From: Parelaphostrongylus tenuis
Taxonomy: Eukaryota; Nematoda; Chromadorea; Rhabditida; Metastrongylidae
Direction: 5' to 3'
Assembly: GCA_019055375.1 (NCBI GenBank)
Contig: JAHQIW010000865.1
Span: 1-64,000, forward strand
DNA length: 64,000 bases
Shown: positions 1-64,000 of the stretch, one piece after another
Position numbering within the stretch: position 1 is the first letter of the stretch
Layout of the letters: each line of letters starts with the position of its first letter
Made by a program: the position numbers and the translations under genes
The notes under the pieces: model-generated
The model's database searches: none
What the model was told of the DNA's origin: nothing
Seen by the model: the letters and a program-made list of their open reading frames with translations, nothing else

Positions 1-273
1 AGTTATTGATATCATCAGCAATTATCCGTTAGAGAAAACATATGTAAAGCACAAATCGCCATTAGACTCAATATAATGATGTGGTTGCATTCGCTATGTT
101 TCAACTTTTAATTATTGGCTAATCCTCTTCATGAGAGGATGCATTCTGAAATACAACCACACTAGGAATAATAGTGATTGCAAATAAAACCAATAATCAT
201 CGTAAGTGATAAGGAATGATAGCAGTGAATAAAAGCGTAGTGTCGATTGCGGTAACACTTAGTTAACTATTGA

Positions 274-373
274 ATCATGCAACATGCGATGGATGCCGAA
301 GATGCTTCAAAACGGAAACGTGGACATGTGAAGCAAAATTTCATGAGTACTGAAGACGGTTCAAAGGCGAAAG
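274..373 (+). CDS. Candidate first exon, basic protein
   Basis: An ATG at 274 opens a 33-codon frame rich in Lys, Arg, Ser and Asp (early residues MQHAMDAEDASKRKRGHVK) that runs to a reasonable donor (AAAG|GTAAAC) after 373. A second ATG at 381 opens another basic frame (MGKNLRKMKREIR...) that runs to a GTGAGT donor near 492-500, so only one of the two can belong to a given transcript. Composition resembles the Ser/Lys-rich exons at 2246-3050. No family is recognised. Linking it to the downstream + strand exons is inference only. Confidence 0.25.
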
Positions 374-1349
374 GTAAACGATGGGAAAAAATTTGAGGAA
401 GATGAAACGTGAGATTCGTGCAAAACTGTCCAACATCAACAAAAACCCTCGCTTGCACAGAGGATTGGAGAGGATGAAAAGACTAGCTGGTGCTTCAAGT
501 GAGTATAACATTCAAAGTTTTTTGATAGACATGTAGACTATTCTATCGTTGACATGAACCGCCTCAAAGCATAAGCTATCGAAGAAGGTCATAGAAAAAA
601 CATGGGAGTCCAACCTCAAATAAGCATTTAATTTACTGGCTTAAGTCAAAAATCTCTTACACGTTTCTTGAGAATGTCTCTAAGGCACAAGCACTCTTTT
701 AGATTCTTGATAGAAGAGTTCCTCACATTTCTGCAACACATTTCATTTTGATTTACTCTCTTCAAGCGTCATATATCTAGATAATCGTATTTGTGGCACC
801 TACTGCTGTCATATAGGAATTTATTATGATTGGATGTTCTCTGCTATCATCAGATTGTCGGTGTTTCTGTGAGCCTCCTAACGGATGACTTCCTTCCATT
901 TTATTTGTGGTAATAGAGATAAGCTTCTAATTAAAAAATACACTTAACGAACCACGTATACCGAGCTGGAGTTTTACCTAGCTTTGCTGAGCGTGAAAAA
1001 GCACAAGCGAATTACCTTCCTTTCATAAAAGTTTCTCTTAAGAAGGATAAATATTTGCTAGCACAAACTTTTCGATTCGCTCTTTCAAAATCTGAAACGA
1101 TTGATTTATAGTAGTTGCCAGACTGAAGTTGTCGTAACCCTTGAAGGTTGAATCAAATTTAAACTAACGAATCTCGTCTAATATGCACTGGGTATGATAC
1201 ATTCGATGCGAATATAATGTTAGTCGGAAGGCTTTGATATGTGATTTAACAGCAAAAAAATGCAATCAGTGCCAACCAATCAGTGCCGATGTTCTACGAG
1301 AACAGTGCGGAAAGTTGACCTCAGCAGAGTGAGAGAAGCGTTCGAAACA

Positions 1350-1610
1350 ACTCTGTGCCGCCCAAATTCAGAATAGCGCCTATTTTCACACTGCGGTCGA
1401 TTCATCCACAATTTTTAGAAAATGTACTTGAATACGAGACCACTTCCACCGTCTGCGTGTGGAAAAGTTCAAAGACTACAAGCAGTTCGAAAGTGACCTC
1501 ACCGAATTCTTTGATTGTCAGCCTAATTCTTTCTATGTGGACGGCATCGAATCTTTGTCCAGCGAATGGTTGCATATCATTGGCCCTGAATTTATATTGC
1601 TTATTAATTG
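1350..1610 (+). pseudogene. Mariner transposase C-terminal relic
   Basis: Two adjoining frames together read like the last third of a mariner transposase. An upstream block (FTLRSIHPQFLENV) matches the HLFRSL..FL region just after the third catalytic Asp. After a frame change near 1427 comes KFKDYKQF, then EFFDCQPNSFYVDGIESLSS, the typical FF..QP..FY..GI..L end of the family. A frameshift and a missing N-terminal half make it a dead fragment. No inverted repeats were found around it. It cannot encode an active enzyme. Confidence 0.5.
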
Positions 1611-1654
1611 GTTACTTTGAATATATCAATTGAATTAGTCGATAATCTGATAAG

Positions 1655-1865
1655 ATATTTTAAGCTTTTCATGAGATTTGGCAAGGCACTATATAGTATT
1701 AGGCAGCTGTTTCGCCTATCTAGACTCATCAGTAATACGGTGCCCTTCGGTTCAGTCAATCCCTTACAGGGGATATAACCCTACTTCTAAAGGAATCTGC
1801 GCCAAATGATTCTAATAACCGGATGTAGAGTGATAAAATCCACGACATTGCAGTGAAATTGAATT
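1655..1865 (-). mobile_element. Hammerhead family 2 element, copy a
   Basis: This stretch shares order and sequence with 23690-23860: a hammerhead-like core, then GGTTCAGTCAATCCCTTACAG-type sequence, then a GGATATA-containing block and a CATTGCAGTG end. It is a single unit, unlike the inverted pair at 23.7 kb. The outer borders are uncertain because no flanking direct repeat was identified. Confidence 0.5.
1696..1738 (-). ncRNA. Hammerhead ribozyme-like, family 2a
   Basis: On the minus strand the order is GTATTA, CTGATGA, GTC-TAGATA-GGC, GAAA, CAGCTG, CC, TAATAC. Stem I (GTATTA/TAATAC) is a perfect 6 bp helix. Stem II has two Watson-Crick pairs and one wobble. The position normally U16.1 is C, so the cleavage dinucleotide is CC instead of UC and self-cleavage is probably lost or weak. 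Confidence 0.55.
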
Positions 1866-2245
1866 AACCACTGAACGAATTTATAAGAATTGAATCAAGA
1901 AAAGTGTCAGAATACAGAGGACATATGGGATATCCAGTTCACAGCAACAAAAATTCTAGTGAAATACTATGCCCAGCAAAAAAGGGGCCGTTGAATAGTG
2001 AACCCATACGTAAGCATTCGAGCCGTCCGCAACATGTGGACCTAGAAGAGTGCTTGTCGTCTTGAAAGAATCGAAGGAAAAAGTTTCTACATTCTTCAAA
2101 ATTATCAATTCCTCAAGAGCTTCACTAAAACGAAGTTACAGTGAGGTACTCAAAAGCAGAAACTGCATGTGATAAATTTCCGTATTGGCACCGTATGAGA
2201 AAAACTTCACTTAGTGGATCGAACACGTGTCCAGTTCGCTTTCAG

Positions 2246-2346
2246 GCGGGAGGTCTAAAGCCGTGCGCTCTCTGCAATTGGGTGTGAGCCAAAGTTCTTT
2301 GGGCGAGCGTAAGTTTCAACAATTCTTCGAATTTGTCGAATCAAAA
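2246..2346 (+). CDS. Internal exon, Ser/Lys-rich protein
   Basis: A strong acceptor (GCTTTCAG) precedes 2246 and a strong donor (AAAA|GTGAGT) follows 2346. The frame is open throughout (GRSKAVRSLQLGVSQSSLGE, then RKFQQFFEFVESK) and starts with two bases of a split codon. It ends in phase 0. Basic and serine-rich residues suggest a flexible region followed by a short helix. The nearby exon at 2899-3050 has similar composition on the same strand. I do not recognise a family. Confidence 0.5.
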
Positions 2347-2898
2347 GTGAGTGCAAGACGTTCGAGCTCACTGGTGATGCCAGCTACAATAGTTTTTGCT
2401 GGTCAGTGACACTTTACTACTGGCGGAAAAGGTGTGAGTGCTGCTTTCAACAGGAAAGTTGATGCGGAAATAGATAGTATGATTGAAACACATAGTAGAA
2501 CTGTTCTTAAGACAATGAGTTGGAGAACGTAATCAGAAAAGTCCAAATATGCATCATTTTTGGTCCATAAAAATTTAAAGCATACACATAAGAAAGACTA
2601 AGTAGGGATGGCGAAAGGACTGAAAGGGATGGCAGAGACGATTCGAACTGATCAGTTGATAGTCCCGTCAAAGTCTTCGTGAATGTTCCAAGATATCAGT
2701 AATTTTGCAAAATCATGTCTTCAAGGCATCAGCTCAAATTAGGAACGAAGCTTTCACCCATTCCGAAATCAAGTATAGATTTAGGAGTGGCGAAAGACGT
2801 AAAATCAGAGAAACTTTCTGACTTATATGATACATACCCTTTTTGTTTTGTTTTTCTTCACCTTGAAGCGGGCATATAAGACTACGCCTTAAATTTAG

Positions 2899-3050
2899 TT
2901 CGAAAACCCGACGATACTAAGAAATCAAAGTCACTGAGCTTGTCAGCACAGCCTTCAGCACTCACCGAAATTCCTCTGACCACCACAAAAACTGTCAGCA
3001 TTGTGAAGCCTGCTAGAAAAATTTCTGACGGAGGCGGATCGAAAGCCAAG
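2899..3050 (+). CDS. Internal exon, Ser/Lys/Thr-rich
   Basis: An acceptor (AATTTAG) precedes 2899 and AAG|GTCTGC follows 3050. The 152 nt read openly as two split-codon bases plus 50 codons, beginning RKPDDTKKSKSLSLSAQPSA and ending ISDGGGSKAK. This is low-complexity, basic and probably disordered. Its start phase does not follow directly from the phase 0 end of the exon at 2246-2346, so an intermediate exon is needed; an open frame around 2715-2790 is a possible one. Function unknown. Confidence 0.5.
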
Positions 3051-3539
3051 GTCTGCCATTTTGCGTTTTTTGTAGTTATTTAACATACAAAATGTCTTAC
3101 TGATATCTTATCTACTGTTACTCTTACTCGTCTTACTGCTATCTGTATCTTACTGTTTTTGGTGGTGTCACGACGTTTAATACGTAATTAAGAACATAAA
3201 GTGATATGCGATACATGAAACCTCAGGCGGAAGCATGACTATATTTCACCCATAGCGGATTCCTGTGCTATTTATTACTACACTGTCGAGGCCCTCTAGA
3301 TCCACTATCACTCTATTACCCACCGATGCTATGAATGAAAGCCGGTTCAACTCCCGTCTGCGGTTTCGGTTTGCGATCTTTCAACGCCCTTGATATACTT
3401 TTATTTATGTCATAAGCTCCGAAGACCATGGCCGCATTTCATGCTGGTACCAAAACTTTATAAGCAGGTGGCGTGTGGTTGAAGGTGCCTTGAGTCGCAT
3501 GCAAGGGATGTTTTTATCTTCGTTCACCGCTCACTAAGG

Positions 3540-3692
3540 CTTCCATCCCACCGGAGTCGATAAATCAGTTCCAGACTTCTCTAGGAGGTTAAGTAGCACT
3601 ATTCAATACTTCAGAGGAAGACAAATATTGAAGACGAATGCATGGCGCATCTCTCAGGGATAGCTCAACTCCAAGAGCCTCGTCCTTTATAA
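3540..3692 (+). repeat. SINE family B, 3' fragment
   Basis: The segment with AAGACGAATGCATGGCGCAT and the following CTC..GATAG..CAA..CCAAGAGC..CGTCCTTT tail matches the 3' part of the SINE B copies at 15.2, 20.6, 40.5 and 53.0 kb. The tRNA-like head is not convincing here, so it is a truncated or diverged copy. Confidence 0.5.
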
Positions 3693-3693
3693 T

Positions 3694-3890
3694 TTAACTG
3701 AGTTTTTTGCTATGTTCACTTTTCTCGTAAGTACTTTTCTCTGTATTTGTATTATCATAGTTTATATAGAACAATTTATCGTTGAACCTCATTAGCATCG
3801 GAAAGTCGTTTTTGTCTTCCTCCTGTGTGATACTTTTTCTGTGATCGTTGTCCAAGTAATTCATGATTTTTGACATCTCAGGTACAATCA
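3694..3890 (-). CDS. Candidate terminal exon
   Basis: On the minus strand a GCAG acceptor ends just above 3890, followed by an open frame of about 65 codons to a TAA at 3694. The translation is polar and non-repetitive (NYLDNDHRKSITQEEDKND, then FPMLMRFNDKLFYINYDN). It overlaps no known repeat in this window. No family is recognised and no partner exon upstream was confirmed, so it may be a chance frame. Confidence 0.3.
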
Positions 3891-5144
3891 CTGCGTTAGT
3901 AGTGTGAAGAGAGCTTCATATTCGATTCACCAATTGTTCTTTAGAAGACTTCCACTTAGACCTTCATCAATGACGAACTCAGTCCTTCACTGAGCCCTCA
4001 GTGAGCTAATCTTCAGTGAGACAAAATCAACGTCTTGAAGTACGATAGCAGAAATCTGCATTTATTACTTGTCTAGCGGTTTGATCGCCATTACTTTAGT
4101 CCCCTTATCAGCTGCTTTAAGATAGAGCGTCAATACCTCTCTTCTTGATAGGCAAATTACTCGCGATGAGAAGTTTAGAGAATGGCTTTATCAGCCGCGG
4201 ATTTTTTAGAATGCTTTAAGTTTTACTTACAACCTTTTTTTTGGTCATATACAATGTAAAATACAACTTCAATAGTGTTGAGATACGAGCACATCACATG
4301 ATATCAGGCGGGCTTCTAATCCTCGATAAGCGTTTTAGTGGCCCAAGTGTTATGCACTACGCCTTGCAATTCGTGTTTCCAATTTTTTCGGCAATATATA
4401 AACCGAGTAAGTATTATTAACAGTATATCGAGATCGGGGATGATCTAAGCAGAGATCGGCGTTTAACCTAATCAAGCTGGAGCAGTAGTAATCGTTGACA
4501 CAAGATTGCTGATAGCATCGACAGGGATCATAACAGGTTCTCAAACCAAAGGTTATAGTGGTGTAATAGATGATACTTCACACCTCGGGAAGAATAATCA
4601 CGTATTGGAAGCACAGCTGAGATTGGAATCATGCGCGCATCTCAGAATCCTTGTTGTGTACATTTCACACAGCCTTTATTCCTTCGCTTCAATCTCTAGC
4701 AGCATTATTTCAAAATCACTCCTTCGTCCTGCTTAGATATGTCTAGTTTCCTCAGCTTGGTTATTAATCTAAACAATAAGCTCGCTCTCATTGGTGGAAA
4801 GTTGAAGTCTAATCTCACGCATCCTATAAGTAAAGAGACCATAAACTGTTATTTTGAATTTGTCGTTCCTACCGGATATATCCAGTCGTACGAGAACTTT
4901 CTTTCATCTTCGTGAGGTACACAAGCACCCTGACCTCAACTAATGTGGCGGAAAGATAATTCCCATACATATGATTGCAGTTTTTAATGACTTTTTTACT
5001 TTCTTTCTAAGAGAAGTAAAAGTTACAATAAACCCTATCTTGAAGAACCGGCTTTTGTAACACTACGTAGCAGTGGAAGAGGTCTCAGTTATTTCTACGA
5101 TAAAATTTTTGAACATTTCTTCATTTTTAAGCCTTAATATACAG

Positions 5145-5204
5145 GAGAAGGAAACGCGAGCCAAAGGAGTAATATTAGCAGCAGAAAAACGCTTACCAGG
5201 AAAG
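5145..5204 (+). CDS. Candidate exon, GVILAAEKR motif
   Basis: The acceptor ATACAG and the donor AAAG|GTACAA bound exactly 20 open codons, including AKGVILAAEKRLPGK. G-V-[IV]-L-A-[AV]-E-K-R is the strand motif near the N-terminus of proteasome alpha-type subunits. The residues after it do not continue that match if the donor is ignored. A short motif in one 60 nt exon is thin evidence. No neighbouring proteasome exon was found, so this could be a fragment or coincidence. Confidence 0.3.
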
Positions 5205-5388
5205 GTACAAAAATCTTCAAATGAAGAACTAAGGAACAAAATTGCTATTTTACACAAGTACGGTAATTTGTGGAAGATTCCTGTCAGTAATAATTGTTAT
5301 CATTGAAAACACTGCAAATTTTGATGCCAAACATGACAGAATAACAACTTACAAATTTTTATTTGATTTATTTATTTGATCCGTCATC

Positions 5389-5612
5389 GGGGCGGCGTGG
5401 ACGAGTGGATGTGAAGTTGGTCACGGCGAGCTTTACCCCTACTTCTCTCCGGCAGCCAACAGCAACGTCCTAGGAGCGCCACAGTAAGGCTATCTTCGAG
5501 ATCACAAGGGAATTTGCTCAACGAGTAATATACGCCGTTCAAGAACAAGACGAAACGAATGAATGCTGGAAGTATTGGGATCCGCAAAGTAAAAAACCAC
5601 TGTGTTGATGGA
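5389..5612 (+). repeat. SINE family A, copy 1
   Basis: About 220 bp that begin with a tRNA-like head containing an A-box-like GAGTGGATGTGA. It continues through CTCTCCGGCAGCCAACAGCA and CGCCACAG, and ends AATGAATGCTGGAAGTA...GGGATCCGCAAAG. The same order of blocks recurs at 5.6, 10.0, 15.6, 17.4, 25.2, 43.8, 44.6 and 60.4 kb, in both orientations. Confidence 0.8.
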
Positions 5613-5624
5613 TCAAATAAAATA

Positions 5625-5828
5625 TTCTTTTCACTTTGCGGATTCCAGTACTTCTAGCATTCAATTCGTTTTTCGTCTTCTTCTCGAACGGCGTAAAAAA
5701 CTGGTTGAGCAAATGTCTTTGCGATCTCGAGGATAGCCTTGCTCTGGCGCTCCCTAGGACGTTGTTGTTGACTGATGTGAAGTGGGGGGGGGGGGGGGGG
5801 GATGAGCTTGGCCTGGGCCACGGTGCTT
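5625..5828 (-). repeat. SINE family A, copy 2, inverted
   Basis: Reverse-orientation copy lying tail-to-tail with the copy at 5389-5612, only about 12 bp apart. The pair forms a snapback structure of roughly 200 bp arms. An 18-base G run (5784-5801) interrupts the head region, where other copies have mixed sequence. Confidence 0.8.
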
Positions 5829-6690
5829 CCGAGAACTTAGAAAAGAAGAGGAAGATTGGAAAAAAACGTATCTTTACTTCAAAACCTTGCAGGTTCTTTT
5901 CCATAAGACGACACGAGATCAAAAACCGATCCCATTCGCTGAGCAAAAGCTATTCATTAGAGTGTTAGTGATCAATCAAAGCTGAAATCTCTGGCTAGCG
6001 CTGTCTGGTTGTTTCTTAGAGAGAATCTTTTTATGATGCTTTAAAATTCAAAATATGATTATGTTTTGCATAAGCTACGCAATCCAACCATTAGTTCGTT
6101 GGACGCACCAAAAGCACATGAACGTGTACAGAGAATCTTTTAGCACCAGAGGCAGACGTTTAATCTGGGGTTTCTTTCAAAGAGGAGGAACGGTTCTTAT
6201 CTGAACATCAAAACTTGCACTTCGCATATGTTCGCGAAAGAGCCAATAGCTCGATGTTTGTAGTAAAGCGACCTCATCCGGCCTGCGAAGCCTCCCCACC
6301 CCTTAGAATAGTCAAAATACCCATGTCGCGTATGTAATTTGATGTGTTTTCCCTGCCGCACTGCAGAACAACGATCCTTTCAGGAGAGCGCAGCGTTGGA
6401 ATCCATGAAATTTACGCTACCCATCGATTACTAATAGTCTAAAAAAGAGCTCTGGCTTGTGAGAAAAAATGCGTGCGTAAAACACAAATGCTTTACTTCC
6501 TTTGAAGCTTCACAAAAAATTTTTGAAATGCCGGCCATGTACGGCAGATTTGAGGTTTAGAATGGATACTTACACTCTTATGAAAAGTTCTTGTCCACCA
6601 AAACGGGCAGGTTTTCGAACCCGTGTGCTCTACTGGGAAAAGCAACGCTTGCGTAATCATGTTATATCCTTTTTATTCCCATTACTTCAG

Positions 6691-6772
6691 ACAGACGAGA
6701 GCTCTGCGAGCAGAAGATCCCGAAGTTGACAAAATAACAAAGGAAGTTGATGAGTGTATGAAAGCCGTTGAG
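6691..6772 (+). CDS. Coiled-coil gene, exon A
   Basis: The acceptor ACTTCAG (or ACAG four bases later) and the donor GTTGAG|GTTTAT bound an open exon. Its translation (RALRAEDPEVDKITKEVDE, then CMKAVE) has the charged heptad character of a coiled coil. It ends in phase 0, and the exon at 7154 starts in phase 0, so the two join without breaking the frame. The encoded protein is not recognised. The exons at 7154, 9458 and 9647 are its probable 3' continuation. Confidence 0.55.
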
Positions 6773-7153
6773 GTTTATTCTTTTCCTAATCAAACAAAAA
6801 AAAGGTTTTTTTCTGAAATGTAATTTCCAAACATATACTATTGCATACATTGAAAAAGGTGAAGTAATATTGAATGCCCGAAAGATGCGTCTCGTAATTG
6901 ACTCCATTCGTACTAACGGAATGTTGAGTTCAACGCATATTTGCTCTGCAAAATAACGTCACGCGAGGATCGTCTATCCATGCCACAGAATCGAACCAAA
7001 CTTTATGTCCACGGTAGAAGATATCTTCATCAATTGTGCTATACCTGTTCGTTCATATTGTAGTGGCATTAAGATATAGTCTTGATTAAACTTAAGATGA
7101 AAACAGTAGTCCATTAACAAAAAAACGCGCTTTAATATGAACTTTGGTTCCAG

Positions 7154-7252
7154 TCCTTGGAGCAAGCCTACGCGAACATTTATCAAGTGACAAAAGTACG
7201 TTCACGACAATTAAAGAGCGAGTTTGAGTGCTTAAAAGTGCGAAGAGAAGAG
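7154..7252 (+). CDS. Coiled-coil gene, exon B
   Basis: A GGTTCCAG acceptor and a GAAGAG|GTTCGT donor bound exactly 33 codons, phase 0 at both ends. The residues (SLEQAYANIYQVTKVRSRQ, then LKSEFECLKVRREE) continue the charged, helix-forming pattern of exon A. The other two frames contain stops. A further open piece at about 7917-8002 (LKHQAEREMFHRPEKIKML) ends at a good GTG|GTAAAG donor, but its acceptor phase does not fit. I leave it as a possible alternative exon. Confidence 0.6.
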
Positions 7253-8639
7253 GTTCGTTTGAGAAATGGTTTATCCGTTATTCAGCACGCGTCGTCGAAT
7301 CACAGCGTCACCGTCAAATTGGAATTCCTTAGGAAACAATAATCAGTAAAGGCTCGAAAAACCATTTCATGAATATCACCTTTCTGTAGCTCAGCATGGA
7401 AAATGAAAAAAGGACTTGGAGAAGACACAGAAATCTCATAAATGAATTTACAGGCTTTAATAATTGCGTGTACGAACACTAGAATGCCTGTATGGCGTCT
7501 TAGACGCTAGACCTATTCACTTTTCCAACATCCTAACTTCTATGTCATATTTTCTTTCTGATACACTTATCAAGTTTATAGGGTGGAAGCAAAAACACGG
7601 ACTAGATTGTGAAAATTCATCAATCTGATTGTGATGCAACCCCATTTCCTTAATAATACATTTGTTACAAAGCTGGCTGAAAAAAACCTCAACTACTCGA
7701 TCATTAGGATACTCCATGAGATCAAATCCTTTCAGGCTCAGTGAATCGGTGAAGGGAATCTCTATTTCTCCAGTAACGTATATAAATTTTTCACACTAGC
7801 CTCTATTTGAGAAGTTCAGAAGTTAAACTTTCAAGAAATAAATTTAAACGTGAAAATGGCAGCTATGAACTAAAAACTTCATTGAGAGACACTACTATAT
7901 TTGTTAATGAATTGTTTTTTTGTTTTCCAATTGAGTTCTCTGAAACATCAAGCGGAGCGAGAAATGTTTCATAGACCCGAGAAGATCAAAATGTTAGTGG
8001 TAAAGCAAAAAAAAACTTTTAAACTGTGGGCAGAAATGTACAGATTTCAATTCTTTCTGTTGCACTTTCACAAAATTTACTACTGGCTGTAAGATTCTCA
8101 TTGCAAGCTGAACTGTTAATAAATTCTCATTTAATGTCCTATAGAGGTCACGCCCTCGCGAATGTTTAGGTAGGGCAACGTCAATGAAAAAAAATTTGTC
8201 TACTATTTTTTGCAAAGCAAAGAGTGACATCTCTTGTGCGGCAGTCTGAAATCGCGTGAAGTTGAATGGTTAAGAGTATAATGCAAAACATACAGACTGA
8301 TTCGATCGATGAAGTGCCCCGGATATGTGGGCTAAGCTGTTAATACCAGAATTTTTGGAAGGATGTAAGCTGAAAGGAGACATTTCTATCTTTTCTTTAG
8401 AATTGCTCCTGCAAAAAATTAGCATGCTCTAGTGGAAGGGGTGAGCTTCAAATAACGCCAATTAACGCTTTATGGTTCTACTATGTTAGGCTCCAATCAT
8501 GAAATCGTAGTGGTGATTGAATGCATTTCTGAACTACATAATGACTTACAGTGCCTATGTGATGCTTAGTTGATAGTTCTTATCTTCATGAACAACTAAG
8601 GCATAGATTTAATAACAAGATAAGATGAGATGTGGACTT

Positions 8640-8700
8640 TCCATGACGTGGAATTGAACAAAGGGCTATGTGCTTACTGCAGCGCGTAACTATCCACTGT
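8640..8700 (-). other. tRNA-like or SINE-head sequence
   Basis: The minus strand reads GTGGATAGTTACGCGCTGCA and later TTGTTCAATTCCACGTC, resembling an A box and a B box at tRNA spacing. Arms pair poorly and the acceptor is not complementary, so it is a tRNA-derived repeat head or tRNA relic, not a functional tRNA gene. Confidence 0.3.
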
Positions 8701-9457
8701 TTTTTCTGATATAATCACCAGTTCCTCTTTTTACACTGGATGTATATCCAATCCACTAAACCTGCAAAGGTTCTCATTTGTAGTAGCTCAGAGCTGCTTT
8801 TCCAAATATTATTTGATTTACAACTAATCTTCTTTGCCTTCGTCGTCGTCGTCTTCTTCTTTTCTTCTTTCCTTCTCACTAATAATATTATTATATTATT
8901 ATTTAATCCGTGACTATTATCATTATTTATACTAGAAGTATTGCTGGATCATAACAATCAACGACAGAAAAGTATTGTAACAGTCCACTTTTTACCCACA
9001 TGACAAATCCATTGGAAATTTCTAAGAAGAAGAGGTAGATTGTAAAAATTTGGTCCGTTCTGTAGTGAACGGACTCCGATAAAAGCTTATCGTTTAACGA
9101 CAAGTGCTGATCTATCGCTTCCTGTTAGTCTTAGTTCTACATGGTCTTAGCTGTCAGTTTTCATAATTAATAGGTAATGTGCTTCAAATCAATGCGTTTC
9201 GGACTTGTCACTGGCACAAAACTTTTAGAGAATTTTGATGAGCTGATGAGCACTGTGACTAGAGAGTAAACCAAGCTCTGTAGGTAAAAGGAAAGCATGT
9301 AACTCTTTTCAAACAAGAAAAAACTTGGATCTGTTATTCTTCATGGTCTCGATGGCGAGCACTGACATTTACGCAAACGACAGCTCAATAAATTAATAAG
9401 GAAACTTCATTCTACAAGCATTTTTTGTGATGATTTATCTAGGTAGATTATTTCCAG

Positions 9458-9565
9458 GATGAAAAAGAACTGAATGGACGAATTGCTCATCGAATGCGAT
9501 CAGAAGTAGATAATCGAGGCAAACTTGATGGAATGCTTGCAGAAGCAAAGTCCATAAGCTTGCAG
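9458..9565 (+). CDS. Coiled-coil gene, exon D
   Basis: TTTCCAG precedes and CAG|GTGTGA follows a 108 nt exon of 36 codons in phase 0 at both ends. The translation (DEKELNGRIAHRMRSEVD, then NRGKLDGMLAEAKSISLQ) is strongly helical and charged. It joins in frame to the terminal exon 81 bases downstream. Exon B also ends in phase 0, so A, B, D and E can be spliced without a frame break, although missing exons between 7252 and 9458 cannot be excluded. Confidence 0.65.
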
Positions 9566-9646
9566 GTGTGACTTCCTTATTTACATTCAGAGTTTACATG
9601 TAAGAAGAAAATTATGACACTGATATGAAGCTTCTCATATATTCAG

Positions 9647-9724
9647 ACAAAACATAAAGAATCAAAAGACTTGGATGAACCGTCGTTTTTTGTTAAAGTA
9701 CTGAGGAGCATATTTGGATTCTGA
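9647..9724 (+). CDS. Coiled-coil gene, terminal exon E
   Basis: An ATATTCAG acceptor starts 25 codons and a TGA stop. The C-terminus is TKHKESKDLDEPS followed by the hydrophobic FFVKVLRSIFGF. Phase 0 matches exon D. The short hydrophobic tail after a charged coiled coil could be a membrane-associating end or an amphipathic helix; this is inference. A candidate polyadenylation signal lies 177 bases downstream. Confidence 0.65.
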   Translation, partial: TKHKESKDLDEPSFFVKVLRSIFGF

Positions 9725-9900
9725 ATAGCTTCAAGCGATCACTACCTATTCCTGAGAAGTCGTATTGTTAGAATACTTCCTCGATGACATTACAGTGTTA
9801 TCACTGACGATATTACAATTTACTTGAATTCCAGCTTCTCAACATCTAGGCATATTCGTTCATTCGTTATTCATTGTCATGTACATGCAAAGTGCCAAGC

Positions 9901-9906
9901 AATAAA
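9901..9906 (+). promoter_or_regulatory. Candidate polyadenylation signal
   Basis: AATAAA lies 177 bases after the TGA at 9724 of the coiled-coil gene on the same strand, in the expected range for a nematode 3' UTR. The hexamer is common in AT-rich DNA, so position is the only support. Confidence 0.4.
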
Positions 9907-9999
9907 ATTTTCTTCATTGCTCATCATTTGTAGTTGCATCGAAAGTGGAGTAAAGACAAGATTTGATATCAATTAATAAAGAAAAGGCGAGAGAGAGAG

Positions 10000-10216
10000 A
10001 GACGTAGCCGAGTGGATGTGATGCCTGTCGCGGTCTCCAACGCTTTCTGGCAGCTCAACACCGTAAACCTCTTGAAACGCCACAGCCAGGTCATCATCGA
10101 GATTGCAAATAGGCGCGCTCAACCAGTAATCTACGACGCTCAAGAAAAAGAAGAAAAACTAATTGATTGCTAGAAAGAATGGATTTCGTACAATGAAAAA
10201 ACACTCTGTGAGACGG
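10000..10216 (+). repeat. SINE family A, copy 3
   Basis: A (GA)n tract at about 9988-10001 leads directly into GACGTAGCCGAGTGGATGTG, the tRNA-like head. CGCCACAGCCAGGTCATCAT, the CTCAACCAGTAATCTACG block and the TGATTGCTAGAAAGAATGG tail follow as in the other copies. Confidence 0.75.
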
Positions 10217-10554
10217 ATCAAATAAAGTGGAACAAATTAATAATGAAAAGTTATATGCACAGAAATATTGCTGTGAGAATAAGTAGAAACGAAGCTCTAT
10301 TTGATGTTCTTGTGAAAAATGGGTGCAATGAGACAGTATAGTTCCAGCCAACACTCTTTATTTGGCTTTTTAGCAGTATTATGATGTAACTGTAAATTCA
10401 ATAGCGCTGAGTGATATGCAGAACTTCAAACTTCGTACAAGAATTGAACTTGCTCCTCACCCTTTTCGGATTCGCGCTTTAGCTATTGCACCACCGGAGC
10501 TCACATTCTTTTATCGCAGAAAGGGTGATTGAACCACCAGTTGTGCAAAGGTCA

Positions 10555-10660
10555 TCATGCGTAGACCGGAAACGGTTTGATGTGGGTTCAACTCCCGCGT
10601 AAAATTCGAAGTTTTGCATGCCACTCAACATTACTAAACATGTAGTTTGAACACTGTACC
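10555..10660 (+). repeat. SINE family C fragment
   Basis: GTGGGTTCAACTCCCGCG at about 10600 is a good B-box-like element with flanking complementary bases (a T-arm). It is followed by an AT-rich tail ending in CATTACTAAACATG. It resembles the tRNA-like SINE heads at 28.3 and 30.5 kb but lacks a clear A box. Confidence 0.35.
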
Positions 10661-10749
10661 AAATCAAAATGCAATTAACACGTTGCGGAACGCGTTGATA
10701 CTTCGCTTGTCACATGACACGGTCACTGGTTGGTGGGCGTGCGTCAGTG

Positions 10750-12340
10750 GCAATCTGGCAGCTTTCTCGCAATTTTCAGCTTCTTATCGCCATTGAAAGC
10801 GAGTTTGTCGTCAGTAAACGTTTGAGCATGATAGAAGAGATTACATAAGCTATGGGTAATAGAAATGACGTGAACACTTCTTCCGAAACAACGCATTTCT
10901 AGAGAGGGGAAGAAAATCCTATAACTCTTCAAACTGATCGTTTTCTAGGTCGTACCAAAAATCTACCTACAAGTTTCTTTCAGTGTCGTACATTATAAAA
11001 AGCGTGATCTCAAGTCATAATTTCAGTCAAAAAAAAAGTGAAAGCGAGTTGATGCGTTATGGCCTATCGGTGTGGTTATGTACTGAGAAGTAGAAATTTC
11101 TAGAAGAATTGGGCTTTCTTATTACTAAAACTGCGCTTCTAAGAAACTCTCCAGTACTAATCTATCCTTTCGTGGTGATAAAAAAGACTCAACTGACTGG
11201 GTCTCTACTTCGAATATTAAGCGTAGTCGTCCTCTCATTAGTAAAACGTTCTAACGGCCTTTCTAGAAATCACGCATAGTATCAAAACCTGTACTTATCA
11301 AAATACCGCGCGATCACAATATGTTAGATAAGAAAAAAGTGTTAGCTGACCTATATATTATTCGATTATGTTCGCCTTCAAAGAGATGTGGTTTGCTCGT
11401 TGAAATGAAAACAATTTTTGGGGTATCCAGACACTTTTTGATAGAATTATCCTTACAGAAGTTCTTTTTGTGATATTCCATCAATCAATAATCATGTTGT
11501 TTCTTCAGATCCTCCGTTGACCGATGAAAGAAAAATCGTTACTATAACTGTGACGTGCGTCAAAGTCAATAGGTATAGCATGCAGCGTCGCGACCGATGC
11601 ACGAAGCTTGTCCCCAACTTATTGTTCAAAGAGACAACTCTGATTGATTACGTGTTTCCAATAGTCGTCAGTGCAGCTTAGTTCTATGCCAATACGTAAT
11701 CTTCAGGTCTAACGGGTGGCGATTGGTTGCTGACAGAATCAACATCTTGTATCACAAAAAGAGTGCAGAACAGCAGCTCCGATAATGCCGTGGCTAACAC
11801 GAGACCTCGCAGAGGGTGAAACGGCGCTCAACTTTGGCCCTATTTTCAAACTTTACATCACCCAACATTAATGGACATTGTGAGTGTTTTCGTCAAGCGT
11901 GGTCACCTGACAGAAGAAAGCAGACGTTCGCAGTTTACGCCGTCCTTTTCGAAGACGAAGCAAACTTTTTCGTCTGATCTCTGGTACCACGATAAATAAA
12001 CAGGGCATTATTTGGTGGTCGTTCGTCTCCTAGTGCTGCGCAAATGCTTGCTCAGCATGACTTTTTCATACCAATTAAGCAATAATCAACTTTTGATAGT
12101 CCCTCTTTCGTTTTACACGATCAACATCACATGTCGTGCACGTTTAATTTATTCCTTCAGATCGTTTTCTTGAATGCAGTGAGTACAATTTTTCTCTGAT
12201 CAGTTGATCCTATGATTTTCGGCTCTCACAAATGTCCTCGAATTTTGGCGCATGTGATTCGACCTATAAACATGTGCTCTGAGATCTTCACCACAGGCAG
12301 GCAATCGCTTGGCTTTGTAACTGCAGGGAGCAACCTAATC
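10750..12340. other. No gene recognised
   Basis: I see no splice-bounded exon chain here. A GC-richer patch at about 11560-12010 contains fairly long open stretches in both directions but matches no family I know; it may be an old transposon relic. Confidence 0.4.
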
Positions 12341-12341
12341 C

Positions 12342-12710
12342 TTAATAAGTCTGCAGTAGTTCTTTTTTTCCGGACGGCTTAGATGCTTCAGTTAGCTTGA
12401 CATCCGAATCAAGGTGATGCGTTTGTTTGATAGCATCACTTCCACTTCGCCGTCTTTTATTTTCGTACCCTCTCTGCTTAAATGTGCTTGTTTCATTTTT
12501 ACTCATCCAATTGCGAAACCGCGTGATTCCATTGATAGCTGATATGTTTGAAAACGCGATAGCATCGGTATGGTCTATTTTATCTTTTGTGATTCCATAG
12601 TTTAGGTTCGTCACTCTGGTTATAGTGGACAACTTACCGTAAGATCTCTTAGTAATTTTTGCTTTTGGAAGATTTCGAATTCGGATAAAATGGTCTCAGT
12701 ACATTTCATA
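12342..12710 (-). CDS. Candidate terminal exon, basic Ser/Lys protein
   Basis: A minus-strand frame stays open for about 119 codons up to a TAA at 12342, starting after an ACTGAG| acceptor-like site near 12700. The composition is protein-like: KITKRSYGKLSTITRVTN near the start, a central GITRFRNWMSKNE, and a basic tail ENKRRRSGSD...KPSGKKE. It lies outside all repeats recognised here. No domain is recognised. The acceptor is weak, and an alternative start inside the frame cannot be excluded. Upstream exons of this transcript were not found. Confidence 0.45.
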
Positions 12711-13329
12711 CAGTGTCAGTTGACACCCTTAATCGCAGCCATCTATTAATGACCTTCCTGAGCAGCTTCTTGTTTGCTTTTGCTTTACATCTTCACTGAC
12801 TTGAGCTCTGTCACAGGTATTGCTCAGTCATAATGATAAAAAATTCCGTGAACAAAACAAACACCGACAAGAAAATAGTCACAATCACAGGATCGGAACA
12901 GGTGTGTGGGGCATTTTTTTCAAACGTTTTGAAAATCCGACACGATGATATGGGCAAGTAACGCTTAGCTGGCTGATCTTCAAAAAATATCGACGATTTT
13001 CTCTGGATAGATGTCGAAGTGGGACAAATGACTTGAGTTCATTTGCAGCGTAGGGCTGTCCAAAATGACAAAGACGTCCCATCGAGGGGGTAACTACTGG
13101 AAGATCAAAATATAAGGGACTGCCACAATTTTGGTAAGAACTTGAATGATTTTAAGATGGTAAGTTTAAATATGGTCCATAAAAGCCTTAGAATTACTAC
13201 GGGTACCGGTGGGATCGCCCTGGTGCTAGTAAATCGCCACTTGAGAGAAATCTCGATGGCCGGCCAGCTTTTCTATGTGCGTAGGTCTAAAAGAGTTGTG
13301 AGTGGGAGGGTTGAGTTTACGTGATAAAT

Positions 13330-15190
13330 GATGAATTGGGCTTCTGCTGTTATAGACATCATTGTGTATTACTCTTTTTGTACCTTTCCGTTTCCGGACA
13401 GAATATTTTAGAGAATTTTTCGCTGGACAAAGGTTCTACTCTAAGCGTTTATTGACTATTGGGAAGCTCAAAACTCGGAAAGTCTAAAATGAGCTTATTT
13501 TTCGGAAAAACCTTTTCACAGCGCCGTGGATCTAAAAATAAATAAGTATTCACATAGTCTCGCATTGTCGCGCTAATATCTCCTAGAAAAAACTCTTATC
13601 TTGAACTATTATTAATATTCGATAGCATAACCTTTGGAATTTACGAGTAGATTAGTATTTTAAAAGCTTTCAATAGCTTATGAAAATGCTGTAACAGAGA
13701 AAATAGATTTGCGGTTCACATTCGCGTATTTCGCTCACGGCAGAGCTCCTCTTATAAACTACTGGTAAATATTCGATGGCGGAACGTTCCGTAAATCTAC
13801 CACAGTGTTTTTTTTTTCAAAAAGACCTTCCCAGTGCTCCCCATCAGGGAAAATAAGGTTGAGCTCCGAATACGCCCTTGCATTTCTTGTTGGCTCTAAC
13901 GTGTGAGTAGCTGCGGATCGATATCGCGATCGATCTGCCGTGGGTCACGATTTACATGTGGCGAGTGACTTTTGTTATTAGATCTGTCTGTTTTCTCCAC
14001 TTCAAAAAAAAACTCTGGGTGAAATAAATGGTCTCGATAGTTCATGATTTCCTATAAATGTTCATATGTTCTTCACCATAGGTTTAGGCGTAGCCTTGAG
14101 TTTAGCAACGACTTCTTTGGCAATATATCAAATGAAAATCGAAACCAAGCCAACAAGACTGTGAATAAAGTTTATTCTAGAAATTATGGTACAAAAAACT
14201 AAATTTCTCAACGATACGAAAAGAATAACGAAAAGAGTAACGGAAATTCTTGCATAAATAGCGTAATCTGCACGACAATGCGTAACGTGTGTGAGAGAAA
14301 CTTTGAATCTTTCTACTATACCATTGTAAAAAAGCTTCTTTAGAACTCGAGTATATTTTGAAATCTCCGAGACTTACGCTATCGAACAATCATTAGAAAT
14401 TTAAGGGAAAAGCTCTGCCTTGCGAAAAATACGTTTGACAATGCGCATCGTATGTGAACACAATTTCATTAGACCTGCTACAGCTCTGTAAAGGCTTTTC
14501 AAGAAGCAGGCACATCTTTAATTTTGAAATTCAAGCTTTCGGATAACTATTAATTGTCTAGTGGAGAGTCTTTGTCCAACAAAGAAGGTCCTATCAAACA
14601 CCGTACTCAATAGAAGAAAAGTACTTTTTTTACTTTCTATGATCATTTTCACTTATAGATTGCTGAATACTACCCAGATTTACTCTCCAATTATTCAAAC
14701 TCTTCTGGTACATTTTCTTATGAAACCATCATTACGCCACGGAGAGCGGAACGGGCGAAACTGTGCTCTGCCACTAACGTATGTCATGATCCACGTGCAT
14801 TACGTTTTCTACTACATGTTATTTTGCCAGACATTTTTCAAAGTCTATTCGGAAAATTCTGCACCAAGGGAGTTTACATAATGAAGGAAAAGTTACATAA
14901 GCAAAAAGGTTATCTCGCTCACTCAAGCTAGCATATAGCGCAATGTTGTTCCTTAAAGTATGGTTGACTTGAATTCAAACACACCAACATCACTATATTT
15001 AGGTCACTGGGGCATCCGAGCCATGTCATTTTGCTCATGAAGTTGAACTTTTTACACCGTCAGTAGGTTTGGAAGTTGTCGACTGGGATTTAGTGAAGAG
15101 ATTCACTGAGTGAGTAATTGTTAAGAATCGAGAAAAAGCACAAAAACTCATAAAAATTTGAAACTGTGTAATGTCACTGTCAAAACTAAT
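13330..15190. other. No gene recognised
   Basis: AT-rich sequence without convincing exons. It includes diverged low-copy sequence; the open frames at 14177-14389 and 14561-14881 are not bounded by good splice sites and have intron-like composition. Confidence 0.4.
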
Positions 15191-15202
15191 AGTACAACAT
15201 TA

Positions 15203-15485
15203 ACATGTGGCGCAGTGGTTAGAAGTGCTCTGGACTGCACATGGCCGATACTTCGATCTCGCACTCAAAACTCTCCATAACATCCAGTTCTCCAGCGTCG
15301 GTAAGTTGGCATAAGACTCGTCTGGTAGAGTGAGCAGCACTAACTCGATACAGCGGCATTTCACGGTGAGTCGTTTTAAAAGCCGAGTATGCATTCATTC
15401 ACCTCAAAGAAGCCAAAATTGAAGGCGAATTCATGGCGCATCTCCTAGATAGTGATCAACGTCGAGAGCTTCATCTTTTGCCCTT
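15203..15485 (+). repeat. SINE family B, copy 1
   Basis: Starts with a tRNA-like head: GTGGCGCAGTGGTTAGAAGT (A box) and, about 40 bp on, CTTCGATCTCGCACTC (degenerate B box). The body with GGTAGAGTGAGCAGCACTAA and the tail GAATTCATGGCGCATCTCC...CAACGTCGAGAGCTTCAT recur at 20.6, 40.5 and 53.0 kb in the same orientation. Confidence 0.75.
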
Positions 15486-15557
15486 CAATGTAATACCATA
15501 CATACTGTTGCTTTTTGAACGACTATGCTTTCATTTTAGCACTTTATTTATCCAACA

Positions 15558-15795
15558 TCGCAGTGTTTTTTTCACTGCACGGATCCCAGTACTTCTAGCA
15601 TTCAATTCGATTTTCGTCTTACACTTAAACGGCGTAGGATACTGGTTGAGCGATTCTGCTTGCAATATTGAGGATAGCCTTGCTTTTGGCGTTCCATTAG
15701 ACGTTGTGGTTGACTGCCGGAGAGAAGTGGGGGTAGAGCTTGGCTCTACTCGCGCCGTGACTAACATTACAACCACTCGGCCACGGCGCACCCCT
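15558..15795 (-). repeat. SINE family A, copy 4
   Basis: Reverse copy: CGGATCCCAGTACTTCTAGC at the 3' end, through TTGAGGATAGCCTTGCTTTT, to the tRNA-like head complement CACTCGGCCACGGCGC at about 15775-15790. Confidence 0.8.
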
Positions 15796-15849
15796 TTTTC
15801 ACGACTTTACATGATTCGTTAATTGATTTATTGGAGTGATCCCAGCATT

Positions 15850-17290
15850 TCTTGCATCAACTTCGTTTCCGCATTCATAGTCTTCATCTCAAAGGTCTTC
15901 GAACATGCCGTATGTTCTTTTGACTGCTGCCTTAGGTGTCATCTTTTTGTGACTTCCTAAAATACTGTTGGTTTTGAGCTTTTTGAAATATTAAAGATGC
16001 CAAAATAGGGATATTACAAGTTGATGCTTAGACGATAGCGTTAAGGAAGGGGGTCGAATCAGCGCCTCGCTTTCACCTTGCTTCCTTATACATTGAATCA
16101 CTAATCACTGCGCTACCATGCCTATTGTATACAATAATGAAATGACTCAAACTCACTTATTAGGGGTTTTGAGATATCTACATAACTTACCATATTTCAA
16201 GATTATTGCAAGCCAAAGAAAGGAACCAAAAGACTATAGAGGTACAGCGAATTGAAAAAGGAACAACCGAGCAGAGCAAAAAGGTTGGCTATCTGAAACA
16301 AATAAGATCTAGCTCTTACCGAACCGAGAAGAATTACTTAACATATACTTAAGTAGGCGAACGATTCTGAAAAGTCTTTTGTTGAATCATGGCAATTTCA
16401 CAATTTGGTCCTCTGAAGACGGCTTGCGATCCTATGAATGTACGCACGCTTTTTCGAATTTGTCATCGAACAAGGCTTTTTCCCTAAACCTTTAGTGTTT
16501 ACTCGTTAGCTCGAAAAGAGGCGATTTCATTGTTTTGTTTCGTTTTGAAATTTCTTCCTTGGTGCGCCGTATAAACCAGAAAAAAGTACGTTTTTCTCTC
16601 GAAGGCCTTCGTATGGCTTTTCATTAGAGTATTAGTAACCAGTCAATAGCTTAGATTTTGGCGATTTCTATAATTTGTTTGGTTTTCAAGAGAGTTTCAT
16701 AAAACACCGTAAAAGGAAAAAGAGGATGACGCCTCACAACCGAAGTAGTTAGCCAATCGCCTGAATTTTATGGTGATTTTATCTGGAAAAATAAGGTGAA
16801 AATATGGAGATAGCACCTATAAAGCGATAGAGAGATGCTTATTCTAATATTCTGATGCGAGAAGCCCAGAGTTTTTTCGAGACAAAGAAAAGATATCTGA
16901 ATAGTAGCAAAAATCGCTCTCTCTCTCGAAGCAGCAGTTAAAATCGCTGAGCGCAGCGCGAATCTAGTAGCGCACATACTTTGCTATTCATTTGCTCTTT
17001 TTTTATCCACTTCCAAAGAATTTCTAGATTTTTTTTATATTGCATCACAGTGAGATCTTTTCTGCACGTTCACATCCTTTCGAAGTGTACACGTTCAAGC
17101 AAGAAGCATGATCATTCTTTTGAAATTGAAGCATTCTATGAAAACCATCTCAAAAAGCAAATCCAATTTTGGATTCACCGTTTTTGAAGCATTCGATTAA
17201 TTGTGATTCGATGCAAATCAAGCACAGGTTTTAGCTACTCAAATATTGTACAAGAAGAATGAAACGTAATCTCATTATGGTGGCCACAGC
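15850..17290. other. No gene recognised
   Basis: AT-rich, no exon chain seen on either strand. Open frames at 16768-16977 (-) and 16981-17187 (+) lack usable splice context and look non-coding. Confidence 0.35.
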
Positions 17291-17407
17291 GCAATATCAG
17301 TGCCTTCTAAAAAGCCAAAAGCACTGTTGAAATTGCCGCGATTTGCGAAATCAACATTCATCAACAATATGATGAAAAAGCAACAAAGAGGGTTTTGCCA
17401 TTATAAT

Positions 17408-17630
17408 TTTTTTACTCTGCGGATCCCAGTACTTCTAGCTTTCAACTCGCTTACTCCTCTTCTTCAGCGTCACAGAATACTAGCGGAGCAAGTCCTTTGC
17501 AATTTCGAGGAGAGCCTGGTCGTGGTGTTCTATGGGACGCTCGTTGTTGACTGCCGGAGAGAGTTGGGGGTGGAGCTCGGCACCACGCGCGCCGCGACGA
17601 GCATCACAACTCCTCAGCCACGGCGCTCCA
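17408..17630 (-). repeat. SINE family A, copy 5
   Basis: Reverse copy from CTGCGGATCCCAGTACTTCT to CATCACAACTCCTCAGCCAC and GGCGCTCC. It retains the best-preserved central GGAGAGAGTTGGGGGTGGAG block. Confidence 0.8.
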
Positions 17631-18199
17631 CGAAAGCTGTTTCACATTGCAAATTATAGAATACTGTAGATATTGAACTAACCAGGTAAAAGTCAGGTTA
17701 TTGCTGAAGCGCTGTCGAAATTTCTTTCTCAACCAACCGGAATGGCCATGAACATCTCCACAATACCAAATAATAAGCCGGCACGGCTAGTGGTTAAGGT
17801 TCGTTGCTCAAATCAATCAATACACCAAAAAATAGATTTAACAGATCACAGATTCTTTTGTATCAGAAATAGGGAGAGAAAAATGAGCTGTCGTTCATCA
17901 GTATTACGGACACAAGGAAGTTTATTAATTGTCTGGATTCTAATATCACTTGAACTTTGGCTATCAGTTTACTGTGGACTTAATTGAGGTTTTTGATATT
18001 CATTTTCAACTCATACATCATACTGAAGTGTTTCATGAAGTAGAATGTCATTTTGTATAACTCGTAATGGATATGTGAAGAATTTGTTATTAGGAAGAAC
18101 TGAAAAAGCTGTTATTGATAAAGCAGCCACACCGTACTGTAGCTTGCAATTCAGTCCCATTCTTTGCCAAAAACATGAATCACTACCGGCTGCTTGAAG

Positions 18200-18406
18200 G
18201 TTTGTCCGACAGAGCGTATACGTACTCCATCGGCTCCACTGCTGACAATGGAGGCAATAGAGAACGCATTTCACGATGATGCACACTATATCACCGAAAC
18301 CGAAGTCGTCCGCGCGCAGACGCAACTCTTCAGGAAGAAAGTGCAAGTTCGTATTTCCGAAGTCCTCCTACAGAACTATCGTAATAGCTCTCACTCTCGT
18401 AGTTAG
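18200..18406 (+). CDS. Candidate exon or relic, unknown
   Basis: A CTTGAAG acceptor-like site starts an open frame whose codons are less AT-rich than the surroundings (PSAPLLTMEAIENAFHDDAH, then YITETEVVRAQTQLF). Possible donors occur at AAA|GTGCAA. A minus-strand frame overlaps (18011-18346), so strand is not certain. It may be a real exon or an old retroelement fragment. No family is assigned. Confidence 0.3.
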   Translation, partial: VCPTERIRTPSAPLLTMEAIENAFHDDAHYITETEVVRAQTQLFRKKVQVRISEVLLQNYRNSSHSRS

Positions 18407-18849
18407 TTTCAACTTCTAGGAAAGGTTAACCAATTTTATACAACCACTTTTCGAAGGTGAAGTTCTAAGGTAAAAAAGTGCTGTTATTCTGCTGTTTGAG
18501 AGCTATCGATAAATATACGATGGAACTCGTTAGCACTAGTGCGGAATTGCAGAGTAGGTTCTGCTCGGTGCGAACGTAAAGAAGAACGTATCTTCTTTTG
18601 AGTATTTTGCTGTATGATTGTAAACGAAGCTCAAAGACTTACAGATTAGGAATTTTTTAACCAGCGCTTGATAATATTTATAGAGTGGTTAGAAAAATTT
18701 GAGGTCCATAATTAGCATTTTGAACTAATGTCAATACAATTATTAGTTTTTCAGAAGAAAAAAACCAATCAACTAAGGTCGGTTCTTATTCACCGTAAAC
18801 GTTGGCGCTGATTTTCTACTTGATGTCGAGAACTTCTCCCAAAATAGCA

Positions 18850-19075
18850 CGCCCTGCCGATTCAGAAATCCGAGGGCATAGTTCTGCGAGCAGGGAACTT
18901 GGACATACGTTGAGTTGCCAGATCATCGCCGCGAGGGGGCAGTAGGTGTGTATTTCCCGTAGTGGACCAAGGACCCATCTCCAACGATAATCGACTTGAG
19001 AAGGTCTTGGCTGCTCGATCGCAGCAGAATACTTTACAAGTGCTTGCGGACATCACCTCGCGGTAACCCATTTCA
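18850..19075 (+). pseudogene. LINE-like endonuclease relic
   Basis: The + strand has a GC-richer stretch with GPISNDNRLEKVLAARSQQN and, after it, TLQVLADITSR. This order (G.is..N..RL..vLa....l.v..T) resembles the endonuclease of RTE-type LINEs, where GDNG.RL is followed by the LxVxNTxF block. Stops interrupt it, so it is dead. The match is by pattern only and short. Confidence 0.3.
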
Positions 19076-19633
19076 TTCAGATGGCGCGCAATAATTACCA
19101 GGAATCACTAGGACATACTGCAACATGCCACAGTTTTTTGGCAGTGAGATAAAAGTGAACAAAGCATTTCTGTAAAAAAATTGTGGGGCACGAATAAACA
19201 TTTTACCCGTACCTGTTACTTACTGGACTAACCATAAAGGTGTAATGAATCGTTAAAGCATAAAATGGCGGAGTAGGTTTGGAATGAGTCACAATGTCGC
19301 TTCTTCAACAATATTACGAAATTTTCTTGCCCTCTACAGGAGCGAAAACAAAAATGTGCGGCACGAAGTCGAACGAGGCCTAACTTCCCTAAGTGTCCGC
19401 CTGTCCCCGAATCACGATCGTACGGACCATGTGCCATGTCAGAGGAATTTTCTGTTGGATCATCAGAAGACACCAGCTCATAATACTATGAAAATAACTT
19501 TTTCTCTTTAACATTTGTATTTCAAGTGTAGAATAAAAATTGAGTCAGAAATTCTTACATATCAGCTTTTTTTGCATTTACAGTTTATAAGCGTAAAACC
19601 AATCACTACTATCATCCGGCTGCATAATTTCAG

Positions 19634-19718
19634 CATCATATCTTCCCAAAAGAGTATTTGGTAGACACGAAACTGTTTGAAAATTACTATGTTTGGAAAG
19701 AAAGTTTGGGACACATTA
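19634..19718 (+). CDS. Candidate exon, unknown
   Basis: A strong TAATTTCAG acceptor and a strong ATTA|GTAAGC donor bound 28 open codons plus one base (HHIFPKEYLVDTKLFENYY, then VWKESLGHI). The aromatic, charged composition is protein-like and does not belong to the mariner relic that begins about 140 bases downstream. No partner exons were found nearby, so it could be a surviving exon of a decayed gene. Confidence 0.35.
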
Positions 19719-19849
19719 GTAAGCATGAGATAATCCCTACGCATATCATGGCAATATTACAGTTTCTTATGTGGAATTTTCTCAACGAAGGTATTACTCA
19801 TCTTTATTTTTACTTTGTTACAAGCCTACGCCATGTCCAGCGTCAACCG

Positions 19850-20170
19850 AAAGCACGTTTTGATGCAGTAAGACAGTGGCAGACCGTACACCGCCAAAAA
19901 TACGAAAGATAACTTTGATGAATTGGATGAAGTCGAAGTTCTGCCGCATTTCGCCTGCAGTTAAGATTGCACTCCATCCGACTTTGGCCTTTTCCGATCA
20001 ATGTAACACTTTCTAAAGGGACGCCAATTTGAAGTTCAATGGAAATGAAGAAGCCTCTCAAGAGTTCTTTGATTTGAAGTCGAAAAAAGGGCACCTTGAC
20101 CAGATCCGAAACTTGGAGAAGCGACAGCAGAAAGTCGTAGAAAACGGTGGCCTTTATTTTAGAGAATAGT
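19850..20170 (+). pseudogene. Mariner transposase C-terminal half
   Basis: Consecutive frames give VLMQ*DSGRPYTAKNTKD (second catalytic Asp region, normally QDNARPHTA), FDELDEVEVLPHFACS, TPSDFGLFRSM (third Asp region and HLFRSL motif), HFLKGRQFE, and finally LEKRQQKVVENGGLYFRE with a stop. Several stops and frameshifts make it inactive. No terminal inverted repeats were identified. It differs in sequence from the other mariner relics here, so it is a separate lineage. Confidence 0.65.
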
Positions 20171-20357
20171 TATCATTGCTTTTGCTCGGGATTCGTGAAA
20201 GATTGTTCAGCTTCTTACAGGTGCCACAGAATTTTGTGTCCAACTTAATATGTCAAACGAAATCTGTCCTGTCCTACATAAAAAGTACCACACATGTCAA
20301 CCTTATTTGGCTTATTGTTGGCTTCTACCACACTTTTTGGATATGATTGTACTAACC

Positions 20358-20580
20358 TTTCGTTTCGACTGCTTCTAAGACCATGCTCAAATTTCAGTAT
20401 GCTTGATGGTTATTTTTGTGCCATCCATGTGGTCTGTTGTGGGCGCTTCTAGAGTGCAATACACGTGCTTCGACCTTGCGGCTTCAATGCTGCAGTGCCC
20501 TATAGCAGACCACATGCATGGCTCATAAATGATGATGAGGCATATCGAAAGAGTTTACCTTGCATTAGCAGAGGGCAACG
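20358..20580 (-). mobile_element. Hammerhead family 1 element H1
   Basis: Shows the family 1 arm (CTTTCGTTTCGACTGCTTCT..AGACCATGCTCAAATTTCAG), then CCATGTGGTCTG, a decayed hammerhead on the minus strand, and a switch into the opposite orientation (CAGACCACATGCATGGCTCA). It is therefore an inverted partial dimer like H6 but shorter and more diverged. Confidence 0.6.
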
Positions 20581-20625
20581 TCTGGACAATTTTATGCGTT
20601 TATGCCGTTTATGATGTCACAACGC

Positions 20626-20905
20626 GTGTGACTCAGTGGCAATGGTGCTCTGTGCAGCGCACAAGATCGATAGTTTGATCTCGCGCTCATGGCTCACCAA
20701 ACCTTCCGACCCTGAGGTAGGTGACCTGGTAGCAGACTTTCTGGGTATGGTAGTACTACTGACTTGATACATCGGTAGACCTCTGTGAATCATTGTAATG
20801 GCCAGAAAGTCATTCGGTACCTCCGACGGTGCTTGATAAAGTCAAATGCATGGTCCATCTTTCAGGGGCTGACCAACGTCGAGAGCTTTATTTTTATCCT
20901 TTTAT
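20626..20905 (+). repeat. SINE family B, copy 2
   Basis: Head GTGACTCAGTGGCAATGGTG, then GTTTGATCTCGCGCTCATGG, body with GTGACCTGGTAGCAGACTTT, and tail CATGGTCCATCTTTCAGGG...CCAACGTCGAGAGCTTTAT, aligned with the copy at 15.2 kb. Confidence 0.75.
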
Positions 20906-21822
20906 GTAGTTAGACTCGCGGTCAATCATGCAATCTTGTAACTGAATTTTCACTACTGGTCAAAGCAGCGTGCTTATCATAACATTGGACAAGTTTTTCC
21001 ACTATGATTTTCTTCCTGCTATGCAATTCTACAAAATTGCCTGCCATTAATGTTTTTCTTAACGACGAAAATGCTTATAAAGCACAACCAGAAGAATGTA
21101 TTCTCAATCCCTCTTGATTTTCATCGATTATCGCACTAAAAATTACGACTTCCGTAAGTAACGTCAAAAAGCATTATCTACGAGTGCCATGAGTAAATAC
21201 TATATTCGTTGATATGCAGTCGCCAGCTAAATACTCAGATAACCTTCCAGTATAACTTGTCAAAGTTAATTATAAATCGGTAATTGATGGAATAGGAGCG
21301 GGTATGGCTTGCATACCTGTCAACTCCTCATTGGCGTATTAAATGCTGGTCGAGCTCGGTTACCATTGGTGTAGCAATAAGCCGTGACAGCATTAAGAGA
21401 TTGTTATATCTTGTTACTTTGACAGGAACAACAATATAATAAATCAATATCAGGGAATTCATAAGCCACTTTTCGTTCAATAAGTGATGACAGTGATTTT
21501 GTCAAGAAAGAACCAAATATTATCTCAATACCATTGCTATTTATCTTAGATTGTCTGCAGATGAACATAGATCGTGTGCTAGAGGTGCCCCACTAGTGAA
21601 GTGTTCTTTAGTTTGACCATCGTACCCACGGTCAAATAAGCCTTTTCACCTCTTATCCCAAAATCGCTTGGGTAAAAGAGGGTGGAACACTAAATCAGTG
21701 CATTGGTAGGCAAAACTGCATCAACGAAATATATAATTATTGTTTTTACGTCAGCGGATACATTCGTGGAGCGGTGCCGTTTTTTTTATACTGAATAGTT
21801 TGTTATATTCCCGGATGAATTA

Positions 21823-22730
21823 TCATATCTTTTCATGGGTTTTCTCACTAGAGCAATAAACACCAAATTTCTGAACCAGAAGTAATCAAAAGTGCTTAGC
21901 AACACTATTCAAAATATGCACCGTCAACTTGAACACATTATCGTCATCTTTTAGACAACAAATCATTACCGCATTATGCGGACTTTTCTGAGCTTTCTTT
22001 TGGTACCAGATTTTCCCATACATGCCGCATCATAATCATTAACGAGGGCTTTATCGAGATTTGCTGCTTTACGAGTAAATTGGGATGCGATATGCAAGGC
22101 CGCCTTTATAATCATCAACCGTGCAAAGTCTCAAAGATATTTGCCCAGCCAAGTAGCGTTTTGGCTCTTTTCTGAGTTTCGTGTCTGCGACACCAACTTG
22201 AAGGATCAGCTGCGCTCCGGACGTCCACAGAGTGTTGATTGAGAAGCCATCAATGGAGGTTCTGGCTGTGGTCATGCGAAAATCAGCAAAATTTTCAAGG
22301 CAGCAGGCAAGAAGTGGAAGAAGAGTCGATGGAGTCCTTACAAGCTCAGTGAAGCGCAAATGCGCAAATGCAACGACACCGCTCAAAAATGTTCAGTCGT
22401 CATCATTCCCAAACTGGTGGAAATGGGATGGGAACTGCTGGATCATATGCCGTATAGTCCTGACTTGTTACCTTGTTGCTATCCCTGAGCCTGGAGCACC
22501 TTCTGAGCAAGAAGTCTCGAGACATCAATCATTTGCGTCGAGGACCGACAACTATCTTTGAGTACAAGGATGACGATCTATGAGCGCGATTTGATTAGAT
22601 GCCTGAAAGATGACAGAAATATGTTCAGACTCATGGTGCATACTTTGAGTTTTGATAGGCAATTTTGACAATTTCTGGTTAATAAATTTGATGCTTATTG
22701 CTCTAGTGCCAAAATTATGAGAACGCCTAT
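21823..22730 (+). mobile_element. Internally deleted mariner with TIRs
   Basis: About 908 bp. The left end (21823 on, CACTAGAGCAATAAACACCA) and the reverse complement of the right end (CACTAGAGCAATAAGCATCA) form imperfect inverted repeats of about 60-70 bp, next to TA dinucleotides. Inside are transposase pieces in order: LRSGRPQSVD, KKWKKSRWSPYKLSEAQMRK, then directly KLVEMGWELLDHMPYSPDLL, then the C-terminus MPER*QKYVQTHGAYFEF. The segment between the YKLSEAQM linker and the last Asp motif is missing, so most of the catalytic domain is deleted. Stops are also present. Confidence 0.75.
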
Positions 22731-23075
22731 TATTATGTTTATAAAACTGTTTATAATAGAGATTTCAAACGGTCCCATCTACAGCAATTGACGTTGTAAT
22801 TGGTTACACCAAAGAAAAAACTTCTGTAATATTCGGCAAATTCGATTCGGATCGCATCATTATAGAGAAAGCGAAGGCAAAAGAATGACTCTGAGTATAC
22901 AAATTCAGAACGAGAGTAATCATTTTGTGTTAAATTTTTGCTTGTTAACACATCATGAGCCATTAATAATAGCACACTAGCTAAGGAATAATGCTGGTTA
23001 AGAACATTCTCTATCGATTTTGTATACAGCCGAGCGGGCATCTCTTAAATATTCATTGATTCGTTACAAGAGAGT

Positions 23076-23160
23076 GTTGGGGATAAGAATCGAACCCACT
23101 TCGTGCTTAACAGCTTGCCTTGTGATGTGCCTTGTTGCACACCTTCAACCTTTAGCATCT
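23076..23160 (-). other. tRNA-like relic
   Basis: The minus strand carries GTGGGTTCGATTCTTATCCC, a near-perfect B box with T-arm, preceded by a loosely folded 60 bp. No A box or acceptor pairing is convincing. Probably a tRNA pseudogene or SINE head. Confidence 0.3.
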
Positions 23161-23611
23161 GATTGATCTTATTTCAAAGACGGGCTAAATATAGCCACAA
23201 GAATGCTGAAACACAATTCATATTTGTTCCTTATATTTTGATCGCGGGCCCTAGCAGCCACTGAGTCTTTCTGGGGCAGAGCGAGAGTCTCGATGGGGGC
23301 GATGGGGCCATGCTAGCGGATACTTCTCCGAAAAGGTATATGAGGGTTCGAGTTCATGGAATAAAAGCATCAGATTCCTAGTTCTGCTCATATCTCAGTA
23401 TTCATGAGGTACACTTCGCTCTTCTCATTAGAATCGATAATACTTTACACATGTTAATTAACTCTCCAAACAATGGCTTTATTTTTTATTAATTTTAGAT
23501 GTTTGCGCAAATGAAGAGTCGTTCGAAATTTTCAGTTACTGGGCTAGCTATGCATTCAACTGAGGATGTAACATCGTAGAAGCATCTTTACTTTCGAATG
23601 TTTATATAGAC

Positions 23612-23657
23612 TGCTCAGAATAGTAATAATCTGATGGCCTGATATTATTATTCTGAG
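23612..23657. repeat. Isolated near-perfect hairpin
   Basis: GCTCAGAATAGTAATAAT and ATTATTATTCTGAGC are complementary over about 17 bases with one bulge and enclose CTGATGGCCTGAT. It lies immediately left of hammerhead family 2 element b. Confidence 0.6.
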
Positions 23658-23691
23658 CTTTTATATGAGGTCACGCACTTATATACTGCTA

Positions 23692-23731
23692 GCACGTGTT
23701 TCGCCATTACAGGCTCATCAGTAGCTCGGTG
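23692..23731 (-). ncRNA. Hammerhead-like, family 2b left
   Basis: Minus strand: GCTA, CTGATGA, GCC-TGTAAT-GGC (perfect 3 bp stem II), GAAA, CACGTG, then C and TAGC. The core is intact, but the U16.1 position appears deleted, leaving no proper UH cleavage dinucleotide. Confidence 0.5.
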
Positions 23732-23892
23732 CCTTCCGGTTCATCCAATACTTTGCAGGCGGATATACCCTTTACTTATAAAGAAATCGACACCGAATTC
23801 TTTTGATCACCTCATGTCTAGTAATCAGTTCATTCGATATTGCAGTGTCAAACAGTCGAGAGCTTAAGGGATTGATTGATCCAGAAGGCACC

Positions 23893-23935
23893 GTACTACT
23901 GATGAACCTGTAATGGCGAAATATGTGTCTAGTAC
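23893..23935 (+). ncRNA. Hammerhead ribozyme, family 2b right
   Basis: GTACTA, CTGATGA, ACC-TGTAAT-GGC, GAAA, TATGTG, TC, TAGTAC. Stem I is a perfect 6 bp helix and the predicted cleavage is after C at 23929. One A-C mismatch lies at the base of stem II and stem III is only two weak pairs, as in minimal hammerheads. Of family 2, this copy has the most complete set of required nucleotides. Confidence 0.6.
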
Positions 23936-25239
23936 AGTATAAGTGCTATAGTAGACCTCATAGAAAGGTTCAAAAATCTTTCTCGAACCATCGTAGAAGT
24001 AATGGAACAGCATATTTTTTCCTAATTAAGTAGCTGCGGTGCCCTGGTGATGTGTTAAGTTGCCTTCATCGTCTCAGACAGGTCTGATGTCATCTTGCCG
24101 ATCCCTGAATATGGAATGCTCGGTGAGATCAGAGCGCGGGATCAGCCTAGAAGCAGTCCTTCTGTGTATTTCACGGCAGCACGAACCACTAAAAAGTACG
24201 CGCTTTATTAATGGCGTGTGAAATTCCAGTTGGTGGAGTTTGGGGATTGCAGGAGGACAGTGACCTTATCAGCAGATCACAAGAAGACAACATTATCCAC
24301 TGAACTAGCCAATGCAAAAATTTCTTCATTAATTGGCCATGATTCCTGCAAGAGTTGAGCGGACAGACCTACTACTAACGTAAAGCGGCTATTGATTTGA
24401 CGTCCTTTTATGCAGGTAATTCTAAATTAAAGAGCGAATGTTTTATAAGGAAATCGACTTGAACAATAAGTAACAATGTGCCAGGTGAATCTTTCTATAA
24501 TCACTGCACACTTGCTCCAATATTGTTCAGCATCCACCTTCGAGTAGACCACAAAGCGCGCAGCGTTAGTGTTTTGCGAAGGGTCAAGCATTTCACTGGT
24601 TGTACCCGCGACCGGCACTTCATTACAATTCACAATCGACTCTTCACTAACACTGTCATAGAATCTTACTCCAGCTGAAATTTTCCAAGTAATGAATTAG
24701 TGTCATGGAAGCTTTTTTCATGCAAGTGCAATTACTCCAGAATGAGGTTATATGTTTTCGAAATGAAAGGAAAAAATTTTACTTTGGAAAAGCACTTTTC
24801 TCTGCACTAGTGTGTGAAATAAATGTAAAACACATACAGTGCAACATTTCATAGCTCTGTGATTAAGGAAACCATTTTTTAAATCTTCGTAGTAATCACC
24901 GTACGGAGATCCAAATAGATTGACTCCTCATTAGGTCATAGTCTTGCAAGTGGCATAGCAGTATCCCTTAACATTTCCAGAGCAGTTCAACAGTCTGTAC
25001 TTTTTTAGGCATCACACAATCGTGGGAATTTGCCCACGCATTCTGTAAAAGGTATTGAAATACTTCAGATGTTTGTCAATTCTACCTAGTCCTGCCACAG
25101 TCATTTTTTATCTATCAAAAGTAACGTTGACAATTTTAGATTGTCAGACAAAAAATTATAATTTGGTGTTTTTTGAAAACTGATGAAAATTCTGTGCTAT
25201 ATATTTTTTACTTTCTAACACTTTGAATAATCCGTCCTC

Positions 25240-25482
25240 ACAGTGTTTTCTTTCGCTGTGCGCGCCTCAGTACTTCTAGCATTCAATTCGTTTTTTTTTT
25301 CATTTTCTTCTTGAATGGCGTAGAACACTGCTTAAGCGAGTTTCCTTGCAATATCAAGGATAGCCTTGCTGTGGCGTTCCATAGGGCGTTGTTGTTGACT
25401 GCTGGGGAGAAGTAGGGAGTGGCGCTCGGCGCCACGCGTGCCGCGACGTGCATCACAACCATTCGTCCACGGTGCCCCAAGC
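25240..25482 (-). repeat. SINE family A, copy 6
   Basis: Reverse copy: CAGTACTTCTAGCATTCAAT, TATCAAGGATAGCCTTGCTG, GGGGAGAAGTAGGGAGTGGC, GTGCATCACAACCATTCGTC and CACGGTGCC head. Confidence 0.8.
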
Positions 25483-25637
25483 TATACATCACTATATTCT
25501 ATTGCGCTGTAGGCAAATACGAAGTTAGTCAAAGTTATTTGAGGATCTGCGAGTATGCCTGTTTGCTTTCTGCTGGAAAAATCGTGGAATAAATAAATTA
25601 TGCGGTCATGGCTACTTCCGCCTCTTCGTGGACGTAC

Positions 25638-25726
25638 TCTTTCACCATTACATTGATTGCATCCGTAGATTCTGTAAACTTTTAGATAGTCGTATCGCGA
25701 AGCGTCTTTTGTCGACCAATCACGTC
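25638..25726 (-). pseudogene. Astacin copy 1, C-terminal exon
   Basis: After a GTTTTCAG acceptor the exon starts GACGTGATTGG (DVIG) and, in a shifted frame, ends RYDYLKVYRIYGCNQCNGE before a donor AGA|GTACGT. This is the end of an astacin catalytic domain (IGQR...S..D..K.N..YGC). The homologous exon of copy 2 (48564-48650) is 87 nt and open; this one is 89 nt, so a net 2-base insertion shifts the frame. This copy is therefore broken here. Splice sites remain in place. Confidence 0.7.
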
Positions 25727-26026
25727 CTGAAAACACCATCAAAATTTTGGTGTATGAGCGAATAGGACCGGAAAGACTGTATCTGAAGAGAGTTTGTTAC
25801 TGAGCAACGAGGTAACCATTTATAAATCTCTTTATGCCTTTTGTTTTGGTATACTACGACCATTCAAAAACGTTCAGAAGATGACTGTAGAGAATGAAAA
25901 AATGGTAGTTTTTCACACATTCCCCTGCAAAAGAATGTTGCTTAGAGAACTCCAAATATCTTAACACCATGTATCTACGCTATAAAATCTATTTGTTTTA
26001 GGATACATATTCATGTATCTTAATAC

Positions 26027-26179
26027 CATATGTAATATGTAATCCACTGTCTTCATGGTGATCGCCCCCGGCATGGCAAAAAGCTGTTTTTGTGTATTCC
26101 ATGATCGATGTGTAATCGTAAGGTAAGCCGTATGTTGTCTACACACCAGGTGAAACCTTGTAAAATTGATCCCCGTAGC
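26027..26179 (-). pseudogene. Astacin copy 1, Met-turn exon
   Basis: Read on the minus strand from the TTTTAAG acceptor: GYGDQFYKVSPGV, a TAG stop, TTYGLPYDYTSIMEYTKTAF, then after one extra T, AMPGAITMKTVDYILHM. PYDY.SIM.Y is the Met-turn block of astacins, with the usual His after Met replaced by Glu. The exon begins with the second and third bases of a Gly codon, matching the CCAG| end of the zinc-site exon at 27162-27297. It carries a stop and a +1 frameshift in a T run. Confidence 0.8.
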
Positions 26180-26675
26180 CTTAAAATAGACAAAATTTGG
26201 ACAGTCATCAAAGCCTCCTGGTGTGCATTATATAACGCGACCTTGGGTATGCGACTTCACTTGCGGCAGTGTGCTCTGCCACACCAAAAGCTAAGTCATT
26301 CATGGTGGATTAGCATAGTACATTAGTGACACTCATGATACACAGGTATTTAGCCGACTTCCGATCAACCTATACTAAGGCAATCTTCGCTTGGTTCGCC
26401 AACACTGAGGGATCTTTGCTTAGTATTTACTCAATATAGGACAAATTCTTCCATTCTTATCTAATTATGATCATTAGAGCAGCGGATCCACTTAAGAACT
26501 ACTACTTGACTGTGCAGTATCGCTTCCACTTGGAATGAGCTTTGTTTTAGAAAGCGATTTTGAAGAGAAAGGATTTCAATAAATGAGCAGAGAGTTCAAA
26601 TGAAAAGTGTTTTGATATTTGAGTATTCCTTTTACTATGTATTTTGGTTGCAAAAAGGACAAAAGAATCAAATAA

Positions 26676-27074
26676 TAAAAAACTCAAATAAAGATTACCA
26701 GGCATATTGAAATTTGAGCTGTGGTCTTAAGAAAACACTCGAAACAAAAGATATGATATATTGAATATACTAGCCACGAGCATTCGAGTGTACAAACACT
26801 CTGTGTTTGGTGAGTTTATTACCGGACATAGAGTGTAAATCGTACGTCGTCGCTAACTCTTATTGTGGGGACTGGAGCACCCACAGAGATTAGCAAAAGA
26901 CGAGAAAGGGCAACTGCCGGACTGACGAGATCGCAAGATCGAAACATGTGTATCGGGCTGTATAAGTCAGCCCTCATTAACAGACCACTGACATGCGTGG
27001 CTCAAGTAAAGATTACCAGGCATATTGAAATTTGAGCTGTGGTCTTAAGAAAACACTCGAAACAAAAAACAAAT
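26676..27074 (+). mobile_element. Hammerhead family 1 element H2, tandem
   Basis: A 67 bp block (starting CTCAAATAAAGATTACCAGG at 26683) is repeated at 27001 with one mismatch, 318 bp apart, giving a head-to-tail partial dimer around one hammerhead. The whole is flanked by an 11 bp direct repeat GAATCAAATAA (26665-26675 and 27075-27085), read here as a target-site duplication. It lies in the astacin copy 1 intron between the zinc-site and Met-turn exons, in the opposite orientation to that gene. Confidence 0.75.
26915..26957 (+). ncRNA. Hammerhead ribozyme in H2
   Basis: GCCGGA, CTGACGA, GATC-GCAA-GATC, GAAA, CATGTG, TA, TCGGGC. Stem II is a perfect 4 bp helix closed by a GCAA (GNRA) loop. 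Stem I pairs at five of six positions. Stem III is a 2-3 pair minimal helix. The UA cleavage dinucleotide is permitted (UH). This is one of the best candidates for activity. Confidence 0.75.
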
Positions 27075-27161
27075 GAATCAAATAAACGAGCAAAGTATTT
27101 GAACTCATTGCTGTTATAGAGAGATTGGAAGATAACCAACGAACTAGCGTTGGTGACCAAC

Positions 27162-27297
27162 CTGGAACAATATTCTAGTAAAACACTGTGATATATTGAT
27201 CTCTATCATTTCGCGAATGTTCATGCCATAGGCCTATAACGTGTAAGAGTTCGTGTTGGACGATACGGGTTTCCATGCATCTAAACCCAACAAAAAT
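27162..27297 (-). pseudogene. Astacin copy 1, zinc-site exon
   Basis: A 136 nt exon between a TATATAG acceptor and a CCAG|GTTGGT donor, the same length and phases as 52156-52291. It starts [14 protein letters not shown] and contains [19 protein letters not shown], the full astacin zinc signature HExxHxxGxxHExxRxDRD. All three zinc His and the catalytic Glu are present. Near the end there is an in-frame TAG (VFY*NIVP), which together with lesions in the following exons marks a pseudogene of a secreted metalloprotease. Confidence 0.85.
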
Positions 27298-27307
27298 CTA
27301 TATAATG

Positions 27308-27580
27308 TTTCATAAATACCAGCCAAGAGCAATCGAGTGTAGAAATACTGTCCATTTGTGATTTCTTTCACTTGACGGCAAGTGTATATAGTGCGCCGTC
27401 GCCTAATCTATGTAAGAGGGTTGCGTTCCCCCAAGAGGATTGGCCTAGACGAAAGGTACTGCCTAAGTGACGAGGCTTCCAAAGCCCAAACACGAGTATT
27501 GGGCTCTATATTTGCCCATAACAGACCACATGCATGGCTCAAAAGATTATCAGGCATGATAAAATCCCTCCTTGTTAACT
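27308..27580 (+). mobile_element. Hammerhead family 1 element H3
   Basis: Shares the family order CCAGCCAAGAGCAATCGAGTG, hammerhead, GGGCTCTATA, AACAGACCACATGCATGGCT, AAAGATTATCAGGCAT. It is a single, 5'-truncated unit, 11 bases upstream (in gene sense) of the acceptor of the astacin zinc-site exon. Confidence 0.65.
27461..27504 (+). ncRNA. Decayed hammerhead in H3
   Basis: GCCTAA, GTGACGA, GGCTT-CCA-AAGCC, CAAA, CACGAG, TA, TTGGGC. Stem II (5 bp) and stem I (6 bp, one wobble) are intact and differ from other copies by compensatory changes. Two core bases are mutated (C3 to G and G12 to C), so it should be inactive. Confidence 0.55.
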
Positions 27581-28286
27581 TTGATAGATCTTCAATAAAC
27601 TTACTCCATAAAACACTGTGAGAAATACTGAGGTGAAAAGTGTAGCATTAAATTTGCTACTGCGCTTTCACATTGCAATTGCTTCTCCCTCACTTTTAAG
27701 AAAATGTTGAAGTATTCACACGATTTTCAGACAGAGACAAAATGTATGATGGCTCACGATTTTTTCACCATTCGAGCAGAGTTCGGATGTCGTAAGTGGT
27801 GTTTCGCTGGAGAAGTCTCAGACACAGTGATACCTGCGTGATAGATAGAGATCTTATTAGAATTTATGTTTTTTATTGAGAGTGGGATTTGAAGGAATAC
27901 TGGACATATCGACACCATTCTTAGAAAGATCTTCTGCTATAATTAGCACGTGCTAAATGACTTGATACCATTAGGGTTTTCGTGTGTTTGTCATCAAACC
28001 TTATTCGTGTTTTATCTTATTCTATAGCTTTGTCAATACTGCTGTTTGAATTGTGAGACGCAGTTGAGAAGCAACAGTTTGTATTTGGCGGATTGTTTTA
28101 TTAGGTCAGTAAAAAGCAACTCCAATTTATGCATTGTTGAAATGCGATGTTTGATAGCGAAATTTGTTCTCAAATGAATGTGATTTTGCTATTATTTTTA
28201 AGCGCATTTTTTCGTTAAATTCTTTTGCTAACTAGGTAATACTTGCTACTTATTTTACATCTATTTGGTAGCGTAGAAATACTGCT

Positions 28287-28440
28287 GGCAAAGCAGGCGT
28301 CGGTAGTGCAATAGGTTAGCACGCGCGTCCGGAAGGTTGAGATGCGGGCTTGATTCCCGCCCGACGTCAAGGTTATAGACATCACTGTGCATTATTGTGT
28401 ATATTCGCAGTATTATACCACCGCTGAGAAGCTGTTAGGT
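28287..28440 (+). repeat. SINE family C, copy 1 (tRNA-like)
   Basis: The head 28297-28367 folds like a tRNA: acceptor GCGTCGG/CCGACGT, A box TAGTGCAATAGGTTAGC, and a perfect 5 bp T-arm GCGGG-CTTGATT-CCCGC. The anticodon arm is imperfect. A tail (ATAGACATCACTGTGCATTA) shared with the copy at 30.5 kb argues for a SINE, although a tRNA gene cannot be wholly excluded. Confidence 0.6.
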
Positions 28441-28534
28441 TTCTAAAGAATTTTCGGTTGGTCTCATAATTATTATAAGCTGTGGAAGATGTTCACAGTG
28501 CAAAAGTAGTTGTGGTTGAAATATTCAGTTTCAA

Positions 28535-28828
28535 ATGGATAGTAAATTAGTGCAGGCAACTCGCAACATCAAAGATAATTTTGTGCCAAAACTTCCTATA
28601 AGTGTATACTGCAGTGGTGCTTCAAGGAAATCTGTAAAGGAGACACTTTTCAGCAGTGCCATGAATCGCAACTACAAATACTCTGCATCAACCTTATCAG
28701 AAGTCATGGGAAGAACAACCACCAAGATTGATCTTTTCAAGACTACAAAGGTTATTGCAAAAACTCAAAGTTTAGCTCTTCACCATATTACCCATTTAAA
28801 GCAATTTATAAAAGAATTGACGCTCTGA
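28535..28828 (+). CDS. Candidate ORF, 97 codons
   Basis: An ATG shortly after an AATATTCAG acceptor-like site opens 97 codons with protein-like composition, rich in Lys, Ser and Thr (MDSKLVQATRNIKDNFVPK ... HHITHLKQFIKELTL). It overlaps no repeat recognised here. No domain is seen. It could be a terminal exon or small gene; chance cannot be excluded in AT-rich DNA. Confidence 0.3.
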   Translation: MDSKLVQATRNIKDNFVPKLPISVYCSGASRKSVKETLFSSAMNRNYKYSASTLSEVMGRTTTKIDLFKTTKVIAKTQSLALHHITHLKQFIKELTL

Positions 28829-29224
28829 TCTGAAACCGCAATCACTTCTGCGCCAGTTTATTTGTCTCTAAAGGTGGTGCTACAACTTTCAGTAGTCAAT
28901 AGGCACAATAGGTAACTTAAATAATCATTTCTTAATAAATTGCTCACTCACAATAGATAACAGATTGTAAAAAAAGTTCTGTCATATGGCCTGAGATAAT
29001 GATTTTTTCACTGCATTTTGTGCGAAATTTGAGCTCCTCAGAAAGCTCGTTTAAAGTGCATCAAACAATATATAATTGTTTACACAGTTCTCAGAATGGA
29101 AGCATTCTAGAGAGAGATTTGTCAGCTGCTCCACTACAATAAAAAATGGGAGACAACCTTTCTGAGGTTCATCGACAAATCTGCAAGGCGTGTAGTGGCA
29201 AATTTGCGTTCGTATAGCTAGGAG

Positions 29225-29625
29225 TTGGTTCAACACCGTGGTCTCTCAGATCCTGAACTCCGCTATCATAAGCTGCAAAAATGCCGAACTCCAATTATTT
29301 TTTTACACGGCAAGGTAGAACCTCGCACTGCAGACGCGGCAAAAAATCATTTGGCAAGCTTCAGATGGAAGGTTTTGGAAGATTCGTCGTGCAGCCCTGA
29401 CCTGGCGTTGAGTGATTTTCACTTACTTCTTTCGAAGGGTTACCTTTCGAGAGACAAGAACTTCTAAAGTGTCCCCGAAACTGAGCGAAATCTTCAATTT
29501 TCTCCAAAGTAAAGATGCCTAGTTTTACCTCCGTGGAATTTTCAAGCTGCCGGATATGTGGCTGATTGTTTTGATGTGGAAGGAAACTATTTGCTCTATC
29601 GATGTGTCTATGGTTTGAGCCTAAT
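29225..29625 (+). pseudogene. Mariner transposase C-terminal relic
   Basis: KNHLASFRWKVLEDSSCSPD followed by LALSDFHLLLSKGYLSR matches the mariner segment around the third catalytic Asp (GWEVLPHPPYSPDLAPSDFH family pattern). After frame changes come FYLRGIFKLPDMW and FDVEGNYLLYR, the typical FY..GI.KLP..W....G.YF end. The N-terminal DNA-binding half was not found. Dead element. Confidence 0.65.
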
Positions 29626-30002
29626 TGGTGTACAAATAATTTCTTTGTGCACATTATGAAAATGCGACAGAACTTTTCTACAACCTTCTTACTACTTGTT
29701 CCTCTGATTACTTCATGAAACATGGTAGTAAAAGAATGGAAAATACTACTCATTTACTTCATGCACTATTCGCTATATTTTTACTGTGGAAAGGCTGAGT
29801 TTGAGGAGAAAGAGCACTAATTAGCTGGACAAAAGATGCATTTGTACCTCAAAGACAGTTTCATAATGTCTCTTAAGCAGTAGTTGTTTGCTGGGATTAA
29901 GGAAAAAGTACTAACGTGCTCTGTTCGTTCGCTTCAAGCATTAATATGCTTTTACCATTTTGACGGCCCACACTGGTGTAACAGCTGAAAGCAGTTCATA
30001 AG

Positions 30003-30250
30003 GACCTTTCCTTCGAGTGCTTTATTAAGACCAAGCTCAAATATTAATAAATCCTCTCATTATTATTTGAGCCAACATGTCTCTATGTAAGGGAGCAGAG
30101 CTCCCGAGAGAACTGACTTCAAAAATATCGAAAGACGACGGGTTCTGCCCGACTGACGAGTCTGTAAAGACGAAATAAGTGTATCGGGCTGTACAAGATC
30201 CCTTACTAGACCACATGACATGTTGGCTCAAATAATAATGAAAGGAGTTC
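30003..30250 (+). mobile_element. Hammerhead family 1 element H4
   Basis: Left end: an inverted arm (TTCGAGTGCTTTATTAAGAC...ATTTGAGCCAACATGTC). Then a switch at GGGAGCAGAGCTCCC into the forward unit with GACGACGGGTTCTGCCC, hammerhead and GACATGTTGGCTCAAATAAT. An 18 bp imperfect direct repeat (GAAAGCAGTTCATAAGGA at about 29989 versus GAAAGGAGTTCACAAAGA) may be a duplicated target but overlaps the element end. Confidence 0.65.
30147..30189 (+). ncRNA. Hammerhead ribozyme in H4
   Basis: GCCCGA, CTGACGA, GTC-TGTAAA-GAC, GAAA, TAAGTG, TA, TCGGGC. Stem I is perfect (6 bp), stem II perfect (3 bp), and the core is complete. Stem III is very weak (one wobble and one A-T pair), so activity is possible only if the minimal stem III is tolerated. 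Confidence 0.65.
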
Positions 30251-30537
30251 ACAAAGAATTTTATCATCTAATATTTTACAAGGTCAGCAGAACAAGACTT
30301 TCTGCGCTATTCCGTATAGGTTTATTGTTTTCACTATTGAGCAAGTTGGGATAAGGTTGTACTGATGAGATAAAAAGTTCAACAGAGTTTACATCAAGAA
30401 TAATCATACTTCACACTTGAACTTGCGAACCTAAAGCTTCAATGAGACTTGATTTTTTGATCTTACTGTTGACCAGGCCGTTAACGGCTGGCGGCTGGCA
30501 GATAGATGCGCTGTAGCATAGAAAGATTGATCTGCAA

Positions 30538-30690
30538 AATGGGCGTCAGTAGTGTAACGGATAGAGCAAGCGCTCCCGGAAAGAGTGAGGTGTGGGTTCT
30601 AGTCCTGGCTGACGCCAAAGTTTCACACATCACTCTACATCAATGGGTACATTTGAAAAATAATCACTACCGCTAGAGCCGTTTAACAAA
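30538..30690 (+). repeat. SINE family C, copy 2 (tRNA-like)
   Basis: Bases 30543-30615 form a tRNA-like cloverleaf: acceptor GCGTCAG/CTGACGC perfect 7 bp, A box TAGTGTAACGGATAGAGC, anticodon arm CGCTC-CCGGAAA-GAGTG fully paired, and T-loop TTCTAGT with a partly mismatched stem. The base before the would-be anticodon (GGA) is C, not the universal U33, so it is not a normal tRNA. The tail TCACACATCACTCTACATCA matches copy 1. Confidence 0.6.
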
Positions 30691-32662
30691 AAGAATTTCA
30701 TTTAATGAGAGTCTTCGATATTGCTGTTCATCTACACTTTTCAACTGTCAGTGCAAATTTTTCAATACTAAGTAAAGCGTTGTTTTTTTTAATGTTGTGA
30801 AACCTACCCTTTACCTCTTTTATTCAAGATAACGATGTAATCCCACTCAGAGTATCTTTCTCAGAACCGAATACAAGTGTTTGCTTCTATTCGTTTCATC
30901 GCCTGCTTGATGGTGGCAAGCTCGTAGTACTCTTGTATGAAAATTGAAAATTTCATAGGTTTAGCACCTGATCAAAAAAAAATTCTCCGCACTGTATGAC
31001 TTGTGCCATTTTAGAAATAAGTGTATATATTTCAAACAAGGTTAAAAAATCGGAAATACTGCTACGTCTAACTATTCGTGCTATGCTAAAGGGCATACAT
31101 TATAAGATTGCAGTGCAGTTTCTTTCTAATATCAGAAACCCTTGCCGGCTAATTCTAGCGGTAAGGTTTGATGCGAAATAACCACGGAATTGTTGGGATA
31201 TAAGCAAAAGAGCTTGATGTATGTGAAGTCGATTACTAGCAGGATTAACTTTCTCACGGCGGTGCCCAACGCATTACAGCAGCGAAATCCTAGCTCAGTT
31301 CTTCTCTCAGCCGTGTATTAATCATAATCGGTGGCTTACAAGATTAATTTGTCAACAGATATGATCTGGTTAAGAAAAGTCGTTATAGTTGATCTTAATT
31401 TCGTTGTCCAAATCACAGCGTTGGCCTCTACTTAAAGCCTGAATCGGTTTTACAGAGATCATTGACGAGTTTTTCTTTCCCTTAGAAAATTTCTACTAGT
31501 ACAAATGATTCGTGTGGTGTTAATTTAGGCGGCAAATTAGTTCCATCCAACACCTCTGGATGATGCTCCGTCGATATTTTGCATTCAGTTGACAACTGCA
31601 CCGCCAGTCACCGAGTTAGACTTGGGTCGTTTCACAGTCCTTTTTTACCTAAGCGCTTCCAATTTTGCGAGCTTTTATTCTGTCTCATGACACGTTTTTT
31701 CTTTCATACTTCAAAGAATGGAGTGAGAATGGCATACATTGCATGAACTATATATTGCGAACGAAATGGAAAAAAAATTCGAAGAGGTAGAGGAACATTC
31801 CACTTCTGTTTTCTGAGTGACAAAAAATGGAAAAAATATTTGTTGAACAAGAGGTGAACATTTCTAAAATTTCAATCTTTCGTATTTCCTTTGATCACAT
31901 ATGGTAATACGATATGTTCAATTGAGTCCCTTATATTCCATTTTTGTTCAGAGTTGCTGAGGATGGCGTTACGAAATACGCTGCTAGCATAATGATAAGA
32001 ATTCCTGGAGTAAAATCCTTAAATGATTTATAATAAAGTTATTTATAAATGAGCAGAATACGTTCCACATTGTTTTTTTCTACTTTTTACTGCTTTTTAA
32101 ACATTTTATCGCATGATATTTAGTTTCTTTCTCAAAGCACATTCGAGAATGTTGTTGACAGTATTTATTGAATATTACTAACAAAGTATATTAATAGCAT
32201 AACGGATTGCGTTTCGGTAGTGTTACCTCGTTTCTGAGTCGCCCTGTTGTTTCATGATAAACCAATTGTTATATGAACCGGTCGCACTGAGTCTTACATT
32301 GGCGAGCTCCTTATTACAATTACGTTCCGCTTCCGAAAGAATTTACTTAATGAAAACTGACAGCATAAGCAGCAATGCCGTTTTTTTCATTTATGGTTGG
32401 AATTCTTTGCGAAAGTCGTGAATCAAATGCATTACCTTTCAACAGTGTGATTACATATGGCTCGAAAAGTCGAGAATATGCGCATTCTATGATTTTCGAT
32501 ACTAATACCTTAACACCGCACCACCAAGTGGCCTTTTTGTAGCTATTAGGTCTTCTTATAAGTCTCGACATTAGAGCAATAAACACCAGATTCATTGACC
32601 AGAAGTGCCTCATAATTATTTTTTGAGTCATGCATGTGGTCTGTTATAAGGCAGCTCAAAGA

Positions 32663-32706
32663 GCCCGATACACGTGTTTCGACCTTGGCAGTCTCCTAAG
32701 TCGGGC
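32663..32706 (-). ncRNA. Decayed hammerhead in H5, left
   Basis: Minus strand: GCCCGA, CTTAGGA, GACTGCCAAGGTC, GAAA, CACGTG, TA, TCGGGC. Stem I, stem II and GAAA are conserved, but the CTGANGA box has become CTTAGGA, losing the essential G5. Confidence 0.5.
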
Positions 32707-33043
32707 AGTACACTTCGTATTTCAGCCAATCCTCTCGGAGGAACACAACCCCTATAAAGAGAAAATGACGACGATACGAACGACGAATAAGTTGCCCCAT
32801 AACAGACAACGAGATGGCTCAAAAATTTTTTTTCGGCAGATTGAAATTCGAGCGTTGTCTAACGATAACACTCGAAGCGAAAGACACGATATATTTAACG
32901 ATATCACCCAAGAGCAAGCGAATGTGAGCTATGTTCATTCAGTCATATTTCCACTTTATGAAACATGTAAAAAGTTCATCACCGCCATCTCTTTGTAGCG
33001 GAGGGCTTCCCGCGAGAGTATTGGCTAAAAGACGGAGAGTACT

Positions 33044-33086
33044 GCCCAACTGACGGGACTGTCAAGGTCGAAAAAGTGTATCGGGC
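33044..33086 (+). ncRNA. Decayed hammerhead in H5, right
   Basis: GCCCAA, CTGACGG, GACT-GTCAA-GGTC, GAAA, AAGTG, TA, TCGGGC. The last base of CTGANGA is G and stem III is nearly absent, so it is probably inactive although stem II still pairs. Confidence 0.5.
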
Positions 33087-33744
33087 TCTACAAGTTGACT
33101 ACAACAGACTACATGCATGACTCAAAAAGTAATTACTAGGGGTATTGAAATTTAAGCATGGTCTTAAGAACACTTCAAATGAAAGGTATGACCGCAAAGA
33201 TTAAAATTGCTTAACATCAATATTCAAAGTTTGGACCATTAGCGATATAACAAAGTTTCTTCCAGAATTCTATCATGTAAAATCTATGAATTTCTACGAA
33301 ACGATGAAAAAACTTTCAATGAATAATGAAGATACGCGCAATTGTGCGCCCCGAGTGTGAAAATCAACGTTTTTTCGCTTCTAATCGCTTCTAGAAACAT
33401 TAAGAAAGTGTCTTCGAAAAACATGTTCTGCATTGGAATCGTCGAGATTTAAGCTACCTAATAATTATTAACAGTCTGAGAGAGATATAAAAAGTCTTGT
33501 CTTTCATGGGTTAAAAGGTGCATCATTGTGACAGAATGATAGCGACTTATCAAAGATCTGAAGGGAATAGCTCACCCTTTCGGTGCTGTTGAAAGGAAAT
33601 TAGCCATTATCTACTGGCTAATCCTTCACTTTGAGGGGCTTTTGAATGATGTTGTTGAGCTGTTCTAACTGCTTTTGGCTGAATAATTTGATATTTATTG
33701 CTCTAGTGCCAAAACTCATGAGAAGACCTAATAATTGAATATTG

Positions 33745-36200
33745 TTGATTCATTAGGTCATACACAGCATATTGTGCTACCTTTGACTGTTCAAAATCTT
33801 GGAGCGCATTTGATGACATTGTAATTAGATTTCGTCAACAATCTGTGATTAAACCAGAGGCAAACAGTCACGTAAATCGATGGCTGCGAAAAAATGGTTT
33901 TTAGCCCTTTAGGGTTACAAGCGCAACCTAATTTGCAGCGTTATCTGGTCTTCAATTTGATAAATAAAGTCTTTCTGAAAACCAAAACTGTGTGAAAGAA
34001 ATAGTGGATTTACTTATCCGAACCGCGTGGCTGTCAAATATTACCTTTCCCATTGGAGATATCCTAGTTTCTAAATAGATTTCCAGAAATTTTCCTGTCA
34101 TAATGTGACGTAACCTTCTCATATTCAAGCCGATAGGATAAAATTCACTTGAGACAGACAAGACAGGAAATGTGAAGATTCTTATTTTAAATTAACTTGA
34201 CTATTCCAGTGTTTGTGGAAATGAGGAAAGTGACCATAGTTTGCTCATTGCATCACGCTTACTCTTCCCAGCGCCAACTTTGCGACACTCAGGCATGCGA
34301 CCAGTAACCATGGTGTTACTAGTATCATATTGCCAAATGCTGAAAATCGAAGTGGTTTATTAGAACGGTGTAAAACTCGGATCATAAATGACTATCACAG
34401 AGAGAGATGTGGAACTGTTTTTTCACATAGCTTTTTCGTCTGCAAAACGTGGTAGTACTCGGTATGTCATTAACAAAGGACCGTTAATGAGACATACTTA
34501 GACTATAATCTAAAATATAGCTCCAGAAAATTATGACGTCAGATTACGACCCCAGAAGATTGAATTTTTTGAAGATCTTCGCATTTCCTTCCATTAAATG
34601 CTTGGAGAGGACTTTCAAAGACACTTTCCTACATATTAAACCTTTGTATTACTCAAGAGGTCTACATAATGCGTTGCCTTCTCATAAAGTGAGAGAAATC
34701 GTAAGATCAAAGGTCAGTTTGTTATCAAAAGAAAGATCGACTTTCTGTTATATAAGAACTCCTTATTAATTCGTAAAAGATCTGTAGAACTAGATCAAGA
34801 GCAAATATGATAGCAGATAATAAATTCTTGGATCATATTCATGGGCATTAGAATTTCGTTCCAGTAGAATCGAATCATAAAAATTAACGATAAGCTGAGT
34901 TGTTGAACGTGATTATACGCAGTTGAAGAGCTGAATATAGAACATAATCTTCAATTATTTGGACAGGTGCTTTGCATTGGGAGCCTTCACATCATGAGGA
35001 TGTTAGGAAAAATGTCATCCGCTTAATGATCAATTGGGCAGTATTCCACGGCACATAATGATGAAAAGGATATCTATCAACCAGAACGCAGTCGATGTAC
35101 TTGAAAATTTTACCTAAGGACTAAGCAGAACCCATTAAAAAACACCACCACTGTTTCAGCTGCTTCTTTTGGACAATGTAAGTATTTTTATTTCACATAT
35201 TTATGCATTTGTCATCCATATCGACTCAGCTTGGGTTTATTTTTTAGACTTTTCTCACGATTTGATAAACATTCAGCAATGAGCACAACTTTTCAAAATT
35301 AGAACATAAAGAATTCCACCTGTCACATTTATTTGCCAGTGTGTTAATCAAGCGAATCGAGGTATTTGCAAGAGAACAACACAAATAAAGAAAATATTTC
35401 AGACCATTCAAAATATTAGGATAAAGCAGTTGAGTGACTACTATTTAGACCATTAAATCGAAGCAGCGGTATTTCCGGCTATTTTTTAGTCGTTGCACTA
35501 TCCATCACGTTCGCGCTTCCATATACTGAGCGTCTCCGTTGCAGAATCACAGGGCTTGCTTTCGCGCTACTTTTTATAAGTTGATTTTCTGTCAGTTACT
35601 TGGAGAAGGTTTATTTACCATCACGCTGCCGTTTTGAGCTCAGCGCACTGCAGTAGTAAACCATTGTCTTCTCATTTGCATTGGATCTCCTTTAGTCTTC
35701 AATAAACTCTCAAAATCCCAAAATTAGCGTAAGTGATTCGTTTTCATCTACAATTTTCTGCCATTTAGCTCCTATATTTCTGTAACGCTTCCACATTAAT
35801 TCCTGAAGCTATAAGTTACGAAAACTTTTAGTGTACGGTGGGTAGTTAGTTTCTGTTTTTACTGAAGGAAAAGCTTTCTCAAAGTGATTGCGATAAGCAG
35901 AACATTTACCGTGATCACTGTCCTTTACATCCTAGTGTTATTTCAGGTTTTACAAGGGAAACTCTACTGTCATTGAGCGAAGCTGACAAAACATGATTGC
36001 TAAATGTGTATCTGAACTTCTACCTACATTGGTTTTGTAGAGGAATCATTACGCTTAAAGAATGATCGCTTCCTTCCGCGTTAAATTGAAGAGGAAGGGG
36101 CAGGTTTTCTTAGAATTATTAGTTTTTGTTGATGATATATCAAAAGCCGACTTCCAATAAACGTCGGTAGTAATGAATAAATTCATTAGATGTTCCGGAC
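33745..36200. other. No gene recognised
   Basis: AT-rich sequence without an exon chain. A 78-codon frame at 34533-34769 (+, starting MTSDYDPRRLNFLKIFAF) is the only one with mildly protein-like composition; no splice or homology support. Confidence 0.35.
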
Positions 36201-36508
36201 AGGGAGCGGAGTTTGCGCAGGTATAGTGATGTATGCCACCAAAGACGAAATTCTGGTTCAGTATTACAAAAAGAATCGACTTATGCAGAATTTTGCGATA
36301 TTTTTGAGGAAGCCGAAATCTTAAAATAGCAGCTGAACAGCACACTAGAATTCGGAGATCTTTGTGAGATTAATGCGAAGAAAAAGATCGCTTGCAAGTT
36401 CTGGGATCTGCACAGTGTGTGAGGACAGTTACGTCGAACACACTTTAAGGAAATCTTACGAATTTTCCAGGCTGAGTTAGAAAGAGATGCGCTCAATTAT
36501 TGGTGAAG
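36200..36508 (+). pseudogene. Degenerate coding remnant, unknown
   Basis: One + strand frame stays protein-like over about 90 codons but is cut by two stops: ESTYAEFCDIFEEAEILK, stop, QLNSTLEFGDLCEINAKKK...ACKFWDLHSV, stop, GQLRRTHFKEILRIF then ERDALNYW. Minus-strand frames overlap (36055-36496) but are less protein-like. It looks like an old coding relic, possibly from a retroelement; no family is assigned. Confidence 0.3.
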
Positions 36509-36519
36509 AAAATTGAGTG

Positions 36520-38480
36520 AAATCTTGGGGACATTGCCTTTTCAAGAGCTTGGACGTATTTCTATGAGTGAATTGAAACAGTATTCTCTTTGGAGTTGCT
36601 GAGTTGCTCACTGAGCGACCTTAACTGAAAGAAATAAACAAAATATTGCAAAGTAAGGACTTGCATGGCAATTTGAACTTTGGAAGTCGTTATGACTCAG
36701 AACTCGATAATGACATCATGCTACTAATATAAAGTCGTACAGCAAATATTGTCTCCTACGCTCACCTGACGAACGCTTCATTTTTCCAAAAATTTTTAAA
36801 TACAAAGCTGTATAAATCAACGACAGTATCCCATTTCTTTTTTTTGGGAAAGCATTATACTTAGGAGTTCTGACTGGTAGAAGAAGCAGTTTATATGCGC
36901 TTAGCTTTAGCTATCATTCTACATCACTTTAATTAGTTAATCATTTCGCAACACCAACGGGCACAAGTTAGCAAAACAAAAATGGATTGAAGGAGAGAAG
37001 AAACAGAAGAGCGATAAGATGAGGAACAGCGGTAAAAGGCTCATGCCTTGTTAAGATGTTCAAAACATTCAAAATTTCCTAGAGAGGAAATTTGCTAAAG
37101 GACTAAAGAGGAATTGGATTTTAGTTCTCAATCATTTTGAACTAGCAGGATAGTCGCAAAAACCAACGAGACTACAGAGTGCACCATTCCAACATTCCGA
37201 GCATAGCCCCACTGACATTTAATGCACGATCTTGAGAAAAAGTGACGGAGAACGCTACGTGAGCACAGAAAAGCAAATTATACTTCTTCAAAATCTTTCA
37301 CAGAGAACTTTCACTTGAGTGGCAATGATCTATGGATCGTAGTCATCCTCAGTTTGGTCAATACAGTTCCTTAATAGCTGATATGTGTCCGTGTGGGTTT
37401 GAAGTAGTCGTTATTTTTGCATAGTATGCATCAGATTAAGTGTGTCATTGCGAATGTGTCAAGTACATTGGGACGTACTGTAGCGAGAAGAAGAGAAATG
37501 AAGACGCCATCGTTGGGGAACGATTTTTCATTCGAACTGTCCCCTAATACGAGCTAAAACGTATTTGCATTTGTTGCAGACTTTCTTGAGCCATCGATCA
37601 TCTGCATGTAGCTGACAGGAAAATTGAAAAGGTAGTAACTTGCGCGTTGCTTCGTTCTCCGTCTATCCAACAATTCTTCTTATTCATTGCAGACTCAATA
37701 GCACTCGAAATTGCAATCAAATAGCATTATTGTAGTACTCCGGTTTCTGCATTATTATGCTTTGATTTGCTTGCCGAGTGACTGTTTGGGAACCTAAAAA
37801 GAAGGTCTATAAATTGATTGTAAAACAATAAAGACTGACTGACCTTTTCAGAACCACCAGTTTCAATCACCACGCGCAGTGCAAGTCGCAGCCGGTGCGC
37901 GATTTTTGCTATTTTATCGAGGTTTTTCACCGTTTTCGACTTGATTATAGGTTTCCTTTGTGATATTTGGATACTTTACAATTTTCTTTAGCATCCTATC
38001 TTTAGGCAATTTTTTGAATACTAAATTGTTTTATTTTTTTAGTGCTAACATTCATGTTTGGGCAAAAAGCTCTCTTTTACTACGTAAGTACGCTGTGATG
38101 GCTAACTAGTAATTGCAATAACTTGAACATAGAACTGATGATATAAATCTACCAGTTTTGATATAATTTATCATGTAACTACTTGAAAGTCGTAATAGCG
38201 ACTGAAAATCGGCGCCCAATAAGTAGTTTGCTCAAATAAGGTGCTCCACAGTTCGTGAATCACCGATAACTTTTACCATGACTGAGTTTACTACTTTTCC
38301 CTTATTCCAACCCATACTCAACAAAAGCGTATTTTTTATTCTTATTACAGGAGGCATTCTAAAAGTCATTAGATAATAGCTCAAATCCCAATAATTTAAA
38401 CGTTGTATTTTGGATGGCATTTATATTTAATGTACCTTGTAGGAATGTTTATACTATTCGGTTATCGTCCCCGCCCCCCA
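36520..38480. other. No gene recognised
   Basis: No convincing exon, repeat family member or RNA gene seen. Short frames (37727-37930, 38232-38420, both -) are unsupported. Confidence 0.35.
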
Positions 38481-38486
38481 CCCCCT

Positions 38487-38622
38487 CTTATTAGTGACTC
38501 ACACCCACACTGAACCCTACTTCATAGTAGGGGATGGGAAGACATGTGTGGTGATAGCACATGATATTGTGTTTTCACCACCTTTTTTCAGTCGATGGAT
38601 TACGGCTGGTACATAAAAACTG
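38487..38622 (+). repeat. Repeat family D, copy 1
   Basis: CACTGAACCCTACTTCATAG and a hairpin-forming TGGTGATAGCACATGATATT...TTCACCA match 52.85-53.03 and 53.34-53.51 kb. The hairpin pairs at about 12 of 13 positions around TGATAT. A C-rich tract (CCGCCCCCCACCCCC) precedes it. Confidence 0.5.
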
Positions 38623-39718
38623 ATCCATCTCACGACCGCTTTTAAACCCTGTTATAAGCATTCAGTAAAATCTGTTAAGAATGTGGAATAATAGTGGTGA
38701 TAATTCTCCTATTTGGACTCATCGTAGCACCCTCCCTCGGTTTTTTACTCGCTCAAATCCTTAAGGCTATCCAGCTAAGGTTCGACGGACTGGGGGAGGC
38801 GGGTGGAGCCCCACTGATGAACGGGACGATACCTCTGAAACGCTTATGGCTCTTACGTGAAAACCTCGGTAAGGCTTGAAACATTTTCCAGATGACACTG
38901 AATGTTTATAGCGAGGTCAAAAAACACGTCGATGAGATGGGTATCGCATATACGCTGTTATAGTAAAAACAAATTTTTAACTCACATTCAAGCATTTTTC
39001 GTTCAAGCAAAGCTTTTTCTAAAAATTTAGTAATTACTCGATAGCGCAAGCTTCGACAAATTTAATAGTGCTGTTGATTTTCAAGAAAAATTTTTTGCTG
39101 ATCTGCAACACTGAATTAACCGTTCGGGAACCATATGGCTCATATTAACCCATGGGTGTATTTTGCTTCCCAGAGTTTTCTACGGTGCACGCATAAGAAG
39201 TGGAACTATGGGGAGATTACTTGGTAAATTAGGGTTCTAAGAGAATATCATCTTTATCCAATGATAAAATACCACTAAAGAGATTTCTGTGGAAATTTTT
39301 ACGGACTTTTTAATTGGAAAGAACGCACATGTGTCAATAAATGAAGTATTTTCAACAACAACAACCACCGCATCTTCTCAGATGCTAACACAATCTACAA
39401 CAATTATTTATCAATTAGTTCTTTCTAAGCTGTACTTTTATACTTGTTCGATAGCTTGGGAAATGCCGATTTTTATGGCATGCTTAATTCGCGGTTCGAC
39501 CTTCATAGTACGTTTTCCTAACGTATAAAGTAGAATGTTTTGCAGCCGTAGTTTATTTTTGAAATTCACAGCGGAATTTTTGATGTTACAATGTGATTTC
39601 TAGATTAGATTATACCTTTATCTCGAGTGCTTTGTTTAGACCACGCTCAAATTTCAATATATCCTTTCATCATTATTTGAGCCAACATGTCATGTGGTCT
39701 GATAAGGGCTCTTGTACA

Positions 39719-39760
39719 GCCCGAGACACGTGTTTCTCCTTACAGACTCATCAGCCGGGC
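39719..39760 (-). ncRNA. Hammerhead in H6, left, 1-base deletion
   Basis: Minus strand: GCCCGG, CTGATGA, GTC-TGTAAG-GA, GAAA, CACGTG, TC, TCGGGC. Compared with the right copy it lacks one C at the end of stem II, which breaks the closing G-C pair next to the core. Otherwise it is complete. Confidence 0.6.
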
Positions 39761-40046
39761 AGAACCCGTCGTCTGTCGATCTTTTTATAGTCAGTTCTCT
39801 TGGGAGCCTTACACTCTTTATAGAGATTTATTGACGACGTACGTCGTGGTCCAAGCAAGCACTCGAGATAAAGGTATAATTATGATAAAAGTACCAGCAA
39901 TGAGCAATCGAGTGCACAACACTCTGTGTTAGGTGAATGTTTCACTTGACATAGAGTGTAAAGCGTACGTCGTCGATAACTCTTTATAAGGAGTGTAAGG
40001 TTCCCGAGAGAACTGACTATGAAAAGATCGACAGACGACGGGATCT

Positions 40047-40089
40047 GCTCGGCTGATGAGTCTGTAAGGACGAAACACGTGTCTCGGGC
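40047..40089 (+). ncRNA. Hammerhead ribozyme in H6, right
   Basis: GCTCGG, CTGATGA, GTC-TGTAAG-GAC, GAAA, CACGTG, TC, TCGGGC. All core bases are present, stem II is a perfect 3 bp helix, stem I is six pairs (two G-U), and predicted cleavage is after C at 40083. Stem III is a palindrome CACGTG, which cannot fold fully on itself but could pair between two molecules, as in minimal stem-III hammerheads that work as dimers. Confidence 0.8.
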
Positions 40090-40451
40090 TGTACAAGAGC
40101 CCTTACCAGACCACATGACATGTTGGCTCAAATAATGATGAAAGTATAGATTAGATTAGACAGAATATTACTGGGTGGACCCATTCAAACGTATCTTCAG
40201 TGAGATAATTGTCCACTGTTCTTGAAAAACCCACTAATCCTTACTAACTGAGTGGAGTGTAGTCACATCGTATGAGATGTGGTCGAATTTTTCTTTCTTT
40301 TCACTCAGCAGGGCTTCTTCACTAAACTTTTAGTAATCATTCAGCAGCTTAAAAACGGGAAAATTTAGCACTGAATTTGATTAGTAAGGAGACTTTCATA
40401 TTAAGTTTTGCCAACAAGAAAAAAGATCACGTTGTGCTCAAGAGCGTATCT

Positions 40452-40725
40452 GATACAATGGTTAGAGGTGCTTTGCAACCCACACGAGGTTTAATCTCTC
40501 ACTCATCTCTCACTAAGCCTTTCACCCTTTCGGGGCCCGAAAATTTTGTGCCACACTTGTCTGGGAGCATAAAGCTCAATATTTCGGTAGACCACTGCCA
40601 GCCATTATGAAGGCCAGACATCCCTTCAGTTACCTCAAACGAAAACATAATTTGATGACGATTGCATGGCGCATCCCTCAAAGATTCTACGACGCCAAGA
40701 GCTTTATTCTTCTGGTTTCTTGCTC
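40452..40725 (+). repeat. SINE family B, copy 3
   Basis: The head CAATGGTTAGAGGTGCTTTG..TTTAATCTCTCACTC, the AGGCCAGACATCCCTTCAGT block and the tail GATTGCATGGCGCATCCCTC...CGCCAAGAGCTTTATTCTT align with copies 1 and 2. A long minus-strand frame (40499-41008) runs over this SINE and is therefore not treated as a gene. Confidence 0.65.
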
Positions 40726-41139
40726 TAAGAGTACATTTTTTCAACTCCACGCGCACCTTGTTCAATACTACACAATGAAATTTGGATTCTAAGCATACTT
40801 TATCGCTACGAAGGAATTGATTAATACTGGAATGAGTTCTATAAGCGAATTTTCGTTGCAAGGAAATCCCATATCTCAAACATTTGTAATTAAAAAAAGC
40901 TACATATTTGGAATGTTGAGAATTATAATGTCCTGCTATTTTCATGTGAGCATTATGTCGTTTGATCAGCTGCGTGTTGTGCTCTTGACATAGGAAATGA
41001 AGGATCATTTCCGTAATCCGTACTCTGTTTCGATTTATTAGAAGAAATGCTTAATTGTCTTAAATCAGGCGAATTTCAATGATATACATCAACTTAGTAG
41101 TCAATTTATTGCATTGTTATAGCAACAAGTAAAATTATG

Positions 41140-41610
41140 TTTCACACTTGAGCACTTTTGGCCGGACAGAGCTTCTTTCTAAGGATTTCAATATACATTC
41201 GATAGCTTGAACTTCGGCAATTTTGATGGTATTTGGTTTTTTCATCAAAACCTTGTCATTGTGCTATAGCAGCCGAAAAAAGCATTGAGTTTCGCAAATC
41301 TGAATCATCTTCATTTCCTCACAGTGATTTAAGCACATGGAGAAAACGCGCTTCGCGATTTTTTTAGAATTTTGAAAGCTATTTGATAGCTTAAGTCTCG
41401 AAAATTTTGAAGATCTATTTGATTTTTAAAATGGGCTTTTTATTCTGCTGCAACAGCCAAAATAAAAGTATGTTCACACTCAAGCCTTTCTCGCTGGAGA
41501 AAACTTTTCCTTCAAATTTTTCACTAGTCGTTTGCTAGCCTTAATTTTGCTAATTACATCCGAATACTTAGCTTTTGAAAAAGTTTGAAAAAGACTGCAT
41601 GATTTGCTGT
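41140..41610 (+). repeat. Diverged tandem repeat, about 165 bp unit
   Basis: Three head-to-tail units begin near 41140, 41300 and 41465. Each contains a GAGC/AAGC box, a TTTTT..A.TTT run, T..GATAGCTT or T..GCTAGCCTT, AATTTTG, and a CTGTAGCAGCC/CAACAGCC-like end. A related single unit lies at about 38975-39120. Divergence is high; alignment was by eye. Confidence 0.45.
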
Positions 41611-42431
41611 AGTAGTGAAAAAATATTGGGTCCCTCACTCGTCCCGCATTTTTTTTACTCAGACATGCAGATAGAATCAGTAGCGTAGCGCGGCTTAAAG
41701 AAGGTTTCCAAAGAAATGAATTACACCGAAATTTTCGTAATTTGAGGCATCGAAAAACTACCAAAGCTCTTAGAAAAGTAAAAAAGGGCGTTCCTCTCAA
41801 GGGATCGAAACAATATGCGCATAACGAAAGAGTAGTGAAATGAACCATAAACATGAGCGAAATATGGATAGACATAAGTGAGAAAGCATAGAATTGCCTA
41901 GTGAAAGTGCGAGCTATGACCGTTTCGTACGTATCCAATCTCAATCAAAAAAGTGGCGTTTTAGAAAAAACTTTGGCATTTATTCCAGGTTGCAGCGATG
42001 AAGAGATAGATATTCGTATAGAGCATTAGTGGATTTAGAGAAAGTTTTCTTCGATAAGGCATTGAAATAAAATCTTCTCTACAACTCTATGAAAGTTTCG
42101 ATTTTGAAAATTTCATTACTACTGAGATTGTTTTTCGATCTATCGATGAAATGGCATCGCATTGCAAAGTGTAGTATCATTTTTGACAAACAGTTCTTTG
42201 TTTTATGATTGTTTAGGCATTTTTCAATCAAATATAGCCACTCTGAAGTTTCCTCTACTCCATTTTTTTAATGACGAATAAGCCCGTTTTACTGATGATA
42301 AGAATCCAAATTTCATTGAGAAACTACCACGTTGTCACTGGGACGATTTGGGCTCGCCGTGCCGCCGCTCATTCTCGCTGCCTGCTGCGCCACAAAATTA
42401 ACTTGAAACCCAGGTAATTAAGATTGTAATA

Positions 42432-42925
42432 GGTTGGGGAAAGTTTGTAACCTTTTGGGTGTTGGCCATTTTTTGTGTTTTTGGGCCATTTGAAAGCCCA
42501 TCTTCTTCCGCATTGATTGGTATGTAATTTATCTATTATTTCAAGAAGGAGATAACAAGCGAGCATATTAGGCTGTTAATGGTGCCCTAATGGCTGTTGG
42601 GTTCAAATGAAACGGTGGCAAGTGAACGCATCAATCTCATTTGGGACGAAGACACAGTTGGTAAAGGTACAGTGTATAGTTGGTTCAAAAAGTGTGACGA
42701 AGGTGAAGGAAGTTTGGAAGATTAGCCGCGTTCAGGAGGTCCAAAATAAGTTGGTCATCAAGCTGTGCTTAAAGCGATTGAAGAAAATCCCTCTTTGACA
42801 ACTCTGCCATTCATTTCTTCAACAGCAAGAAATCGGAATTTTATGCTCGCGGAATCGATCTGTTGTAGGAGAAGTGGCAGGAAGTGCTTGAAGTTGAAGG
42901 GGAGTACTTTGACTACCAGTTTTGT
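42432..42925 (+). mobile_element. Mariner deletion derivative, N-C fused
   Basis: Begins GGTTGGGGAAAGTTTGTAAC after a TA, a mariner-type 5' end. A single frame gives an N-terminal domain (SERINLIWDEDTVGKGTVYS, WFKKCDEGEGSLED, RSGGPK) and IEENPSLTT. It then jumps within about 20 bases to the very C-terminus (SEFYARGIDLL, EKWQEVLEVEGEYFDYQF). The whole catalytic domain is missing. Four stops are present and no 3' TIR was seen, so it is an immobile or cross-mobilised deletion derivative. Confidence 0.75.
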
Positions 42926-43042
42926 CTTTGTTCGAGTGTAGTAGATGCATAAATCATTATTCGAAATACCTAGTATTTTACTGTAATTTGCGCAGTGCTA
43001 TGATCATCCATATATTCCTAAGAGAATTGTGTGATAAGCAAA

Positions 43043-43128
43043 AACACGGCCTGAGGCGCAAATCGAACCCGCGTTTCACCCATACCGGAGACGCGTTCTA
43101 CCACTACACCGCTGAGCTACATTCGCTC
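43043..43128 (-). other. tRNA-like relic
   Basis: The minus strand reads GTAGCTCAGCGGTGTAGTGG (canonical D-arm and A box) and, 30 bases on, GCGGGTTCGATTTGCGC (B box). The 5' GGAGCGA has no complementary 3' acceptor and the anticodon arm does not fold, so it is a pseudo-tRNA or SINE head. Confidence 0.45.
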
Positions 43129-43814
43129 CAACAGTCATTCTTCAATATCTCTATGATAGCTGTACGTCATTAAACTCTAGCAGGTTTGATCGGGTATGCG
43201 ATTTCGTTTTATTTTGTGAAACGTAACCTTGATTCCCTTGCTACAGCGCACTAAAAAAACCATCAAGAAACTAAATAATTTTTAGAATCTGCACTTTTTG
43301 GTCTGTAGAATGATCATTGAAACTCTATCAAAAAGCCATGCATAAACGATAGTGAAGCATGTAGATCACAGCAACAGCGTAACGTAATTTCTGTTACTCG
43401 TTACTACAGTGCAGTAAACAGCTTCGATTGAGATTGAAATCAAAATGGGAGCTTTCATTCAGAACAACCATTTCATGAGCCATCAAATAATCCTTGAAGC
43501 TTCAGTAAAAAAACTTTGTTCCGTCAAAAAGCCAAGCCAACGCGAGTACAAATTGCGCTACACTTCGAAGAAATCACTCTTCTCTCCGTTGCTACAGTTC
43601 ATTGCAAAAGCGTTTTTAGAAATTAAGTGTACAATCAGAACCGCAATTCTTTCAGCTATCAAATGACTACTAAAAGTCCAATGAAAAGTCGTGCTCAACA
43701 AGGAAACCACTGAAATTTGCGTGTACCACGAGTGGTACACATATTCCCGAAAGGATTGAAGAATTGAATACTGATTCTGTGAACAACATGGGCTTTATTG
43801 AGAGTTTCGACATC

Positions 43815-44050
43815 AATGGGCGCGCCGTGGCCTAGGAGTTGTGACGCCCGTCGCGGCGAGGCGCAAAGTCGATCCTCACTTCCGCCACTCTTCGGCATTC
43901 AACAGCAACCGTCTATGGAACGCCACAGCCAGGCTGCCCTTGAAATTGCAAGGAGACGTGCGCAACCAGTTTTCTACTACGTTCAAAGAGAAGACGAAAA
44001 AAAACGAATCGAATGCTAGAAGTATTTGGATCATCCTAGTGAAAAAATAA
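43815..44050 (+). repeat. SINE family A, copy 7
   Basis: Forward copy with a well-kept head GCGCCGTGGCCTAGGAGTTG, then TGTGACGCCCGTCGCGGCGA, CGCCACAGCCAGGCTGCC, GCAAGGAGACGTGCGCAACC and the AATCGAATGCTAGAAGTATT tail. Confidence 0.8.
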
Positions 44051-44324
44051 AGGAAGGGTCAACAAAGCACCATAAAAAGATCTCAACATTGAAATAAATC
44101 TACCCGCCAGTTGCTGTACGAGAGGTATTGTCAGTCAGTAAACTTGGAGGACTTTCTGGTTTTTAAAACATCACGGCAGATATTTTTGTAGAAAAAGCTG
44201 TGTGCACGTGGGGTTGCGTATCGTGAAATATTTAACGGAGCCATATTTCAGAGCGGGTAAGCTTACATGTTTCTCCTCCTCAAACTGTAATCATGATGAA
44301 ACGCTGAACTTACTATATTTCTAG

Positions 44325-44374
44325 TGGAGCTTATCGATTTAGATCGAATCGAAGTAAAAATGTCTCCAGTAACG
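44325..44374 (+). CDS. Candidate small exon, unknown
   Basis: A TATTTCTAG acceptor and an ACG|GTAAGC donor bound 50 nt that read ELIDLDRIEVKMSPVT after a split codon. Splice sites are good, but an exon this small could be chance. A further + strand exon candidate lies at 46469-46525, so the two may belong to one gene interrupted by SINE copies; this is inference. Confidence 0.35.
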
Positions 44375-44562
44375 GTAAGCCATTTCGGTTGCCTCTTCAG
44401 ATGTCAAATGAGAGTCTTCTTGTTAATTCATTTGCTTTTTTCAATATATATAAGACATTTTTGTTTCTTGAATATGACACTGGCTATCATTCCAAGCTTT
44501 GTGAAGGATATTTGGCAACAGTTTATATTATTTTTTAGTTTACATAACTCAACATCATATTT

Positions 44563-44815
44563 TTTCCTGCGTGGATCCCAGTACTTCCGGTATTCGATGC
44601 GTTTTCCTCGCACTCACCGTAAAAAGTTCTCCAATATTTTGCGTGTTGTTTCTAACACTTCTATAAATTTCATCTTCTTCATGAAAGCCGCAGAACACTG
44701 GTCGGGTAAATCTTCTTGTAATCTCAGAGGGAGCTCTAGTTGAAGCGTTCCGTTGTTCGCCATTGATTGATTGATTGCAGGGTACTGTTGGGGAGGGCAT
44801 TTGAGAAGCACCTTG
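44563..44815 (-). repeat. SINE family A, copy 8
   Basis: Reverse copy: GGATCCCAGTACTTCCGGTA, AGCCGCAGAACACTGGTCGG, TTGTAATCTCAGAGGGAGCT. About 60 bp of extra sequence sits between the 3' block and the central block, and the tRNA-like head is degraded. Confidence 0.65.
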
Positions 44816-45517
44816 CAACCTGATGGCTTACATCACTATCCACTCCACCACAACCATCCTCGTTTCTCTATGGCAACAGCAGCATGGTCAGATGAAGCTT
44901 TTCGTACTACTGCCTTTCCAATACTCATTCTGTAAATTGTATTTGCACCGCTTGCTCTCTTTTCGACACTTTCTAGATAGGCCGCGTGAGAGAATGTTTG
45001 GTACTTATATGTTAGACGGCGAAAAATGAAAGACCCATCCCTTTCGCTGGGGCAAGAATTCCTCGTAGAAGTGTCAGGAAACATTCAAAAGCTCAAATTT
45101 CTGGTTACAGCCATACATAGCCGTTTTCTGAAAAGATCCTTTTCTGTAAAATTCAAGATAACATTGTGAACACCCTTCGCACACATTCATTTTTCTCTCG
45201 CATTCAATCCGGAGGAAGCTTGAAAGCATGTGGCACAGAGAAAATTCTTTACCGCCCAAATCAATCGTTTTGAACCCTTGAGTTGTTGCGCCCAGTAAGG
45301 TGTAAAACACAAATCAGTTATTCCTCCTAGAGCGCTTTCGAAAGAGCATTCAAAAAACAACATTTTTTGCGTCATTCGACACTTGTACTATCGAGAGGGT
45401 ACTAGCAGTCTGAAGAAGGGGTTTTGTCCAGCTAAGTACAAGCGTTAAACAAAAATAAAACGTGGTCGTGTAAAAAATTAATTGTTTTGGTTTTTACAAC
45501 GTTATAAAAGCGTATTT

Positions 45518-45742
45518 TTAACATAAGCTATTTACTGTTGTACCTTGAGATTTGAGCTTCCGAATGATTGGTAACACTTCTTCGTAAAGTTCTTGTCCAG
45601 AGAAAATGATCGGTTTTTCATTCATCACCGTCTGGCAAATAAGTACCTGCTGTTTTTTAGACAATGCTTTCGTGATCTTATCCAATATTCTTTCTTGATA
45701 ATCAGGTGCGAGTTTGTCAATAATGGTGTTTTTCAGATACAA
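45518..45742 (-). CDS. Candidate exon, Lys/Ile-rich
   Basis: The minus-strand frame runs over 70 codons to a TAA, with good protein character (DKITKALSKKQQVLICQTVM, then EKPIIFSGQELYEEVLPII). An in-frame TAA lies just above the first codon. The first AG that could serve as acceptor is about 50 bases into the frame, so the true exon would be shorter. No family is recognised. Confidence 0.35.
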   Translation of the reverse strand: MYLKNTIIDKLAPDYQERILDKITKALSKKQQVLICQTVMNEKPIIFSGQELYEEVLPIIRKLKSQGTTVNSLC

Positions 45743-46468
45743 TTACAAAGCGAAATGATAATACACTGGCTGACGCTCCAGCGGTGCCTTTTTCAGAGTC
45801 TAGAAAGATGAAAACGGTTTGCAGTATACTTGGTCAGATATTTTCATAGAACCCCTAAAACTGAAAGACTCTTAATCGTTGAAAGAGAATTATGCAGTTT
45901 CCCGTTTGCAGGAGGATGACACAATCGGTTAAGGAGAAGTTAGCGCCTCAGGGTATTTGAGGCAAACCAATCACTTCTACCGTGCTGCTCAAATCCGCTT
46001 TTCTTCACTAGCGAATAGCTGTACTTTCTGAAAATAAAGAGCACGATAAACGGGACCTTATTTGACTCGACTTATTAAGTGGGTTCAACGCTTTTGTATT
46101 ACTTAATCCGAGAAGCTCACAGGGTTTTTCAACCACTGAAAGAGACTATTTTTCTTTTTATGTTTGGATGATCTTCCTTATGCTCTCTTCTTGTAAGCAC
46201 ACTGCTAGCTGCTCGAAGCATGATTTTCACAAGTGCGTGTTTTGTGTGTGATGGAGGAGGGCGATATTATGTTAATTAGTATATTCTTATTACTTGGTTT
46301 TCGCCATCACTTCTTGTTGTTGTAACGCTTTGGATCGGTCGAGCTGAACGTTTAGAAATAAAAATCAATTTGCTTTCGGTTTTTCAGAGTAAATTCTATG
46401 TACTATGTTGATTTAGCTACTTAAAGCACTTGCCCATCTGCTTTATTGTGGATAACGATTATTTACAG

Positions 46469-46525
46469 ATCTTAGCTAAACCAGCACCAGGAGAGTGGTT
46501 ATTGGGGCTCAAAGACTACAGCAAG
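46469..46525 (+). CDS. Candidate exon, PapGxW motif
   Basis: A TTATTTACAG acceptor and AAG|GTTTGT donor bound exactly 19 codons: ILAKPAPGEWLLGLKDYSK. The pattern P.PG.W.L.....YS resembles the beta-sandwich segment following VWA domains in extracellular nematode proteins of hemicentin type, where PG.W.[VL].[VIL] is typical. The reading frame remains open beyond the donor (VCGQSLSHSQLF). A single exon is not enough to name a gene. Confidence 0.4.
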
Positions 46526-46961
46526 GTTTGTGGCCAGTCGTTGTCCCACAGTCAACTCTTTATCATCACATTAAAAATTCTTTGCAACTTGTTTCCAGCG
46601 ATTAATCGGAAGACTGAAGAATAACTAAATGGTGAGTATTTTTAGGTCTTGAGAATTGCTTATTCTTACTTTTGATTTTTTTTACACCGTCCCTGATCAC
46701 ATCTACTGCTCTCAGCGCTTCTTGCACTGGTTTCTTTTGCCACATCCTTCACCCACGATTACCTCCAAATCTTTCTTTATATAACCTCGAGTGGACAAAT
46801 ATTGTCGTCTTTCTTATGGATGCAGAGTGCTGGCTGCCTGTGATATTTCTGGCAGTTCCATTGTAGCGGAAAAAGGATTCTACCTATACTGCAGAAATTA
46901 AGCCGTTTGCGAGTAGTTTAGCATCGGTTTTCTGAACCAGGGAGAATGGGACTCTTGTAGA

Positions 46962-47035
46962 GCCAGGTATGGGATCAAACAATCGCCATGATCTTTCTCG
47001 CGGCATCAATACCACTGAGCTATCCTTACACATGA
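46962..47035 (-). other. tRNA-like relic
   Basis: The minus strand GATAGCTCAGTGGTATTGAT resembles a D-arm with A box, and TGTTTGATCCCATACCTGGC a mutated B box. Acceptor and anticodon arms do not pair. Pseudo-tRNA or SINE head. Confidence 0.35.
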
Positions 47036-47227
47036 AGCTTTTTTCTTGCTGTCTTTTACTGGCACATTATTTCCGATTTGTCGTATTCTTCGCTTTTGTC
47101 CTTTTCTCTATTTAGAACTTCAACGAGGTTAGTAATTTCTTCTTTTTCTCAAAGCTTTGAACTTTCAAAAAAATTAAAAACTTTTTTCTTCTCTTTTATG
47201 TTGATAAGATATGCTGGACTGAGAACC

Positions 47228-47380
47228 TGTTTTTTAGTACGTTACGATTCCGGTAAGTGATAGCACACACCACCGGTTAAAGTGATATGCAAGCTTAACT
47301 CCCCTGTGAGGTCGTTTTTTTGCTCCCAACTCAGTGTTTTAAAGTAAGTACTTGTGATATCGCACCACCGCTGAAATAGT
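47228..47380 (+). repeat. SINE family C fragment
   Basis: GATATGCAAGCTTAACTCCC is a degraded B box region, and the tail CAGTGTTTTAAAGTAAGTAC...CGCACCACCGCTGAAA resembles the 3' end at 28.4 kb (CCACCGCTGAGAAGC). Strongly diverged. Confidence 0.3.
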
Positions 47381-47662
47381 AAAGCCAAGAAATTACATAA
47401 ACCATCAAATTGCGTCTTGAAAAAAAAACTTTGCCCTCTTTATTATTACTTTCGTCCTAGTTTCGCGTTTAGCGTTTCCCAAACTTTCTCTTATACATCA
47501 AGTAAGTCCATTCTATACTAGCAGTAAGAAAGAAATCAAACAGTTGAAGAACATTAGCTTGATTATAACACCCTTACCATGCATAATCACGATGGAATTC
47601 ATTGTGTATTGAAAATGATGTTTATTCACGCGGTCACTTCAGTGACGCTTCCAATGATCATT

Positions 47663-47805
47663 TTAGGGCGCATGAAGACCGCTCCATTCTCCAGATATGA
47701 TAGCGTTGCAAGTAGTACAACAGGATTTCTTAATATAGTCGAAGTTGCAGTAAAGAACTCCCATGTGTTCCAATGCTCTGCAGAAATTTATGTCATCCGT
47801 ACATG
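47663..47805 (-). CDS. Astacin copy 2, terminal ShK-type exon
   Basis: A TTTATTACAG acceptor precedes 47805; two split-codon bases plus 46 codons end at a TAA at 47663. The exon encodes a compact six-cysteine ShK/SXC-type domain: Cys residues at exon codons 1, 8, 19, 28, 29 and 32, including the C-C-T-T-C cluster and an Asp-rich start. In nematodes SXC domains commonly sit C-terminal to astacin catalytic domains. It lies on the same strand 0.8 kb downstream of the astacin C-terminal exon (48564-48650). That exon ends in phase 0, so one intermediate exon is needed. It could also belong to a separate ShK gene. Confidence 0.65.
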
Positions 47806-48563
47806 CTGTAATAAAGAACAGTGATTAAATGGCTACTAATTATTGCACTGCCATGATCTCGTTATAGAATAGTCTTTATTGAAATCGACGTGCGCACTTA
47901 AATTTTATTGTCTTTTGAACTCCGACCAAGAAAATTTTCATGACTTTTTCCAATTTCTCGTCTACTTAAATACGTGCCAAGCAGACAAATTGTAAGAATC
48001 AGTGATGCTCCGATAGACAATCTAGAAATAAGACTTCCAAAGCCAGTAGTATTTAGTGATGGCAAAAAATTATCTTAAAGCAGATCAGATTATGAACGGT
48101 CATCCTATGAACCACCAGAAGAAGTTCCTTGGGGGTCAGTGACTTTATGAATACGAAAATACTTTGGGCAGAGTTTCACTGCCTTTTGCTTAAGAGATGT
48201 TCAGGGACAGCTCGACGGTCTCGCTGTAGTCAAATCGTTGGGATAAGCTAACGGGGGTTTTTACTACTAACCAATACTTTCTCTTTCAAATGCTTGGTAT
48301 AATTATTTCAAAACTTCTCAAGAAGGTTTTGAGCAATGATTGAAATTTTTGATCAATTGTGACGTATCGTGTCATTAATAAATTCTCTTGAATTTGATCG
48401 ACTTATAATTGTTCGGTATTCAATATTTTTTGACTAATTAAATCCTCTACATGAAAAGACTATAATAAATTCTGCTACAATCACCTTTATTCAATGAAGG
48501 CTTAGGTTCGGACTTGGAATTAAGCCTCCATATAATTCCATTCACCTTATTTGGTCTTTTCAC

Positions 48564-48650
48564 CTTTCTTCTGCAGACATTGCATCCGAACATGTTGCAA
48601 ACCTTTTTGTAATCGTTTGGTGAGGGCTTAGTTCGCGTTCCAATCACATC
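48564..48650 (-). CDS. Astacin copy 2, catalytic-domain end
   Basis: A GGTTTTAG acceptor and AAAG|GTGAAA donor bound 29 open codons, phase 0 at both ends: DVIGTRTKPSPNDYKKV, then CNMFGCNVCRRK. This is the closing segment of an astacin domain (IGQR..PS..D..K.N..YGC). A second donor (AAATAAG|GTGAAT) 24 bases on is also usable. The homologous exon in copy 1 is frameshifted, so here the reading frame is maintained. About 3.2 kb separates it from the preceding exon. Confidence 0.75.
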
Positions 48651-49359
48651 CTAAAACCAGTCATTGAAATGTGACGGAAAATGCGACAACAAAAAAGAAC
48701 AAGTGAGCTAGCATCTCTGCACAGTGTATTTAGGATCCAGAGCTTCCATTGTTATTTTGCCTTTCTGAGCGAAACGCCGCCTTCGGATAGTGCATCAGTG
48801 AATTGTAGTCGTATGGAGTATTAAACGCTGTTGTCTTTCTTCGAGACAATAATTCGAACTGCGGTTCTCTACCTAAAAATCGGTTTCACCCATGTTATGA
48901 GTTGCAGTTGAACAGCAACGATGTGTCAAGGGAGTAGTGTAGCTATGGTACTAGTAACATTTAATAAAAAAAAAGGAGTTAGTAGGGTATAGTACACAGA
49001 TCAGAGGGTTGCCAGAGGAGCAGCGATTGGCACTAAGGCTTGCCATTCACTCCGTGTCCAAGGCAGGAGCCTCAGCCTTTGTCGTAGTCCATCACTTTAC
49101 CGTCGAAACAGAGACGATGGTTATGCTCTCTACACAGGAAGAAGTGAACAATGTTATGAGTTAATGATATGCAGTCAGCCAGACTATAATAAGTTCACGC
49201 GCCGAAACGCTTTAGAGAAAACAGGCTTCTTTTTTGAACGCTTCAATACTCTTCTTCGAAAGTGACTATATTACGAATGGCATCGAAAGTCGGACAATAG
49301 AAAATTATTAGTGTCACCCCTCTGCTTATAGCCCACACAGAACAAAGCACTTTCTGAAT

Positions 49360-49551
49360 GTGTTACAAGTGTTTGCACAAAGGAGAAAAATGAAAGGAAT
49401 CATTACACCTGGCACACCAGGCACAATAAGTGCTATAAATGGCTATGGAAGAACGGCCGGTAACGTCCGGTTAGAAAGAAGAGATAAGCCTCATAAAAAC
49501 AACGATGCTATGCCAAGCTTAGATGTAAAGTCAGAAACTACCCTTTCTTAA
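49360..49551 (+). CDS. Candidate ORF, unknown
   Basis: Open for over 60 codons with protein-like composition (KGIITPGTPGTISAINGYGR, then NVRLERRDKPHKNND) and a terminal TAA. It lies in the large astacin intron on the opposite strand. No acceptor is clearly defined; the ACAAG just before 49367 is possible. No family recognised. Confidence 0.25.
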   Translation: MLQVFAQRRKMKGIITPGTPGTISAINGYGRTAGNVRLERRDKPHKNNDAMPSLDVKSETTLS

Positions 49552-50011
49552 CAAACGAAATGAGTACAGTTAGTCAAATGGCAAAGACGGTTTTTTTGGA
49601 CAACTCTTCAAGAATTATAAAAGCTTCACTCAGCACATGACGTCGCCTATCAGTACAGAAGAGCTTGTATGGCCGTTTCTGTAAGACAGAAAATTGCGTA
49701 TTGTCTTTATGTTAGAGACGAACACCGTACGAGCTCAGGAGCAGAATTTTGTAGAACATACGGTGATATAAGAAAGAATACCTAAATGGATTCTCGAGGA
49801 ACTAAAAAAGCACTTTCTTATGTGCACATAAGTCAGAGAGGCACAACGATGACGGATTCGAGGTGGTAGTGCAGGTTTCAAAGAAAAAACTGAAATCATT
49901 GGTGAGAGCAACTCTTTAGTCATTCTGTATTGACTTCAATAATACAGGATTAAATAGAAGAGGAAAATGTCTAAACATCAAACCTCGTATGCCTTGTTCC
50001 AAAATCGCTTT

Positions 50012-50185
50012 CTATCCTAAGAAAGATTGATCTTTTGCAGTATGTGACGACGCAAAGGTGACCTCCCAAGTATTTGTGGGCGGTTTATTTTCTACATAAT
50101 AGTCGGATTTTGAATTGATTTTCCGTTGGTCTTCAATTGCATATACAAAACAATATTCAAATAACTGGATATTGTATGATTTTGC
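50012..50185 (-). CDS. Candidate terminal exon, unknown
   Basis: A TTTCCTCAG acceptor begins an open minus-strand frame to a TAG near 50012. The translation is polar and varied (SAKSYNIQLFEYCFVYAIED, then NSKSDYYVENKPPTNTWEV). The upstream overlapping frame (to 50388) uses a different register. It lies inside the astacin copy 2 intron on the same strand, so it might instead be a nested element fragment. Confidence 0.3.
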   Translation of the reverse strand, partial: AKSYNIQLFEYCFVYAIEDQRKINSKSDYYVENKPPTNTWEVTFASSHTAKDQSFLG

Positions 50186-50669
50186 ACTCCTAAGCTCTGA
50201 GGAAATTGAAGTCGCCGAAACGTGGGGCATCGTTTTGCACGTCTTAATCGCATAAATTCCTGGTTCATGAAAAAACCGGTGGTGCAGATGAACAACTTAC
50301 TCTCGATGGCCCTCCGATTATCGCGACAACCTCTTTTTTTTTGAGTGGTCACTGAATGTGAGAATAACAAGAATGAGTAATGTAACAAAATAGAAAAAAC
50401 AGCTTAGCTGCATTTGAGCCTTTCAAAGAAGATACCAACCAATTTACGGGCGCAAATCTCACGTTAGTCCTTTCGATTCGACAGTTCTCCCAGAGCTCTG
50501 TTGTGCAGCAGAGACGTAGGCTGATACTTCGGCCACGTCAAGACTTCTGCGAAAAACTTTTACAGCTCTTTAGCGACTTCTTCTGGGATCCAGTCGGCAC
50601 TCACAACTTCTAGCCAGATCGCACAATTCAGATTCCCAAACTTATCTCATATTTGTGAACCAGAAAAAA

Positions 50670-50815
50670 ATTAATCGATAGTGAAACACAGATATGCTGG
50701 ACATGTAGTTTTATGATATGATCCAACCACAAATGAGCGAAGAATGCTGTAGAGTGGATTACGTGTGAATTTACCCGTCTCCGAAAACTATCACCTGAAC
50801 GTTGGGCGGGTGTGT
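50670..50815 (+). pseudogene. LINE (RTE-type) 3' relic
   Basis: RYAGHVVL, stop, YDPTTNERRM... resembles the RYAGHVMR.DDNRW motif that follows the reverse transcriptase domain in RTE-type LINEs. The further expected PRD..RP.GRPP.RW block is unreadable. Short and damaged. Confidence 0.35.
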
Positions 50816-51789
50816 CCGTAAAAAGAAGGTATCAGATGTGCTTGCAGTTGCCGATGTTTCGCACGTCGCGGTGTGGAACTTGCACCAGGTGCCATGCTCT
50901 AATCAAATCACCGCCATGGACGATAACAGCAAGGAAAAGAAACGAATGGCGAATGTGCTAACGTCAGCACAGTTCTCGAAGACGGCCCATTCAAGTATCC
51001 ATGTAAATAAGACTACATTTGGTGCCTGTGTGTGCTGACGTTTGATTCTGACGTTTTTTTTTGAATTCTCTACCAAAGGACGGATCAAATGATCCAACTG
51101 AGAAAGGGCGTTGGGCCTTAAGTAATAATGGCCTATTCGTCTTTTGAAATAGCGTGTATGGATAGTTTGCAGCACAAATGTTGTTTGTTAGTAGGCTCAT
51201 GGACGGGCTTTCCGAACGCAACATAATTGCAAAAAGCCATTTTTGGACGATATAATTGGATCGGCAACATAAAAACATAAATTTGACAGGTAAGTACACT
51301 TCAACAGCTATGCAGATCGTATGGGTAGCTAGATAGCACCGTGCCTAGATAACGGACGAATTTTTTGTGGTAAACAGCGGTTAGATCATTTCGATGTGTG
51401 CAGGAACATAAGAACTAGCAACGTAGTTTCTAGGGAGCTCTGGAAATTAAGTTGCGGAGGCAAGTAGTGTAGCAGTGACCTCAGCAAGCCAGTGTGTCGT
51501 AACTTTTGCGAGGTTCACGGACCTTGGCATAATATCGACGAGCATTAAGAACTGCTTCACTGGCACGTGAATCGATGGGGATGACACGAAGATCTAGCAT
51601 CAGTCGCGAAGGACTCAAAGACAGATTCCAGATAAGTTTATCTGCTCTATCTAATCCTGGCCTGATTTTTCGATTTGTTCGCTATATGTTGACATAGATT
51701 CATGTTGTCCCTTACGCATCACCAAGAAAAAGGTTCTTCTCCTTCTATTGTGCTTATCTCTCTATAATTTGGCATTTAGGCTACCAACT

Positions 51790-51949
51790 TTATGTAGCAA
51801 AAGGAATAAGCACAAAGAGTATGAGTGGATCCCAACATACTCTACTCTCTACTTAGAGAATTGCTGAGTGAAAAATGCACTACACTCAATCATATATCAG
51901 GGAAGATCTTTCTTATAAGGATCACAACACCGAAAATGTTCTCGATTAC
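51790..51949 (-). pseudogene. Astacin copy 2, Met-turn exon, damaged
   Basis: After a CATTTCAG acceptor the exon starts with the last two bases of a Gly codon, exactly continuing the CCAG| end of the zinc-site exon: GNREHFRCCDPYKKDLP. Then a TGA appears where copy 1 has PYDY. In other registers the Met-turn block is still visible (SVVHFSLSNS). Small indels and stops therefore damage this exon. The 3' boundary is approximate. Unless a different exon is used, copy 2 cannot make a full catalytic domain. Confidence 0.55.
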
Positions 51950-52155
51950 CTGAAATGATAACCGAAAGTTCCTTTAAGACAAGAGTCATTAAAGTTTGAA
52001 ATTACGTACGCAGAACTAATAAAGGCGAATGACTCAGATGTTATTATAGAGCACAGGATCAACTCAATGAAATCATAAAAATAGAGAATTGATGAGTCGT
52101 TCAAACTCATGTCTGTAGAAAATTAATAATCATGTAAGTTGTCGATATAAGGAAC

Positions 52156-52291
52156 CTGGTAAAACGTTTTTCAGATGAATTTTAATGTAGTTGTCTCTGT
52201 CGTATCTATTATGCTCGTGCTCCAATCCAACAACGTGCAACAGCTCGTGATGGACGATTTGATCAACCATACATCTAAATGATTGTAAACT
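52156..52291 (-). CDS. Astacin copy 2, zinc-site exon, intact
   Basis: 136 nt, acceptor CTTGAAAG, donor CCAG|GTTCCT, phase 0 to phase 1. It reads SLQSFRCMVDQIVH followed by HELLHVVGLEHEHNRYDRD, the complete astacin zinc-binding signature, and YIKIHLKNVLP. The three His ligands, the catalytic Glu and the Arg-x-Asp-Arg-Asp end are all present, with no stop. Length and phases equal those of copy 1 (27162-27297), so the two genes arose by duplication. Product: part of a secreted zinc endopeptidase. Confidence 0.85.
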
Positions 52292-52849
52292 CTTTCAAGA
52301 GAAACCTGACGAAGAAAACTCAAGTCGATGGTAACGACAACATCTGTGATCTCTCTGGTTTTTTTCCATAATTCATGAAGTATACATAGGAGACAATTCA
52401 CACAGTGGTTGAATTACTTGTTTTATGCAGGAGTAAGTGGAAGAAGTAAAAGAAGCCTGACTGGGCTAGCGTATGGAAATATTAAAATGTTTACCGGATA
52501 TAATAAATTTTTTGGAGCAATAAAACCTTACAGAATATCGCATTCATTACAAGCAAAAGTAGTTAACCTCAGCCATAACAAGACCACTGCACACCTAGTC
52601 GCCACTTATCGAGGTCATCCACTTCTTAACGACGATCGACGATTAGTTAAACTTTCAGAGCCGTCTTTTTGTTGATCTGGACAATGATCTATAGGTAAAT
52701 GTCCTTTTCTTAAGCAGACATAGGGTTATTGTTATAAAATACACTCAACGATGGCTCATGTTTCAACATTTCGCACTATTTAGTACCACTTCGCCATTAT
52801 ACACCATCAAATTACTGAGAAAGATCAGACGGATGGAGTTTTCAAGAAT

Positions 52850-53036
52850 GTTTAAAGCCTTTTCAAGGTTGGTACGTTAGCGGCTTGCGTACACTTCGCC
52901 AGTACTGCTGCTTCATTTGAACAGACGCTTCACGCTGAACCCTACTTGAGCAAAATGGGGGCGTTATGGTGATAGAATATGATATTGTGCTATCACCATT
53001 TCTTCACTGTATGGATCATTGTTGGTAGTGAATATG
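52850..53036 (+). repeat. Repeat family D, copy 2
   Basis: GGTACGTTAGCGGCTTGCGT, CACGCTGAACCCTACTTGAG and the terminal perfect hairpin TGGTGATAG...CTATCACCA. A SINE B copy follows at its right end, and a third family D copy lies at 53.34 kb. Confidence 0.55.
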
Positions 53037-53278
53037 CAAGTGCATGTAGCGCAGTGGTTAGGTTGATGGTTCCATTTCGCGCTCATTGGCTCAGCAAGCT
53101 ATCCATCTCTGTGCCTGGGAGGACAATCAACACTGACTTAAATGCAGCGAGAGGCCACCACGAGTCATTCTAAAGGCCAGAGTATGCATTCAGTGATCTC
53201 AAACGAAGTTAAAATTGAAGACGAATGCATGGAGCCCTCAAGCTGATCAATGCCGTAAGCCCTTATCTTTTTCTTTTA
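53037..53278 (+). repeat. SINE family B, copy 4
   Basis: Head GCATGTAGCGCAGTGGTTAG, then CATTTCGCGCTCATTGGCTC, AGGCCAGAGTATGCATTCAG, and tail AAGACGAATGCATGGAGCCC...AATGCCGTAAGCCCTTATC. Same orientation as the other B copies. Confidence 0.7.
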
Positions 53279-53337
53279 GTGAATATATAGATATTCTTCC
53301 AATCGAAATTTTGAACCTTGCTATGAACATTTAATAT

Positions 53338-53515
53338 GGTCTTCGAAAATGTTCCCTGCCTTATCGGAGTTAGTACGTCAGTGGCTTGCGTATGTTTCGG
53401 CAATATCTCCCGTTTCATCAAAGCCACACATCCCGCACTCAATCCTACTTTATAGCAAGAATAGAAAGACGTAATCATGATAGCACGTGATATCGTGGTG
53501 CATATTACATAGCTG
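53338..53515 (+). repeat. Repeat family D, copy 3
   Basis: GTTAGTACGTCAGTGGCTTG, CACTCAATCCTACTTTATAG and GATAGCACGTGATATCGTGG repeat the order of copies 1 and 2. Its terminal hairpin is degraded. Confidence 0.5.
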
Positions 53516-55394
53516 TTATACTATGCTCAACGTTTATATCGAAGTTTTGAGAGAAAATCCATTGGAAGGATATAAGCAATAGAGTTCTACATTCGTAAGG
53601 ATGTGATTCGCTCATATAGGCAGGGAATCTGACGCATGGGACAAGACCATGCGTGATTGCTGAAACATCGACTAACAAATCAGCTGTCGATAAAAACGAG
53701 AACAATAACAAGTTTGGTTTTATGAACCCTTATCGAAAGTTTCCTTTTCACTATACTCAAAACATACGTAAATAAGTAATTGTTAAACAAAAACTTACGT
53801 GGCGCGATCACTCGCTTCAAGCCATAGTACATTTTTTCCTGGTTGACGACCCACAACTGTAGCACACCTGGAAGCAAACTGTTGAAAATTCTTATTTTAA
53901 GTGAGTCATAAGCTAGCAATATTTTCACCTAAATGGTTCTATGGAAAGGATATACAGGCCAGTAGTGGTACCCGCTATCTGCAAGCGAGCTTCATGCTCC
54001 TCCCCTCACGATTAGCGCAAGTAAACAAGACTAACAAGTTGCATGGTGACCTCCACGATTTCAAGACGAGCCGACCGGGCCAAAATTCTCCAACCACTTA
54101 CCAAAGGACAAATTCCGCAAGCACTGAAGAAAGCAATATATGGAGTGTTTTGAGATTATTATTCACAACTAATGATATTACAAATTCGAACGCAAGTGCT
54201 GAATCCAATAACACTGCCATGACGAATCATGTAAAAAATATTATTTTCGTCTCTTTTCACCTGGATTGTATTGGTTTGCTTGTAATAAGCAGGTTCAGAA
54301 TGCGCTAAATTTGTGCCTTATTACGATTTGACAAAATTGCTCGGTTTTTCATCATCGATAAAAGTCAGATAGGTTGCCTGTGTTTTTTTTTTGGAGAGTC
54401 CTGCTGTCATAATTTATGAACAACTCTATCCTATATATAACTAATTCTTTCAAATATTTCAAATTGAGCGTAGAGAGTTCAGGGGTTAAGACCCAAAACC
54501 AAAACAAGCTCTCCGCTCCGCCGTGGTTTTTCAAGCAGCAAATATACATGCTTACGAAAATTACAAAACAGAATTGATACACCTTAGGCTTTTGGTTCAA
54601 GGTGAATTCTTTTTATCTTTGCGATGATCAGTAAAGTCGACTACACAACACACTTCCAATAGCTTGATCGACGATAAACGATTTCTCTCTTCGTTATACC
54701 ACTTTCCAAGTCAGTAAATAATTTTAGTCGATGTTATGGCAGCCTGGATAGAATAGTCTCTTCCTTTCAAATCAAGAGTAGGTAGCAAAGCAATGCCAAG
54801 AAATGCCATCGTTTTGGTTACACTAGCGGTTATGGTGGCAAATCGCCCTCTAATTCGCGAGTACCACTGACTTGTTGTGATGTTAACGACCTGAGAATGG
54901 CTGACATCAAACTCGTTAGAAAAATATTAGCCACAGAAAAAAGTTTGACCTAATACCAGCGCACTGAGCCCCTGCGATATACACGTCAGGCAATGAAGCA
55001 ACCGGTGAAAGAAGATCAAATTTGAGTTGAGCAGGATGGCACTGAAAACGGAACCATCGAGCACTCCCAATGTACCTCATCAAGTAGGTCTCACAAGGTT
55101 CTAACCTCACTGCTCAAGCCGAGATCGCTCAAATTTGATGTAATCACTCTACGACCAAAAGCACTAGAGCGACATGCGGCAATCGAATGACATGATCCTT
55201 TTTAGCTGTAGAGAACTGCGTTTGTTTGGAGAAGAGATGGATTTTTCGCAGCTAACAACCGCTTCCATCTTCCTTTTTAGGAGGTCATGAACATCAGTTG
55301 TTACTTAATGACTTGTGCAATTGATGTTTGTGCATTATACAAGTTCCTCGAGAAGTCGGAATAGTCGCTCACACGAAAAGTTCGTTCACAATCT

Positions 55395-55425
55395 TGTTAT
55401 TATTATTATTATTGTTATTGGAAGC
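55395..55425 (+). repeat. (TTA/TTG)n microsatellite
   Basis: TTATTATTATTATTATTGTT, an interrupted trinucleotide repeat of about 28 bp. Confidence 0.7.
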
Positions 55426-55637
55426 TTTGATGACACATTAGCTACTGCCAACGATATGTACGCAAGAGAAAAATTTGAAGATGGAGGTTTTCTGTGAAGA
55501 GAAAAAATTGTTGCTGCACATGAAAATTTATTGATGGCTTTGCTTACGCAATATTAAATCAAATCGAATGGTGCCTTTCTGACACCTCATTGAAACTCAC
55601 ATTCTGCACTAAGCTGACTAATTCCTTCTCCGTGCAG

Positions 55638-55796
55638 ACATTCGATTCCATAGGTCACAAAGAACTCCTGTCATTGTTCAATAAAGGAAAACAAGTGCAT
55701 GATCATGACAGTAGTCAAACAATTCCCCTATCATACGACAGTTTGAATGAGGAAAGATTTTGCCGAAGTCTGCAAACCAAATGTCAAGGAACTTGA
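55638..55796 (+). CDS. Candidate exon, possibly decayed
   Basis: A TTCTCCGTGCAG acceptor opens about 52 codons (TFDSIGHKELLSLFNKGK, then HDHDSSQTIPLSYDSLNEE, FCRSLQTKCQGT) to a TGA. The same frame continues after the stop with NYCTHCLIFANENSDCFFA and YKELFKRRR to an AGGAG|GTATAG donor. Either the TGA is a disabling mutation or the exon ends earlier. No family is recognised. Confidence 0.35.
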   Translation, partial: TFDSIGHKELLSLFNKGKQVHDHDSSQTIPLSYDSLNEERFCRSLQTKCQGT

Positions 55797-56147
55797 AACT
55801 ATTGCACACATTGCCTCATTTTCGCAAACGAGAACTCGGACTGCTTCTTTGCTACCTACAAGGAGTTGTTCAAGAGAAGGAGGTATAGTGCGATTCTATT
55901 GTAGCACATTTATCAGAACCTAGAATAAACGCCAGACACATGGAACTTTTCAGAAGGGCTGACATCAATGTGGCGGAAAAATTGTTGTATGCAGCTCAAA
56001 ACGATTCACTCTTAGAAAGACCATAAGAACTTTGTGACCTTGTTGCACTGTTTGTCCCGATCCATGATGATTAGCCTATTACTGCACCTTCGTCCTAATA
56101 CGGAGCTGTAAGCAGACAACAATGATCGTTACCTTTCCATAACTTCT

Positions 56148-56290
56148 CTCTCGAGCAATCATATTTTCGCGTGGAATATACCATTTGGGATTCTGCTGCT
56201 TGGAATTTTGTGTGATCGAAAGATGTGGAGAGCCAAAGTTTTGAGACCCAATAAAATCACAGCCGCCTTTTTCAAGGTTCGAGGCTATAA
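56148..56290 (-). CDS. Possible astacin-like N-terminal exon
   Basis: After a GGCATGCAG acceptor the minus strand reads FIASNLEKGGCDFIGSQNFG, then SPHLSI. Astacins carry a G.GC.S.[IV]G......LS[IL] segment just before the zinc-site exon, and this lies on the same strand upstream of copy 2. No donor of the phase needed to join 52291 is visible, so the link is weak. Confidence 0.25.
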
Positions 56291-56299
56291 ACTGCATGC

Positions 56300-58070
56300 C
56301 TTCTCGATCAATATAACTTCTTCCCTTTGATAAAAAAAAGAAGATCTCAGACTATTCTAGCACGTTGAGTGCAGTGATCTGATGGAATAATGGTTAGCAA
56401 GAGAATCCCCGTAACTACTGTGCAATACACTTGTTGGGCGCACTCTAGTGGGTTGGTATGAAACGTTTCGGAATGCTTGTTTTTTGCTGAGAATTTCTTA
56501 TGCATTCAGGTTCCTGTTTTTAGTAGCGCTTGAAGAATTTCTTGTGGCTATTCTGATGATTGATACTTATACATTTGTTCTAAAATGGAATTTTCCCCAA
56601 AGTAAAAAAGAGTGTTTATGCTACACGAGACCGCTTGAGTTCAAGTGATGCTTTGGTACTCACGATACTCGTGTAATATCGTCAATCGTTTTTGTCCTCG
56701 GGACAATTCTATCTTAAGACAAATGTATAAGTGTTTATATATGATAATAACCGCTAGAAGCTGCTCTAAACGATAGTAAATACAGAAACTCAAATGCATA
56801 AAAAATAATCAATAAGAATGGAAAGGTTCGGAAAATTTCTTGCCAAATTAAGACCAACTAGACATGATTTCCTTCAGCGAATGTAAAGACCTCAGAGAAG
56901 GTACACCGGTCCGTCGAGGCGACACCACGTCGGCAGAGGCTGTCCACTTTGGCAGTGCAGTGGAAAATAATATTACTTGCTTAAGGAAGAGGAGTACATA
57001 TATATGTGGAAATTTCTAATGTCATAGGTTCTCGCATGACCACGCCGATTCACTATTATTCTGCTTTCAGTGTACTACCAGTGAAGAAGAGACGATGCGT
57101 AATGAGATTAGCGAGCAAAAGAAAAGAGAGGTACTACTCATAAACAGGGTCAGAAACCCAAAATGAGAAGAATCTACGGTGCGAGACTCAACAGATCATG
57201 CTCGAATGTTCTGCGATGGCGCGGACCGCGTCGCAGTTGCACTTAAGTGGTTCAATGGACATGGAAAACAACATAAAGAAGAAGTTGGAAAATTAGGAAA
57301 ATAGAAAGGGCTCTGTTATATAGCGGAGAGTGAGCTGATACTCCAACCACACCAGAAAACATGCGCACTAGCCAGAGGGCATTTGAAAGAAGTTTCTAGA
57401 ATTGAAAAGTGCTCACATCTTCAGGCCAGCCTGTGACGCTTAAATTTCTGTAAATAAGCCTATCCTTAAAACCAAAAAAGTACATGCACTAATGGCGGAG
57501 CAAAGCGGGGTCACAAAAGTAGGCGAACGAATGAGTGATGACAAGAAGAACAGTAGAGTGGAATGCTAAAAAATGCAAGTGTCTATTGTGGATAAAGTTA
57601 ATATTCTGGACTCGCAGATGGCAACTGGTTCAGAATCATAAATGGGCCTCGTTAAAATCACCAGTCAGAAGCGGATGATCTCCATAAATGGCAGATTGGT
57701 GAGGGATAGACAAATGGGTACTAAGATGCGATCACTACCATTGAATACTGGCCACCCGAAAGTCTAAGCAAGAGGTACTGTAGCTCATAAAATAACGCGT
57801 AGCATTTCATTACGCACTACTAAGAAAAGCTACTCACCCTTCGCCCTTTTCATTTTGAATGTCTAAATAATCGGCTTCAGACTTCCTCTTTCGGAACCGA
57901 ACGCATGTATTTCTTCGAATTCTCTTCATCGCTTTCTTTATTGTGCTTAGTTCAGCGTCTTCTTAAATAATTTAGACAACTTTTAGATTTTTGAAGCATA
58001 GGTTTTAAATACTCATTCGGGAAAATTAGTCATGACATAAGTGCCAGTATATCAAAATTAAAATCAGTTT
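56300..58070. other. No gene recognised
   Basis: 56870-57800 is notably purine-rich on the + strand with several open but unrecognised stretches (for example SQKRMISINGRLVRDRQ near 57670), possibly a worn-out LINE. Nothing is supportable as a gene. Confidence 0.35.
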
Positions 58071-58333
58071 ATAAGCACTTTGATGAAATTAATAGATAAC
58101 ATTAAGGCTCTTAGATCATCACCGCCGAGCAAATGTATTCTATTTGGCATTAGTGTAATGTCCTTTCAGTTAGATGAGTTACGGTATTCTTTGTTGTCAA
58201 AATACTTCAAGTTTTCCAGAACCATAATCACAGCGACAATTTCAGCAGTATTTTTCACCATGAAATGAAGTAACAGCTCATGAGGCATTCGTAAAAATCA
58301 TGCTCATTCTTGAATAGCTTAAACCCTTTAAAA

Positions 58334-59124
58334 TCAATTTATATACCATGATTTTCCGGAGATTATGTACGGTATCATGATATATCCCCGCGTGTCTTTC
58401 GAGTTCCACTTGTTAGAAATGTTGAAGAGGTGCAATTTTCCAGTGATCGATCTCAAAAATGGAACCGGTGAGGAATTATAGAAGCAGAAAGTGGTTGATA
58501 CAAATGTTCTGTTTTGTCGATGATTAGCCGTAACTTCCAGATAACGATCTTCAAAGTCAAAGAATTCTCGTACGAGAGGAGTTGTTCTTTCAGAGTCAAA
58601 GAAATTTTTAATAGCAAAGTGTTCGAATCTCAACAAATATTCTTGGCGGCGTTTAGTATGTTTACAGTCGATGATTTAGAAAAAAACTGAAGTTTTGACA
58701 ACAATTTTCAGAAAGTGCTGTGCAACCCTGCTCCTCGCTAAATCGTACCTGTAAACTATCGACATTTCCAAGCCAATTAGTTGTGTAGTATGTACGCGTC
58801 AAACGAATTTCTTCAATAGTTAATGGTGATAAAAGGAAAAGATAAACTCACCTTTGTACTTCGGAAAGCTGAAGAATATCGTCTTCCTCCCCATTAAAAA
58901 TGTCGATAATTTTTCCCTAAAAACTTATATGAAAATTGTATGATTATCACAAATTTATATTTATATGATTATTACAAATTTAAATGATTATTTACTACAA
59001 AGGTCTGTGTTATCCCAATTACTATTGCCAGAAGTATGAAAATGAAAAAGTTCTCAGCAGATTTTAGGAAAAAAGTTTGAAAACATTTAAAGTAATGAAC
59101 GAGACGGGCTATAACTCTAGCCAT
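58334..59124 (-). pseudogene. Putative signal-anchor membrane protein gene
   Basis: The ATG at 59124 begins MARVIARLVHYFKCFQTFF, then a clear hydrophobic segment (FFIFILLAIVIGITQTFV), typical of a type II signal anchor. Exon 1 can end at 58976 (phase 2), exon 2 is 58852-58916 (MGRKTIFFSFPKYK) and exon 3 is 58749-58810 (IRLTRTYYTTNWLGNVDSLQ). All are open and phase-compatible, with introns of 59 and 41 nt. A further 100-codon frame, 58334-58636 (EHFAIKNFFDSERTTPL ... GKLHLFNISNKW), ends in a stop but does not join in phase. Signal-anchored Golgi glycosyltransferase is one possibility. The frame break suggests a pseudogene or a missed exon. Confidence 0.45.
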
Positions 59125-59459
59125 ATTCTCCAGATAACCTAGAGTAAACAATCTCTCTCCTCTGTGCTTACTCTTGTCATAGTCAGCTCAACGACATTTA
59201 GGCAAACGAGCAGATACCATACTGTGAGACAAGCCGCCATTGTGACCGTTGCTGCAAGACATCTAATTATTCCAGCTTATTTGTCTAGAAATATTATTCG
59301 AGAAATATGAATGCTATAGAAATCTTGGCACAGGACCATGATGTGAAGCGTTGATGCAATTTATACCATAATTAGTCCCACTCAGAAACGGATTCGTGAT
59401 ACAAAAAACTTCGAAGTTTTGTGATTTTTGCATTGCTTCCATTTCTTATCCATCTGCAG

Positions 59460-59637
59460 AGCAAGTCAATGCATTATACCGAGAGAACAATGAACTTCCC
59501 AGAAAAGAGCAGAGTGAGGATAGAAGAAATGAAAAGAGGAAGGGAAAAGAAAGATGAGATGCGAAAAAGATTTATGCTACAGACAGAATCTGTGAAGGCG
59601 TTGTATGAAATCAACGCTATTTCTCATGCAAGATCCC
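59460..59637 (+). CDS. Candidate exon, highly charged
   Basis: A CCATCTGCAG acceptor and a CCC|GTAGCT donor bound 59 open codons plus one base. The residues are Lys, Arg and Glu-rich and helix-forming (KSRVRIEEMKRGREKKDEMR, then TESVKALYEINAISHARSR). A second frame is also open for the first half, so register is not certain. The exon candidate 46 bases downstream does not match its phase. Confidence 0.4.
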
Positions 59638-59682
59638 GTAGCTTGAAATGTAACTCCAAATGTTTTATCAAGTAGAATGCAG

Positions 59683-59841
59683 CAACGTTGTTTTCGACCC
59701 AAGCCTTTTATGGAAAACTTCATTCGATACATCTCATTGAGTGCTGAAACACTGTGGGCTGAAATTCATATAGCACAACTAGTACGTCTCGATGAAGAGC
59801 TGCACAAGAGAACAGCGGTGAAGCTTAAGAAGTGTGCTTAA
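59683..59841 (+). CDS. Candidate terminal exon
   Basis: After a GAATGCAG acceptor, 52 codons run to TAA: QRCFRPKPFMENFIRYISLS, then ETLWAEIHIAQLVRLDEELH and a Lys-rich end. The pattern looks like a helical, charged protein terminus. Its phase 0 start does not fit the phase 1 end of the candidate exon at 59460-59637, so they are separate or one boundary is wrong. Confidence 0.35.
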   Translation, partial: QRCFRPKPFMENFIRYISLSAETLWAEIHIAQLVRLDEELHKRTAVKLKKCA

Positions 59842-60129
59842 ATGAGCTACTGCTTCTATTTGAGCACCAGTGTTATGTCTAGAAATGCCAAAACAATTTG
59901 AATGTTAGGTCAAGATTAAATGTGTCACTGCCTTATGCAATGCTCCTGTGTAATCACGAAGACATCTGATCAAACCCTTCCAATGTCGTACACAAGCAGA
60001 CCGAATATTTGATAATCCAACATGATTCTCTCTTTTTTTGAGAAATATTTTTCAATTTATCATGAATGCTGCGCTGTATACTACAGAATCACTCACTTAT
60101 TCATGCATCATATATCAATAACATATATG

Positions 60130-60215
60130 CATATGTATTCATATCAATAACAACATAACAGTGCTAAAAGGCAGGAGAAATGAAGAATTTGAATAGATTA
60201 TACAAAATCGAATTT
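60130..60215 (+). repeat. Dispersed repeat, copy 1
   Basis: ATATCAATAACAACATAACA, GTGCTAAAAGGCAGGAGAAA and TGAAGAATTTGAATAGA are repeated with few changes at 61510-61580 in the same orientation. Confidence 0.6.
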
Positions 60216-60397
60216 TAGATCAAAATCTTTTACACTCTTCTGCTCAAACGACTATGTAAAAATCACTCCCTGTTTTGAAATTTGCAAGATTCTTCCCATT
60301 AGTTTCACTCCCACTCATTGCGTCAAAAACAAATTTCAAAGCTGTGATGTCATTGCTGAGCCAATTAATCTTGCGAAGCTTTTTTATTTTTATTTAT

Positions 60398-60625
60398 TTA
60401 TTCACACGACTTCGTCATCGATACTTCTAGCATTCGCGTTTCTCGTCTTTTTCTTGAATGACATAGAATACTGGTCGATCACAGTCTCCTTGCAATCTCG
60501 AAAATAGCCTGGCTGTGGCGCTCCATAGGGCGCATTGTTCAGTGCCAAGAGTGTTGAGGGTGGAGCTCGGCTCCACGCGTGATGCGACAAGCATCATAAC
60601 CACTCACCCACGGCACTCCATAGGG
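60398..60625 (-). repeat. SINE family A, copy 9
   Basis: Reverse copy: GATACTTCTAGCATTCGCGT, CTTGCAATCTCGAAAATAGC, GAGGGTGGAGCTCGGCTCCA, AAGCATCATAACCACTCACC head complement. Confidence 0.8.
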
Positions 60626-61128
60626 CAACGTTGGGTATTAAAATTGAGCGACTTGTAGAAAGGACACTATCACCACCATGGTGAAAGTGACATTGTTTCT
60701 GAAGTAATAATCAGTGGGTAGGCTGGATAGAGTGGTTACTGTCTCGAGTCCTAATGATCAAGAGGAGCAACAGATGATACACGCGATTCGTTTTGCTTTG
60801 CCAAAGTCTCATCAGAATCTACCAATATAAATAGATATTCATTTTACAGATACAACCAATCATTAAACTTCTTACTTGTTGGACATTTATGATCACTATC
60901 TGCCACAAAGGTAGAGTTGAGAACACAAATTCTTCCAGAAACGACATCTTTTAGGTAGCACACCACGAAGCAGATCTGTACTTTTGATCACAAGTCAACA
61001 CCTAAGGTGATGACTCTAAACAAACACTTTTCAAGTGAACTTCATTTAGGTTACTGGTGTTCCTATAATATTTGAATGTAAATAGCTGCCAGATATTTGG
61101 AGGTGTTTATGCACAATTGACTCACATA

Positions 61129-61264
61129 ACTATTCCCACAGTACATTCCAATGCTTTCTATTGCTAGACTTTCTCCATTCTTCGTATGTAAGGGTAGTTT
61201 CATTATCCTGAACGATTTGGTGTTGAGAGTGTGCCATGTTGCTTAGCAAACAGCTACTGAAAAC
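61129..61264 (-). CDS. Candidate terminal exon
   Basis: A TTGTTTTCAG acceptor starts one split-codon base plus about 44 codons to a TAG: SCLLSNMAHSQHQIVQDNE, then TYEEWRKSSNRKHWNVLWE. Protein-like and outside repeats. No partner exon is confirmed; the minus-strand exon at 61673-61776 has its own stop, so this would be a different gene or a neighbour. Confidence 0.4.
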
Positions 61265-61399
61265 AAAATCGCATTCGGTGATACATAAAACATTCGGTTC
61301 AGACGGGGTAGAATGCGCATCCCATCCGTATCCGACAGACCCGTTAAAGGTTGGATGTTCACAGCCACGATAAAACATAAAAACACGAAGAAAGGTGAC

Positions 61400-61500
61400 A
61401 AAGCGGTGGGTCTTGGTGATGTAGCGGTAGCACGAGACCACGGAATGGATGAAACGCGTGTTCAACTCTGGCATAAGGTAAACGCTTCATCATCACTCAA
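61400..61500 (+). other. tRNA-like sequence
   Basis: GTGATGTAGCGGTAGCACGA resembles an A box, and about 35 bases on GCGTGTTCAACTCTGGC a B box. Together with the following dispersed repeat (61510-61580) this may be one SINE copy. Confidence 0.35.
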
Positions 61501-61509
61501 TACATTTAA

Positions 61510-61580
61510 ATGCATATCAACAACATCATAACACTGCTAAAAGGCAGGAAAATGAAGAATTTGGATAGTTTATAAAAAAA
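61510..61580 (+). repeat. Dispersed repeat, copy 2
   Basis: CATATCAACAACATCATAAC, ACTGCTAAAAGGCAGGAAAA and TGAAGAATTTGGATAG match 60130-60215. Confidence 0.6.
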
Positions 61581-61672
61581 TGGTATTGTGAAGTTTGGGT
61601 GTTTGTGTGCTATTCAATTGGAACTTGGTGTATGAATATCCACTTTGTAAGAATTTTGGATGCAATACAATA

Positions 61673-61776
61673 TTAGAAAGCCTGTGATGGATGACTACAA
61701 TTTTCCATGAATTTTTCAGATGTGGAAGCGTCCAACTCCTCACCAGTGAAAACATTTCTCAAAAACAATTTTCCAC
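61673..61776 (-). CDS. Terminal exon Y of a minus-strand gene
   Basis: The acceptor GTGATTACAG precedes 61776. Two split-codon bases plus 33 codons and a TAA read GGKLFLRNVFTGEELDAST, then SEKFMENCSHPSQAF. The two-base start fits the one-base end of exon X (62001-62127), restoring a Cys codon at the junction. Composition is clearly protein-like. Function unknown. Confidence 0.55.
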
Positions 61777-62000
61777 CTGTAATCACATGTAGACATATGA
61801 CAGAGTACCCCTAGCGCTTTCGCTAGATAAATTGCCAGGGAGTGCGTATCGGCATATGACATTTAAGTTTCTATTTGAAAAACGACTTCATAGACTTGAC
61901 TTCAGACTATGTTCAAGTTGGAAATGCAGGAAGAGTGAAGACTTGGCTGAATACGAAATAAATGAATTGTGAACATTAATTTTCAACATTGAAAATGCAC

Positions 62001-62127
62001 AGCTTGGTTGGCCCAGTGTACTATATTTGTCGCCATGAAACTCTTCTTGCTCAATATCTCGCAAAAACATGACTGATTCCTTATTGTTGCACAGCTCTAC
62101 GTATGAAACATTCCTATTGGCAACTTT
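62001..62127 (-). CDS. Exon X of a minus-strand gene
   Basis: A TGTTAAG acceptor and AAGCT|GTGCAT donor bound 42 codons plus one base: KVANRNVSYVELCNNKESV, then MFLRDIEQEEFHGDKYSTLG and QPS. It joins in phase to exon Y at 61776, leaving a 224 nt intron. A further minus-strand open piece at 62212-62291 (VDIVSRRLMVLPGLPETAQN) may be an upstream exon, but its phase does not fit directly. No domain is recognised. Confidence 0.55.
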
Positions 62128-62310
62128 CTTAACACTTGTTTATTTACATGGATATCAATCTGAAAGATGTTCATAAAGAGACCCCCAGAGGTGGATTTCA
62201 TGTACTAAAATGTTGTAGGAGAGTATTTTGGGCAGTCTCAGGCAGTCCAGGAAGAACCATCAATCGTCGAGAAACGATATCAACCTTGTAAAAGTTTAAG
62301 ACAAGATTAG

Positions 62311-62441
62311 CTCTTGAAACACTCTTCTCTTTCTACGTTCGTGATCTACTCCACGGACTAGTAGTGGCTGCTGAATGCCATTCAAATTGGGTTTCCAGCA
62401 TAAGTGGTATTCTATCTGATATACCTCAACTTGGTTCAAAT
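62311..62441 (+). CDS. 3' edge gene, exon 1 seen
   Basis: The acceptor CAAGATTAG and the strong donor AAAT|GTAAGT bound two bases plus 43 codons: LETLFSFYVRDLLHGLVVAA, then ECHSNWVSSISGILSDIPQL and GSN. It alternates hydrophobic and polar segments. A weak resemblance to the membrane segments of ZIP-type transporters (D..H...GL.v.A ... S...I..DIPQ.LG) is noted but not relied on. It ends in phase 0, matching the next exon. It is internal, so the gene starts further upstream. Confidence 0.55.
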
Positions 62442-62880
62442 GTAAGTGTAAAATAATTCCAAGTAGAATTTTTGTTCTTTTTGTGATTGAACGTTGAAGC
62501 AGCAGTTATTTTCTGGCAATAATCACTACATATTCATACTGCATATCAATCCACCCCCGGAGTTTAAGGACATTTATTTTGTAAAACGCTCCAGATTGAT
62601 ATGTGTACATGTGAGAAATACTAAGAGCGCTGTCAACAGAAATACTTCACTTAAATAGCTGTGCAACAACATGGGATCAGTCGTGTCATATGAGTATATT
62701 ATGCAGAAAGAATTTCATGACGACAAACACAGAATGTTGGATAGGTCAAATTATGTATTGCAATATTAAAGCTCTAAAAATTCATTTCTTTCCTATTCAA
62801 AATAGCTCTTCACTCTTCTTCCCTTAGCGTTTTGAGTTGCACAAGCGATTATAGAAAGGTAGGGCTAACTGACGGGGTAG

Positions 62881-62964
62881 ATTATTGAGCATGAGTTCAG
62901 AAGCTTACAGTATCGTCGAAGAAAGTGCGAACAAGAGTTCAGACCGCGTTGTTATCCCAAAGGC
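62881..62964 (+). CDS. 3' edge gene, exon 2
   Basis: Acceptor CGGGGTAG, donor GGC|GTAGCA, exactly 28 codons in phase 0: IIEHEFRSLQYRRRKCEQ, then EFRPRCYPKG. Strongly basic with two Cys. Phase fits exon 1. To reach the exon at 63086 (which needs a phase 2 start) a small exon is required; the GATAAATGGGTGTT piece after TTTTTCAG at 62999 would fit in phase but is only 14 nt. Confidence 0.55.
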
Positions 62965-63085
62965 GTAGCATTTTTGTTTAATTATGGAGTTTTTCAGGAT
63001 AAATGGGTGTTGTATTTAATAGATTCAAGATCATAGAACTTCCTTGAATACTGTTTCTCATTTTCATAAAGTTAAAATATTTCAG

Positions 63086-63120
63086 ATTGAAGTTTTACTA
63101 TATAGCTGTCAGAACCATCA
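63086..63120 (+). CDS. 3' edge gene, exon 3
   Basis: An AATATTTCAG acceptor and ATCA|GTGAAG donor bound 35 nt: one base, LKFYYIAVRTI, one base. The one-base end joins the two-base start at 63469 to give a Thr codon. Small, so supported mainly by the phase agreement. Confidence 0.45.
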
Positions 63121-63468
63121 GTGAAGTTCACATAATGGGTGTATTTGCACCGAAGCAAAACATAATTTTTTGGTTAGTAGAGCAACTTTCAGTAGGAAAT
63201 GAAATTTTTTTGCAGTTGTGTAATTTCCTTATCGTGATATGAGGAGTTTTGGCAAATGGTCGTTCCTTTTATTTAAGATCCTCGAGAAATTTTTTTTTTT
63301 TGAAAACTATCTTTTCGTAGCGTAAGTGCTCCTAACATTCAAATTGACATAAAGGTAGCATTAAGTCCATTGTGAAGTTCACTCGACAAGCTAACTACTT
63401 CAAGTGTAAAAAGTGATCTTCTTCTTGCTATTAAAGCATTCAACCGAAACCGCTGACACCAATTTCAG

Positions 63469-63515
63469 CGTTGGAATCGTCCAGATATGATCTATCAACA
63501 CTACCAAGAAATCAA
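63469..63515 (+). CDS. 3' edge gene, exon 4
   Basis: A CCAATTTCAG acceptor and ATCAA|GTGAAA donor bound two bases plus 15 codons (LESSRYDLSTLPRNQ), ending in phase 0. The intron to the next exon is 39 nt, close to the minimal nematode size. Confidence 0.6.
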
Positions 63516-63554
63516 GTGAAATGCCTGTCACAGACCCCACCTGACTAAAAGCAG

Positions 63555-63638
63555 ATCGAATGTGCAGCACAATTTAGCTATTGCTGCTACAAAGTAATGA
63601 GAGAGCCGTTTCGGAAACCAAACACACTATTGAAATCG
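63555..63638 (+). CDS. 3' edge gene, exon 5
   Basis: Acceptor AAAAGCAG, donor ATCG|GTGAGA, 28 codons in phase 0 at both ends: IECAAQFSYCCYKVMREPF, then RKPNTLLKS. Cys-rich in its first half. The next intron is 49 nt. Phase agreement with exons on both sides makes this the best-supported part of the gene. Confidence 0.65.
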
Positions 63639-63687
63639 GTGAGATTTGAGTTCTTGATTGATGAAGGGAAAATTTTGTCTACCATAG

Positions 63688-63737
63688 AGCCTTTTCAGCA
63701 GCCGTGTATTAGAGCAACTATACACCGTTCCGAAATG
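63688..63737 (+). CDS. 3' edge gene, exon 6
   Basis: A CTACCATAG acceptor and AAATG|GTTAAA donor bound 16 codons plus two bases (SLFSSRVLEQLYTVPK). The frame would hit a stop shortly after the donor, so splicing is needed; the next exon supplies one base to complete the codon. Confidence 0.6.
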
Positions 63738-63826
63738 GTTAAACTAATGCTTAGTGAAATTGCATGTGATTTAGCTATAAGAAAATGACGAGATATTATT
63801 GATATATAAAGCAAACTACACGTCAG

Positions 63827-63872
63827 TTTACTACAGTCTTGTGGAACAGTCGGTACTCTGAACATAGCTGAG
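63827..63872 (+). CDS. 3' edge gene, exon 7
   Basis: An ACACGTCAG acceptor and GAG|GTGTCT donor bound one base plus 15 codons (LLQSCGTVGTLNIAE). It joins exon 6 to form a Cys codon and ends in phase 0. Confidence 0.6.
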
Positions 63873-63984
63873 GTGTCTGCTTCAGTAGACTGATTAGGGT
63901 ACTCTGTGAGACTATTTAAAGCAGTGCCGAAGTTGTTACGCCAGAGCCATATGTACATTTTGGAGGTGTCCCACTTTTCTCCAG

Positions 63985-64000
63985 TGGCTAATGCTCCACA
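63985..64000 (+). CDS. 3' edge gene, exon 8, cut by window
   Basis: After a TTTTCTCCAG acceptor the first codons (WLMLH) continue in phase 0 from exon 7 and run off the end of the window. Confidence 0.5.

Follow-up and report, generated by a model that had tools for sequence, protein, structure and literature searches.

Hammerhead retrozymes of a nematode genome and their probable mobilisation by its Penelope-like elements

Hammerhead ribozymes in the window

The window, by which is meant the whole 64-kb stretch of Parelaphostrongylus tenuis DNA that was analysed, contains 11 hammerheads at eight places (Table 1), as detected with a covariance model trained on 12 hammerheads from other parts of the genome and none from the window. 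The matches, which run in the order 40041+, 39711-, 30141+, 32655-, 26910+, 33038+, 23887+, 23678-, 27455+, 1688- and 20446-, have E-values from 4.7e-24 to 4.6e-5, rough figures that come from a short calibration, and the next window match stands at E=0.35. The eleven copies at eight loci that had been proposed in an earlier sequence-only reading are thereby borne out. At its gathering score Rfam reports none within the window. In E-value mode, up to E=10, Rfam returns two in the window and no others, namely Hammerhead_1 at 40047-40089+ (31.1 bits against a cut-off of 34, E=9.6e-4) and Hammerhead_3 at 30137-30181+ (25.6 bits, E=0.41). The gathering threshold was dropped as the sole test, being overly strict for the window copies; twelve young copies in 6 loci of the genome pass it (34.9 vs 34 bits).

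The conserved elements CTGANGA, GAAA and NUH are intact in the window copies 40041+, 26910+, 30141+ and 23887+. Hammerhead 39711- has one base missing ahead of GAAA, 32655- and 33038+ have altered core bases, and 1688- carries GCC at the expected NUH position. A loose core pattern is retained in 65 of 69 near-full-length copies, a set in which six rows are window copies and two of these appear again as L001; in the young copies the core is intact. The cuts previously predicted after 40083 and 30183 agree with the model, and that of the 26.9-kb copy is moved by one base, to 26952 instead of 26951.

Table 1. Retrozyme insertions, hammerheads and target-site duplications in the window
Feature	Position	Strand	Details
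Target-site duplication, left copy, youngest window insertion	39601..39612	+	12 bp, TAGATTAGATTA, perfect repeat
Target-site duplication, right copy, youngest window insertion	40147..40158	+	12 bp
Family-A retrozyme, head-to-head: minus arm then plus arm	39613..40146	.	unit alignment -[1-116]-[201-320]+[80-320]+[1-69]
Minus-arm hammerhead of 39613..40146	39711..39766	-	78.4 bits, E 3.8e-22
Plus-arm hammerhead of 39613..40146	40041..40097	+	84.5 bits, E 4.7e-24; predicted cut after 40083
Family-A retrozyme, head-to-head	30003..30249	.	outer ends: unit 111 (site 2) at left, unit 63 (site 1) at right
Hammerhead	30141..30197	+	75 bits, E 4.6e-21; predicted cut after 30183
Older family-A insertion, head-to-head	32613..33191	.	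nhmmer
Hammerheads of 32613..33191	32655-32712, 33038-33094	-, +	57.3 and 52.7 bits
Older family-A copy, single orientation, slightly >1 unit	26683..27065	+	67-bp direct repeat 318 bp apart
Hammerhead of 26683..27065	26910-26966	+	covariance model; predicted cut after 26952
Older family-A copy	27306..27551	+	nhmmer; hammerhead 27455-27512, 38.4 bits
Older family-A copy	20353..20499	-	nhmmer 20353-20487; hammerhead 20446-20499, 24.3 bits, E 4.6e-5
Family-B insertion, head-to-head	23640..23975	.	self-complementary arms
Hammerheads of 23640..23975	23678-23733, 23887-23943	-, +	41.3 and 50.2 bits
Family-B hammerhead, degraded	1688..1744	-	26.7 bits, E 7.9e-6

Class, families and local density

By their sequence features the window repeats are high-copy metazoan-type (non-LTR) retrozymes of ~320 bp. 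Their host is a nematode, as SL1 leader genes and PLE relatives indicate, and probably a strongylid. The young copies combine a unit of 320 bp with a type I hammerhead (Rfam Hammerhead_1), no retrotransposon reading frame was seen within that unit, and a Pfam search of ten window frames picked among the longest gave nothing above cut-off. The unit encodes no reverse transcriptase with GIY-YIG, domains that sit instead in separate Penelope-like elements (PLEs) of the genome. The idea that these are small, multi-copy retroelements holds, in the form of an apparently non-coding repeat whose type I hammerhead has a very short stem III. Tandem genomic copies are a minority (L028, L023, the L017 arm and L107, with L061 and L066 in family B), and the exact ribozyme pattern does not occur in the viral contigs.

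The suggestion of two families, A and B, is partly right, but two separate families are not supported: the family-A unit matches the family-B type loci L056, L061 and L066 beyond the hammerhead, with E-values of 1.5e-16 to 1.2e-5 that each refer to a search of one ~3-kb locus. On sequence grounds families A and B are homologous. Compared by eye, they have one compensatory outer-stem pair only (GACCAC/GTGGTC in A, GACCTC/GAGGTC in B); covariation between the families is not claimed, as the aligner misplaced gaps.

With regard to density, the background came from those parts of 36 loci that lie outside the focal insertions (144,135 bases minus 18,125 in focal insertions, ~126 kb) and contain 9 hammerhead matches at E<=5e-5 and 14 at E<=0.1. 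This leads to an expectation of ~4.6 hammerheads in 64 kb against the 11 observed, a ~2.4-fold figure that is rough because the background adjoins young insertions and is non-random. The local density, which had been described as striking, is raised without being extraordinary.

Structure of the retrozyme insertions

The insertion sample comprises 48 loci among the matches listed. Before counting, L002-L008, whose positions coincide with those of L038-L044, were removed, as were nested BLAST blocks, clusters of <86% identity and, per locus, all except the longest cluster. Doubtful cases that were kept are L035, scored as inverted from a 38-nt minus block, L021/L022, a single segmental duplicate that enters twice both among the non-inverted loci and among the duplications, and L016, with a 21-bp duplication inside a TA tract. 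Within this sample 36 of the 48 insertions are head-to-head pairs whose 3' sides both face outward, and the other 12 are not inverted. A target-site duplication was found in 33 of 48, with a length of 11-21 bp (median 13) and 74% AT, although that of L020 is a chance match.

The outer ends cluster at two distances past the ribozyme cut, 57-68 nt (site 1) and 105-122 nt (site 2). One end lies at each site in 28 of the 36 inverted loci, the same site is used twice in 2, and at least one end falls elsewhere in 6. For the 30 loci with both ends at a site, the split of 28 one-of-each to 2 same-site has a p of 9e-7, with site bins that were fixed only after this first sample had been inspected. The one-of-each arrangement is found in 24 of 28 inverted loci with a duplication score of at least 8, and in 7 of 8 inverted loci from an independent second sample of 11 loci, by our own tally. 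The youngest window insertion, 39613..40146, has its left outer end at site 2 and its right at site 1, while 30003..30249 has an imperfect 13-bp duplication that overlaps its right end. Microhomology at the retrozyme ends amounts to 2.15 nt, compared with 0.68 when flanks are swapped.

Of the 65 cDNA arms whose outer end lies at one of the start sites, 58 cross the predicted cut by at least 10 nt and 22 are longer than one unit. Such crossing implies that the inserted templates would have been circular RNA or multimers left uncut, not linear monomers released by cleavage, with the data fitting both circles and uncut tandem RNA. The impression from BLAST blocks that arms halt at the ribozyme cut (unit 1) was dropped once the junctions were read: L017 and L027 continue beyond the cut, and L043 does so by ~three bases. 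Of 72 inner ends, 27 fall within 57-122, an excess around the start sites (p 7e-4) that a lap round a circle would explain but that hairpin pausing would explain too; it is not used as proof.

Penelope-like elements of the same genome

The PLEs of this genome, in which RVT_1 and GIY-YIG are both present on one frame, show a closely comparable layout. Neighbouring GIY-YIG pairs are minus-plus in 20 of 22 cases and plus-minus in none. Their outer ends lie 56-72 and 103-125 nt past the PLE ribozyme cut, and 17 of 19 PLE pairs have one of each, the same 17 having 12-16-bp duplications. No sequence common to the retrozyme unit and ten PLE loci was detected, nor any hammerhead-model match in the PLE loci, so that recognition would need structure or position. 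RNA folds, which are single minimum-energy predictions, show no hairpin at one of four PLE ends.

The purified PLE protein, as described in the available part of PMC11167929, cuts and extends both strands and favours AT-rich DNA. It begins internally on the RNA, at two neighbouring sites, the start sites being alike for top and bottom strands. The published start site is not homologous to the cut DNA (PMC11167929, same part), with which the microhomology at retrozyme ends contrasts.

Proposed mechanism and alternatives

The retrozymes are probably mobilised by the PLE machinery of the same nematode genome, with the strands priming at two sites, a reading to which a probability of roughly three in four is attached. 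A tandem genomic copy would be transcribed and, by analogy with published metazoan retrozymes, the hammerhead together with a host ligase would yield a ~320-nt circle. The PLE protein would bind this RNA and cut both strands of the target with a stagger of roughly a dozen bases, a spacing seen in the duplications. One strand would prime by its 3' end at site 1 and the other strand likewise at site 2, helped by pairing over a few bases, in keeping with the observed positions and microhomology. Each cDNA would then run up the RNA, at times for more than one full lap as the long arms indicate, prior to the two cDNAs being linked head to head at junctions that vary, a shape that is observed and that some repair pathway would produce. 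The usual single use of each site in an insertion suggests that both strands prime on one RNA molecule, probably a circular one, as copying from site 1 would leave only the downstream site 2 free.

More broadly, the chances are about even that two things hold jointly: that Penelope-type retrotransposition is dual-primed by design, and that retrozymes parasitise this step. A single RNA, in the case of retrozymes one circle, would offer two docking loops, one per target strand, and both cDNAs would arise from the same molecule and then be joined head to head. As parasites, the retrozymes would display a ribozyme and two successive start sites spaced almost as in the PLEs. That spacing is kept without detectable PLE sequence.

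It is rather unlikely that two RNAs are used, or two protomers each tuned to one site, such that one-of-each would come from the enzyme and not from a common RNA. The modelling of the PLE protein as a dimer and the likeness of its start sites on top and bottom strands (PMC11167929, available part) would suit this arrangement. Against it, a longer arm on one side tends to go with a shorter one on the other (rho -0.45, p 0.017), which hints weakly at a common template. The data here fit both this arrangement and the one-RNA model. On the order of priming as judged from arm length, site-2 arms average 328 nt and site-1 arms 242 nt (p 0.06).

An improbable alternative is that a LINE reverse transcriptase moves the retrozymes. 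In L1 twin priming both target strands prime on the RNA to give an inverted insertion in one duplication, as a by-product with a variable second start. Inverted insertions inside one duplication would be expected on this account, microhomology at the joints fits it, and a frame at L019, which we take to resemble a LINE endonuclease, was counted in its favour. However, inversion is here the commonest product and not a minority, and the starts are fixed at the same two post-ribozyme distances as in the PLEs of the genome.

It is very improbable that the hammerheads arose by chance or are dead, with self-cleavage playing no part in the repeats: although no window copy reaches the Rfam cut-off and the majority of window copies are degraded, the eleven matches came from a model trained outside the window, the core pattern persists in nearly all near-full-length copies, and young copies pass the cut-off. 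Least credible is that a DNA transposon or fold-back element has long inverted ends and carries the hammerhead by chance, for while inverted arms and flanking duplications resemble terminal inverted repeats, the 36 inverted loci have inner joints that vary between copies, duplications are anywhere between 11 and 21 bp long, and some copies are tandem or in a single orientation (L028, L023).

Comparison with known systems

Metazoan non-LTR retrozymes, with lengths of 170-400 nt (Cervera and de la Pena 2020, PMC7229834), resemble the repeats described here, which are likewise small, apparently non-coding, multi-copy and partly tandem with a type I hammerhead, low GC and duplications of >4 bp, as far as the available text goes. 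The words 'inverted' and 'head-to-head' are absent from that portion, whereas inverted pairs dominate here, and it leaves the mobilising enzyme open, where the ends described here point to a PLE. GIY-YIG PLEs, in the excerpts available (PMC11167929, PMC3846280), likewise have inverted arms in one duplication, a one-end 'tail', two internal starts and a hammerhead a fixed distance ahead. They differ in that they encode protein and have a minimal hammerhead, whereas the retrozyme is apparently non-coding, ~320 nt long and has a fuller one. The tail, 'optional' in those excerpts, is found here on one end in 17 of 19 PLE pairs. Plant LTR retrozymes, according to the available part of PMC7761336, are also non-autonomous, hammerhead-bearing and associated with RNA circles, but have type III hammerheads, LTRs and 4-bp duplications, none of which was seen in these retrozymes; the type I model fits them, and their duplications are 11-21 bp.

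Significance

The mover of animal retrozymes has been a guess, LINE or PLE, in the available text of the 2020 papers and a 2024 review (PMC7229834, PMC7761336, PMC11722881). What is new is that retrozyme scars carry a two-site, one-per-end mark that is also borne by the PLEs of the same genome, and this common mark makes the question of the mover directly testable with purified PLE protein. Many retrozyme inserts may be dead on arrival, as no unit-length circle would be expected from two head-to-head arms that have a single ribozyme each. For the PLEs themselves, the pattern suggests an asymmetric pair in which the 'optional' tail makes up one half, and this would place a concrete constraint on PLE integration.

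Hammerheads and copy number

A covariance model built from 12 hammerheads found on different contigs elsewhere in this genome returns 11 matches in the window, scoring from 84.5 down to 24.3 bits before a drop to 12 bits (E=0.35). They fall in eight places, which agrees in both numbers with the sequence-only reading. Rfam by itself finds 40047-40089 (E=9.6e-4) and, weakly, 30137-30181, its cut-off being reached by young retrozyme copies elsewhere in the genome. The motifs run CTGANGA, a stem II of three pairs, GAAA, stem III, NUH and a stem I of six pairs, and stem III consists of two pairs with a loop of four bases, as in the invertebrate hammerheads to which the available text of PMC7229834 ascribes a two-pair helix III and tetraloop. 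That reading had also held the local density to be striking; it is indeed raised about 2.4-fold over background, but this background is rough and non-random, and the density is counted here as ordinary.

Within the assembly (481.5 Mb, 5105 contigs) a 143-bp query from the family-A retrozyme unit gave 610 first-look candidates, and 3000 came from a 157-bp query taken elsewhere in the unit; primary matches among the best 40 of each had 97-100% identity. For the second group, family B, there were 1169 candidates; identity among those scored was mostly 70-85%, with a single exception at 99%. In a comparison covering four of the 12 family-B loci, unit A also matches B-type loci outside the hammerhead. 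The retrozyme group is large and partly young. Two loci on separate contigs (L021 and L022) hold the same insertion with the same flanks, representing either a segmental duplicate or uncollapsed haplotypes. The nematode SL1 leader occurs 102 times in the genome, partly in an array spaced 568 bp; on one contig (G000 C3131) it recurs mostly at 568-bp steps, which we take to be the layout of a 5S/SL1 array.

Features of the window
Feature	Position (strand)	Detail
Young retrozyme insertion	39613-40146	Site 2 on the left, site 1 on the right; perfect 12-bp duplication
Young retrozyme insertion	30003-30249	Site 2 on the left, site 1 on the right; imperfect 13-bp repeat
Retrozyme	32613-33191	Within second copy of other repeat
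Decayed head-to-head PLE	45985-46606 (-), 48985-49973 (+)	tblastn E 3e-11 and 7e-9
Hammerhead-like relic	50197-50220 (+)	About 220 bp beyond endonuclease end of decayed PLE
Other repeat, two copies with common ends (D14, D15)	21821-22714 and 32544-33714	First copy, read with table 9: presumably a mariner-like motif
Dispersed repeats	15706-15792, 17543-17629, 25392-25478, 60533-60619	Reverse strand resembles a tRNA-derived SINE head (GGCCGAGTGG)
tRNA-like gene	28297-28368	Rfam tRNA 40.1 bits
tRNA-like gene	30542-30617	ARAGORN tRNA-Ser(gga)

Anatomy of retrozyme insertions

The family-A sample comprised 48 loci, 37 from the first search (the window's own included) and 11 of 31 new places from the second search, whose query covered a different stretch of the unit. 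In 36 of the 48 a minus arm is followed by a plus arm, each arm being one cDNA, with the 3' sides outward; the other 12 are not inverted. A target-site duplication at score 9 or more is present in 33 of the 48, and these span 11-21 bp (median 13, AT 74%). The inner joints of the inverted loci vary by locus (overlap 12, blunt 3, filler 21).

With position 1 set directly after the ribozyme cut, the outer junctions cluster at two sites: among 56 ends, of which 53 were usable, 27 lie at 57-68 (site 1) and 26 at 105-122 (site 2). One end at each site is found in 28 of the 36 inverted loci. Same-site pairs occur once for site 1 (L020) and once for site 2 (L009), and six loci have at least one end elsewhere (L010, L018, L019, L035, L044, L113). 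Among the inverted loci whose duplication scores at least 8 (n=28), 24 are one-of-each, one is same-site and three are other; at score 9 the first sample alone gives 19 of 21. As the site bins were fixed on the first sample, the fit of 7 of 8 inverted loci in the second carries weight. The window's two youngest insertions also fit the pattern.

The junctions show an average of 2.15 nt of exact microhomology; when flanks are swapped within end type the figure is 0.68, with a maximum of 1.17 across 2000 swaps. Of the 65 arms with an outer end at a site, 58 extend 10 nt or more past the ribozyme cut and 22 exceed one unit, lengths being measured by span with small indels counted in.

Penelope-like elements of the same genome

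A search for the GIY-YIG endonuclease gave 1723 candidates, the best 150 of which were scored, all above the cut-off. Neighbouring pairs within 8 kb (n=22) comprise 20 minus-plus, one minus-minus, one plus-plus and no plus-minus. One minus-plus pair read entire (L055) has a frame of 893 codons with RVT_1 and GIY-YIG, a minimal hammerhead after the frame, a 12-bp duplication and, by eye, a tail at one end only. In a comparison scoring the 7993 candidates with most shared words, the top match of a PLE frame from this genome, among 102, is a contig at 73% identity; among named matches the frame is nearest to hookworm and Haemonchus proteins (up to 63% in Ancylostoma, 59% in Necator and up to 59% in Haemonchus, in some cases over partial length). 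Together with the SL1 leader, this marks the host as a nematode, probably a strongylid.

Both ends were obtained for the remaining 19 minus-plus pairs, and in 17 one lies 56-72 and the other 103-125 nt past the PLE ribozyme cut. The misses are L104/L105, where the alignment is too poor for measuring, and L092/L093, where a retrozyme interrupts one side and the other continues into PLE sequence. Duplications of 12-16 bp accompany the same 17 among 18 pairs examined, L092/L093 having none. At L092 (G000 C411) retrozyme end sequence breaks the PLE end, so retrozymes insert into PLEs too.

Retrozymes and PLEs therefore have one order in common at nearly equal spacing, with site 1 about 60 nt past the ribozyme cut and site 2 about 45 nt farther on, and their duplications are of equal size, while no common sequence was detected between them. 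In the minimum-energy fold predicted for the retrozyme circle, a hairpin spanning 25 to 87 has site 1 in its apical loop, and the hairpin that follows has site 2 in its loop region, with GGUAU, a part of the site, paired. Site 1 would likewise lie in a hairpin loop (about 27 to 82) in three of four folded PLE ends, the fourth taking another fold; such predictions, taken alone, carry little weight.

Reading of the scars

Judged by the scars, the target strands prime once each, at one of two places, and their choice of place is non-independent. The simplest account is that a single RNA molecule serves both strands: copying by the first strand from site 1 would leave no start free but site 2, which lies downstream. 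An enzyme dimer with one site per protomer may also yield one-of-each ends. A circular template is likely, since the arms pass the ribozyme cut and exceed one lap; a cut linear monomer cannot produce such arms, whereas an uncut tandem transcript can.

In the available text of Frangieh and others (PMC11167929), purified PLE protein cuts and extends both strands, favours AT-rich DNA and initiates within the RNA at a pair of adjacent sites that enclose the genomic tail. Its start is described there as lacking homology to the cut DNA, in contrast to the microhomology at retrozyme junctions. The portion consulted of Arkhipova and others (PMC3846280) describes inverted pLTRs, 8-10-bp duplications and an optional tail on one inverted pLTR, and puts forward self-priming on an antisense template. 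The retrozyme-mobilising enzyme is left undecided, with PLE a candidate, in the accessible parts of PMC7229834, PMC7761336 and PMC11722881. Neither inverted retrozymes nor their two-site pattern appeared in the titles and abstract openings searched, a set outside which most subscription journals lie. The elements themselves add new members to the known metazoan retrozymes, and the novelty is the anatomy of their insertion.
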